From a virus, in IMG/VR virus record IMGVR_UViG_3300025640_000042, positions 1 to 30,396 of that record: a DNA stretch of 30,396 nt; one strand, written 5' to 3'. Numbering within the stretch: the first letter of the stretch is position 1; every line of letters starts with the position of its first letter. Position numbers and translations under genes: made by a program. Positions 1 to 30,396 of this stretch are shown one piece after another. The notes under the pieces are model-generated. The model did not search any database. It had not been told where the DNA came from and saw nothing but the letters and a program-made list of their open reading frames with translations.

Positions 1-139
1 TTATCCATCGCTTTGCGTTGGGCTTCCGTGCGCGTGTCCTTTGGCTTCTTATCCTTATCTATACCACCAACATAGCAAATGCCAATTGATGTGGCGTTGT
101 GGCCTTTCGTGTGCGCTCCGCTTCTATGGAGTGGGCGTC
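1..139. repeat. Terminal direct repeat, left copy
   Basis: Bases 1-139 recur at 30258-30396. The only differences are at positions 12-13 (TT here, CA in the right copy), and 126 bases from 14 onward are identical. The endolysin frame continues across the join, so this is best read as the overlap of a circular assembly or permuted genome. A true short terminal repeat is the alternative. Confidence 0.93.
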
Positions 140-299
140 CGTTCTTCACTGCGCCATCAAGTTCAATGACGAAGTGATACCCGATGTCGGACCATCCGTT
201 GCCTTTGACGTGCCACGATTTTATTGTTTCCGTTTTCACGTCGCGACCTTCCGGTGTTGCGGCGCAATGGATGATTATTTTGTCAATTTTGCGTGCCAT
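1..299 (-). CDS. N-acetylmuramoyl-L-alanine amidase (endolysin), N-terminal part
   Basis: This is the start of a cell-wall hydrolase that cuts the bond between muramic acid and the stem peptide. The ATG is at 299. The gene runs off the left edge and continues at 30257 down to a stop at 30104, giving 150 residues in total. It is a single amidase_2 (T7-lysozyme-like) domain. The first zinc ligand is His11 in IIIHCAATPEG, and a YHFVI motif holds the candidate catalytic Tyr41. The other ligands are in the right-hand part (His117 in HGHNEF and Cys125 in ACPSFDV), matching His17, His122 and Cys130 of T7 lysozyme. There is no signal peptide, so export should depend on the holin. The left repeat copy encodes Lys at residue 96 and the right copy Met. 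Confidence 0.93.
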   Translation of the reverse strand, partial: MARKIDKIIIHCAATPEGRDVKTETIKSWHVKGNGWSDIGYHFVIELDGAVKNGRPLHRSGAHTKGHNATSIGICYVGGIDKDKKPKDTRTEAQRKAMD

Positions 300-318
300 A
301 ATAAAGTATTTTTTTAGA

Positions 319-705
319 TTACGAAACCACATCTTCTTCGGGTTCCGGCGGATTACAATACACTGAATCGGGATGCAATTCACAATAAGTTTTAGCATAT
401 TCATCACGCGATGATGATGAACCAAAGTTATGAATCCCCAGCGGCGTAGGCCATACGATGTACGGCTCCCAAGACGCTAACGGCTCACCAAACCACCAAA
501 CATCCACGGCGTAAACATCCGATACAACGGCGGCTTTGGTTTCGTTTCCGTCCTCATCATATACGGCGGGTTCTATTGTTAGATAACCCAATTTAACCAC
601 ATTATGCCCGTGCGTAGGGTTGCCGTCCTCATCGTGAGGAAGTGCGGCAATGGCGGCATCTGCTGCCGCTTCGTTGGTGAACTCGTATTTTCTTGTGTAC
701 TTCAT
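319..705 (-). CDS. Hypothetical virion-associated protein, 128 aa
   Basis: I do not recognise a family. The gene follows the tail adhesin gene with one spare base and ends 19 bases before the endolysin start, so it belongs to the end of the tail operon. The protein is acidic, has no membrane segment or signal peptide, and holds two similar acidic turns (HDEDGNPT near residue 24 and YDEDGNET near 49). The C-terminal third is rich in Trp, Pro and Ser (WWFGEPLASWEPYIVWP, then FGSSSSRDEY), ending in an acidic tail, PEPEEDVVS. Position suggests a minor virion, fibre-assembly or adhesin-capping protein; the sequence alone does not show function. Confidence 0.75.
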   Translation of the reverse strand: MKYTRKYEFTNEAAADAAIAALPHDEDGNPTHGHNVVKLGYLTIEPAVYDEDGNETKAAVVSDVYAVDVWWFGEPLASWEPYIVWPTPLGIHNFGSSSSRDEYAKTYCELHPDSVYCNPPEPEEDVVS

Positions 706-706
706 C

Positions 707-2431
707 TTAAAGCGTTGTTAATGTGATACAATCGGCATCGGATAGGGCTGTTGGGAAATATAATAGTTGCTTAATCTTTAGTCCTTCTTCGTCAGTATTA
801 TATACAAGACCATCTACAAAAGTTCCAACTCCACTTGCAGCTACACTATGATAAAGAGAACCATTGCGATAAAATTTAGCATTGACTCCATCGTACATAA
901 ATAATACTTTGTGATTTGTATTTTCTGCAAGACTTGAACCATAAAAACTTTGTCCACTTCCGAGATTATAAATTGGAACGAAACCTTTATAGTAACCTAT
1001 ATGATTACCTCCTGCAGTAAGAACTCGCATATCATAAAAAGCGCTATCAGCCAAACTGAAACTACCCTCAAAGAAAAAAGTAAATGAATCATTGTTAACC
1101 GAAGAAGAAAAATCTAATGCTGAATCCGCCCCCCGCGTAACACTCCCGCCCGAATGGTTCGGGATGTAGGAAGTTGGGTAGGAAGCTTGTTCAAACTGCG
1201 CTCCATATACCAAGAAGTCAGTAGCCATATTTGCTAAAGTTGTACCACCTGCACTTGACCTTGCTTTTCCTATATTTATAAGTTCAACATTCCCCGTACT
1301 TACAATAAAAGTTCCAATTGCATCTAACCTAACCCAATCATTAGTTAGAATATGACTCTTAACCGCTCTATAAGCACCACCGATTTCATAAGTGTATATG
1401 TCTACAATCTTACCGACTTGCGAAGCATCCGTTGCTTTAAGATATACTGATAATGTAAATTTATCTCCTGCTGACTTAACAAGACCATTGTTGTTATTGA
1501 TAACCGCAAAATCATTATCCGTGCTTGGCTTGGTAACAACTACTCTTGCTGCGTTTTGCACTCCTTCAGGAGATACCGCATAGTTATCAGTTACGACAGG
1601 AACAGCAGTACCATCGCTTGTTCTTTTTATCCATTCACTTGAACCAAAATACTCACTAAAAATGATTTCATTTGTCCTACTCGGCTCCAACAAAAGACTC
1701 GGACAAGTTGCCCCGCCCGAATAATCAAAACGCGGTTCGTCCTCTAACAATCCCGCTTTGCCCGTTGTCGCTCCCGATTCTATGTAATCCGTAGCGGCGA
1801 GACCGATTTCCAATTGGGCATCTTGGATGTAGATTGAGCCGCTTGTAGGAGCAGTAGAACCGCTTGAATCTAAAGGGTAAATCCTTAAATATGTAGCATC
1901 GTTATCAGTAGACATTGAACATCTATACCATCCATTTCCTACGCTTTCAATTTTTGCTTCTACTACATCTCCACTTGTTTCAAATAAAACCCCGTTAACT
2001 AAATCAAATTTTGCATTAGGGTTAGTACCGCCATCTAAACGAAGCGTAACACCTGCGGATGCATTTGCTTTTGCATATAAACTAATTGTCTTTACACCGC
2101 TTACAGAAATAGATTGTTGTATCCGTGCAGAAGCTGCTGATTTAGTCAATAGCCACGCATCCGAACTACCATCGTAGCCGCTTTGCCCACTTGTTGGTGA
2201 TGTCCCTATGTTTGCCCAAGTCGTGTCAAACTGATTAGAGCGTAAAAGCAAATTCTCCCGCCCTTTCTCAATCAATCCATCCGCCCCGATTCGGGTTGCT
2301 GTTAAATTTGAACCTCGTGAAAATGTAAAGTCCCCCGTGCCGTCAGTGGGTTTAATGCTATACGCTTTGCCGTCCTTGCCAGCCGCTCCGCTTGGTAAAA
2401 ATGCTAAAGATGCATCGTCAAAAAAACTCAT
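707..2431 (-). CDS. Tail adhesin with tandem carbohydrate-binding-like domains
   Basis: This 574-residue protein is probably a surface-binding tail fibre or tip adhesin. The N-terminal stretch (about 1-60, with FTFSRGSNLTATRIGADGLI) is typical of flavobacterial phage tail proteins. It is followed by two related beta-sandwich units. The first begins near ENLLLRSNQFDTTW and includes ISLYAKA; the second begins near LLLEPSRTNEIIFSEYF and includes FTLSVYLKA. Both resemble CBM4/9-type jelly rolls. The C-terminal ~150 residues (from about 425) look like a LamG/concanavalin fold, with FTFFFEGSF and KFYRNGSLYHS. There is no obvious catalytic motif. Its ATG overlaps the stop of the 74-residue gene upstream by one base, implying translational coupling. 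Receptor binding is an inference from fold and position. Confidence 0.8.
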   Translation of the reverse strand: MSFFDDASLAFLPSGAAGKDGKAYSIKPTDGTGDFTFSRGSNLTATRIGADGLIEKGRENLLLRSNQFDTTWANIGTSPTSGQSGYDGSSDAWLLTKSAASARIQQSISVSGVKTISLYAKANASAGVTLRLDGGTNPNAKFDLVNGVLFETSGDVVEAKIESVGNGWYRCSMSTDNDATYLRIYPLDSSGSTAPTSGSIYIQDAQLEIGLAATDYIESGATTGKAGLLEDEPRFDYSGGATCPSLLLEPSRTNEIIFSEYFGSSEWIKRTSDGTAVPVVTDNYAVSPEGVQNAARVVVTKPSTDNDFAVINNNNGLVKSAGDKFTLSVYLKATDASQVGKIVDIYTYEIGGAYRAVKSHILTNDWVRLDAIGTFIVSTGNVELINIGKARSSAGGTTLANMATDFLVYGAQFEQASYPTSYIPNHSGGSVTRGADSALDFSSSVNNDSFTFFFEGSFSLADSAFYDMRVLTAGGNHIGYYKGFVPIYNLGSGQSFYGSSLAENTNHKVLFMYDGVNAKFYRNGSLYHSVAASGVGTFVDGLVYNTDEEGLKIKQLLYFPTALSDADCITLTTL

Positions 2432-2655
2432 TATTCAATATCGTTTTGCGGGAACCATTCAGCCCCAAGTGTTTCTTCCTCCGTTAGTTCAGCCGTGTAA
2501 CTATCGTGTTTTAAGATAGCGTAGTCGCTTCCGTTTGGATGTTCTATGATAGATGCCCAGTCGGTAGTATAAACACCATCATAGCCCTCGCCATTAACTA
2601 CTAAAGTATTGTAGGCTTCCAATTCGCTTCTTGTTGTGCTTGTGTAGTATGCCAT
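2431..2655 (-). CDS. Hypothetical small tail-region protein, 74 aa
   Basis: This small acidic protein is not recognised. It lies between two adhesin-like genes and overlaps both by one base (stop/start TAATG at each end), so it should be made in step with them. It has no membrane segment, signal peptide or cysteine. The sequence (GYDGVYTTDWASIIEHPNGSDYAILKHDSY) looks like a compact beta-rich domain. A role as a fibre chaperone or small tail-tip subunit would fit the context, but nothing in the sequence demonstrates it. Confidence 0.72.
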   Translation of the reverse strand: MAYYTSTTRSELEAYNTLVVNGEGYDGVYTTDWASIIEHPNGSDYAILKHDSYTAELTEEETLGAEWFPQNDIE

Positions 2656-3590
2656 TAGTATATAGTGTAGAAGTCGTTGATGTTCGTTTCTATGCCGCCT
2701 TGATTACTGCTTTGGTCGGTAGTGTAAAAAATCAATTCTTGCATTTGATACATTCTAAACGAACCAGCATCTTGATATGCTAATCTTGGGCCAGTTCCTT
2801 GATAATTAAATAAACTATAATCAAGATAAATTAAAGACTGGGTACTCATTGCGGTTTTAATATCACCTCGTGTTCCGCTAAATGATGAACCATTGACATA
2901 GGCCGCAGTCATATTTGCTCTTGAATTTATAGTGGTGGAAACACTTGCGGTTTGTGCCAACCAAGAATAGTCCGCACTATCAGTTGTGCCTATCAAACAA
3001 TTAAAATCAAATGTACTTTTCAATACGGAGAATATATTGTAGGATGCGGGGGATGCAAATGATAATGGTAGAAGCAAATAAGTAGACGATGGTGGTGAAA
3101 TAGTAGGCTTCCCATTCTCCAAAATAGTAGAACCGCTTGAAACGATTTGAGGTTGTGCTGATGCACTTGCATTTGCCGCATCATTCCCATTCCCGCTTTG
3201 GTCGTACCAAGTCGTAACGAACCCATCAGTACCGCTACAAAACGATTCAAGGGTTGTTGTATCTAACTCGTTGTTTACGAATCCGATTGATTGGGTAGTG
3301 TTATCACTTGCTCTACGGACTACGATTGCATCGCCCGTATATGTGTTATCTAATAAGCGTAAAGAGTAAGCCGCAGCCGCTCCCGAATAATCGTTGAGCA
3401 GTCCCGTGAATGCTACGGGTTCTGGGTTTTGTACGAGGAATTTGACGTCGGTCTTTGCGCACGATGGTGATTCCATCGTTCCGCCGTCGGCTATGACGCG
3501 AGCCTTGAAATCATTGACGTACTTCGCCCAAATTCCACCTCCGCCAAACAATCCTCTCCGTAGGAGGTAATAGAATTGAGATTGTTTCAT
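2655..3590 (-). CDS. LamG/arabinofuranosidase-B-like tail protein
   Basis: A 311-residue virion protein. After an N-terminal ~70-residue region with a Gly-rich patch (RRGLFGGGGIW) comes a concanavalin/LamG-like domain. It opens with GAAAAYSLRLLDNTYTGDAI and VVRRASDNTTQSIGF, continues with VTTWYDQSGNGNDA near residue 146, and ends with QMQELIFYTTDQSSNQ. That series recalls the beta-sandwich of alpha-L-arabinofuranosidase B and the LamG modules common in phage fibres. Glycan binding is the likely role. Hydrolysis is possible in that family, but I cannot identify catalytic residues. A 61-base gap separates it from the large tail protein upstream, and its stop overlaps the next start by one base. 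Confidence 0.78.
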   Translation of the reverse strand: MKQSQFYYLLRRGLFGGGGIWAKYVNDFKARVIADGGTMESPSCAKTDVKFLVQNPEPVAFTGLLNDYSGAAAAYSLRLLDNTYTGDAIVVRRASDNTTQSIGFVNNELDTTTLESFCSGTDGFVTTWYDQSGNGNDAANASASAQPQIVSSGSTILENGKPTISPPSSTYLLLPLSFASPASYNIFSVLKSTFDFNCLIGTTDSADYSWLAQTASVSTTINSRANMTAAYVNGSSFSGTRGDIKTAMSTQSLIYLDYSLFNYQGTGPRLAYQDAGSFRMYQMQELIFYTTDQSSNQGGIETNINDFYTIY

Positions 3591-3651
3591 CTTGCGTTCC
3601 CTTTTCGGGATGTTTTATGTTTTGTAAATATAAGTATCGCCTAACGGCTTT

Positions 3652-6087
3652 TTATTTCGCTTTGCGTTGAATGATGAACCAATTGGAATTGTGTGCCAAT
3701 ACCATCACACCATCGTAATCGCGGTTGAAAGAAAATTCTGCGTCGCCATCAATCGTGTCGGGTGATGTTGGTGACAATGTGATTGATGTATTTGCACCGA
3801 TGGTTCCATCCGATTTGAAACGCAACAAACGCCCTTCGTTATCCCGTGCTGATGGTAGGTTGATTATTGCCGTTCCATTACCTCCCGACCAAGTGTTGAA
3901 CATCATATATTCCGTGTCCCCAACATCATAGGTTGAATTTGCTGAATTTGTGATGTCGGTGATTTCTTGAATCAAAATTCCTTGATGGTCCATGTTGTTC
4001 AACGTAGTGTCGCCCGTCAACGTTGTTGAACCCGTCACATCCAATCTTCCCGTCAACCCGGTGTCCCCACCAACATCCAAATCGGTTCCAACATTTGCCG
4101 TGGTTGTCACGTCCAAAATGTTGGTGTCAAGATTCACGGCATCGATTCCGTCAAAAGAAACATTTCCCGTTGAGCCGTTGACATTTCCGAAATCAACATC
4201 GCTATTGACAAAAACATCATCATCAAACGTTGGTGTGATTGCCGCGCGATTGATGACAAACCATTCACCATCCCATTCGTCGCGATTGGCGTCGTAAGTC
4301 CCACCCAATTGAATCCAATTGTTTCCGTCAAAGGTCAAACGCTGACGGAAGTTGTGGTTGCTGAACATCCGGCCTTCGTATTTTTGCACGGGTTCATCCA
4401 TCAACTTCAACAATTCTTGACAAACCAATTTTTGGATTTCAATGTAAGAACCCGAATTCCCTTCGCGCCAATTTGAATATGGGACCTTAATCAATAAGCC
4501 GCCAACATCGTATTGATTGACCAATGAACCGCGTTCGCCTTGCCCCGTGAAAATACTTGTTTCGGGTAGTTCGTAAGAAACCAAACCATTGATGTCGGCG
4601 TTTGGTGATACGGCGCGAATTCTTGTTGTTTGATTTTGTATTGCACCAAACGATGAATTTACCGATTGCAACGTCATCTTGTATGATGACGAGTTCCCGA
4701 TATTCAAACCACGAACGGAACCATTGGTGTTGACCCATTGCACGAAATCCCAATTGATGGTCATGTCGCCATCGGCTGGAATCGTAGGTGTGACGATTGT
4801 TGTTGGTCCACCGACTTGGTAAACTTCCGTATACCCCGAAATTGCTTGTTGTGTTTTAAATTCAATAAAACTTCCAACGAGTATTTCGTAGCCCGAACCC
4901 GATTGTGTTGTGGTCCATACCGGTGCCGATGGTGTCGTTCCCGAATAGGTTCTTTTTAAATAGTAGGTGACGTTGTTGTTGAAATCAAACAATTCAACAT
5001 TCAATTTCAACTTGGCAAAGATGTTGTTTTGATTGACGTTGACATCAACAAACAATTTGATTTGGTGATTGAATACGAACGTCAATTGATTCTGCAATGC
5101 CGATGAAACCAATCCAACGGCCAAATCGGGGTCATTTGAATTGTCCCATGTGACGCCGTTCATGGCCTTCGGGTCTTGATTCAGCGTGATGGACACGTCG
5201 TTCACCGCTGGCAAAAAGTTGAAGATATTACCCGCCAAACGCGCTTTGTTTGACGTTTGGTCCAACGTCTTTGTGTAATTCAATCCCGTTGTTGTGCCAA
5301 TCTTCGTTTTGTCCTTTTGATAGGTATGTTCGGTGAATGCCCCATCGCGTTCAAACAATTGTTCCAATCGGTATTGGCCGTTCGAATAGTAGAAACGCAA
5401 ACCGAATATCGTACACATTTGGGACAATATTTCAAACCAATTTTTGTTGGTGTAGAATCCTTGTTCATCAATCGTGTCGAATGCGTGGAAATCTGCAAAC
5501 ACCTCATCCAATGGGTTGTTGCTTACATTGTAGGTCATTTCTTCAGCCCACCAATCACACACGACCGCCAACACGGGGTCCGTTGCTCCATAAATACCCA
5601 AGACACCAACTTGGTCCAAAGCGTTGATGAACTGGTTTGTAAACTGACGGAAAAAAGAAGTGCCACAAAGCGTGTCCGCCAACTTTGAAATTCCGTCGGT
5701 CGCTTGGATGTTTAGAACATAGGGTTGTGAAATATCTTCAATTTCAATAATATCTTGAACGATATATCCACCCCAAAAGAATGTTGCAGATGCTTCGGTG
5801 TTTCCGCGGTATATTTTTAAATAGTAGCGGTCTTGTTGGTATTGTTTGATGTTTGTTAAAAATGCATTGGTTGCAGAATCTTGAACATACATTCCAAACG
5901 ATACCGACGACCCAATGATTGGGGAATAGATGTTGTCCGTTTGCCCCGAATAGTTCAATTGGAAACCATCGCCCGCGACTTTGAATTCATCGGGTGATGT
6001 TCCCGAATAGTCCTCATCCCAAATTTCAATTTTGTAGTATTTGCCGTTTGAACTTTCAAATTCTGCAAATAGTTTTGATGCCGCCAT
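3652..6087 (-). CDS. Large tail-tip / baseplate protein, 811 aa
   Basis: This gene directly follows the tape measure gene with a gap of 3 bases, the usual place of the distal tail and tail-associated proteins. The N-terminal ~150 residues (FAEFESSNGKYYKIEIWDED, then FFWGGYIVQDIIEIEDISQPYVLNIQATDG) look like a distal-tail-like beta domain seen in flavobacterial phages. The middle is long and beta-rich. From about residue 650 there is a low-complexity ladder with units such as LDVTGSTTLTGDTTL and DVGGDTGLTGRL, typical of trimeric beta-helix shafts. The C-terminal ~100 residues form a small globular domain. I infer a central tip or fibre protein; no protease or lysozyme motif is visible. Confidence 0.8.
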   Translation of the reverse strand: MAASKLFAEFESSNGKYYKIEIWDEDYSGTSPDEFKVAGDGFQLNYSGQTDNIYSPIIGSSVSFGMYVQDSATNAFLTNIKQYQQDRYYLKIYRGNTEASATFFWGGYIVQDIIEIEDISQPYVLNIQATDGISKLADTLCGTSFFRQFTNQFINALDQVGVLGIYGATDPVLAVVCDWWAEEMTYNVSNNPLDEVFADFHAFDTIDEQGFYTNKNWFEILSQMCTIFGLRFYYSNGQYRLEQLFERDGAFTEHTYQKDKTKIGTTTGLNYTKTLDQTSNKARLAGNIFNFLPAVNDVSITLNQDPKAMNGVTWDNSNDPDLAVGLVSSALQNQLTFVFNHQIKLFVDVNVNQNNIFAKLKLNVELFDFNNNVTYYLKRTYSGTTPSAPVWTTTQSGSGYEILVGSFIEFKTQQAISGYTEVYQVGGPTTIVTPTIPADGDMTINWDFVQWVNTNGSVRGLNIGNSSSYKMTLQSVNSSFGAIQNQTTRIRAVSPNADINGLVSYELPETSIFTGQGERGSLVNQYDVGGLLIKVPYSNWREGNSGSYIEIQKLVCQELLKLMDEPVQKYEGRMFSNHNFRQRLTFDGNNWIQLGGTYDANRDEWDGEWFVINRAAITPTFDDDVFVNSDVDFGNVNGSTGNVSFDGIDAVNLDTNILDVTTTANVGTDLDVGGDTGLTGRLDVTGSTTLTGDTTLNNMDHQGILIQEITDITNSANSTYDVGDTEYMMFNTWSGGNGTAIINLPSARDNEGRLLRFKSDGTIGANTSITLSPTSPDTIDGDAEFSFNRDYDGVMVLAHNSNWFIIQRKAK

Positions 6088-6090
6088 ATA

Positions 6091-8373
6091 TTAAAAACCT
6101 CTTTGTCTTGTTCGGTTGCGCGATGCGCGTTCGTTGCTCAATAGTATATCTGCACCGCTGATGCGTCCCGTGACGACAACGTTTTGTCCGCCACCGCCTT
6201 GCATCATCGTGTTGAGTTTTGATAGCGGAATCACCGCCTCGGATTCTCTACCCTCACCGATGAGGGCCAATGTCGGTCCGGTCACGATTCCACCTTCGGC
6301 CATGGCTGGGATGCTTCCGCCTTGTCCGCCAACTTGCGACATCTTTCCTTTGATTGCACCCGCGAGCGCAATCAATGCAAGACCACCCGCAATTGCCACG
6401 GCTGGATTCAATGATTGAATGGCCACCTTTATACCAGCGACCGCAATACCCGTTTGAACCGCGATTTGACCAACTTGCGTCATCAGTCCCGCCAGTGATT
6501 CAATTGCAAATCTTCCAAGGTCCGCAAAAGATGCGGCACCAACCAACGCTTGTCCCGCCATATCAGCGAACCCAACGGCCACATCAACCAATGCTTGATT
6601 TGCCAATTCGGTCAATTGCTCCGACAATGCTTTGGCCGTCAAAATCATGCGGTCCATCTTGTCGATGCCTTGGTCCATTTCTTGATTTGACTTCGCCAAC
6701 TTCATTGTCATCACTCCCGTTGTCGCTCCCAATGTTGCAACTTTCGGCGTCAAATTCACCAACGATTCCCCCATCTTTGTGGTTGTCGTTGTTCCCGTTG
6801 TTGTTTCGTTGTTTAGATTCCCAGTAGATTCCGCAAGGTTGTCAACTTCTTCGGATGTTTCTTTCGTTTCCTTTTTAAACAATCCCAAATCGTCCTTGAT
6901 TTCCGTGACGACTTGACCAAGTGATTTGAATGCCGGGACCGATACCGATTTAATTTTCTTAAACGGCTCGACCATCAATTTGTCTTTTCCAAGCAATCCG
7001 GCAACTGCATTGAATTTCCCAATCAGTTTATTGACATAGGGAATAATTGCGTTGACCAATCCACCAATGGCGTTGATACCGATGGCCTTCAATGTTTTGA
7101 AATTGTATCCAAGATAAACAAGGCCAGCGGCCAACGCCGCAACTGCTAAAATAATCAATGTGACTGGTGATGTTGCAATCTGCACGGCAACACCCCACGC
7201 CGTTGTTGCGGCCGTCGCTAACCAAGTGGCCGCACGAATGGCGGCGATGGCACGCGTCAATGAACCGAATATAAAAATAAGCGGTCCAATAGCGGCGACA
7301 ATTCCACCAATCACAACAATGGCACGTTTTGCACCATCCGACATATTGTTCAACGAAGATGCCGCCTTTGCTAAAAACTCAATCAATGGGACAACGGCAA
7401 CCGCTACAATCTCACCGATTGAAATCATCAACCCTTCCATTGCGGATTCCAAACGCTTGGATGCTCCGAATGCAGTGTTCCCCATGATGTCGGCCATTTC
7501 TTGAGCCGCACCACCGGAATTTTCAAATTCTTTTGTTAATGGTGATATTTGGTCAACGCCTTCCGCAAGAATCAAAAGGGCTGATTGTGCCGAACGTCCA
7601 ACTTCATCTTTCGCATCCGCAAGGCCAATCCCTTGGGTTGCCAAATCTTTCAATGCTTCGGCCGTTGGCTTTCCAGTCGCACCAATTTCCGAAATGATAC
7701 GGCGCAAAGATGTTCCCGCTTGACTTCCTTTAATACCAGCGTTTGCCAATACCGCCAACATTGCGGATGTTTCTTCGATAGACATTCCCGCGCTTTTCGC
7801 AACGGGTGCAACGAACTTCATTGAGTTCGCGAACGTCTCCATATCCAAAGCCGATGTGCTGAACGATGCCGCCATCACATCCGTGACACGACCCGTTTGG
7901 CTTGCATCTAATCCAAACGCGCGCAATGTTGAACCAGCGACTTCGGCAGAACGTGCCAAATCGGTCCCCGATGCTTGCGCCAATGCCAATGTTGATTCGG
8001 TGACTTTGGTGATTTCCGTGGCCGTGAAACCAAGTTTTGCGAACTCCGTTTGTAGGCTTGCAACCTCACGCGCTGAGAACATCGTCGATGCTCCCAAATC
8101 TTTCGCATTTTGTGATAAGGCTTCAAATTCTTCAGCGGTCGCACCCGACACCGCTTTGACTTTGGACATTTCTTGTTCAAAGCCTTTGAACACATTGAAC
8201 GCAATCGCACCAACTGCCGCCAATGGTGCCGTCAACTTCATGGACAAATTTTTGCCCGTTTGTTGCATCTTGCGACCGAACTTATCCATTGAACGTTCGG
8301 CCTTGTTTAGACCTTTACGGAATGGCGCGATGTTCGCGGTTAGTCGGAAATTTAATGAACTAAGACTTGCCAT
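6091..8373 (-). CDS. Tail tape measure protein (TP901-like)
   Basis: A 760-residue tape measure protein that sets tail length and scaffolds tail assembly. Residues ~1-330 match the PhageMin tail/TP901 core: RLTANIAPFRKGLNKAERSM, LTAPLAAVGAIAF, then Ala-rich helices with EVASLQTEFAKLGFTATEI and AVLANAGIKGSQAGTSLRRI. Hydrophobic stretches near residues 350-430 and 625-690 could interact with membranes during DNA entry. A Thr-rich linker lies near residues 520-530. Using the usual ~0.15 nm per residue, the tail would be about 110 nm long. Its start overlaps the end of the frameshifted chaperone by 14 bases, the conventional gene order in siphophages. Confidence 0.95.
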   Translation of the reverse strand: MASLSSLNFRLTANIAPFRKGLNKAERSMDKFGRKMQQTGKNLSMKLTAPLAAVGAIAFNVFKGFEQEMSKVKAVSGATAEEFEALSQNAKDLGASTMFSAREVASLQTEFAKLGFTATEITKVTESTLALAQASGTDLARSAEVAGSTLRAFGLDASQTGRVTDVMAASFSTSALDMETFANSMKFVAPVAKSAGMSIEETSAMLAVLANAGIKGSQAGTSLRRIISEIGATGKPTAEALKDLATQGIGLADAKDEVGRSAQSALLILAEGVDQISPLTKEFENSGGAAQEMADIMGNTAFGASKRLESAMEGLMISIGEIVAVAVVPLIEFLAKAASSLNNMSDGAKRAIVVIGGIVAAIGPLIFIFGSLTRAIAAIRAATWLATAATTAWGVAVQIATSPVTLIILAVAALAAGLVYLGYNFKTLKAIGINAIGGLVNAIIPYVNKLIGKFNAVAGLLGKDKLMVEPFKKIKSVSVPAFKSLGQVVTEIKDDLGLFKKETKETSEEVDNLAESTGNLNNETTTGTTTTTKMGESLVNLTPKVATLGATTGVMTMKLAKSNQEMDQGIDKMDRMILTAKALSEQLTELANQALVDVAVGFADMAGQALVGAASFADLGRFAIESLAGLMTQVGQIAVQTGIAVAGIKVAIQSLNPAVAIAGGLALIALAGAIKGKMSQVGGQGGSIPAMAEGGIVTGPTLALIGEGRESEAVIPLSKLNTMMQGGGGQNVVVTGRISGADILLSNERASRNRTRQRGF

Positions 8374-9030
8374 TGGCTTTTGAGCGTTGTTTGCGTTCGT
8401 TTATTACTTCTAATATTTCGCCCCGTGTCCAAACCTTGCGGTCTTTCTTCGGCTTGCTTTCCCAAGGAAACACAATCAAATCTTTCGGCTTGATGCGTTT
8501 CTTTGTGTGCGGATTCAAAAGGATTGTTGTCATCCAACGCGTCCGTTCCCAATCTGCTTCTTCCTTTCGGTTTTGACGTTCGTTCCAACCCTCAACCATA
8601 TTCCCCCACTCGCGTGGAAGTAGGTCGTAAAATTGGGACGGCATCAATCCCACTTGACCAAACGCAAACGCTTCCAACGTGTCCCATGTCGCAACGCTTG
8701 ATTCACCTTTCGGCGTTTGGTCATTTACTTTTTTTCACCCGACGAAAATTGTTGCTCAAAGACGGCGAACGCCTTTTCAATCAACCCTTCATCTTCGTCA
8801 ATCCAATCCGCAACATCGGCAACATCATATCTAAATGGTGCCTTTTCTTTTCTTGCGCCGTCTTTGAATCCGCAATACATCAATGTTATTGCTTGGTCCA
8901 AAGTCATATCGTCGCCAAGGTTTTCCAATTGCGCCAATGTTGTTCCCGTCATTCTTGAGAATTCACGCAAGGCGTTGAATCCGAATCGAATTGGGTGTTT
9001 ACGTTCCCCGATTTCAATGATTTGTGTCAT
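8360..9030 (-). CDS. Tail assembly chaperone, -1 frameshift (G-T-type) product
   Basis: This is the long form of the tail chaperone, made by a -1 ribosomal frameshift. The first frame (9030-8725) ends ...SSGEKK-stop. The slippery heptamer A AAA AAG lies just before that stop. Slipping back one base continues as ...EKKVNDQTPKGESS and stays open to 8360, giving about 223 residues. The second part (from EAFAFGQVGLMPSQFYDLLP) has the PSxFYxL-type pattern of the T half in other siphophages. The product would bind the tape measure and recruit tube subunits. It lies exactly between tube and tape measure genes, where G-GT pairs are found. The downstream frame has no ATG near its start, which supports frameshifting over independent initiation. 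Confidence 0.88.
8725..9030 (-). CDS. Tail assembly chaperone, short (G-type) product
   Basis: The unshifted product has 101 residues and starts at the ATG at 9030. It is a small acidic helical protein (FGFNALREFSRMTG, then DVADWIDEDEGLIEKAFAVFEQQF), resembling the TP901/G family of tail chaperones. Ribosomes that do not slip at 8734-8728 stop at the TAA at 8727-8725. In the lambda model the short form is made in excess and both forms coat the tape measure before tube polymerisation. The gene lies about 70 bases downstream of the tail tube gene, behind a hairpin that could lower its expression relative to the tube. Confidence 0.88.
   Translation of the reverse strand: MTQIIEIGERKHPIRFGFNALREFSRMTGTTLAQLENLGDDMTLDQAITLMYCGFKDGARKEKAPFRYDVADVADWIDEDEGLIEKAFAVFEQQFSSGEKK
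8728..8734 (-). promoter_or_regulatory. Programmed -1 frameshift slippery site A AAA AAG
   Basis: Read on the minus strand, the zero frame is GGT GAA AAA AAG TAA. The last A of GAA with AAA and AAG forms the canonical heptamer A AAA AAG, followed at once by the stop. A -1 slip enters the frame that runs to 8360. Confidence 0.88.
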
Positions 9031-9061
9031 CTTGTTTGTTTTGTTGTTGTTAGGTAATAAA

Positions 9062-9084
9062 GGGACCGCCCGACGGACGGCCCC
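9062..9084 (-). terminator. Hairpin terminator or attenuator after tail tube gene
   Basis: On the minus strand, GGGGCCG (9084-9078) can pair with CGGTCCC (9068-9062), followed by TTTATT. One pair is a G-U wobble on this strand but an A-C mismatch on the other, so the structure belongs to minus-strand RNA. The weak T-tract suggests partial termination after the highly expressed tube gene. Confidence 0.6.
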
Positions 9085-9099
9085 GAATCAATTCTTTGA

Positions 9100-9537
9100 T
9101 TAAGCAACGGATGCTTGTGTCAATACTCCAGTGCCCGTGAATCCGAATGAATACGTCACGTTTTCTTCAACGCCCGCTTCTTGTTCGTAGCTTACGAGGT
9201 AAGCGTCGCCCGTGTAGTCGATTTCCCCACTTGTTGCAGAACCGAATTTCACTTTCACCAAAGTGCGGTTTGACAACAATGTGAAAAGGTCGTCCGGTGT
9301 GTCATAGTCACCACTAATTGAATAAGTCACCAACCCGTCGCCACTAAGTGACCAAGATTTAAGACCCTCAAGATTTTCTTGCCATCCGGCTGAATCTTTG
9401 TTTGTGGTGTCTCTCGTTTCCATTGAAACGCTTAATGATGCCGATGTTGCACGGCCGATGATGTCGTAAGTAGTTCCACCATCTTCGCTGATTTGAATCA
9501 CAACATCCGTTGAATTCATGATGCTTGTTGCAGCCAT
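9100..9537 (-). CDS. Major tail tube protein (TP901-1-like)
   Basis: A 145-residue major tail protein that polymerises into the non-contractile tail tube. It opens with an STDVVIQISEDGG strand, then GRATSASLSVSMETRDTTNKDSAGW, a pattern seen in TP901-1/phi13-type tube proteins (a 'DTTNKDS-GW' turn between strands). The rest alternates beta strands (SLSGDGLVTYSISGDYDT, GDAYLVSYEQEAGVEENVTYSFGFTGTG). It sits between tail-completion genes and the chaperone, as expected, and a hairpin follows the stop. It lacks any extra Ig-like domain and is on the short side for the family. Confidence 0.9.
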   Translation of the reverse strand: MAATSIMNSTDVVIQISEDGGTTYDIIGRATSASLSVSMETRDTTNKDSAGWQENLEGLKSWSLSGDGLVTYSISGDYDTPDDLFTLLSNRTLVKVKFGSATSGEIDYTGDAYLVSYEQEAGVEENVTYSFGFTGTGVLTQASVA

Positions 9538-9571
9538 TTTTTTCTTTTTTTATCGTTTACAAAATACAAAA

Positions 9572-9961
9572 TCAATCGCGAGACACGCGGAATTTCAAAT
9601 CAACTTGTGACCCAAACGTCCGCTCATCATCGCTGAACAAATCGCGTTGGCCTTCAAAGGCGCACGATTTTACTTTCACCCCGCTAATCGTTTCGTTCAT
9701 TCTTATGAATGCACTTCGAACGTATTCAACGGCGTTTTGTGTGTCCGAATACTTTGTTGAAATCAACGTGATTCGGACATCTATTTCGTCAATATGCGAA
9801 TCGCTTTCTTTCGACATACTTGTGGTAATATTCGCCACCTCGTAAATCGCGAACGGCGTCGCTTTTGTTTGCGCTCCTATGACTGGAAACACGCGTCCAC
9901 CAAACAATGTGTTCAATGCTGAATCGCTTGTGAACTTTGATTTGATAACCTTCCCAATCAT
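9572..9961 (-). CDS. Tail completion protein (gp17/DUF3168-like)
   Basis: A 129-residue protein resembling the SPP1 gp17 / DUF3168 tail terminator family, which caps the tail tube at the end that joins the head. Visible family traits are an N-terminal helix with LNTLFGGRVFPVIGAQTKATPFAIYEV (the proline-rich 'vp-g-a-p-PyiVy' type strand), followed by VRITLISTKYSDTQNAVEYVRSAF. Its start overlaps the stop of the gp10-like gene by 4 bases (ATGA), showing coupling. The tube gene follows after a 34-base gap. Confidence 0.85.
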   Translation of the reverse strand: MIGKVIKSKFTSDSALNTLFGGRVFPVIGAQTKATPFAIYEVANITTSMSKESDSHIDEIDVRITLISTKYSDTQNAVEYVRSAFIRMNETISGVKVKSCAFEGQRDLFSDDERTFGSQVDLKFRVSRD

Positions 9962-10536
9962 ATTCGTGCGGCTTTTACTTGTTTATTAAGGAACCCACGC
10001 ATCAATCGTTTGAACTCATTTCCAACACCCGCGGAATTGCTTGTTCTTGCGCGTCTCGCAAAACCTTTGTTTGGTCCGTTATATTGTCCGTCCCTTAAAT
10101 ATCCGTATTCCAAAAAGTGAGCAAACCAACCGCCCTTTTCCGGGTCGCTAAATGCACGCTTCACCCTTGGACCAACTTGCAATGATGCAAACGTCGCCCC
10201 ACGATTCACACGCGTGGTGATGATGCCCATTGATTTCTTCAATTGTCCTTTGGTAATTTCTGCATAGATTCCGCCGTTTCGGTACACTTTAAATGTTCCC
10301 GAATCAATGTCCTTGATTTCGTCTTTGTATGCCTTCAACATCGGCTTCAAAGACTTGCGTGCAATGCGACGAATTTGTGCAGTCGTCACCCCATCATGTA
10401 GGTTTTCCAATTCCTTGAAAGCACGTTCGAATTCCTTCTTGATGTCCTTTTCATCAAAGCCAATGAAAGCACCACCCGAACCACCGCCCGTGCGTTTGCT
10501 TCTTGCCGACATCATTCTTTCCGCAGTTGTTCCCAT
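9958..10536 (-). CDS. HK97 gp10-like neck/tail protein
   Basis: A basic 192-residue protein of the HK97 gp10 family, which takes part in the head-tail interface. The Gly-rich N-terminus is followed by a helix (EFERAFKELENLHD), the RRIARKSLKPMLKAYKDEI region, and the family-typical basic beta stretch (GQLKKSMGIITTRVN, then LQVGPRVKR). Near the C-terminus WFAHFLEYGY is the characteristic H-x-x-E-x-G motif. The first base of its start is shared with the stop of the adaptor gene, and its stop overlaps the tail completion gene. Its initiation could also be at Met8 or Met9; the first ATG gives the tighter coupling. Confidence 0.88.
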   Translation of the reverse strand: MGTTAERMMSARSKRTGGGSGGAFIGFDEKDIKKEFERAFKELENLHDGVTTAQIRRIARKSLKPMLKAYKDEIKDIDSGTFKVYRNGGIYAEITKGQLKKSMGIITTRVNRGATFASLQVGPRVKRAFSDPEKGGWFAHFLEYGYLRDGQYNGPNKGFARRARTSNSAGVGNEFKRLMRGFLNKQVKAARI

Positions 10537-10859
10537 TAGTCCGCAAATCTTGTCACAATCTTTTGGAACGACTTGCGTGAATCCGCGTTCAAAATCGCTT
10601 CGATTGTGTAGGTTTTGTTGTCGTATACAATTTGCATTTGCTCGTTTATGTCCGAGCGGTAACGAATGAAAAATTCCACACGTTTGGTTGCAACCATTTG
10701 GTTGCCTTCTTCACCTTCATTCCCGCTTTTTTCCACCACCTTCGCCCAAACATTGGCCAAGGTTGTGAACGACAAAATCACTTCACCGAAATCATCAGTT
10801 GATTCCGTGAACGATTGAATCGTGATTCTGCGGTCTAATTGTCCCGATTGGTCAATCAT
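10536..10859 (-). CDS. Head-tail adaptor / head closure protein (gp16-like)
   Basis: A 107-residue protein of the SPP1 gp16 / phage head-tail joining family, a small beta-barrel that closes the connector after packaging. Family features are the opening GQLDRRITIQSFTESTDDFGE, the TTLANVWAKV strand, and VEFFIRYRSDINEQMQIVYDNKTYTIEAI, equivalent to the common 'f-iRy-~di--~riv~~g~~y~I~~v' core. I chose the ATG at 10859 because it overlaps the connector stop (TAATG) and begins right before the conserved part; an in-frame start 30 bases upstream would lie inside the connector gene. Confidence 0.87.
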   Translation of the reverse strand: MIDQSGQLDRRITIQSFTESTDDFGEVILSFTTLANVWAKVVEKSGNEGEEGNQMVATKRVEFFIRYRSDINEQMQIVYDNKTYTIEAILNADSRKSFQKIVTRFAD

Positions 10860-11428
10860 TAGAATGTAAAGATTCGATATGGGTTCCACAAATATTCGGA
10901 TGCCGTTGGCAGTTGACGAACGCGGTCCATTCTTTGGTCGTACAATTCCGATATGACCAACATCATCCCTTGAATCAACGGCTTTGGAATTGCCGAAACG
11001 TCAGTCCCTACAACATAGCGAACAATTAATTGATTGACGACACCCGCCCCCGTTGTCCATCCACCGATGGATTGAATGCGTGCGGGTTCCGATATCAAAT
11101 CGGTTGTGTACAACGATGACGGAATCACCGCCGTTGAACCGATTTCATCCACATAAGAAACCGATGTAATTGATGCAACTGAACCGCGTGATAAATACAA
11201 CAAGTTCGATTGACCATCCCAATGATTGCGTGGGAACTGGTCAAAATATTCGTCTATTGTTGAAGTCACCAAAACGCGTCGTGTGTAACTTTCACACATT
11301 TGACGTGCGGCCGTAATCAATGCCGAAATCAATGTGTCGTCATCGCTATGGTCAACGCGCAAAAAATTCTTTGCTTCCGTCAATGTGATGGGTTCGGACG
11401 CCGCGGGCGTTACAATATCAATTGCCAT
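10859..11428 (-). CDS. Head-tail connector protein (gp6-like)
   Basis: A 189-residue HK97 gp6-like connector, which forms a ring beneath the portal. The diagnostic N-terminal region is clear: EPITLTEAKNFLRVDHSDDD, then LISALITAARQMCESYTRRVLV and the aromatic stretch EYFDQFP. The middle has beta segments (LLYLSRGSVASITSVSYVDE, RIQSIGGWTTG) and the C-terminus a helix (PLIQGMMLVISELYDQR). It lies in the normal place between capsid and adaptor genes. Confidence 0.92.
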   Translation of the reverse strand: MAIDIVTPAASEPITLTEAKNFLRVDHSDDDTLISALITAARQMCESYTRRVLVTSTIDEYFDQFPRNHWDGQSNLLYLSRGSVASITSVSYVDEIGSTAVIPSSLYTTDLISEPARIQSIGGWTTGAGVVNQLIVRYVVGTDVSAIPKPLIQGMMLVISELYDQRMDRVRQLPTASEYLWNPYRIFTF

Positions 11429-11431
11429 TTC

Positions 11432-11623
11432 TTATCGTGTTTCCTTTGTAGTGTTTTTCTTCACCGCCTTCTTTGCGCGTGCTTTTGGTGCTTCGGCAAT
11501 TGCCTCACAAAAACCCGCATTCAAAAAATCGGTCAACATCTCATCGGAGTGGATTTCCACCACCGCGTGTTTGCGGTAGTGGAATCCGTTACCCGATACA
11601 GATTTCAAAAATCTGACTTTCAT
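11432..11623 (-). CDS. Hypothetical small basic head protein, 63 aa
   Basis: This small gene lies between capsid and connector with gaps of 5 and 3 bases. The N-terminal ~45 residues (MKVRFLKSVSGNGFHYRKHA, then DFLNAGFCEAI) look like the compact 'v~~l~~~~G~~y~~Gd~v' domain of small phage head proteins found at this place. The C-terminus is a Lys/Ala-rich tail (PKARAKKAVKKNTTKETR), suited to binding nucleic acid or the capsid interior. I cannot assign a named family, and function is inferred from position only. Confidence 0.75.
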   Translation of the reverse strand: MKVRFLKSVSGNGFHYRKHAVVEIHSDEMLTDFLNAGFCEAIAEAPKARAKKAVKKNTTKETR

Positions 11624-11628
11624 ATCGA

Positions 11629-12828
11629 TTAGGCTTGAGCCAAGTATTTCACTGCACGGCTATCAAGAACCTTCGCATCCTTACGAGCGTAAGAAACGAA
11701 ACCAACTTCTAATTCGTCCATGTAACGCTCGTTCAAACGTACCATTTGAACACCACCAGCAGAACGAACAACGAACTTGCTGAAGTCAGCCGCCAACAAA
11801 GTCTTTTGACCCGTTGTGATTGCTGATGCCATATCGTTGTTGTAGTATAGGTTGAATCCAAATAATTTGTCTGGCTGACCCGCTTCCATCGATGGGATGA
11901 AGATTGGGAAATCGTTGGCACTGCCCAGCCCTAAACTACGAATCACAGAAATTACAGAATCGTTGGCCATAAGCCCGAAGGTTGGCTTGTTTCTATAACT
12001 TGGGTCGATTGAGTGGATAAGGTCCAAGATATCGTCAGCGGCGATTGCCGTTGCAGATGCCGCGGTGTTCCCTAATGTTGCACCCGTGATGATACCTTGT
12101 GGTTGGCTTGAGCCAGTACCAGTAGTGAATGCCGCGTTTGTTGCGCGTGCGATTCTTTCGCCCATTGCTTCAGCAAGGAACGCGTTCAAATCGAATGCGT
12201 TGTCTTGCAACAATTGCATTGAAACGCGAACTTGTGATGCGTAGTTGTAAGCAGACAATTGCGCGTTTGCGAATGTCATATCTTGAACAGTTACGGCCGC
12301 CGCTTCAGAAGTTAAACCAGCATCAGTTGCCGTGTCGTTAATTGTTGGGTAATCCAACAATGCGCCACCCGCAGTGTTCAATTTTTTAGCTAAACGCTCA
12401 ACCTCACCGGTGAACAATGTCGCCATATCCAATTCGTTGCTGAAATCTTGAGGTACTAAGAAACCACCCAAAGAATCAGTTCCAGCGATTTGCGTGCTTG
12501 TTCCACGTAATTCAGCCATCATTGAACGCTCGTTGCTATTCAATGCACCCATTCCGTTGCGTAGGTATTTCTCGAATGCACCTTTGCGAGTTGCTTTTGG
12601 AGCCGCTTCACGAACTTCAGCATTTGCCGCCAATTCTTTCTTCATCTCGGCAGTGCGCTCGATGATGTCGATTTGTTCTTTGATGCTTCTTGCATCTGCT
12701 TCCATTGCGTCGAATTTCGACTTTTCTTCGGCGTTCAATGAACGTCCTTCTTTTTGGGCGTTTTCAACGATGTTCGTTGCGCCTTTGATTAGTTCCGCGC
12801 GTTGTCCGCGTAGTTCGATGTTTTTCAT
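11629..12828 (-). CDS. Major capsid protein, HK97 fold
   Basis: A 399-residue HK97-type major capsid protein. Residues ~1-80 are a charged coiled coil (RAELIKGATNIVENAQKEGR, then EEKSKFDAMEADARSIKEQI) that should serve as the scaffolding delta domain and be removed by the protease gene upstream. The mature part begins around the basic segment ATRKGAFEKYLRNG (about 80-95). It includes the typical TDSLGGFLVPQDF strand, DYPTINDTATDAGLTSEA, and the P-domain end with GVQMVRLNERYMDELEVGFVSYARKDAKVL. It starts 4 bases after the protease stop. The exact cleavage site cannot be placed from sequence alone. Confidence 0.96.
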   Translation of the reverse strand: MKNIELRGQRAELIKGATNIVENAQKEGRSLNAEEKSKFDAMEADARSIKEQIDIIERTAEMKKELAANAEVREAAPKATRKGAFEKYLRNGMGALNSNERSMMAELRGTSTQIAGTDSLGGFLVPQDFSNELDMATLFTGEVERLAKKLNTAGGALLDYPTINDTATDAGLTSEAAAVTVQDMTFANAQLSAYNYASQVRVSMQLLQDNAFDLNAFLAEAMGERIARATNAAFTTGTGSSQPQGIITGATLGNTAASATAIAADDILDLIHSIDPSYRNKPTFGLMANDSVISVIRSLGLGSANDFPIFIPSMEAGQPDKLFGFNLYYNNDMASAITTGQKTLLAADFSKFVVRSAGGVQMVRLNERYMDELEVGFVSYARKDAKVLDSRAVKYLAQA

Positions 12829-12832
12829 CGTG

Positions 12833-14419
12833 TTAAAAATTTAGAATTTTACTTTTATACAAATAAAGGTCGGAACCTTCTTCCTTCGTTTCCACGACTT
12901 CGGATTCGGTATTTTCTACCGATGCCGCTTTCGCTTCTTCTTTGGTTTCCGTTTCCAAATCGCGCTTCAACTCCGATGTTGCGTCCGGATAAGCCGGTTG
13001 GCTTACTGGGCTTACATCAAGCAAACGTGATACTTTTTCAATGATTCGGTAAGTTACACCATCGCGTTGTTCCCATCTATCCTTTTCAATAAGGAACGCG
13101 AATGAACTTTGATTGACGTCGCCGCGCTTCATCAATTCCGCCAAATCATTGGCATATGTTGTGTTCGGTAAATCAACCTCATAAAACAAACCGCGTTTGT
13201 CCGTGCTGATTCTTAATGTGCCACTTGACACACGTCCCAACAATAAATTTTCGTCGTGGTTAAAATAGGCACGAACGTCGTTGTCCATAACGCCATCGAA
13301 CGCACCCGTTGCAATTTGTTCGTAGAATCCACCCATCCATTCGGAATCCGAATTGTAAACGGCGGCATAACCACGAATCGTGTTTCCATTTTGTTCCGCG
13401 TTTTCCATGCGGAATTCGCGTTGTTCTTTTACGACTGAAGACTTGCGAACCTCAGCGTCGAATTTTTCTAATGTGCTAAATCTATGGACAACGTTCAACA
13501 CTGGTTTGCGCTCAACGTATGCGTCCGATTCGGAATCGTAGCGGTAAATTCTAATCAATGCCGCCGGGTCGTCTGCCGTTCCGTTGACTTTGAATCCCGA
13601 ATCCGCTTCCAATTCGCCGTCCGTTTCAACTTGAATGATTCGGCCATAAGCATTGCCGCCCGATGAGTTCCAACGCACAAAGTCACCAACCGCCAATTCG
13701 TTTGGTTCTGCTCTTTCCGTAACGAGGATACCGCGAACGCTTTCCACAACGGCCGCGTTGTTGTCGTAATGTTTGACGATGTCGAGTGATTTGATTTTCG
13801 CAATCTTTTCTTCATCGCTACCCATTGCAAAAACGCGTTCTTTTTCGATGCCGTTTGCAATGGCGAACCCTTGCAAATATTCCGCATCATTTCGCGCACT
13901 GATGATATAAATTTCCGAACCCTTTGATTTTTCTTCTTCTAAATAAGCACGGCCAATGTCATTGTTCAATGTGCCGTCAAAATCAAACGAAACGCGTTCG
14001 GCGTCTTGCTCGCTTGACATTTCCCCTTTGCCGAATGTGATGACGATTTCGTCATCGGTTTCAACAACGGATTTGATATGTCTTTCGTTGGGTTGTTCGC
14101 TTTTATCTTCTTTCATTTTTTCAATCGTTCTTTTTGCCCAATTCAACATCGGGTCGCCACCCCATGCGGCATACATAATTGAACCACAAATTTCTTTTCC
14201 GTCCTCATCAGTGAAACGACCTTGGTCGTACACTTTGGCACGTGATAAAAACGAATAGGTCCGAACCAAAACGTCGTCCGAAATCGCTTCGCCACTTGAC
14301 AATTGATTGGCTCTTTGCCAACCGACGGGTGTGCCACAATCGGTGCCGTTGTCCTCGCGGTGTTTTAACGCCTTTTTAGCGTTGTTCTTTGCCCCTTCGG
14401 GGTAATCACTCCACGGCAT
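12833..14419 (-). CDS. Multidomain HK97-type prohead protease with HAD-like domain
   Basis: This 528-residue protein (ATG at 14419) is far longer than the usual ~200-residue prohead protease. Residues ~1-105 form a module with MPWSDYPEGAKNNAKKALKH, CGTPVGWQRANQL, FLSRAKVYDQGRF and CGSIMYAAWGGDPMLNWAK. Residues ~140-225 look HAD-like: FDFDGTL (Asp146, Asp148), IISAR (Ser174) and KHYDNN (Asp219). Residues ~240-310 include VGDFVRWNSSGGNAYGRI, a small beta-barrel. Residues ~335-490 are the protease: IRGYAAVYNSDS, YFNHDENLLLGR (His388), NQSSFAF (Ser438/Ser439) and DVSPVSQPAYPDA. The protease should process the capsid delta domain. The role of the HAD-like part is unknown. A TTG 33 bases upstream is possible, but the ATG fits better and overlaps the portal end by 14 bases. 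Confidence 0.9.
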   Translation of the reverse strand: MPWSDYPEGAKNNAKKALKHREDNGTDCGTPVGWQRANQLSSGEAISDDVLVRTYSFLSRAKVYDQGRFTDEDGKEICGSIMYAAWGGDPMLNWAKRTIEKMKEDKSEQPNERHIKSVVETDDEIVITFGKGEMSSEQDAERVSFDFDGTLNNDIGRAYLEEEKSKGSEIYIISARNDAEYLQGFAIANGIEKERVFAMGSDEEKIAKIKSLDIVKHYDNNAAVVESVRGILVTERAEPNELAVGDFVRWNSSGGNAYGRIIQVETDGELEADSGFKVNGTADDPAALIRIYRYDSESDAYVERKPVLNVVHRFSTLEKFDAEVRKSSVVKEQREFRMENAEQNGNTIRGYAAVYNSDSEWMGGFYEQIATGAFDGVMDNDVRAYFNHDENLLLGRVSSGTLRISTDKRGLFYEVDLPNTTYANDLAELMKRGDVNQSSFAFLIEKDRWEQRDGVTYRIIEKVSRLLDVSPVSQPAYPDATSELKRDLETETKEEAKAASVENTESEVVETKEEGSDLYLYKSKILNF

Positions 14420-15626
14420 CGTTTGCGTCGTTTTGTGGGCTTGCCACGTCAATCATATTCATTGGTTGCAAATATGCATCGCCACCATCAATCGGTGCCA
14501 TATTTTCCAACTTGCGCACATCGTTTGCGCTAATCCATCCCCATTGACGTCCCTTTGTGTAGGCTTCGTATCTCGAACGAATATCACCACGCAACAATCC
14601 GTCCATGTTGAAACGAATGTAATATTGCGAATCACCGACAAACAACTTGCGATTGATTTCAGATTCCCATCTTTTCACCCACGGCAAAATCGTGTTGCGT
14701 TGGAACATTATTCCTTGCTCCTCGACGTTGGCACGTGTGGATGAATTTTCCATACTTCCCAAATATGCCAATGGCAAACGGAAAAAACGGGCGATATCTT
14801 CAACGCCGAATTTTCGTGTGCTGATGAACTGCGATTCTTGTGGGCTGATGGACATCTTTTCGACCTTCATCCCTTCTTCAAGGATGGCGGTCTTGTGTGC
14901 GTTATCCAATCCCGCGTTGCGTTGTTGCCACGAACGAATCAAACGCTTATATGCTTCGTCGCTTAGGCGTCCCGGATGTGTTAAGACTGCGGAAACGTTT
15001 GCGCCGTTACCAAAGAACGAACCACCGAATTGGTCGGCCGCTAATCCAAGGCCGATTGATTCACGTGCGGATTCAATGACCGACTTTCCAATGATTCCGT
15101 CGAAACCTAATCCAACAATGTGAATCATTTCCGAATCGTCGAACGTTTCTTTTTTATCGACTTGATAGAACTTTTCTTCTTTATAGACCTTGACTTGAAC
15201 GCGGTCCGGATGAATCGGAATCAATTGGATTGGATTCCCAGCGGCATCGCGTTTGATTGCGATGAACGCATTCCCGTGCAAACACAAATGTGCTTGACAC
15301 GTTTCGCGGAATGTGAAATCCGTCATCATCGCATTTGGATGATGAATCAATTTGTTGATTGGATGGCCTTCAGCATCTTGAACGATGCCGTCCGCGGTTT
15401 GCTTAACGCTCCACGGCAATGTTGCCATTGTTTCGGAAATAACACGAACGGCACCAAAGACGGCGGACAATTGCATCGCGGTGTTTTCCGTGACGGCAAT
15501 GCCCGTTTTTGATTCGTTGTCGCTGAACATCCATTCGGCGGGGTTCGCCAATGATGTTGATGGGCGGTTCGGATTGGAACGAAATGCGCCCAAAATGCGC
15601 CCGAATAAATTTTGATTTTCGGCCAT
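14406..15626 (-). CDS. Portal protein, HK97 family
   Basis: A 406-residue HK97-family portal, the dodecameric DNA channel at the unique capsid vertex. The N-terminal part has AMQLSAVFGAVRVISETMATLPW, the most recognisable portal signature, followed by HPINKLIHHPNAMMTDFTFRE and LCLHGNAFIAIKRDAAG. The central part includes GKSVIESARESIGLGLAADQFGGSFFGNGA, and the C-terminal clip/stem region has ISPQESQFISTRKFGVEDIARFFRLPLAYLG, which is highly typical. It is followed by the protease and capsid genes as in HK97. A candidate promoter with a palindrome lies just upstream (15640-15686), downstream of a strong terminator. Confidence 0.96.
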   Translation of the reverse strand: MAENQNLFGRILGAFRSNPNRPSTSLANPAEWMFSDNESKTGIAVTENTAMQLSAVFGAVRVISETMATLPWSVKQTADGIVQDAEGHPINKLIHHPNAMMTDFTFRETCQAHLCLHGNAFIAIKRDAAGNPIQLIPIHPDRVQVKVYKEEKFYQVDKKETFDDSEMIHIVGLGFDGIIGKSVIESARESIGLGLAADQFGGSFFGNGANVSAVLTHPGRLSDEAYKRLIRSWQQRNAGLDNAHKTAILEEGMKVEKMSISPQESQFISTRKFGVEDIARFFRLPLAYLGSMENSSTRANVEEQGIMFQRNTILPWVKRWESEINRKLFVGDSQYYIRFNMDGLLRGDIRSRYEAYTKGRQWGWISANDVRKLENMAPIDGGDAYLQPMNMIDVASPQNDANDAVE

Positions 15627-15639
15627 TCGGTTGAAAATG

Positions 15640-15686
15640 ATTGTACAATTCGGGGTGAATATACAATATCATTTGCAATGAAACAA
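15640..15686 (-). promoter_or_regulatory. Possible portal operon promoter with palindrome
   Basis: On the minus strand TTG (15686-15684) is followed after 20 bases by TATATTCA (15663-15656), a partial match to TAnnTTTG. Next comes a perfect 10-bp palindrome, ATTGTACAAT (15640-15649), 14 bases before the portal ATG. The position after a terminator makes a promoter plausible; the -7 match is imperfect. Confidence 0.35.
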
Positions 15687-15691
15687 TAGAC

Positions 15692-15721
15692 AAAAAAAGG
15701 GGACGTCACCACAACGTCCCC
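15692..15721 (-). terminator. Strong intrinsic terminator
   Basis: Minus-strand GGGGACGT (15721-15714) pairs perfectly with ACGTCCCC (15706-15699) around a 7-base loop, followed by seven T (15698-15692). It closes the 78-residue gene and separates the small-gene insert from the portal gene. Confidence 0.88.
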
Positions 15722-15765
15722 TACCAAACCAAAACACCAATCGGAGCAGAACGCCCCGTGGTTCC

Positions 15766-16002
15766 CTAAATGCTTTTGTGAATTGCCGAATTTCTTTTCA
15801 AACGTTCGTTCAATGCTGAACGGCTAAATGAAACGTATGTCGTGCATTCTTTCAATACGATTCCCGATGGAGTGATTGATTCCACCAAAAATTCCTTTCC
15901 CGTGCGCGTCATCTCGATGATGTCGCCAACCGATATGTCGTCAACTGGTTCCATGTTCGGTTTGTAATGTACGGAATCATTTGTCGTTGTCGTGTAATAC
16001 AT
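15766..16002 (-). CDS. Hypothetical small beta-barrel-like protein, 78 aa
   Basis: This small gene is not recognised. It lies between the cassette with the 80-residue gene and a strong terminator. The core SVGDIIEMTRTGKEFLVESITPSGIVL has the look of a small SH3/KOW-like barrel, followed by a short basic helix (SALNERLKRNSAIHK). The 80-residue gene upstream has a similar opening (KVGNTIKLGDCVGNVLEIKES), so the two may share a fold. The ATG at 16002 is used here; Met at 15954 is an alternative that would remove a Thr-rich leader. Function is unknown. Confidence 0.65.
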   Translation of the reverse strand: MYYTTTTNDSVHYKPNMEPVDDISVGDIIEMTRTGKEFLVESITPSGIVLKECTTYVSFSRSALNERLKRNSAIHKSI

Positions 16003-16033
16003 AGGCGGAAATTTTTTCTATCTACCACCAAAT

Positions 16034-16057
16034 CCCCCCGTTTGTTTCAGCGGGGGG
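16034..16057 (-). terminator. Conserved-loop hairpin, copy 1
   Basis: Minus-strand CCCCCCG, loop CTGAAACAAA, CGGGGGG, followed by ATTTGG. The loop is identical to those at 27078-27101 and 27920-27943, while the stem differs by paired changes. It starts about 20 bases after the stop at 16078. The T-tract is weak, so termination may be partial. Confidence 0.7.
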
Positions 16058-16077
16058 CGGTTGGTGTGTGGGGTTGT

Positions 16078-16320
16078 TTAGTAAACGTGAACCTTTGTTG
16101 TTTCTTTGCAAGTTTCAAAACGCTTTTTTGCTGGAACAACTACTTCCATTGTGCCGGCCATTAGTCTTTGTTTCTCTATTCTTTCGGGTGAATCAATCAA
16201 GAAACTCAACAATCTCTTTCCGTTTTTTTGAAATGATTCTTTGATTTCTAAAACATTTCCAACGCAATCACCTAATTTGATTGTGTTTCCAACTTTGATT
16301 TCGTTTGCTTGTAATTTCAT
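16078..16320 (-). CDS. Hypothetical cassette gene, 80 aa
   Basis: This protein is not recognised. It starts at the ATG at 16320, preceded by the leader AACACCACA, and has its own promoter (16360-16391) and a conserved-loop hairpin behind it. It therefore forms a separate transcription unit inserted between the terminase and portal regions, in the manner of a moron. The N-terminal half (NEIKVGNTIKLGDCVGNVLEIKES) looks like a small beta-barrel. The C-terminal half is basic (VVVPAKKRFETCKETTKVHVY). A longer in-frame reading exists upstream, but it runs through the promoter and is rejected. The expression style suggests an early or host-directed function, which is inference. Confidence 0.72.
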   Translation of the reverse strand: MKLQANEIKVGNTIKLGDCVGNVLEIKESFQKNGKRLLSFLIDSPERIEKQRLMAGTMEVVVPAKKRFETCKETTKVHVY

Positions 16321-16332
16321 TGTGGTGTTTTG

Positions 16333-16395
16333 TTTGGTCGTTGCTCCGTTGCAACACTTCAAATATACAAAAAAATCAATACAATCCACAAAACG
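16333..16395 (-). promoter_or_regulatory. Cassette promoter and 5' hairpin, copy A
   Basis: On the minus strand, CGTTTTGTGGATT contains TTG (16391-16389). It is followed after 21 bases by TATATTTG (16367-16360), a full match to the Bacteroidota -7 element. Immediately downstream is a hairpin with stem GTTGC/GCAAC and loop AACGGA. Bases 16333-16364 are identical to 28520-28551. Confidence 0.75.
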
Positions 16396-16406
16396 TGAAA
16401 AACTTT

Positions 16407-16571
16407 TCAATTATTTTTATTCGTTTCCAAATCAGTGCGGAACACATTGATGATTTCCCCATCAAGTAAGATGCGCACAATGTACCCGTCACCCGTTTCA
16501 GCAATCCACGGCGTGAACCCATTTTCAAACAACATCAATCCCAATTCGCGGGCATCTTCCATTTTCATCAT
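16407..16571 (-). CDS. Hypothetical small protein after large terminase, 54 aa
   Basis: A short gene whose ATG overlaps the large terminase stop (ATGATG with TGA), ending just before the copy A promoter. The sequence (MEDARELGLMLFENGFTPWI, then GYIVRILLDGEIINVFRTD) looks like a compact alpha/beta domain with good coding character. I do not recognise a family. Tight coupling suggests it is made with the terminase, but a packaging role is not demonstrated. The second and third Met codons lie within four residues, so the exact start is uncertain. Confidence 0.65.
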   Translation of the reverse strand: MMKMEDARELGLMLFENGFTPWIAETGDGYIVRILLDGEIINVFRTDLETNKNN

Positions 16572-18118
16572 AACATTCGAATTCCTTGCGATTCATATGT
16601 GGACGTTCCCGTCATATCTTTTCCCTCCATCGTCATCATCTCGCCCAATGCCATTATCATAGCAATGATTCCGTCAATCTTGTCACCCGCTTTTGATTTG
16701 CTGAACTTCACATTCTCGGCATCGTCTTTTTTCGTGACTACATTCGCCGCCATCCATCGCATCATTCCGTGACCGCCATGATGCAACAATCGTTTCTTCA
16801 CCAAGATTTCCGCGTTCTTAATCGGTGCGGTCATAGATATGAAACCTTGACCGAACGGGTCCATCTCAATCCCGGCATCCGTCAATTGTTGGACCAATGA
16901 ATTCGAATTCCATCTATCAAAAGCCACGGATTGAATGTCAAAGATTTCCGCGCATTCCTTTATCTTTCTTTCAATGACCGCATAGTCCGTTGAATTCCCT
17001 TCCGTCACAATCAGTTCGCCAGCACTCACGAATTTGTCGTAAGAACCACCCGTTTGATTCCGACGTCGTTCAACGGCCGCTTCACTGACAAACAAAAACG
17101 GCACAATCTTGATGCTTTCGTCATCCATCGGGAACGCCAAAACGAACGCCGTGACATCTTCAACGGCGGCCAAATCAAGTCCCGCATATGCTTTGCGTCC
17201 TTTCAATTGTTCCAAATCTACATTGCCCGCTGATTTCATCCATTCGTCATCCGTAATCCACGACGCCAATGAGTTGACCCACTGGTTCAAATGCAGTTGA
17301 CGGAATGCGATTTCCGACGACGGCAACGTCTTTGCCTCGCGCGCCATCTTTTCAAAATATTCGGGCTTGATTGAGATGCCGAAATTTGGGTTCGCCTTTT
17401 TCCAAACCTTTGGGTCGTGAATGTCATCGTCCGGGTCCGCTTCATATATAAGCGGCAAAAACGTGTCATCCTCAATCACACCTTCTTCAACTCGTTTGCC
17501 GTAAGAATACAATTCGTGGCAAATGGAATTCGTGTCGAACACTCCAGCCGTGGTGATTGCAATCATCAAAGGTTGCGAACGCGCACCCATTGACGTCGCC
17601 ATCACATCCCACAAGTCGCGATTCTTCGCCGTGTGCAATTCGTCATATATTACCGCGGACGCATTCGCCCCGTGCAACAATCCAGCATCCGCCGCGACTG
17701 CTTTCAAAAATGAGTTGGTCCCGTTCAACACGATTGAGTTTTGGAACGTCTTGCAATTCTTTGTCAAGATTGCCGAGTTGCGAACCATTTGTTTGCATAC
17801 CTCGAACACAATCTTTGCTTGGTCCCGTGATGATGCGCAACAATAGATTTCCGCACCTTGTTCTTTTTCAACGAACAAAATCGCCAACGCAATGGCCGCC
17901 GATAAATTTGACTTTCCATTCTTTCGCGGAATCTGCACATAGGATGTTCGGTATTGACGCAAACCCGTCTTGTTCATTGTGCCGAACATCTTGTGAATGA
18001 ATTCCTTTTGCCAATCTTCCAAAAGGAAAGGTTGGTTTGCCAAATCGCCTTTCACGTGCGTGCATACGCGTTCAATGAAATTGATGATTTTGTTTGATTT
18101 TGTTTCGTCGTGTGTCAT
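16568..18118 (-). CDS. Terminase large subunit
   Basis: A 516-residue terminase large subunit (Terminase_1 type), the ATP-driven packaging motor with a headful or cos nuclease. The ATPase Walker A is PRKNGKS (residues 64-70), with upstream LLEDWQKEFIHKMFG typical of the family. Walker B is AVIYDELH (about 155-162), followed by a TTAGV coupling motif. The C-terminal RNase H-like nuclease has the acidic strand AYAGLDLAAVEDVTAF, the AFDRWNS motif and a late Asp in KAGDKIDGIIAMIMAL. Its start overlaps the small subunit stop by 4 bases (ATGA), and a 54-residue gene overlaps its own stop. Confidence 0.97.
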   Translation of the reverse strand: MTHDETKSNKIINFIERVCTHVKGDLANQPFLLEDWQKEFIHKMFGTMNKTGLRQYRTSYVQIPRKNGKSNLSAAIALAILFVEKEQGAEIYCCASSRDQAKIVFEVCKQMVRNSAILTKNCKTFQNSIVLNGTNSFLKAVAADAGLLHGANASAVIYDELHTAKNRDLWDVMATSMGARSQPLMIAITTAGVFDTNSICHELYSYGKRVEEGVIEDDTFLPLIYEADPDDDIHDPKVWKKANPNFGISIKPEYFEKMAREAKTLPSSEIAFRQLHLNQWVNSLASWITDDEWMKSAGNVDLEQLKGRKAYAGLDLAAVEDVTAFVLAFPMDDESIKIVPFLFVSEAAVERRRNQTGGSYDKFVSAGELIVTEGNSTDYAVIERKIKECAEIFDIQSVAFDRWNSNSLVQQLTDAGIEMDPFGQGFISMTAPIKNAEILVKKRLLHHGGHGMMRWMAANVVTKKDDAENVKFSKSKAGDKIDGIIAMIMALGEMMTMEGKDMTGTSTYESQGIRML

Positions 18119-18564
18119 CCAATCAAGTCATCAAGTGTTTCAATCTTTTCTTGCGTCTCAATCTTTGCGCGTGATGATGCGGTCAATCCAAATTGGACCA
18201 TCATCTTTTCAACCTTTGACCACGCGGCATTCATCATTGACACTTCGGGCCGTGGTCGCCACATCAAATCGCCTTGCGCGGTTGTGGTTGCGTAGGTCGG
18301 ACCTTGTTCTTTGACAACGGCGCGCGCGACTTGGTAATCTTCCCACGCGTCCGACAACATTTGCAACGCCATCGCATCCACTTCAGCAACGACACCAAGG
18401 TCGTCCAATTTTTTCACAAGCCATTCAAACGTTTCGTTCGCGGATTGTACTGCGGGCGCGGTTGGAATGCCATCGGCTTCCAATCGATTCTTGTGTCGGC
18501 TCGCATCGTAGGTGCCCTGCGCTTTTAATATTGCCGTTGGTTTTGGCTTTCTTCCTTTTCCCAT
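18115..18564 (-). CDS. Terminase small subunit (P27 family)
   Basis: A 149-residue P27-family small terminase that recognises the packaging site and delivers DNA to the large subunit. The N-terminus MGKGRKPKPTAILKAQGTYDASRHKNR is the family's usual 'G-RG~KP-P~~lk~l~G~~~~~r' opening. The C-terminal half is helical, with AMALQMLSDAWEDYQVARAVV and a final segment LTASSRAKIETQEKIE that matches the family's 'fGltPsSRakl'. The ATG at 18564 is preferred over the codon three residues earlier. The stretch upstream (18580-18718) has nested inverted repeats that could be the packaging site. Confidence 0.93.
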   Translation of the reverse strand: MGKGRKPKPTAILKAQGTYDASRHKNRLEADGIPTAPAVQSANETFEWLVKKLDDLGVVAEVDAMALQMLSDAWEDYQVARAVVKEQGPTYATTTAQGDLMWRPRPEVSMMNAAWSKVEKMMVQFGLTASSRAKIETQEKIETLDDLIG

Positions 18565-18585
18565 TTTAATCACATTTTATCATCA

Positions 18586-18711
18586 AATGCCCACATCTTG
18601 ACTTTAACACGCTCAAAAATGCGGTCGTGTTCGCTTTATGGGGGCGGTGATGTTTAGATTTTACCATTTTTACATTTAATACCGCCCTTCCCGTGGTAAT
18701 ATGTGGGCATT
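18586..18711. other. Noncoding stretch with nested inverted repeats; candidate packaging site
   Basis: The 150-base gap between the HNH gene and the small terminase has no open frame of note. It holds an outer inverted repeat AATGCCCACAT (18586-18596) / ATGTGGGCATT (18701-18711), an inner pair GGGCGGT (18640-18646) / ACCGCCC (18681-18687), and AACACG (18606-18611) / CGTGTT (18626-18631). Position beside terS and the adjacent HNH gene suggest a cos or pac site; a promoter or RNA structure is also possible. Confidence 0.45.
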
Positions 18712-18718
18712 ATCTTCA

Positions 18719-19006
18719 TCATTCGTGCGCTTCTTTGCCCGATTTTATATTATGACATCGATGACACATCGTTTGTAAGTTGTCCCACTCCAACGAATCG
18801 CCACCCGATTTGATTGGGATGATGTGGTCAACCACTTGGCCAATGCCATCGCATTCGACACACAATGGATGTCGTTTGATGAACATATTGCGGAGCGTTC
18901 GCCACGCACTGGTTTGATAGAACTTGTTGCGTTCCTTACGTTGCTTGCTTGCTTTGTTTTGACCTTGCAACCAAGGCCGTTGCTTTCGTTTTGGTACATT
19001 CGGCAT
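18719..19006 (-). CDS. HNH endonuclease
   Basis: A 95-residue HNH nuclease of the type often found beside terminase genes. The N-terminus is very basic. The metal-binding motif is complete: CVECDGIGQVVDHIIPIKSGG gives the first Cys pair and the catalytic DH, then LEWDNLQTMCHRCHNIKSG gives the Asn and the second Cys pair. In HK97-like phages such HNH proteins work with the terminase in DNA cleavage during packaging. The position just before the small terminase supports that role. A homing endonuclease role is less likely given the short length and context. Confidence 0.92.
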   Translation of the reverse strand: MPNVPKRKQRPWLQGQNKASKQRKERNKFYQTSAWRTLRNMFIKRHPLCVECDGIGQVVDHIIPIKSGGDSLEWDNLQTMCHRCHNIKSGKEAHE

Positions 19007-19008
19007 AT

Positions 19009-19332
19009 CTATTTTAATTTATCTTTTTGTTCGGGTTTGTAATACTTGCGCACATCACGACGTTGTTGGTCGCGCTCGACTGCCGTGATTTTTGATTCCC
19101 ACCAACCAAAATGAATGTACATGTGGTTCATCATCGTTTGGTTGGTTAGCTTATAGTTTCCACCTTCTTGCGGTATATTCAAGCCACGTTGTTCCGAATA
19201 CCTTTTGTCACAATGTTTGCATTGCGCACGTCGTCCACCACGTCCACGAATCAATTTGTTGAACTCAAGAATCGGTCGTTCGTTCTTGCATTTACTGCAT
19301 ACCTTGGTCGTCTCTTTCAAAGCGTTTTTCAA
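19009..19332 (-). CDS. Zinc-ribbon protein, 107 aa
   Basis: A basic protein with an N-terminal zinc ribbon: VCSKCKNERPILEFNK and AQCKHCDKRYSEQRG (two CxxC pairs about 25 residues apart). The remainder is helical and basic, with WWESKITAVERDQQRRDVRKYY. The same kind of ribbon opens the 183-residue HNH protein at 25471-26022, where it leads into a nuclease domain; here no HNH residues follow. It starts at a TTG (19332) inside the end of the gene upstream, so the start is uncertain. It may be the DNA-binding remnant of a homing endonuclease or a partner of the HNH protein that follows 2 bases later. Confidence 0.7.
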   Translation of the reverse strand: MKNALKETTKVCSKCKNERPILEFNKLIRGRGGRRAQCKHCDKRYSEQRGLNIPQEGGNYKLTNQTMMNHMYIHFGWWESKITAVERDQQRRDVRKYYKPEQKDKLK

Positions 19333-19537
19333 TTGCGGTTTTCCTATACTTTTTAATTCCTATGACCTTGCCGTCTGCATTCTTTACAAAGCGGATGGCG
19401 TGGCTTATCAATGCCGTGTCATTCACTTCCTTGATGACTGGAACCATTTCGTGTTTGCGTATCGGCTTCGATTCGCCAATCTCCATGTCCACAATCAGTT
19501 GGGCGATTGTGTTGCGGACCTTCAAATCTATCTTCAT
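19292..19537 (-). CDS. Hypothetical protein, 81 aa
   Basis: A small basic protein between a PD-(D/E)XK nuclease gene (overlap 4 bases, ATGA) and the zinc-ribbon gene. The middle (NDTALISHAIRFVKNADGKVIGIKKYRKTAIEKRFER) looks like a helix followed by a basic hairpin, suited to nucleic acid binding. I do not recognise a family. A link to the replication operon is inferred from overlap only. Confidence 0.7.
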   Translation of the reverse strand: MKIDLKVRNTIAQLIVDMEIGESKPIRKHEMVPVIKEVNDTALISHAIRFVKNADGKVIGIKKYRKTAIEKRFERDDQGMQ

Positions 19538-19971
19538 AAGATATGAAATTTTTCAATATCAATGTAGGCGTTGCGACGTATCGCCTCACCACCATCAATT
19601 GATTTTTGTGTTCTCGTTTCTTTTATCTCCATCGGTACCGCTACACCATACTCATCACCTAATTCAAGGCCGATGACAACGCCGTCTTTGATTAGGTACA
19701 CAATCAAGATGAACGGCACACACATCATTCGTGACATCTCAATGCCGTTCAATATCTTATCATAAGAAATCAAATAGGTGCCGAACCGCTCCATTGATTC
19801 CAATGATTCATTGCGTGATTTGAATTCAACGATGTGCGTCACCTCGTTGTTCTTTGTTGCAACGCCATCAATGAGCGCATATTTGGGCGTTGTGTGGATT
19901 TTCCATCCGTACCGCTTCAACAAGTGGTCGAACGCTAATTCTTCGAAACGTTGGTAATCTTCGTACTTCAT
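19534..19971 (-). CDS. PD-(D/E)XK-fold nuclease-like protein, 145 aa
   Basis: A compact protein with a likely PD-(D/E)XK core. The helix EELAFDHLLKRYGWKIHTTPKYALIDGVA supplies an early Glu and an Asp. Then THIVEFKSRN gives the E-x-K element after a short hairpin. A hydrophobic strand follows (MCVPFILIVYLIKDG). Length and motif spacing fit small restriction-like or resolvase-like nucleases. It overlaps the primase-helicase stop by 4 bases, so it belongs to the replication operon. Possible roles are Holliday junction or branch processing; the substrate cannot be read from the sequence. Confidence 0.72.
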   Translation of the reverse strand: MKYEDYQRFEELAFDHLLKRYGWKIHTTPKYALIDGVATKNNEVTHIVEFKSRNESLESMERFGTYLISYDKILNGIEMSRMMCVPFILIVYLIKDGVVIGLELGDEYGVAVPMEIKETRTQKSIDGGEAIRRNAYIDIEKFHIL

Positions 19972-21923
19972 ATGGGGTTTGTTAGTTCGACAACTCGCGA
20001 ACGTGCGACTTTTTTATAGTGAATGATGTTTGTTGCTTCCATCTCGTTCAATGCCTTTTGCGCGATGCGTCTTAACACGCCTTCGGTGTCTGCAATGTAT
20101 TTGACGGCATCCGTTGTGGTCTTGCCTTCAATCATCGGAGCCATTCGTTTGTGGTCGTCAATAGTCCACACTCGTTCGGGTGCTGATTCGAAATCTTCTT
20201 TTTGAACCAGTTCAATCGTATCATATCCAGTGATGGTCATTTCCATCGATGGGAATTCTTTGTTCCTTGTGTATTCGGGAACGATGTCGGATGCGCCCGG
20301 TGTTGTTTCTGATTTCGCTAATGAAATTGTTGATTCTGACTTTTGGACGAGATAAGACCCCAAATGTCCCTTGGCATTTTTGTCGTTCTTGTTTTCGTGT
20401 AATACACACGAAATGTGACAATTGTTGTTTGATGTCCATTGCAACAACATTGACGCCAATGCGGTCGCTTCTTCTTCATCGTTGACGCCTTTAGATGCCA
20501 AGTCAACCACACCATCAATGACGACATATCCAATATTGTCAAACGACTTCATGACGTAGTCCGTCAATTTCAATCGTTCCTTGTTCGTGAGCAATCCACG
20601 GAATCGGTAGTGTTTGAAATTAGGTAAGTTGACGCGTGGGTCCAATCCCGCCATCGTTTGAATCCTATTCTTTGATTTTGATGCGTGCCACGAACCTTGT
20701 TCCGTATCAATGTAAATGTTGACCTTGTCGGCAACGTGTCCACGAATATGACCACAAACGTCGTGTTCCGATATCGCCGCGGCCATCAATGCGCTTAAGA
20801 AATACGATTTCCGTGATTTGGCTTTTCCTTGAATCAATGAAAAGTTGCCCATCGTTCCAAAGATGTATTCATCCGTTCCAAAATGCAACGTGATGGCTTT
20901 TTCGGGTTCTTCAATCTCTTTGGTTGAATCCACTTCCAATGATTCCAACAACGCCTTCATTTCATCGATGTCGTCATCGGTTGCGCTCTCATAATCAAAC
21001 AACGCATCGTCGGGAATCGCCGGGGCTTGTTGCTCACCAAATCCATCGTTTCGCAATTCGCGAATCGCGCTTTGGAAGTCACCGCCGTGGACCAATACAA
21101 CGAACGCTTGAAATGAATCATAAGTGTGTTGGGCCTCAAATTGTGTTGATGTCGTGAATGGCATGAATAAACCCGAATCTTTGAACACCACGCCCGACGT
21201 TTCGGCATCCGTGTTGCCGGGACGCTTCACATACGTCATTCGTTCGTTCTCACCGACTATCGTCCACCCCGCGGACGTCAGTACATCCAACACGTGGTAT
21301 TTGGCTCTAAAGTCACCCCACGGCGTTGTTTCATCAACATCCCCCGACCAAACCGAATCCGTGGGCTGATTCTTCATCGGTTCGGCCTTGGGGACGTCTG
21401 CATTCATCATGCGAGCGCATGACCAAATGATGTTTCTTTCATCGGGCGTGATGGTTTTCACGTCCGTTATCTTTCCAATGATTTTGTAACCCGCCGACGG
21501 CCAAACAACGATTTGACCACCACGGCCACGCGTTTCAAAAGTGACTTCGCCATCTTTGTTTTTGGCCAACTTTTCATTGCCCGCGATTTCCGAACATTTG
21601 AAAATCCAATGAAAGCCACCCGAACGCGTTTGTTGAATGACCATTCTTTCAATCAATGTCGGGTCGTTTTGTTCTATCAATGCGACGAACTCATTGTATT
21701 CATCACCCTCGAAATGCTTGGCATCAATATCCAAACATTGAATGCCGTCGTACCCCATAACCAAACCAATCGAATTGGTGTGGGCAAATGGTTTGAAATC
21801 GGTGACGGGTTCGTCTATTGTTTTTTGCCATCCCTTGATTGCTGGAACCTTGGAATCGGGTCGCAACGGAATCGGTTTGAATCCGTGGTCGACGTATTTT
21901 TTGGCAATCTTTGTGATGTCCAT
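19968..21923 (-). CDS. Primase-polymerase / RecA-like helicase fusion
   Basis: A 651-residue replication protein with two enzymatic domains. Residues ~1-170 are a prim-pol (AEP) domain: PLRPDSKVPAIKGW, the catalytic LDIDA (Asp65, Asp67), SGGFHW (His105) and ETRGRGGQIVVWPS (Glu130). Residues ~345-560 are a RecA/AAA_25-like helicase with a Walker A-like IQGKAKSRKS (366-373), a YIDTEQG segment typical of RepA/RAD55-like ATPases, and Walker B GYVVIDG (Asp470). The C-terminus has a small winged-helix-like region. It should prime and unwind DNA at the phage fork. It is the largest replication gene, and no separate DNA polymerase is seen in the window, so synthesis presumably uses the host polymerase. 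Confidence 0.92.
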   Translation of the reverse strand: MDITKIAKKYVDHGFKPIPLRPDSKVPAIKGWQKTIDEPVTDFKPFAHTNSIGLVMGYDGIQCLDIDAKHFEGDEYNEFVALIEQNDPTLIERMVIQQTRSGGFHWIFKCSEIAGNEKLAKNKDGEVTFETRGRGGQIVVWPSAGYKIIGKITDVKTITPDERNIIWSCARMMNADVPKAEPMKNQPTDSVWSGDVDETTPWGDFRAKYHVLDVLTSAGWTIVGENERMTYVKRPGNTDAETSGVVFKDSGLFMPFTTSTQFEAQHTYDSFQAFVVLVHGGDFQSAIRELRNDGFGEQQAPAIPDDALFDYESATDDDIDEMKALLESLEVDSTKEIEEPEKAITLHFGTDEYIFGTMGNFSLIQGKAKSRKSYFLSALMAAAISEHDVCGHIRGHVADKVNIYIDTEQGSWHASKSKNRIQTMAGLDPRVNLPNFKHYRFRGLLTNKERLKLTDYVMKSFDNIGYVVIDGVVDLASKGVNDEEEATALASMLLQWTSNNNCHISCVLHENKNDKNAKGHLGSYLVQKSESTISLAKSETTPGASDIVPEYTRNKEFPSMEMTITGYDTIELVQKEDFESAPERVWTIDDHKRMAPMIEGKTTTDAVKYIADTEGVLRRIAQKALNEMEATNIIHYKKVARSRVVELTNPI

Positions 21924-21949
21924 TTCTTGCTCTCTCTTTGTTTTGGTTG

Positions 21950-22312
21950 TTATCTAATCAACGCCCAATTGTCACAATTGCGTTCGTGATATGTCGGTGA
22001 TAATGTCACGGATTTTTTGTAGCCCAATTCTTCAAATGGAAAAATGAACCAACGGCGGTTGTGTACGTCATAGCACACTATGAAATCAACGCCCTCATAT
22101 TTGCTGAAATCATTAACGATGCGCGCGTGTCCGTTTTCCATCATCGTTCCGCTTTTGATTTGAATCGTAACAAATCGCGATTTGTTGAATGCAATCAAAT
22201 CAATGGCCGATTGATTCACAAACGGGAACGCAACGTGCCAATCCCTTTTGATAAGTTCAGCGGCACACCTCAGTTCAGTCAACGCACCATATTTGTGGGA
22301 ATCGTGAATCAT
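21950..22312 (-). CDS. PD-(D/E)XK endonuclease / resolvase-like, 120 aa
   Basis: A small nuclease-like protein. The order GALTELRCAAELIKRDWHVAFP (Glu helix), SAIDLIAF (Asp) and FVTIQIKSG (Q-x-K) matches the PD-(D/E)XK endonuclease group that includes archaeal-type Holliday resolvases and some homing enzymes. The C-terminal YEGVDFIVCYDVHNRRWFIFPFEEL is the usual last strand pair. Its start overlaps the VRR-NUC gene by 4 bases, and the primase-helicase follows after 26 bases. A junction-resolving role in replication and packaging is the best guess. Confidence 0.8.
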   Translation of the reverse strand: MIHDSHKYGALTELRCAAELIKRDWHVAFPFVNQSAIDLIAFNKSRFVTIQIKSGTMMENGHARIVNDFSKYEGVDFIVCYDVHNRRWFIFPFEELGYKKSVTLSPTYHERNCDNWALIR

Positions 22313-22737
22313 ATCTTCGCAATCTTTGCGATGTAGTCGTCGTACGATTTGGCGATGAAATACACTCCGCCAACTGCATTGATTTCTTTTTCAATTTCCT
22401 TTTGGTCCGCCGATTGTCGGTCGGCACCAATCTTGACTTCAATACCAATGAAACGTCCATCAATGATTCCGATGATATCGGGCACTCCTTTTCGTTGCAC
22501 ACCCGCTCGATAGACACGTTTTTTAACGTCATACACGGCCCCGTTGTTGATTCGGTATGCTACACCCTCGCGGACGTGATACATGTCCCAAATGATGGTT
22601 TTTGTGAGGTCGTTGGCGGTTGTGTCTTTGAATCGCTTCTTCACCAATGCATGTGGCGGGAAGTCGGGGTGCTTTTCTGCTTTTAACTTATCGGCCAGTT
22701 GGCCCAACTCTTTCAAGTTCTTCGGAATCCAATTCAT
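22309..22737 (-). CDS. VRR-NUC domain nuclease
   Basis: A 142-residue VRR-NUC protein (PD-(D/E)XK superfamily, related to FAN1 and phage resolvases). The diagnostic core is GVQRKGVPDIIGIIDGRFIGIEVK followed by SADQKEIEKEINAVGGVYFIAKS, giving PD, E-x-K and a conserved Gln. The N-terminal ~50 residues are a basic helix (LADKLKAEKHPDFPPHALVK). I chose the ATG at 22737 (MNWIPKN), although the frame is open farther upstream, because the longer version lies inside the 61-residue gene. The likely function is cleavage of branched DNA. Confidence 0.88.
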   Translation of the reverse strand: MNWIPKNLKELGQLADKLKAEKHPDFPPHALVKKRFKDTTANDLTKTIIWDMYHVREGVAYRINNGAVYDVKKRVYRAGVQRKGVPDIIGIIDGRFIGIEVKIGADRQSADQKEIEKEINAVGGVYFIAKSYDDYIAKIAKI

Positions 22738-22873
22738 TGGGGGTTGTTTGCGTTTCAAATTGTTTGTTCGCCGCGTGTTCAATCATTCGGCTGATATGGG
22801 ATTTGTCCATTGCGTGGAAATATTGTTTGGCTATTTCCCAGCACATTGAATCAACCGAGGATTTTTTGTTCAT
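22688..22873 (-). CDS. Hypothetical protein, 61 aa
   Basis: A short gene overlapping the end of the exonuclease gene by 23 bases and the start of the VRR-NUC gene by 50 bases. The predicted protein is helical and polar (SVDSMCWEIAKQYFHAMDKS, then MIEHAANKQFETQ). I do not recognise it. It fills the space between two clear genes and starts with an ATG, which argues for coding, but the length of its overlap with VRR-NUC is unusual in this genome. Confidence 0.5.
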   Translation of the reverse strand: MNKKSSVDSMCWEIAKQYFHAMDKSHISRMIEHAANKQFETQTTPNELDSEELERVGPTGR

Positions 22874-23467
22874 ATTTTTTCAACTTATCCCAAAACTTCA
22901 AATATTCCATCTTGCGCATTTCTAAATCTAAACCAACATCCGGGTCATCGCGGTGAACTCGAAAAATAAACAAATTTTTTGAAATGCGCGGGTCGAATGA
23001 AACAAAGTCCACCCATTGAATAGAATCCACAATCAAAAAATAGTGCATCACTTGATGTTTGTAAATCGCTGGAACCTTTCCACCTCTTAAATATTCAATG
23101 TGCTTTTTGCTTGATGGACATTTGATTTCAACGCCACCAATGGGAACGCCGTCTTCATAAACCAAAGCGTCGGGACTGATTGCCAACCATTCGTGTTCGT
23201 CGTGAATACAAAAACCAATCTCACGGGCATCACGCCCCGTTTGCATTCGGTAGGCATCCAACGCCACGGGTTCCATCAATATCCCGTGCATCATTGCGCC
23301 CGTTGTTGGCGATTCTACATCTCGCCGCTTAATCGTTCGGCGATGAGTTCATCCACAAAGGAAAGGTTGTTCGATTTGAACACGTTCCCACAACGGGAAC
23401 CCGTGATGACGCCAAGGCGCATTTCAAACCATTCTTTGCTTCGTTGTTCTACGTTCTTTATTTTCAT
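22851..23467 (-). CDS. YqaJ/lambda-type exonuclease, split by a frame change
   Basis: A recombination exonuclease encoded in two frames. The first part (ATG at 23467, TAG at 23317-23315) holds the family N-terminus EQRSKEWFEMRLGVITGSR and ends ...ERLSGEM. A -1 change near 23321 joins ...LSGE to DVESPTTGAMMHGILMEPVALDAY, giving ~205 residues, close to lambda exonuclease. The catalytic core is in the second part: WLAISPDALVYED (Asp) and GVEIKCPS (Glu, Lys). Read separately, the second part has no start codon before the two Met codons at 23294 and lacks the N-terminal lobe. This is either a real frameshift mutation, a sequencing or assembly error (one missing G would suffice), or programmed shifting; no canonical slippery heptamer is visible. 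It would act with an annealing protein, none of which I can identify here. Confidence 0.8.
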
Positions 23468-23646
23468 GCTCCGTATTTTTTTCGGTATTTCTCGAATAAA
23501 TGTTCACCATCATCGCCAAACAATACTTTGGCCACCATGATGCTTTTGCGTTGTTCACAACCGCGTTTCCATTTGCGGTGGTCGTCGCTTCTTTGATAGG
23601 TCCAATCGTGGGTTTCCAACAATTGAATAAAGTCGTGCTTAGTCAT
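23464..23646 (-). CDS. Hypothetical basic protein, 60 aa
   Basis: A small basic protein (MTKHDFIQLLETHDWTYQRS, then HRKWKRGCEQRKSI). It overlaps the exonuclease start by 4 bases (ATGA) and the 48-residue gene upstream by 8 bases. The mixture of aromatic and basic residues suggests nucleic-acid contact, but no known motif is visible. I use the ATG at 23646; a TTG two codons earlier is in frame. Confidence 0.68.
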   Translation of the reverse strand: MTKHDFIQLLETHDWTYQRSDDHRKWKRGCEQRKSIMVAKVLFGDDGEHLFEKYRKKYGA

Positions 23647-23785
23647 TTTCAATTCCGTTTTGTTTCAAATCGCGTTGGTTTAATTCCACAATGCGATTGC
23701 GGTTGATTTCTTTCAATAGGTCGGCCAATCGTTTGACCTCATCCAATGGGTACCCCATCAGTTTGTTGAATGCTTCTTCGTTCAT
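23639..23785 (-). CDS. Hypothetical small helical protein, 48 aa
   Basis: A short gene with start ATGA overlapping the stop of the 68-residue gene, and an 8-base overlap with the gene that follows. The protein is a charged helix (MNEEAFNKLMGYPLDEVKRL, then LLKEINRNRIVELNQ), likely a coiled coil. It sits in a run of five coupled small genes that share a leader repeat. Function is unknown. Confidence 0.6.
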   Translation of the reverse strand: MNEEAFNKLMGYPLDEVKRLADLLKEINRNRIVELNQRDLKQNGIEND

Positions 23786-23988
23786 TTCTCGTTGGTGTTA
23801 AAGGTTTCTACTACTGGTGCATTACTTTGTACTACTTCCCCTTTCAGCCAAACTGAACCATTAAACTCTTGGTGCATTACTTTGGGTTTCCAAAACTGCC
23901 ACCAGCGAGGTGAGGATTCAACTACAAAGGTTGTTTCTAATCTGCTCCATCCGTTTAAGGATTCTGTTACTTCAAATTTTGTTTTCAT
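23782..23988 (-). CDS. Hypothetical protein, 68 aa
   Basis: A small protein with an aromatic patch (SSPRWWQFWKPKV) between two beta-like stretches (KFEVTESLNGWSRLETTFVV and GSVWLKGEVVQS). Start and stop both overlap neighbours by 4 bases (ATGA). Its last residues, NTNEK, are encoded by the repeated leader sequence of the next gene. I do not recognise a family. Confidence 0.65.
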   Translation of the reverse strand: MKTKFEVTESLNGWSRLETTFVVESSPRWWQFWKPKVMHQEFNGSVWLKGEVVQSNAPVVETFNTNEK

Positions 23989-24239
23989 TTTTCTTTTGTT
24001 TTAAAGGTTTCGTTGTAGAAATCTAGAATGACCTCATAATTAGTGAGGTTTCTCGGAGACCTCCAGTTATTTTGGTCTTTTATTTCATCACCGCAATTAA
24101 AAGCAAACTCACACATCACCTCTTTCTCTTTCTCAAGCATTGCTTCGGCTGCCTCAATACACGGAGCAACCTCGTAAGAGTCTCCGTACTTGGCTATTTC
24201 CCACATTTGGTCAATTAGTTCTTGCATTGGTGTTTTCAT
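23985..24239 (-). CDS. Hypothetical helical protein, 84 aa
   Basis: An acidic helical protein (MQELIDQMWEIAKYGDSYEV, then CIEAAEAMLEKEKEVMCEFAF). It resembles many small unnamed phage proteins with a helix-turn-helix pair near a DYNETF-like end. It is coupled by ATGA overlaps to both neighbours. The final residues KTKEK derive from the shared leader sequence. Function is unknown. Confidence 0.68.
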   Translation of the reverse strand: MKTPMQELIDQMWEIAKYGDSYEVAPCIEAAEAMLEKEKEVMCEFAFNCGDEIKDQNNWRSPRNLTNYEVILDFYNETFKTKEK

Positions 24240-24385
24240 TTCTCTTTGGTGTTAAGTTCTTCCTTTAGCCTTTTATCAAAATATGCAAATACATCTTCTT
24301 GACTCCCAAAAAGAACAAGGTGCAAAGGTATTTTTTTAGGGTTAGTCGCTTTTTTGTAGGCTTTAGCCCATTCTTTAATCTTCAT
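24236..24385 (-). CDS. Hypothetical protein, 49 aa
   Basis: A short gene starting at the ATG at 24385 with the full copy of the junction leader upstream; its TGA overlaps the next ATG. The protein is basic at the N-terminus (MKIKEWAKAYKKATNPKKIP) and has a short hydrophobic strand (LHLVLFGSQEDVFAYFDKRL). It is the first gene after the repeat-rich noncoding stretch and so the head of the small-gene run. No family is recognised. Confidence 0.62.
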   Translation of the reverse strand: MKIKEWAKAYKKATNPKKIPLHLVLFGSQEDVFAYFDKRLKEELNTKEK

Positions 24386-24601
24386 TTCTCTTTTGTTTTA
24401 AAGGTTACTAATTTGCGCCCATTATTATTGGTGTGCGCCTATTTTTATATGATTGAACTTTTCCCCGAACTTTTCCCCGAACTTGTTAGTGGTCTGGGTT
24501 GCGCCTATTTTTATATGCTTGCGCCTATAATTTGATGGAAAAGCCCATCTTTATATGCTTAAACTCTTTTTATTGGTGTAAATAAGCACCATTCAATCGG
24601 C
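24386..24601. other. Noncoding stretch with iteron-like repeats; candidate replication origin
   Basis: This 216-base AT-rich stretch has no credible gene. Five related units of about 20 bases begin at 24414, 24434, 24500, 24520 and 24542. The best two share TGCGCCTATTTTTATATG (24434-24451 and 24500-24517); the others vary (TGCGCCCATTATTATTGGTG, TGCGCCTATAATTTGATGG, AGCCCATCTTTATATGCTT). Start-to-start distances of 20, 66, 20 and 22 put the units roughly on one helix face. Between them is a 12-bp tandem repeat of TTCCCCGAACTT type (24458-24486). It lies near the DnaA-like gene. An origin or operator array is inferred. Confidence 0.6.
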
Positions 24602-24901
24602 TTATTGTACATCCCGATGTTCATCAATCGCCATCTTCAATCCGGCCAATTCTTCCAACGACAAATCCAAAATCATTTCGACTTTGTATTGAATCGTTGA
24701 CATCAATTCTTCATCCGTGGAATCCAATGCGGACAATGGCCCGCGAATCGCACGTTCGATTTCCGTTTCCAATCGCGTCATCATCGCTTTGATGTTTTGA
24801 CGATGCAATCGTGTTCCCTTCATCGTGTCCATTTGTTCCAATGTTGCTTGGTACAATGCCACCAACTTGATGGCGTCTTTGAAGTGTGTAAACTTGTCCA
24901 T
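24602..24901 (-). CDS. Hypothetical helical protein, 99 aa
   Basis: A helical protein with a coiled-coil look (FKDAIKLVALYQATLEQMDT, then AMMTRLETEIERAIRG), ending in EELAGLKMAIDEHRDVQ. It starts at the ATG at 24901, 2 bases after the 64-residue gene, and is followed by the iteron-like stretch. No family is recognised. Position between a DnaA-like gene and a putative origin makes a replication or regulatory role possible, without direct evidence. Confidence 0.72.
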   Translation of the reverse strand: MDKFTHFKDAIKLVALYQATLEQMDTMKGTRLHRQNIKAMMTRLETEIERAIRGPLSALDSTDEELMSTIQYKVEMILDLSLEELAGLKMAIDEHRDVQ

Positions 24902-24903
24902 AG

Positions 24904-25098
24904 TTAAAAGACTAACCACCGACGGCGGCGTTCATATTTACGAATTAACTTGGCATTGTTATCCAACGCTCGAACGATGTCGTCGTTCCATTGCGTTTTG
25001 GATGCCACCAACATCGTGTTGAGTGAATCCCATTGCAGTTCGATGATGTATCGGCGCACGAATGCCATGTGGCGACGCTTACGAATTAACTTCTTCAT
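24904..25098 (-). CDS. Hypothetical very basic small protein, 64 aa
   Basis: A strongly basic protein ([19 protein letters not shown], then LIRKYERRRRWLVF) with a helical middle. The charge suggests nucleic acid binding. The ATG at 25098 overlaps the end of the DnaA-like gene by 20 bases; a TTG at 25107 is less likely. No family is recognised. Confidence 0.62.
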   Translation of the reverse strand: MKKLIRKRRHMAFVRRYIIELQWDSLNTMLVASKTQWNDDIVRALDNNAKLIRKYERRRRWLVF

Positions 25099-25474
25099 AC
25101 CTTTCAAGTCTTTGTTTCAACATGTCGTTTTCCCTTCTTAGAATCTCAATCAATGCCGTGTTTTGTTCCTTGTTCGCTTTGGCACGTTCGTCGTATTTCG
25201 TTAAGATTTCCGTCAATGATGCAAATACCTCGCGGTATTGCGGCACTAACATCAACGCGTCGTGATTCTTAAAATGGTGCAGAATCGTGGCGTGGTTCTT
25301 TCCGAAGTATCTGCCCAGCGTGGACGCGGAAAAATATCCGCGACACACGTTGAACAATGCCGCACGCGGAACCACAACCGATTCAAGACGTCGTTTTTCC
25401 ATAACGTCGACGGCGAACTCATTCTTTAGGAATGCCACCATCTCGTCAATCATTGTTGTTGGTCGTACGTTCAT
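25079..25474 (-). CDS. Stand-alone DnaA domain IV-like DNA-binding protein
   Basis: A 131-residue protein whose residues ~33-75 resemble the DNA-binding domain IV of Dna[21 protein letters not shown], then [20 protein letters not shown], matching the family's 'lG~~FGrdHtTVlha' signature. There is no ATPase domain. The C-terminal ~50 residues form a coiled coil ([20 protein letters not shown]), probably for dimerisation. Domain IV of DnaA binds 9-bp boxes at origins, so this could bind the repeats at 24414-24560 or host DnaA boxes; none of the repeats is a standard TTATCCACA box. It overlaps the HNH gene upstream by 4 bases. Confidence 0.82.
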
Positions 25475-26022
25475 TTAATTTTATTTTTTAACATCAAATA
25501 ATACTTTATGTGACGATATTTTGTATCAAGCAAATCGCCAGCGGTAAATAATCCAACATTGCGAGTGCAACGATACATCATTCGTTCTTGGTCGTATTCC
25601 ATATACCTATGTAAATAATTGTGTTCCTTTCGAGTAAGCCAAATGATATTCTTTTCAAAACCTTCGGAATAGTTCCAATGATGTTTTTCAAATCCGTCTT
25701 TTTTTAAATTAGATGATTTATTCTTACATCTTTTTTTCTCTGGATATCTTTCATCATAACGCGACATTGCCTTTTTTTTATTCTCCGCTAATGGCTGATG
25801 TCTACCATCCGAATAAAGGCGATGATATTTTTCTCTTGCTCGAATCTTTTCTTTCTCTATCCATTCCGGATTTTGACGCAATCGTTTTTCGCGTTCATCA
25901 ACATCCTTCCTTGTGCAATCTTTACATTTATTAAGGTGGCCATCCGCCATCTGCTTATGTTTATAAAAAGCAGATAGCGGTTTTTCTTGACCACATTTAA
26001 AACAAACCTTCGTGTTTTTCAT
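25471..26022 (-). CDS. Zinc-ribbon HNH homing-type endonuclease, 183 aa
   Basis: A basic protein with an N-terminal zinc ribbon ([30 protein letters not shown]), a long basic helical linker, and a C-terminal HNH-like segment [30 protein letters not shown] containing HH, a central Asn and a final His. The pattern resembles phage homing endonucleases. The gene is visibly richer in A and T than its neighbours, which suggests recent arrival. A partial promoter element (TACCTTTG at 26043-26036) precedes it. It is a free-standing gene and I see no intron. Confidence 0.82.
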
Positions 26023-26035
26023 TTTTTATTTTTTA

Positions 26036-26088
26036 CAAAGGTAGTTTTAAAATGATTAGAATGGAAATTTTATTTTACCATTTTAAAA
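26036..26088 (-). promoter_or_regulatory. AT-rich junction with 10-bp inverted repeat and -7-like element
   Basis: TTTTAAAATG (26045-26054) and CATTTTAAAA (26079-26088) form a perfect inverted repeat at the SSB stop codon. Just downstream on the minus strand is TACCTTTG (26043-26036), a match to TAnnTTTG 14 bases before the HNH gene start; no clear TTG lies at the right distance. It may be a weak terminator followed by a promoter. Confidence 0.4.
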
Positions 26089-26637
26089 AGGTAATGAATC
26101 GTCGTCGTCATCACCGAATGCATCGGCTTGGCTTGCAACATTTGGTTTGCTTGATGGAACGTTTTCAAATCCCGGTGTCAATTCACCGACATCGGGCAAA
26201 CCTTCAAACAAGGCATCGGAATCGTTGGTCTTGTATTCCACAAGATTCGTGATGACGTAAGCCGACAACCAAACCGACAAACCTTTCTTGCCTTTGTGTT
26301 CCCATTTCTTAATCCATACGTTCGCACGAATTTCACTTCCGTCCCCAATCAATCCGTCAAACATTTGGCGGTTCGCCAAATATCCTTTCGGCACATTGAT
26401 GGACTTGATTTTCACAACGGGTTCCTCATGCTTGAAATTGCCTTGTGGGTCTTTCGCACGAACGTGGTCCAAGACCTTGAGGTCCGTCAATTGCTTTGTG
26501 CTTGCATCATCTAAATACAAATCACAACCATACTTTTCCGACATTCCGTCGGGACCGCTTTCGTTCGTTAAGCGGGCATACTTTACCGAACCACTCAAGA
26601 TGGTTCCGTGTCCTTTTGCAAAATCTACATTTGCCAT
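26083..26637 (-). CDS. Phage single-stranded DNA-binding protein
   Basis: A 184-residue ssDNA-binding protein that protects replication intermediates. The body is a beta-rich OB-like domain (GTILSGSVKYARLTNESG, then VVKIKSINVPKGYL and EIRANVWIKKWEHKGKKGLSVWLSAYVI). The C-terminus carries an acidic tail ending DDDDDSLPF, close to the DDDIPF tip by which bacterial SSB recruits partners. T7 gp2.5-type proteins also have acidic tails. I prefer the ATG at 26637 (MANVDFAKG) because the conserved part starts there; the frame is open for nine more residues to 26664. A short palindrome lies upstream. Confidence 0.85.
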   Translation of the reverse strand: MANVDFAKGHGTILSGSVKYARLTNESGPDGMSEKYGCDLYLDDASTKQLTDLKVLDHVRAKDPQGNFKHEEPVVKIKSINVPKGYLANRQMFDGLIGDGSEIRANVWIKKWEHKGKKGLSVWLSAYVITNLVEYKTNDSDALFEGLPDVGELTPGFENVPSSKPNVASQADAFGDDDDDSLPF

Positions 26638-26675
26638 ATTAAAAAAATTTGTTGACGCCATCATTGTTGAATCAC

Positions 26676-26698
26676 AATCACGGGCGTCGTTCGTGATT
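26676..26698 (-). promoter_or_regulatory. Hairpin upstream of the SSB gene
   Basis: AATCACG (26676-26682) pairs with CGTGATT (26692-26698) around 9 bases. It lies in the leader about 40 bases upstream of the SSB start and has no T-tract, so an operator or mRNA leader structure is more likely than a terminator. Confidence 0.4.
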
Positions 26699-26710
26699 GC
26701 TCTCTTTTCG

Positions 26711-26842
26711 TTATGCGTCGACCCCTAAAAGAATCGACAACAATTTGTAAACGGATAGTATTGCGAATGAACCAATGAAGAACATCGCCATCAGTACGAC
26801 TGAATATCCAATGTTTTCGAATGTGGTGTATTGCTTTTTCAT
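26711..26842 (-). CDS. Small membrane protein, 43 aa
   Basis: A short gene with the leader CACCACACGATT directly before its ATG, the same leader as two genes upstream. The protein has one strong membrane segment (SVVLMAMFFIGSFAILSVY) from about residue 14, continuing into a second hydrophobic run KLLSILLG. It should sit in the inner membrane. It lies in the early region, so an effect on the host membrane or superinfection is possible. It is not near the lysis genes. No family is recognised. Confidence 0.68.
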   Translation of the reverse strand: MKKQYTTFENIGYSVVLMAMFFIGSFAILSVYKLLSILLGVDA

Positions 26843-26864
26843 AATCGTGTGGTGTTTGGTTTTG

Positions 26865-27047
26865 TTAATATTCGGATTCATCAAGGAATCGAGACGTCAA
26901 CCTTGCTTTGTGTCCATCTCTTTTGATTAGACGGAACCACAACAACGCTTGGTCGTATTTTATAAACTCGCCATCGAGTAGGCCGTTCGCCCATACTTGG
27001 TAGACTCTTTGATTTTCTTTGTCGGGTGTGCTGAACATTGGATTCAT
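26865..27047 (-). CDS. Hypothetical early protein, 60 aa
   Basis: The gene starts at the ATG at 27047 after the leader CACCACACGATT and follows the conserved-loop hairpin of cassette B by about 30 bases, so its expression depends on read-through or on a promoter I cannot see. The protein (RVYQVWANGLLDGEFIKYDQ, then LLWFRLIKRDGHKARLT) looks like a compact alpha/beta domain. A longer upstream reading runs through the hairpin and previous gene and is rejected. Function is unknown. Confidence 0.68.
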   Translation of the reverse strand: MNPMFSTPDKENQRVYQVWANGLLDGEFIKYDQALLWFRLIKRDGHKARLTSRFLDESEY

Positions 27048-27077
27048 AATCGTGTGGTGTTTGTTTGCACCCAAAAA

Positions 27078-27101
27078 CCCGACGTTTGTTTCAGCGTCGG
27101 G
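27078..27101 (-). terminator. Conserved-loop hairpin, copy 2
   Basis: Minus-strand CCCGACG, loop CTGAAACAAA, CGTCGGG, followed by TTTTT (27077-27073). The loop is identical to the other two copies. It lies just after the stop of the 82-residue gene and has a proper T-tract, so it probably terminates transcription. Confidence 0.82.
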
Positions 27102-27124
27102 CGTTTGGTTCGTTGGGGTTGGTT

Positions 27125-27373
27125 TTAGAAATCTAAAGTGAATGAAACTTCTTCGATATCTTTTTCGGTAGCCAACTCGATGTCCATCCATGTTTGGTCG
27201 CGTTCCGTTGGTGATTCGATTGCACACGTCACGCCGTTCATTTCTTCCAATAGTCTTTCGTATTCTTCAGAATCTTCGTTTTGCAGTTTCTTGAATGTTG
27301 CGTTTGAAACCTCAACAATACGTTCTTCAGTTACGATGTAAGTTTCGGTGTAAGTTACTTTGATAGTTTTCAT
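27125..27373 (-). CDS. Hypothetical cassette gene, acidic, 82 aa
   Basis: An acidic protein with a beta-rich N-terminus (MKTIKVTYTETYIVTEERIV) and a charged helix (FKKLQNEDSEEYERLLEEM), ending in a strand (VSFTLDF). It starts at the ATG at 27373 after the leader CACCACACGATT, with its own promoter (27413-27448) and a conserved-loop terminator. Strongly acidic small early proteins are often inhibitors of host DNA-binding proteins or DNA mimics; that is speculation here. The longer in-frame reading from 27601 crosses the promoter and is rejected. Confidence 0.75.
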   Translation of the reverse strand: MKTIKVTYTETYIVTEERIVEVSNATFKKLQNEDSEEYERLLEEMNGVTCAIESPTERDQTWMDIELATEKDIEEVSFTLDF

Positions 27374-27384
27374 AATCGTGTGGT

Positions 27385-27448
27385 GTTTTGGTATCGCTTC
27401 GTTGCGATGGTGTAAACATACAACAAAATTCCGAATCCACAATACGTG
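27385..27448 (-). promoter_or_regulatory. Cassette promoter and 5' hairpin, copy B
   Basis: On the minus strand, CACGTATTGTGGATTC contains TTG (27442-27440), then 19 bases, then TATGTTTA (27420-27413), one base off TAnnTTTG. Downstream is a hairpin with stem ATCGC/GCGAT and loop AACGAA: same loop type as copies A and C, with a compensated stem. Confidence 0.68.
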
Positions 27449-27506
27449 AATAAAAAATAATTTAAAAAATGTGAATACAAGTGTTAAGAACCCACCATCC
27501 ATAAAC

Positions 27507-27537
27507 TTGACTTTATCAATTGCGGTCGTTAACTTTG
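27507..27537 (+). promoter_or_regulatory. Candidate plus-strand promoter
   Basis: TTG (27507-27509), 20 bases, TAACTTTG (27530-27537): a full match to the Bacteroidota consensus on the plus strand, where no gene follows. A palindrome spans the predicted start of transcription. The T-rich side of the terminator at 27683-27718 would end such a transcript after about 175 bases. Confidence 0.45.
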
Positions 27538-27598
27538 GCCATGTGAATGAATTCACGCCCCCGGGAGGGGAGCGGCAAATCTCATTCTCATTTTTGGA

Positions 27599-27627
27599 CA
27601 AAGTTAAAATTTAACAAAAGAGCCAAA
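27599..27627 (-). promoter_or_regulatory. Candidate minus-strand promoter with overlapping palindrome
   Basis: On the minus strand TTTG (27627-27624), 17 bases, TAACTTTG (27606-27599). The palindrome GTTAAA-A-TTTAAC overlaps the -7 element, as an operator might. It faces the plus-strand candidate about 60 bases away and would transcribe toward the 82-residue gene. Confidence 0.42.
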
Positions 27628-27682
27628 AAAGAAAGAACAACACAATCTCTTGCTCTCTTATATCTCTATTGTGTTAAGCAGA

Positions 27683-27718
27683 AACCCCGACGAAACGAAT
27701 GCGTAACGTCGGGGTTTT
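27683..27718. terminator. Strong bidirectional terminator
   Basis: AACCCCGACG (27683-27692) pairs with CGTCGGGGTT (27707-27716) around 14 bases. The plus strand continues TTTTCT; the minus strand reads GGGGTTTCTG. It follows the stop of the 48-residue gene on the minus strand and could also end a plus-strand RNA. Confidence 0.82.
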
Positions 27719-27742
27719 CTCATTTAATGATGGGGTGTTGGT

Positions 27743-27889
27743 TTACAATCTCTTTAATGCTTTTGGACGTTTTCCAACAACATCCATAATGTGGTCAAGC
27801 GCGTCATGACACGACCAAAAGGGTAGCAACATTAGAACTGGTTGTTCGTTTCTTTCGAACAACACTTCGAATTGATTTAAATTTTCCAT
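27743..27889 (-). CDS. Hypothetical early protein, 48 aa
   Basis: A short gene (ATG 27889, TAA 27745-27743) between the conserved-loop hairpin of cassette C and a strong terminator. The protein reads MENLNQFEVLFERNEQPVLM, then LLPFWSCHDALDHIMDVVGK and a basic end. Its opening strand and the SCHDALDHI helix have good coding character. It would be transcribed by read-through of the cassette C hairpin. No family is recognised. Confidence 0.62.
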   Translation of the reverse strand: MENLNQFEVLFERNEQPVLMLLPFWSCHDALDHIMDVVGKRPKALKRL

Positions 27890-27919
27890 TTTATAGTGTT
27901 TAAAGTTTGCACCCGAAAA

Positions 27920-27943
27920 CCCCGCATTTGTTTCAGTGCGGGG
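27920..27943 (-). terminator. Conserved-loop hairpin, copy 3
   Basis: Minus-strand CCCCGCA, loop CTGAAACAAA, TGCGGGG, followed by TTTT (27919-27916). Loop identical to copies 1 and 2, stem changed by paired substitutions. It lies about 20 bases after the stop of the 89-residue gene. The flank AACCCCAACGAACC is shared with copy 2. Confidence 0.8.
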
Positions 27944-27964
27944 CGTTGGGTTCGTTGGGGTTGA

Positions 27965-28234
27965 TTAAGCAACACGAACGATGATTCCTTTTGATGCCTT
28001 ATCGTTCCGGTCGGGTGAAAAGAAGATGCTTTCGTTCAATTCCATCTTCATCATTTGCTCCCAGTAATACGATTGAATCGCATACATGAATTCCCAATCG
28101 TCTCCCTCTGCTTGGTTGTTGAAGAAGATTCTTTTGAAAGAATAATCCGATGTTGACACATGGTTACCTTCTTGGATTGTGATGCGGTAAACGATTTCTT
28201 TTGGTTCGTTTGCTTTGAATACTTGCTTTTTCAT
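27965..28234 (-). CDS. Hypothetical cassette gene, 89 aa
   Basis: The second gene of cassette C. The protein is beta-rich (EPKEIVYRITIQEGNHVSTS) followed by a helix with aromatic residues (DDWEFMYAIQSYYWEQMM) and a final strand. The frame is open for 25 more codons to an ATG at 28309, one base after the stop of the gene upstream. I prefer 28234 because the leader ACACCAA before ATGAA is the one used by the first gene of this cassette; the longer form is quite possible. No family is recognised. Confidence 0.66.
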   Translation of the reverse strand: MKKQVFKANEPKEIVYRITIQEGNHVSTSDYSFKRIFFNNQAEGDDWEFMYAIQSYYWEQMMKMELNESIFFSPDRNDKASKGIIVRVA

Positions 28235-28310
28235 TTGGTGTTTGTTTTTGGTTGTTTCGTTTTTATTGAATCCCTCGCGGTCGAGGATTTGATTTTGCCA
28301 GTCTTGCATT

Positions 28311-28508
28311 TTATCTTAATTGGTAGTTACCTTTTTTTGATTCCTCGTTGAAGTAGTTTGTCCAATACTCTATGGCGTCCGCGGTGTTGATGCTTTTAAC
28401 TGCGCTTGTTCCGTCTTCTTTTTCTGTAATCTTTACAAGTCCGAAGAAGTTTATTTCTACTTTAAGGTCTTGGTTTTCAAACGTTTGGTGTGTTGTGAAA
28501 TTCTTCAT
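28311..28508 (-). CDS. Hypothetical cassette gene, 65 aa
   Basis: The first gene of cassette C, starting at the ATG at 28508, 39 bases after the promoter -7 element and directly after the 5' hairpin and the leader AACACCAA. The protein starts with NFTTHQTFENQDLKVEINFF, then LVKITEKEDGTSAVKSINTA and a helix AIEYWTNYFNEESKKGNYQLR. The beta-hairpin plus helix suggests a small single domain. No family is recognised. Its promoter makes it one of the earliest candidates for expression. Confidence 0.7.
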   Translation of the reverse strand: MKNFTTHQTFENQDLKVEINFFGLVKITEKEDGTSAVKSINTADAIEYWTNYFNEESKKGNYQLR

Positions 28509-28519
28509 TTGGTGTTTGT

Positions 28520-28580
28520 TTTGGTCGTTGCTCCGTTGCAACACTTCAAATGTAAGACAATATTTTGAATTCACAATACG
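28520..28580 (-). promoter_or_regulatory. Cassette promoter and 5' hairpin, copy C
   Basis: On the minus strand CGTATTGTGAATTC contains TTG (28576-28574), then 19 bases, then TACATTTG (28554-28547), a full match to TAnnTTTG. The hairpin GTTGC-AACGGA-GCAAC follows. Bases 28520-28551 are identical to 16333-16364 in copy A, 12 kb away. Confidence 0.78.
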
Positions 28581-28605
28581 TTAATAAAGTTTTTTTTATT
28601 CCAAC

Positions 28606-28632
28606 AAAAAAGGGACGCCCAAAGGACGCCCC
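28606..28632 (-). terminator. Second terminator of the lysis operon
   Basis: Minus-strand GGGGCGTCC (28632-28624) pairs with GGGCGTCCC (28620-28612) around TTT, using two G-U wobbles, followed by six T (28611-28606). The wobbles form only in minus-strand RNA. It insulates the late operon from the early promoter copy C. Confidence 0.8.
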
Positions 28633-28641
28633 CACAACAAC

Positions 28642-28661
28642 AAAACAACGGGTTCCCGTTG
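28642..28661 (-). terminator. First terminator of the lysis operon
   Basis: Minus-strand CAACGGG (28661-28655, reading CAACGGG-AA-CCCGTTG to 28646) is a 7-bp perfect hairpin followed by TTTTG. It starts about 10 bases after the spanin stop. Confidence 0.72.
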
Positions 28662-28671
28662 CTTGTATTCG

Positions 28672-29100
28672 TTAACCTTTCAAGAATCGTGACACCATCA
28701 ATGCGATTGATATGAGCAGAATCAAGAATAAGATGACGCCCACTTGGTCAAACAAGGAACGCTTCGGCGGTTGCTCTTTATAGATTAGGCGGTCCACTGG
28801 AATTGATTTTGTGATTCGAATGGTATCGGGCGGACACACAACATCCACACGAATCGTGTCGTGTATTCTTTGTATTCGCACCCGTGCGCCATTAGACTTG
28901 ATTTCCCGCACTATCGTGTCGCGAACGACCAAGGTGTCCACCACACGGCGTTCGCTTGTTACAATCGTTGTATCAACGCGGACGATGGTGTCCCTTGCAA
29001 TCGTTGGGTCCTTTGCAATTGCACGCTTTAGGTGCCACGACGCACCACAAGACATTGTCATTGATGCGGTAATCGCGACCACGCACCATTTTTTTATCAC
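28672..29100 (-). CDS. Candidate unimolecular spanin (lipoprotein with C-terminal membrane segment)
   Basis: A 142-residue protein that fits the u-spanin plan. It has an N-terminal lipoprotein-like signal (IKKWCVVAITASMTMSCGAS, with a possible lipid-carrying Cys near residue 19), a beta-rich middle with repeated TIV/TLVVRDT patterns (IARDTIVRVDTTIVTSERRV, VDTLVVRDTIVREI), and one C-terminal membrane segment (VGVILFLILLISIALMVSRF). Such a protein could tie outer and inner membranes and fuse them at lysis. It is the last gene of the lysis cluster, before tandem terminators. I chose the GTG at 29100, overlapping the previous stop (GTGA); an ATG at 29118 is also possible. The lipobox is not canonical, as is common in Bacteroidota. 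Confidence 0.72.
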   Translation of the reverse strand: MIKKWCVVAITASMTMSCGASWHLKRAIAKDPTIARDTIVRVDTTIVTSERRVVDTLVVRDTIVREIKSNGARVRIQRIHDTIRVDVVCPPDTIRITKSIPVDRLIYKEQPPKRSLFDQVGVILFLILLISIALMVSRFLKG

Positions 29101-29222
29101 GACCCACACGAATCGCAATCTTCGGGGTTGTCAATATTACATGCGGGTTGTTCGGCCGATTCTAATTCATCGATGAAATCGTTGAATGAATCTCCCCAAT
29201 CATTATCGTGTGTGATGTTCAT
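29097..29222 (-). CDS. Hypothetical acidic, Cys-containing protein, 41 aa
   Basis: A very short gene in the lysis cluster (ATG 29222, TGA 29099-29097), starting one base after the previous stop and overlapping the spanin start. The protein is highly acidic and ends with a Cys-rich stretch (PACNIDNPEDCDSCGS) that could bind metal or form disulfides. No signal peptide. No family recognised. Tight packing between lysis genes supports that it is real. Confidence 0.55.
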   Translation of the reverse strand: MNITHDNDWGDSFNDFIDELESAEQPACNIDNPEDCDSCGS

Positions 29223-29396
29223 TTATTTAGTTGTTGATTTTGGGTCCTTAGAAAAAAACAATGCGAATGCCACGCCGATGAATCCGCCGAATTCCGTCAA
29301 TGATGCTTTGTCGAATGCTACGAGCATTGCGCCCGTCACAAATATGATAAGGCCAACAATCGTCGTTTTGATGTTGGTGAATAGTCTTTCAATCAT
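29223..29396 (-). CDS. Holin-like small membrane protein, 57 aa
   Basis: A small protein with two membrane segments: TTIVGLIIFVTGAMLVAF and FGGFIGVAFALFF, with a short loop and charged ends (KDPKSTTK). This resembles class II holins and the short DUF-type membrane proteins of Bacteroidota phage lysis clusters. The ATG at 29396 (MIERLFTNIK) is preferred; the frame is open 23 codons farther, but that part overlaps the coiled-coil gene. It may be the holin itself or an antiholin paired with the 128-residue protein. Confidence 0.72.
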   Translation of the reverse strand: MIERLFTNIKTTIVGLIIFVTGAMLVAFDKASLTEFGGFIGVAFALFFSKDPKSTTK

Positions 29397-29436
29397 TTGA
29401 TGAACTTTTGTTTTATGAGGTTTTAAATGTGTGTTT

Positions 29437-29736
29437 TTATTTACGCTTGAGAATATCAATCTCACGATGTAGGTATCGGTTTTCCGTTTCCAGTTCGGCG
29501 ACCTTTTGGGTCAACTCAAGAATCTTCAAATTGGCAGAATCTAAAGCCACGGACATTTCCTCAACTCGTTTTTTCAAATCGTCGCGGAACATTGTTTCGG
29601 GGTTTTCCGCTCGACGTTCTTGTCGCAATTCGCGTGCCGCGTCACGTTTGGTTTTTATTGAGTATTCATAAAATTTAAACGCCGCGCCCGAACCCAATAT
29701 CGTCGCGACGGCAATTATCAATTCTTGTGTTTCCAT
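29437..29736 (-). CDS. Membrane-anchored coiled-coil protein, 99 aa
   Basis: The N-terminus has one membrane segment (LIIAVATILGSGAAFKFYEY), followed by a basic linker and a long coiled coil (ISVALD-type heptads: MSVALDSANLKILELTQKV, then AELETENRYLHREIDILKRK). This plan resembles the inner-membrane subunit of two-component spanins (Rz-like), but a separate lipoprotein partner would be needed; the protein at 28672-29100 could be that partner instead of acting alone. It overlaps the holin-like gene by 19 bases. Confidence 0.72.
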   Translation of the reverse strand: METQELIIAVATILGSGAAFKFYEYSIKTKRDAARELRQERRAENPETMFRDDLKKRVEEMSVALDSANLKILELTQKVAELETENRYLHREIDILKRK

Positions 29737-30104
29737 TGTTTCGTCACGCGTATTTGATTAACGATTGCGGCAAATGCAATAATTAGCCAGCCAAATCGTG
29801 AGGGTGCTTCGAACATCAATCCATTCATTAGATATTGTTCAGCAGTTAAAATCGCCACGAACGTCGCCACGATTGTTGAATAGTAACGGCACCGCAAATC
29901 GCGAATGCCTACCGAATAGAATTGAAACAATCCACCACCGATGGCCAAAAATATGACGTGCCATTTGAATCCAATTTCCGTCCATACGGCGAGCGGCAAC
30001 AAAAAGGTGTGCAGAATCGCGATGAGTAATTCAAGGAACTCGGAATCGGCGAACGACAAAATGGTTTTCAAATTGCCTTTGATAGTGTCGATTGTTTTAT
30101 TCAT
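29718..30104 (-). CDS. Holin-like protein with several membrane segments, 128 aa
   Basis: A hydrophobic protein with about four membrane segments: FLELLIAILHTFLLPLAVW, VIFLAIGGGLFQFY, YYSTIVATFVAILTA and FGWLIIAFAAIVNQI, with a basic C-terminus (RVTKQWKHKN). Its start shares a base with the endolysin stop (TAATG), the expected arrangement for a holin next to its endolysin. It should form the membrane lesion that releases the amidase, which lacks a signal peptide. No named holin family can be assigned with certainty. Confidence 0.75.
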   Translation of the reverse strand: MNKTIDTIKGNLKTILSFADSEFLELLIAILHTFLLPLAVWTEIGFKWHVIFLAIGGGLFQFYSVGIRDLRCRYYSTIVATFVAILTAEQYLMNGLMFEAPSRFGWLIIAFAAIVNQIRVTKQWKHKN

Positions 30105-30396
30105 TATTCCGATGTCTTTGATTTAGCTTTCTTCACCTTTGGTTTCGGTGCGCCGTATTCTTTCGATACGTCAAACGATGGGCACGCTTTTGCCGCGAAC
30201 TCATTGTGGCCGTGAATCGTTGCCGTTGGATGGTCCATCTTTAGGTCCGCAATAAGTTTATCCATCGCCATGCGTTGGGCTTCCGTGCGCGTGTCCTTTG
30301 GCTTCTTATCCTTATCTATACCACCAACATAGCAAATGCCAATTGATGTGGCGTTGTGGCCTTTCGTGTGCGCTCCGCTTCTATGGAGTGGGCGTC
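30104..30396 (-). CDS. N-acetylmuramoyl-L-alanine amidase (endolysin), C-terminal part
   Basis: This is the rest of the endolysin that starts at 299 and crosses the junction. Only about the last 98 residues can be read here. They contain GHNATSIGICYVGG, the zinc ligands His117 (HGHNEF) and Cys125 (ACPSFDV), and a basic C-terminal tail (APKPKVKKAKSKTSE) that may bind the cell wall. The stop overlaps the holin-like start by one base. The right repeat copy has Met at residue 96, where the left copy has Lys. The frame is intact in both. Confidence 0.93.
   Translation of the reverse strand, partial: RPLHRSGAHTKGHNATSIGICYVGGIDKDKKPKDTRTEAQRMAMDKLIADLKMDHPTATIHGHNEFAAKACPSFDVSKEYGAPKPKVKKAKSKTSE
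30258..30396. repeat. Terminal direct repeat, right copy
   Basis: This is the same sequence as bases 1-139, apart from CA instead of TT at 30269-30270. Together with the intact endolysin frame it shows that the two ends join. Confidence 0.93.

Follow-up and report, generated by a model that had tools for sequence, protein, structure and literature searches.

Why would a capsid maturation protease carry what looks like a phosphatase? The virus record that we analysed (30,396 bases; "the window" below is this whole stretch) contains, at positions 12833–14419, a single intact open reading frame that starts with the ATG at 14419 and encodes 528 amino acids. The strand was absent from the earlier note on this DNA; we established that the minus strand encodes it, and the plus strand of the interval is riddled with stop codons. 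The note had read the product as a prohead protease preceded by an N-terminal module, a HAD-like domain, and a small barrel, and both the protease and the four-module layout were borne out: in order, the protein comprises a helical N-terminal module that matches phrog_2859, a HAD domain (supported by a structural model), an Hva1_TUDOR barrel, and a Peptidase_S78 prohead protease (Pfam, E = 1.5e-47).

The gene lies in a head and packaging cluster whose order along the minus strand is small terminase, large terminase, portal, protease, major capsid protein, connector genes, and tape measure. The terminase genes (large subunit at 16568–18118, small subunit at 18115–18573; 16568–18573 together) were identified by Pfam and PHROG matches. 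The portal gene (14406–15626; Phage_portal, E = 2e-111) has no HAD fusion here. The HK97-type major capsid protein (11629–12828; Phage_capsid, E = 9e-51), also on the minus strand like both terminase genes and the portal, is the presumed substrate of the protease. The most variable stretch among otherwise close phages is at 707–3590 (minus strand), past the tail genes; these genes perhaps encode host-recognition proteins.

The protease domain spans residues 339–489 (12953–13405, minus strand), and in a model of the full-length protein, residues 341–475 match the fold of T4 gp21 (Z = 8.3). The earlier note had proposed His388 and Ser438/439 as catalytic residues. H388 and S439 are invariant in 31 aligned sequences, so the histidine stands and S439 is the invariant one of the two serines. 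With its S78 domain, its catalytic histidine and serine, and its site between the portal and the major capsid protein, this is an HK97-type prohead protease. The Hva1_TUDOR barrel (PF11160, E = 1.4e-7) covers residues 245–290 (13550–13687, minus strand).

The N-terminal module, which we call NTM (residues 1–106; 14102–14419, minus strand), matches phrog_2859 at residues 7–104 (E = 1.7e-9). In the full-length model it is a confident helical module, with pLDDT mostly 81–96. No PDB match to NTM was among the matches listed, the list being filled by the HAD domain, and we did not find a Pfam family for it. NTM is followed by a linker (residues 107–140; 14000–14101, minus strand) that is modelled with low confidence and whose acidic end is the cassette insertion site in an alignment of 81 relatives. 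The whole-protein model has a pTM of 0.31, too low to place the domains relative to each other. NTM recurs on other head proteins, including those of very different viruses: the prohead protease of Halogranum tailed virus 1, the portal of Halorubrum tailed virus 28, and a head protein of Synechococcus phage S-CBS1. In Roseobacter phage CRP-811, the annotated major capsid protein (L163:2971-5421) is an 816-amino-acid polyprotein in which NTM, TUDOR, the S78 protease, and the capsid protein form one chain.

The earlier note had staked its HAD assignment on a Rossmann-like fold and on the persistence of two aspartates in homologues, and we found both. An AlphaFold2 model of residues 139–236, built from an alignment of 42 HAD stretches, has a pLDDT of 95.7 and a pTM of 0.88. 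It has a Rossmannoid core in which a strand (model positions 4–7) is followed directly by D8-x-D10, which are D146 and D148 of the protein. The domain itself (residues 141–234; 13718–13999, minus strand) was delimited by this model, by structure and profile matches, and by its exact absence from relatives. Motif I (D146-x-D148; 13976–13984) follows strand 1, motif II (S174-A-R176; 13892–13900) has its S/T after strand 2, motif III (K205; 13805–13807) is in the helix before strand 4, and motif IV (H217-Y-D219-N-N; 13757–13771) has its aspartate after strand 4; all four are on the minus strand. There is no cap insert. Because one of our scans had required VSFDFDG, conservation of motif I was taken from scans with other patterns only; all counts are of distinct sequences from scans without a motif-I pattern (31–32 rows). 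Both aspartates of motif I are invariant in 31/31 sequences, as are the S or T and the R of motif II, while K205 and the H and D of motif IV are invariant in 32/32.

In structure comparisons, the model matched the T4 Pnkp 3'-phosphatase (5uj0; Z = 10.9, 96 residues aligned, rmsd 2.3), human phosphoserine phosphatase (Z = 10.7), AphA (Z = 9.6), and MDP-1 (Z = 8.7). It also matched a universal stress protein with Z = 11.4, so the fold by itself does not prove that this is a HAD. Profile searches gave AphA phosphatases (E = 8.4e-5), a PSP-like protein (E = 8e-4), and HAD-like proteins in BFVD (E values down to 7e-12), and, for the distant relative L148 only, the polynucleotide kinase family phrog_415 (E = 1.5e-4); the best matches were to nucleotidase and nucleic-acid end families. 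In the window's own protein, the stretch with FDFDGTL, IISAR, and KHYDNN has no Pfam, PHROG, or NCBIfam match, and the window's HAD stretch by itself had zero matches in annotated phages or species genomes. Searching the PDB with the single sequence gave de novo TIM barrels as the best matches, which we judged to be chance; a weak PSP-like match was also among the best. Residues 141–234 are most likely a cap-less HAD phosphohydrolase module that looks catalytically intact.

A survey of domain order in relatives, which had been suggested earlier, revealed a point that the earlier reader had missed: the HAD domain is an optional cassette. The 528-residue layout occurs in 14 further IMG/VR records (76–100% identity, some truncated), which excludes a chimeric contig. 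Among 80 relatives of the whole protein in IMG/VR, 15 have the HAD stretch (including L031, whose sequence ends within it), 62 are missing precisely these residues and have a short acidic linker instead, and 2 are truncated ahead of its position. In the remaining relative (L074:4811-6535), the HAD slot is occupied by an unrelated insert of greater length, part of which is DUF5824. The cassette's junctions are in frame and scarless. Mapped onto a tree built from the TUDOR and protease portion, its presence and absence require 9 changes, and supported branches force 6 of them; this was a quick tree, and intragenic recombination may make the count too high. The HAD-free relative L016 nonetheless has a portal that is 100% identical and a large terminase that is 99% identical to those of the window. 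When we sought the window's genes in two records with the HAD and four without it, no gene prominently covaried with the cassette. A small HNH-nuclease-like gene adjoins the terminase genes (18719–19006, minus strand); it does not track the cassette, as HAD-free relatives have it too. Another HAD-free relative, L164 (CP070686.1; 91% identical), is in a chromosome-scale MAG labelled candidate division WOR-3, which is either a clue to the host or a case of mis-binning.

For pairs within the close family, dN/dS of the HAD domain is 0.02–0.10, and the protease is similar; for a far pair (the window and L102), the HAD has a dN/dS of 0.31. Given the low dN/dS and the near-identical phages that lack it, the HAD is an optional domain that is under selection in the phages that have it. 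Synonymous divergence is lower in the HAD than in its flanks for two relatives, L008 and L009 (P of about 0.009 in each case), but not for L003, L005, L006, L010, or L093, so this comparison gives no more than a hint of cassette transfer.

The HAD family is also found on other head proteins. We scanned 406 loci, some of which duplicate one record, with in-house profiles (NTM, MPIY, and SRC are working names coined in this analysis). The HAD occurs as NTM-HAD-TUDOR-S78, MPIY-HAD-NTM-S78, PORTAL-HAD, PORTAL-NTM-HAD, several combinations with XKDF, and as a stand-alone protein, so that fusions to a head or packaging protein involve S78, XkdF, and the portal. MPIY-HAD-NTM-S78 was found in about 12 of the 80 relatives of L137, where 67 proteins lack the HAD, and a fusion at the portal's C-terminus was found in 4 of the 80 relatives of L111. 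Stand-alone HADs are encoded just upstream of the TerS-like and TerL genes at L127, L126, L130, L132, L134, L110, L113, and L138, and upstream of the TerS gene at L116. Other copies are elsewhere: one in Elemovirus is near tail-fibre genes, which counts against a strict head-only rule, and the more distant copies, found on large contigs (L143, L156), are outside recognisable head clusters, as are copies in jumbo phages. On the HAD tree, the context of the domain changes 11 times or more. A single supported clade (100/94) unites the HADs carried by proteases of the window's type, so a single entry into this protease type is probable, followed by repeated gains or losses.

We propose that the HAD is an accessory cap-less phosphohydrolase that is carried as an optional cassette on proteins bound for the prohead and acts on terminal phosphates, a reading to which we give slightly better than even chances. 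Phages would insert the cassette into, or append it to, proteins that end up inside the prohead: the S78 maturation protease here, and elsewhere portal C-termini or XkdF-type proteases; others encode it separately, next to the terminase genes. During assembly, the carrier would bring the HAD into the prohead. Either inside the prohead or, once ejected, in the host cell, it would strip terminal phosphates from nucleic-acid ends or nucleotides. The occurrence of the same HAD on several unrelated head proteins, together with its absence from near-identical phages, suggests that the head carries it as an optional enzyme. The maturation protease works inside the prohead and portal C-termini face inward, and the recurrence of the HAD on three unrelated carriers suggests that the inside of the prohead is where all of these fusions are bound. 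Because the portal, protease, and terminase genes are adjacent anyway, co-location is weak evidence for a common function. It is plausible, as the earlier note held, that many copies are present there and act on nucleotides or DNA ends. Cap-less HADs fit large substrates such as nucleic-acid ends, and small nucleotides are also possible substrates. On the prevailing view, proteases of the HK97 type destroy themselves by autodigestion and exit the prohead, so a HAD fused to such a protease may be lost before the virion is mature. Portal-borne copies, unlike these, would be expected to stay in the head.

We also considered that the HAD might be a DNA-end enzyme of the packaging site: a Pnkp-like 3'-phosphatase kept close to the terminase and portal, where it would deal with nicks or blocked ends during packaging and then play no part in the next host cell. 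By structure the closest phosphatase is T4 Pnkp, although its score is practically tied with those of phosphoserine phosphatase and universal stress proteins, and the fusion to the portal and the location beside TerS and TerL fit this idea. However, the cassette is missing from near-identical phages whose terminase and portal are the same, which disfavours a core packaging role, and no HAD was found elsewhere in 22 records of HAD-free relatives (all fragments). We consider this explanation unlikely.

Less likely still is that the HAD fold is a spacer, scaffold, or binding domain of the prohead that performs no chemistry. The domain is located in the linker of an assembly protein, and NTM and TUDOR are small, non-enzymatic modules on the same chain. 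However, the invariance of seven catalytic positions across carriers and the existence of stand-alone copies speak against this. The absence of the domain from near-identical phages further weakens a purely structural internal scaffold, which the earlier note had also raised. A protein phosphatase or regulator that acts on phosphorylated capsid, terminase, or host proteins is quite improbable. Cap-less HADs do include protein phosphatases, and MDP-1 was matched (Z = 8.7), but the closest profile matches are to nucleotidases and nucleic-acid end families, and we know of no phosphorylated head substrate here. Finally, the four-module protein is known from metagenomic contigs only (we found no cultured phage that has it), but an assembly artefact or a chance resemblance can be dismissed, given the same in-frame junctions in 15 further records, the high-confidence fold, and dN/dS far below 1.

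Returning to the proposed accessory phosphohydrolase, the 3'-phosphatase domain of T4 polynucleotide kinase/phosphatase (5uj0, 1rpz) shares the HAD fold over the 96 aligned residues and has DxD at the same place and S-x-R in motif II. The window's HAD differs in having no kinase domain and is only about 20% identical, and other HADs score nearly as high. The rest of the protein resembles a standard HK97-type prohead protease in its catalytic domain and gene position, but with about 340 extra N-terminal residues that form three modules. We found no report of a HAD on a phage head protein in open-licence full text, where a single paper contains both "haloacid dehalogenase" and "prohead protease", in unrelated contexts.

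The broader possibility is a plug-in cargo system common to the tailed viruses of bacteria and archaea, in which portals, maturation proteases, and capsid polyproteins would bear small docking modules (NTM, SRC, KTSC, and TUDOR) that take exchangeable enzyme cassettes (HAD, DUF5824-type, and others), so that the head is supplied with an optional enzyme to be used at packaging or on injection. We put this forward tentatively and think it has well under an even chance of being correct. Whatever the cargo does, nearly the same phage exists with and without one 94-residue cassette, and this natural pair opens the function of head-protein enzymes to direct testing.

Two known systems are closest to what we propose. 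In one study, Nudix (NudE-like) domains are fused to MuF, to the portal, and to a capsid-processing serine peptidase, and the authors read them as packaged and injected (PMC9503650). As here, a small hydrolase of phosphate compounds is joined to the same kinds of head protein, the maturation protease included. The enzyme superfamily is different, and the passages considered do not describe presence and absence of a cassette in near-identical phages. The polyvalent proteins of phages are multi-domain late proteins in which PBECR, 2H, or InPase domains are joined to the portal or MuF, and their authors predict that they are packaged and injected (PMC5512222). Phosphatase, KTSC, and Tudor have no match in that paper's text, and among the matches listed "HAD" is solely the verb; the carrier in the window, an HK97-type S78 protease, also differs from the carriers described there. 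Only a few kinds of enzyme are known to be attached to phage head proteins, and the window's protein would extend this list by one of the phosphatase type.

What the first reader, a model, noticed from the sequence alone, without database searches (positions are those of the whole stretch)
16034..28580. Three copies of a self-contained expression cassette in one small phage
At 16034-16395, 27078-27448 and 27920-28580 the same layout recurs: a related promoter (core CGTATTGTGGATT, then TAnnTTTG), a short 5' hairpin, a leader AACACCA before the ATG, one or two small unrecognised genes, and a terminal hairpin with an identical loop. The genes inside are unrelated in sequence. This looks like a standard expression frame in which different small genes are exchanged, a moron-like system of this phage lineage. 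I know of no named description of it.
Basis: partly seen in the sequence, partly recalled or inferred. Interest (0 to 1): 0.82.

Follow-up and report, generated by a model that had tools for sequence, protein, structure and literature searches.

The report
Swappable gene slots in flavobacterial phages
This small phage carries ready-made expression slots (a host-type promoter, a hairpin at the predicted start of the message, a fixed leader and an end hairpin) into which related phages have repeatedly plugged different small unknown genes, so one can see where gene swapping between phages takes place.

Summary
The three frames are present on the minus strand. Each has a canonical Bacteroidota sigma-A promoter, a hairpin starting at the predicted +1, an AACACCA leader, one or two small unrelated genes, and a CCCnnnn-CTGAAACAAA-nnnnGGG hairpin. 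Both hairpins covary across relatives. At the first site, 47 relatives sharing the same two flanking genes are either empty (17; 42-55 nt) or filled (30; 305-1567 nt) with 22 unrelated gene families. Fifty-three pairs of contigs carry different genes under 5' modules at least 90% identical. On a tree of the flanking genes the cargo changed at least 23 times. Some cargo genes also occur at the second site. A second phage lineage swaps five unrelated genes between a near-identical promoter module and another hairpin. Corrections: the end hairpin is not a classical terminator. It has no real U tract and usually lies 23-42 nt before the next gene's start. The unit gained or lost can be just gene + hairpin + leader, between leader repeats. 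The phage lacks integrase and resolvase, so I favour annealing at these short repeats (inferred). Closest known kinds: lambdoid morons and T4 PeSLs. This is a new variant.

The parts
16340..16395 (-). 5' module of cassette 1: sigma-A-type promoter (-33 TTTTG, -7 TATATTTG at 16360-16367), predicted +1 at 16355, +1 hairpin GTTGC-AACGGA-GCAAC (16340-16355)
   Evidence: R2 59.6 bits; -7 position rule from PMC6847099 and PMC9723704
16078..16320 (-). cassette 1 cargo gene (family F7, 80 aa, unknown)
   Evidence: same gene in L168 under a different 5' module
16020..16071 (-). cassette 1 terminal hairpin (core 16034-16057, loop CTGAAACAAA)
   Evidence: R1 68.1 bits
16407..16571 (-). p54, conserved gene on one side of slot A, downstream of the terminase large subunit
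15766..16002 (-). p78, conserved gene on the other side of slot A, upstream of the portal gene
28527..28580 (-). 5' module of cassette 3: promoter (-7 TACATTTG 28547-28554), predicted +1 28542, +1 hairpin 28527-28542
   Evidence: R2 56.5 bits
28311..28508 (-). cassette 3 first cargo gene (family F9, 65 aa); homologue sits in slot A of L071
27965..28234 (-). cassette 3 second cargo gene (89 aa, unknown), own AACACCA leader
27906..27957 (-). cassette 3 terminal hairpin (core 27920-27943)
   Evidence: R1 64.7 bits
27743..27889 (-). 48-aa gene directly after the cassette 3 hairpin, before a different hairpin (CCCCGACG...CGTCGGGG)
27393..27446 (-). 5' module of cassette 2: promoter (-7 TATGTTTA 27413-27420), predicted +1 27408, +1 hairpin ATCGC-AACGAA-GCGAT (27393-27408)
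   Evidence: R2 48.1 bits
27125..27373 (-). cassette 2 cargo gene (family F11, 82 aa); 89% identical homologue sits in slot A of L101/L165
27064..27115 (-). cassette 2 terminal hairpin (core 27078-27101)
   Evidence: R1 58.2 bits
26865..27047 (-). further cargo gene (family F3, 60 aa) behind the cassette 2 hairpin and a leader repeat; homologues in slot A of L042 and L068; the segment F11+hairpin+F3 is absent in relative L114
26838..27387 (-). three perfect copies of the leader/start repeat AACACCACACGATTATGAA (27369-27387, 27043-27061, 26838-26856) bounding the inserted segment

Best explanation
These are accessory-gene slots. A constant 5' module contains a host sigma-A promoter (-33 TTTG, -7 TAnnTTTG), a stem-loop beginning at the predicted transcription start, and an unstructured A/C-rich leader suited to Bacteroidota ribosomes. 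Small phage genes are exchanged behind it, each usually followed by a GC-rich hairpin just before the next gene. SHOWN by comparison: the slots are empty or filled in relatives; the same 5' module serves many unrelated genes; the same gene occurs under different 5' modules and different 3' hairpins, and at two genome sites; both hairpins are maintained by compensatory changes; single units are present or absent between leader repeats. INFERRED: host RNA polymerase transcribes the slots early; the 5' stem-loop protects the message's 5' end; the 3' hairpin is a weak terminator, 3'-end protector or insulator that limits spill-over into the next gene. Also inferred: exchange happens by annealing or homologous recombination at the short conserved promoter-leader and leader repeats, helped by the phage's own YqaJ-type exonuclease and gp2.5-like SSB/annealing protein, not by a site-specific recombinase. 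The cargo probably consists of accessory host-takeover or counter-defence genes (least certain).
For: Slot A (p54-p78): 17 empty and 30 filled contigs; no 3' hairpin in the empty ones. There are 22 cargo families. Fifty-three pairs with different cargo share a 5' module at least 90% identical, while the first 150 nt of the CDS are at about shuffled-level identity, 0.54 against 0.52. On the flanking-gene tree there are at least 5 empty/filled, 23 cargo and 15 3'-end changes. Cargo families F3, F9 and F11 occur at both site A and site B. Families F1, F5, F7 and F10 occur under different 5' modules; F1, F7 and F8 with different 3' ends. Unit presence/absence: L072 against L069 and L057, and the window against L114, with junctions in the leader repeat. 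Covariation: 3' inner stem 99.7% paired, with four pairs changed on both sides; 5' stem 100% paired, with three such pairs; slid controls fall to 40-50% and 20-61%. Second lineage: 5' region 95-100% identical, five unrelated genes, identical 3' hairpin. Promoter rule and leader preference: PMC6847099, PMC9723704. Isolated Polaribacter phages Freya_8-10 carry the 5' module. No integrase or resolvase; YqaJ and gp2.5-like protein (weak match E 1.3e-4) present. Cassette genes are low in GC, 0.34-0.43 against a median of 0.435, p 0.001.
Against: There are no RNA data, so promoter use, message stability and termination are unmeasured. The CTGAAACAAA loop was fixed in the first search pattern, so its invariance is partly built in; CTGAGACAAA and CTGAGATAAA variants exist (L145, L168). 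Four to six filled slots end without a recognised 3' hairpin, so it is not needed for exchange. Flanking genes may themselves recombine, which inflates change counts on the tree. The 5' hairpin is not unusually stable in copies 1 and 3 (z -0.3 and -0.9). The YqaJ gene looks split in this genome. Cargo functions are unknown and the structure models are of low confidence.
Confidence: 0.75

Rival explanations
1. Ordinary phage mosaicism: inserts arise by illegitimate recombination or by crossovers in the large flanking genes, and the shared promoter, leader and hairpins are kept only because they work in the host, not because they guide exchange.
For: Conserved boundary sequences are usually absent at mosaic joints (PMC3029335). 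Terminase-side and portal-side genes are well conserved and could host crossovers. Some joints have no 3' hairpin.
Against: Single units come and go exactly between leader repeats while promoter and downstream gene stay in place. The same cargo sits at two distant sites, which crossovers in flanking genes cannot produce. Fourteen cargo families lie directly behind near-identical 5' modules.
Confidence: 0.2
2. Integron-like system: the terminal hairpin is a folded recombination site and each gene + hairpin is a mobile cassette.
For: Gene-plus-hairpin arrays such as three hairpins in about 620 bp in L042, and a conserved hairpin at the 3' end of unrelated genes.
Against: No tyrosine or serine recombinase in the genome. 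None of 45 hairpins has both core boxes GTTRRRY and RYYYAAC. Slots without any hairpin, or with other hairpins, exchange cargo too. Joints lie in the leader.
Confidence: 0.03
3. The CTGAAACAAA hairpin is a cis-regulator of the gene after it (a 5' leader element), not of the cargo before it.
For: It lies 23-42 nt (median 30) before the next ATG in 41 of the 49 instances measured, has no U tract, and has a very conserved loop and 3' flank NTTTGGTGGTA.
Against: The same downstream gene p78 has no hairpin when the slot is empty and has other hairpins or none with other cargo. It also precedes many unrelated downstream genes.
Confidence: 0.2
4. The hairpins are plain intrinsic terminators.
For: GC-rich 7-bp stems right after stop codons; L028 has a version CGCTGAAACG followed by TTTTTT where a second promoter follows.
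Against: In 45 distinct copies the longest T run downstream is 2-5, mostly 3 or 4, and the next strand pairs back upstream (outer helix, 62% of cells paired). The same genome has hairpins with T6-7 runs elsewhere (near 15722 and 28610).
Confidence: 0.3

Closest known systems
Morons of lambdoid phages (definition as quoted in PMC1524935)
   Same: Short inserted gene with its own promoter, and usually a 3' hairpin, between two genes that are adjacent in relatives; GC differs from the genome.
   Different: Many different genes are exchanged behind one constant promoter-leader module; several units can share one promoter; no sign of lysogeny in this genome; the 3' hairpin is not a clear terminator.
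PeSLs, promoter early stem-loops of T4-like myoviruses (Arbiol 2010, Comeau 2014; known here through citations in PMC4503421 and from memory)
   Same: Composite promoter and stem-loop motifs, proposed to mediate shuffling of genes between related phages.
   Different: Different phages (flavobacterial, HK97-type head genes), Bacteroidota promoter, stem-loop at +1 as well as at the gene's end, invariant CTGAAACAAA loop, leader repeats as joints.
Start-associated sequences (SAS/ESAS) of Cluster K mycobacteriophages (PMC3203893)
   Same: A short repeat just before the start codons of small non-structural genes of different families, some with upstream inverted repeats; rare in hosts.
   Different: Sequence unrelated; SAS is proposed to act in translation initiation. 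Here the repeat is an SD-less leader attached to a promoter and +1 hairpin, with directly observed gain and loss of units.
Integron gene cassettes
   Same: Gene plus hairpin units arrayed behind one promoter.
   Different: No integrase, no attC core boxes, hairpin dispensable.

Membership tests
Moron | Inserted between two genes that are adjacent in relatives | tested here: met
   17 empty against 30 filled p54-p78 sites
Moron | Own promoter | tested here: met
   sigma-A consensus promoter absent from empty sites; use in vivo not tested
Moron | Own transcription terminator | tested here: inconclusive
   3' hairpin in most, but T run 2-5 and some without hairpin
Moron | Base composition distinct from the genome | tested here: met
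   p 0.001
Moron | Expressed from a prophage | not testable with these tools
   No integrase or resolvase found in this genome; no RNA data
T4-type PeSL | Terminator stem-loop and early promoter form one adjacent motif | tested here: not met
   In the window the hairpins are followed by a gene, not by the next promoter; L028 has one adjacent case
T4-type PeSL | Occurs in T4-like myoviruses | tested here: not met
   HK97-type portal, protease and capsid genes, 30 kb genome
T4-type PeSL | Same small genes shuffled between sites and phages | tested here: met
Integron cassette | Integron tyrosine recombinase | tested here: not met
   PF00589 no match in the genome, controls positive
Integron cassette | attC core boxes | tested here: not met
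   0 of 45; a crude pattern test
Intrinsic terminator | GC stem followed by a U tract | tested here: not met
   stem yes; T run 2-5, mostly followed by GG
Rfam RNA family | Match to a curated model | tested here: not met
   no relevant match up to E 5 in the window

The most novel reading that the evidence does not exclude
A dedicated expression-and-exchange platform shared across otherwise unrelated flavobacterial phages. A +1 stem-loop and a 3' stem-loop with a nearly invariant loop, recognised by a host or phage RNA-binding factor, mark interchangeable small genes. The leader repeats serve as annealing points for the phage's own exonuclease and annealing protein, so that counter-defence genes are swapped like cartridges.
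Probability: 0.2. Interest if true: 0.85.

Novelty: new variant of a known kind. Interest (0 to 1): 0.64.

Why it matters
How phages acquire new genes with clean boundaries is a long debate: short conserved boundary sequences against random joints with selection. Here the boundaries are visible, repeated and shared by many contigs from different metagenomes, with empty sites as references, so the question can be tested directly. The slots also act as a trap for small accessory genes. Listing what lies between the 5' module and the 3' hairpins yields candidate host-takeover and counter-defence genes for flavobacterial phages, a group with few functional data. The +1 hairpin model is a usable search handle (55.8 bits in isolated Polaribacter phages).

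Tried and rejected
Rfam: no relevant match. Integron-like reading: no recombinase, no core boxes. Host origin of the modules: the 5' pattern is in 0 of 399 genomes of the order sampled; the 3' pattern gave 4 hits in about 85,000 species genomes, none in the phage-like context; R1 gave only weak hits (28-37 bits) in 5 of 299 genomes. A loop-CAAA to TTTG pseudoknot was considered and dropped on geometry (one nucleotide cannot span a 7-bp stem; reasoning, not computed). Named relatives by DNA or by hairpin: none; terminase only at about 43% identity, best to Firmicutes phages. Cargo function: no Pfam or PHROGs family; AlphaFold models of F7 (mean pLDDT 56) and F11 (46) too poor to search. Literature text search for the loop sequence gave only unrelated papers. 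The two PeSL papers are not held. A first identity calculation with free end gaps was inflated and was replaced.
Full report
WHAT IS THERE. The window is a whole small phage genome: its first and last 139 bp are a 99% direct repeat, and it has HK97-type terminase, portal, protease and capsid genes. The annotated genes considered here lie on the minus strand. Each begins with a Bacteroidota promoter. The -33/-7 consensus TTTG/TAnnTTTG, with the -7 box at -12 to -5, is documented for F. johnsoniae and F. psychrophilum (PMC6847099, PMC9723704). Applying that rule puts +1 on the first base of the 5' hairpin in all three frames (16355, 27408, 28542; inference). The leaders are A/C-rich and lack a Shine-Dalgarno sequence, as that phylum uses.

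ARE THE HAIRPINS REAL. A scan for CCCnnnn-CTGAAACAAA-nnnnGGG in viral contigs found 52 stretches. In about 44 of them the four free positions on each side are fully complementary; the rest look like chance. On 45 distinct sequences the inner stem is 99.7% paired, with changes on both sides at four pairs. An outer helix (CCACC with GGTGG) is paired in 62% of cells; slid controls fall to 40-50% overall against 82%. The 5' stem is paired in all 18 distinct sequences, with three pairs changed on both sides; slid controls give 20-61%. The 3' model R1 separates cleanly: accepted hits score 42 bits or more in viral loci, the next 21. Because the loop was part of the search pattern, its invariance is partly built in; CTGAGACAAA (L145) and CTGAGATAAA (L168) exist.

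WHERE THE 3' HAIRPIN SITS. It lies 6-37 nt (median 19) after a stop codon. In 41 of 49 instances it lies 23-42 nt (median 30) before the next ATG, on the same strand. The longest T run after it is 2-5. So it is an intercistronic element and not a classical terminator, although L028 has a U6 version where another promoter follows.

THE DECISIVE COMPARISON. The gene after cassette 1 (p78) was used to fetch relatives without reference to any hairpin. Between p54 and p78, 17 contigs have only 42-55 nt and 30 have an insert of 305-1567 nt. The inserts carry 22 gene families. The 5' modules fall into three types, and the 3' ends into several: CTGAAACAAA hairpin, GGCGGCCC-GAAA-GGGTCGCC, another GC hairpin, or none. 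Most combinations of these types occur. Fifty-three pairs with unrelated cargo have 5' modules at least 90% identical, while the coding starts are hardly more alike than shuffled sequence. Conversely the same cargo occurs under different 5' modules or 3' ends (F1, F5, F7, F8, F10). Genes of the window's site B (F3, F9, F11) occur at site A in relatives. On a tree of p54+p78 the fewest changes are 5 for empty/filled, 23 for cargo and 15 for 3' end. Empty sites never have a 3' hairpin, so the hairpin belongs to the insert and not to p78.

THE UNIT AND THE JOINT. L072 has promoter-leader-F4. L069 has promoter-leader-F17-hairpin-leader-F4. L057 has a different gene and hairpin in the same position, and L145 another gene with the CTGAGACAAA hairpin before the same F4 gene. 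In the window, F11+hairpin+F3 is inserted relative to L114 between the 5' leader and the next gene, with perfect 19-nt leader repeats before each gene. So what is gained or lost can be one gene + hairpin + leader, with junctions in the leader. That points to recombination at short repeats. The phage has no integrase or resolvase but encodes a YqaJ-type exonuclease and a gp2.5-like SSB/annealing protein. The causal link is inference.

A SECOND LINEAGE. Eight contigs share a different 3' hairpin (GGGCCGTTAACGCGGCCC). All of them have the same 5' stem-loop module upstream, behind an SSB-like gene, with five unrelated single genes in between. The 150 nt upstream plus the module are 95-100% identical; a ninth contig (L152) has the module and another gene but breaks off before the hairpin. 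The 5' module also stands before an early-region gene in three isolates, Polaribacter phages Freya_8-10 (E 8e-6; R2 55.8 bits). The exact 5' pattern was not found in 399 genomes of a flavobacterial order.

HOW IT PROBABLY WORKS. Host RNA polymerase reads the slot from a consensus promoter soon after entry. The stem-loop at +1 and the GC hairpin behind the gene frame a short message. New cargo arrives by annealing at promoter-leader or leader repeats, so it is expressed at once. Shown: anatomy, covariation, exchange. Inferred: transcription, stability, mechanism of exchange, benefit. The conserved loop remains unexplained. A host or phage factor is possible but there is no evidence for one.

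KNOWN RELATIVES OF THE IDEA. Morons meet most criteria (PMC1524935). T4 PeSLs are the closest in logic, but the original papers could not be read, only their description in PMC4503421. SAS/ESAS of Cluster K mycobacteriophages share the start-codon repeat logic (PMC3203893). The debate on boundary sequences is set out in PMC3029335. I found no description of this system in flavobacterial phages in the library searched.

LIMITS. Contigs are metagenomic; flanking genes may recombine; there are no RNA data; cargo functions are unknown.

Noticed in passing
window 22851-23467 (-): The YqaJ-type exonuclease looks split: the ATG at 23467 meets a stop at 23315, and the frame 22851-23294 matches PF09588 only from profile position 53 on. 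Frameshift, stop or assembly error.
   Followed up: no
window 24420-24600 (-): Intergenic block with several copies of a unit like AAGCATATAAAAATAGGCGCAA plus GTTCGGGGAAAA repeats; iteron-like, possibly a replication origin.
   Followed up: no
window 27500-27640: Two facing TAACTTTGG-type boxes around CTCCCGGGGGCG and a GAATTCATTC stretch, conserved in the relative L114; looks like a separate regulatory region.
   Followed up: no
slot A empty sites, e.g. L066, L089: Empty sites keep a conserved box ATATATTGTGnA just before p78, similar to the upstream part of the cassette promoter; perhaps a late promoter or the ancestral joint.
   Followed up: partly
window 2655-3590 (-): Putative tail-region protein with part of an alpha-L-arabinofuranosidase B domain (PF09206, E 1.5e-10).
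   Followed up: no
L042 2560-3233: Three CTGAAACAAA hairpins within about 620 bp, separated by small genes: an array of units behind one promoter.
   Followed up: partly
L158-L160 (Polaribacter phages Freya_8 to Freya_10): The 5' module precedes an early-region gene; Freya_9 and Freya_10 have three annotated small genes before it in the record that Freya_8 lacks there.
   Followed up: partly

Follow-up and report, generated by a model that had tools for sequence, protein, structure and literature searches.

The window, by which we mean the whole stretch of DNA that was analysed, corresponds to a 30,396-base virus record in IMG/VR and belongs to a siphovirus whose main genes (tail tape measure, major head protein, protease, portal, and terminase) lie on the minus strand. 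The records nearest to its primase-polymerase include Cellulophaga, Flavobacterium, and Olleya phages; the window also codes for a recombinase domain of the YqaJ type and, with a weak match, for an annealing protein like Gp2.5. In the tail region, a 311-aa protein (2655-3590) matches an arabinofuranosidase B catalytic domain (E 1.5e-10) and is possibly a glycan-degrading part of the tail. A conserved 78-aa ORF, p78 (15766..16002, minus strand), lies between the terminase and portal genes, and upstream of it is an accessory ORF of 80 aa (16078..16320, minus strand). Small minus-strand ORFs are also found at 26865..27047 (60 aa), 27125..27373 (82 codons), 27743..27889 (48 aa), and 27965..28234 (89 aa). 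Three successive early ORFs have a common pre-start sequence, AACACCACACGATTATG, at 26841-26857, 27046-27062, and 27374-27388.

Three hairpins with the same 10-nt loop, CTGAAACAAA, are located between these small ORFs. Copy A (27061..27114, minus strand) follows the 82-codon ORF, which ends just before it, and precedes the 60-aa ORF. Its 7-bp inner stem, CCCGACG/CGTCGGG, is formed by 27078-27084 with 27095-27101 and encloses the loop at 27085-27094; an outer stem is present, the 3′ flank is TTTTTGGGTGC, and the copy scores 57.6 bits with our covariance model, R1. Copy B (27903..27956, minus strand; 60.9 bits) is placed between the 89-aa ORF, which ends just before it, and the 48-aa ORF, which starts after it, and has the inner stem CCCCGCA/TGCGGGG (27920-27926 with 27937-27943), the loop at 27927-27936, and the 3′ flank TTTTCGGGTGC. 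Copy C (16017..16070, minus strand; 70.0 bits) is upstream of p78, with the stop of the 80-aa ORF 27 nt before its loop; it consists of the inner stem CCCCCCG/CGGGGGG (16034-16040 with 16051-16057), the loop at 16041-16050, the outer stem CACCAA/TTGGTG, and a 3′ flank, ATTTGGTGGTAG, without a U-tract. All three copies are intergenic, lie on the coding (minus) strand, and show further pairing beyond the inner stem. Their stems, loop, and coordinates are as the original prediction described, and the 14-mer AACCCCAACGAACC precedes copies A and B. The exact loop occurs three times in the window, every time closing a stem of 7-8 bp; when two mismatches are allowed, the 72 matches (61 expected) are at chance level.

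The original prediction would have been refuted had the loop been missing from relatives, a test that it passes: there the element greatly exceeds chance expectation, and 54 distinct copies were found in IMG/VR by pattern scans of viral contigs and of terminase relatives. A loop-agnostic hairpin scan of 80 contigs, picked by terminase only and three of them also found by pattern, again gave CTGAAACAAA as the commonest loop. With the pattern CGCC-N5-loop-N5-GG, 41 of 48 distinct matches form all five unconstrained pairs, for which the chance is about 0.7% each. When the stem is left wholly free (the loop followed by N8 and TTTGGTRGT), all 30 distinct matches pair at all seven positions, using 10 different stems. 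When the flanks are fixed and the loop is left free, about 18 matches form a hairpin: 13 of these have CTGAAACAAA, and in another four position 7 is the sole difference; thus, 17 of the roughly 18 fit CTGAAANAAA, and the loop of L271 is unrelated. Position 7 is the tolerant one (C, T, A, and G all occur), and the variant loops CTGAGACAAA and CTGTAATAAA as well as an unrelated 8-nt loop are found. Two loci, L048:8345-8396 and L271:1002-1055, have the same flanks and stem architecture with unrelated loops (TTTAACGA and CTCTACTAAGTT, respectively). From these stem-free and loop-free patterns, we conclude that the stem sequence is free and the loop sequence is held, with tolerance at position 7. 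The loop described as fixed is therefore identical in the three window copies and, among relatives, strongly preferred but not absolutely fixed. Two scans with a pattern that demanded NTTTT after the stem returned mostly chance matches and say little about distribution, because the family usually has NTTTGG.

The inner stem is paired in 100% of 52 sequences that use 13 different stems, bearing out the claim that the stems change only in compensated pairs. In 40 aligned copies, two-sided (compensatory) changes are seen in five of the seven inner pairs, and sliding the partner as a control lowers pairing from 83% to 39-48%. Every wobble in the inner stem reads U.G on the mRNA strand, and none would suit the opposite strand better. 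Compensatory change with pairing preserved places the element among conserved structured RNAs. An outer stem, ACCACC/GGTGGT, is also supported; because this helix slips, 62% of its cells are paired when it is read in one register. The outer flanks have a mean of -7.7 kcal/mol within a copy versus -6.7 kcal/mol when swapped among copies, and none of 2000 permutations was as low, a figure that is no strict probability because related sequences are not independent. The consensus that emerges has the outer stem, a small conserved internal loop (CG opposite NUUU), a GC-rich inner stem of 7 bp that can be any compensated sequence, and the near-fixed loop CUGAAANAAA. With R1, most copies score at least 45 bits and the background at most 20, and a few variants fall between at 31-41 bits. 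Rfam (release 15) gave no family at gathering score, the only match near the copies (up to E=5) being an irrelevant one to ceN89 (E=4.9).

The placement of the 54 distinct copies is regular. The stop codon of the upstream ORF is 15-44 nt before the loop in 50 copies (median 26.5), the ATG of the next ORF follows the loop in 51 (median 38 nt), and in only two copies is the hairpin enclosed by a same-strand ORF of 80 codons or more. The ORFs upstream of the hairpins encode nearly all unrelated small proteins, and those downstream are nearly all unrelated too, except for the p78 family at the terminase-portal junction. Homologues of the 60-aa ORF (26865..27047) in L079, L075, and L115 are also preceded by this hairpin. 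Tandem arrays in which ORF and hairpin alternate occur in L079 and L278, with three hairpins in each. Within 8 nt after the stem, the longest T-run in 40 copies is two in 2, three in 24, four in 11, and five in 3, and the GG that closes the T-run is conserved for the outer stem. Copy A, with TTTTT, and copy B, with TTTT, are thus borderline for an intrinsic terminator, and the family as a whole lacks the U-tract of one. The hairpins had been called terminal; we find instead that they are intercistronic, between co-directional ORFs, and that most have a T-run of only 3.

At the terL-p78 junction, which holds copy C, about 15 relatives align with the window as far as 16315-16322 and resume from 16015-16017, with about 90-99% identity on both sides (most 91% or more; L136 is lower upstream). 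The segment that differs is exactly one ORF (start codon at 16320) and its hairpin (16017-16070), and some relatives have no accessory ORF there. A homologue (89% identity) of the 27125..27373 ORF is found at the terminase-p78 junction of L081/G010, a different genome position, where it is again followed by a hairpin of the family with a different stem. One and the same upstream ORF (93-95% identity) can instead be followed by GGCGGCCC-GAAA-GGGTCGCC without a U-tract or by other hairpins. This GNRA hairpin is located upstream of p78, where other phages have the CTGAAACAAA hairpin, in L106, L107, L109, L111, L113, L118, L136, L170, L171, L173, and L176, and p78 is often preceded by other hairpins or by none. 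GAAA is a classical stable RNA tetraloop, so the replacement hairpins point to RNA. Their presence at the same junctions indicates that the loop CTGAAACAAA is not needed at a given site, and the absence of any copy from G008, which is about 95% identical to the window over much of its length, indicates that the element is dispensable. Judged from these alignments, the site wants a hairpin, for which the CTGAAACAAA family is one recurrent solution, and the hairpin marks the exact edge of a gene swap at this one well-sampled site.

Upstream of the unit made up of the 80-aa ORF, copy C, and p78 is a Bacteroidota-type promoter, TTTG-N21-TATATTTG (16360..16392, minus strand), and at the presumed 5′ end of the transcript is a leader hairpin, GTTGC-AACGGA-GCAAC (16340..16355, minus strand). 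The latter belongs to a second type of fixed-loop hairpin, with the loop AACGRA, that is found at 16340-16355, at 28527-28542 (minus strand), and near 27400 on the stems GTTGC/GCAAC, GTTGG/CCAAC, and GTTCA/TGAAC; in many relatives, it comes directly after TAnnTTTG promoters in the leaders of accessory units. The promoter and leader together (about 100 nt) are repeated before different accessory ORFs both in the window (16315-16407, 28499-28600, and 27366-27469) and in relatives. As the leader hairpin follows the promoter of hairpin-bearing units, their transcripts would carry a hairpin at both ends, for which protection from decay may be the simplest common reading. Ordinary terminator-like hairpins, in contrast, are present after p78 and before the portal gene (15698..15722, minus strand), with a T6 tail, and at 28611..28633 (minus strand), with a T-run. 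Terminator-like hairpins of the form GGGACGC-CACCACA-GCGTCCC / TGTGGTG, with changing stems, recur in terminase relatives and include the one at 15698-15722 of the window. L065:3302-3354 is a T6-tailed terminator with the stem CGCCCCCCCG/CGGGGGGCG and the loop CTGAAA, a shortened version of the CTGAAACAAA loop.

The element is found in siphoviruses, a crAss-like phage, and an elemo-like podovirus that have few or no proteins in common with the window. By tblastn, four hairpin-bearing contigs (G001, G004, G006, and G012) match no window protein, and G011, also hairpin-bearing, gives two weak matches only. G006 has a crAss-like portal and G011 an elemo/Cellulophaga-like terminase; one protein of G001 gave short partial matches, most of them to Flavobacterium phages, and protein comparison gave no match for G004. 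L056/G001 carries an IMG isolate-type number, and a cultured source may therefore exist. When the window ORFs were compared with 12 contigs, 11 of them hairpin-bearing, no phage-encoded partner protein common to all was detected; occurrence of the hairpin in phages without a detectable window protein argues against a shared partner of this kind. A pattern scan requiring the exact loop gave no convincing copy in about 790 Bacteroidota genomes: of its roughly 31 matches, nearly all have no stem and a few (e.g., G201) pair partly and are A/T-rich. The match in G014/L094 proved to be an ordinary long terminator with a T-run. Blastn of INPHARED with two consensus queries of 54-55 nt returned nothing real, short variable hairpins being hard for blastn, and literature searches with the loop sequence returned unrelated papers only. 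We thus found no description of the element in Rfam, INPHARED (short blastn), or the open-access literature covered by this limited search.

As a kind, the element is already known, being a phage intercistronic hairpin; what sets it apart is a loop conserved across unrelated phages and a position at the exact edge of exchanged genes. Phage T4 has stable intercistronic CUUCGG hairpins with a preferred loop between its genes, but loop, length, and internal loop differ, and our element also conserves an outer stem and the internal loop. REP elements, extragenic palindromes between the cistrons of bacteria, have been proposed to stabilise upstream mRNA. They are, however, numerous and chromosomal with conserved tags such as GTAG, whereas our element has variable stems, is present in one to three copies per phage contig, and was not found in host chromosomes. 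The lambdoid boxB is a phage hairpin with an A-rich loop beginning CUGA; its loop length and placement differ from those seen here, and no antitermination gene was identified in Pfam scans of 20 window proteins. The SAS/ESAS elements of cluster K mycobacteriophages are short conserved repeats before a subset of phage genes, whose function is not known; like our element they lie in gaps, and ESAS includes imperfect 17-bp inverted repeats (PMC3203893). In ESAS, the arms are conserved in sequence and the spacer varies, whereas our element keeps its loop while its arms undergo compensated changes; SAS elements track gene families, and our element changes with the upstream ORF. We rejected membership on account of the arms and the absence of the 13-bp asymmetric repeat GGGATAGGAGCCC from the 54-nt alignment.

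We suggest that the hairpin is probably no ordinary terminator but an RNA element. Its position, the U.G wobbles, and the GNRA substitutes point to mRNA, and the usual lack of a U-tract together with the true T-run terminators elsewhere argues against plain termination, in keeping with the earlier argument that an ordinary terminator has no need of a fixed loop. Partial termination is possible at the copies with TTTT or TTTTT, including copies A and B. Of the functions proposed at the outset, RNA processing or 3′-end stability remains the best class as far as sequence can tell, and nothing specific was found in favour of antitermination. Our leading reading, which we hold tentatively and at a little less than even confidence, is an intercistronic mRNA element, for 3′ ends or for processing/stability, that moves together with accessory genes. 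The hairpin would sit downstream of the stretch that a ribosome on the stop codon covers and would block 3′-to-5′ decay or set a processing point, so that each swapped-in small gene would bring its own protected 3′ end. Since the loop recurs in phages that share no detectable gene with the window, it might be a self-stable fold or, alternatively, the site of a host RNA-binding factor, although we infer this part less securely. Several observations count against our reading: the hairpin is short for RNase III; the spacing before the next start is as regular as that after the stop, with which an action on the downstream gene would agree as well; G008 has no copy; and L048 and L271 keep the flanks with divergent loops.

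That regular spacing before the next ATG speaks for the first-ranked rival, namely translation control of the downstream gene, in which the hairpin would insulate the start from upstream ribosomes or serve as the binding site of a regulator, much as with the start-associated repeats of mycobacteriophages. In T4, the RNA hairpin to which gp43 binds lies about 40 nt before the start of gp43 itself (PMC3014915), and one ORF family is preceded by the hairpin in the window, L079, L075, and L115. We nevertheless consider this reading unlikely: relatedness among the downstream genes is almost confined to the p78 family, p78 is in turn often preceded by other hairpins or none, and at junction C it is the upstream ORF, not the downstream gene, with which the hairpin changes. 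Ranked next and also unlikely is a weak intrinsic terminator or attenuator, perhaps under antiterminator control, that would lower expression of the genes beyond. A GC-rich stem followed by three to five T in nearly all copies, with the longer runs in A and B, would suit such a role, but the longest run is 3 in 24 of 40 copies, the GG that ends it is conserved for the outer stem, a 10-nt loop is large for a terminator, the GNRA hairpins at equivalent sites have no U-tract, and true T-run hairpins exist elsewhere in the genome. A terminator scan did not call the coding-strand copies, but its loop limit of 8 excludes them anyway.

The exchange at junction C allows a third rival, which we regard as improbable: a DNA-level cassette boundary, where accessory genes would be exchanged through short stretches of homology supplied by the hairpin and the repeated leader, or through recognition of a structure in single-stranded DNA. 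The exchanged unit is exactly one ORF and a hairpin, tandem arrays exist in L079 and L278, leaders are repeated at 16320, 27373, and 28508, and the window encodes the recombinase domain and annealing protein noted above. In having one ORF and a variable-stem 3′ hairpin as an exchangeable unit, and in its tandem arrays, the element resembles an integron cassette (attC). It lacks the R boxes, however, and we discarded attC (RYYYAAC ... GTTRRRY) as an identity, the 5′ AAC being present in 13 of 52 copies and the 3′ GTT in none. When 20 window proteins, mostly non-structural, were scanned against Pfam, no IntI-type integrase or any other site-specific recombinase was seen; the contig may be incomplete. 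Moreover, covarying stems lower sequence homology and would not be favoured by homologous exchange, and the strand, the wobble pattern, and the GNRA replacements at the same site suit RNA. A further reading that we rate just as low is a cassette system common to unrelated Bacteroidota phages, in which each small accessory ORF would have a structure-recognised 3′ hairpin serving as both RNA element and exchange boundary, its CTGAAANAAA loop being read by a host factor (an RNA-binding protein or a recombinase).

Small accessory genes of phages are exchanged constantly, and little is known about how a newcomer is accommodated in an operon without disturbing the genes around it. At one site, the exchanged unit can be read off precisely as an ORF and its hairpin behind a shared leader. 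Together with the near-fixed loop in phages with few or no common genes, this brings two questions within reach of experiment: which component of Bacteroidota recognises the loop or tolerates it, and whether the mRNA ends of phage cassettes come with the cassettes themselves. Should a host RNA-binding factor prove to be involved, the loop would be a handle with which to find it, in a phylum where post-transcriptional control has been little explored.
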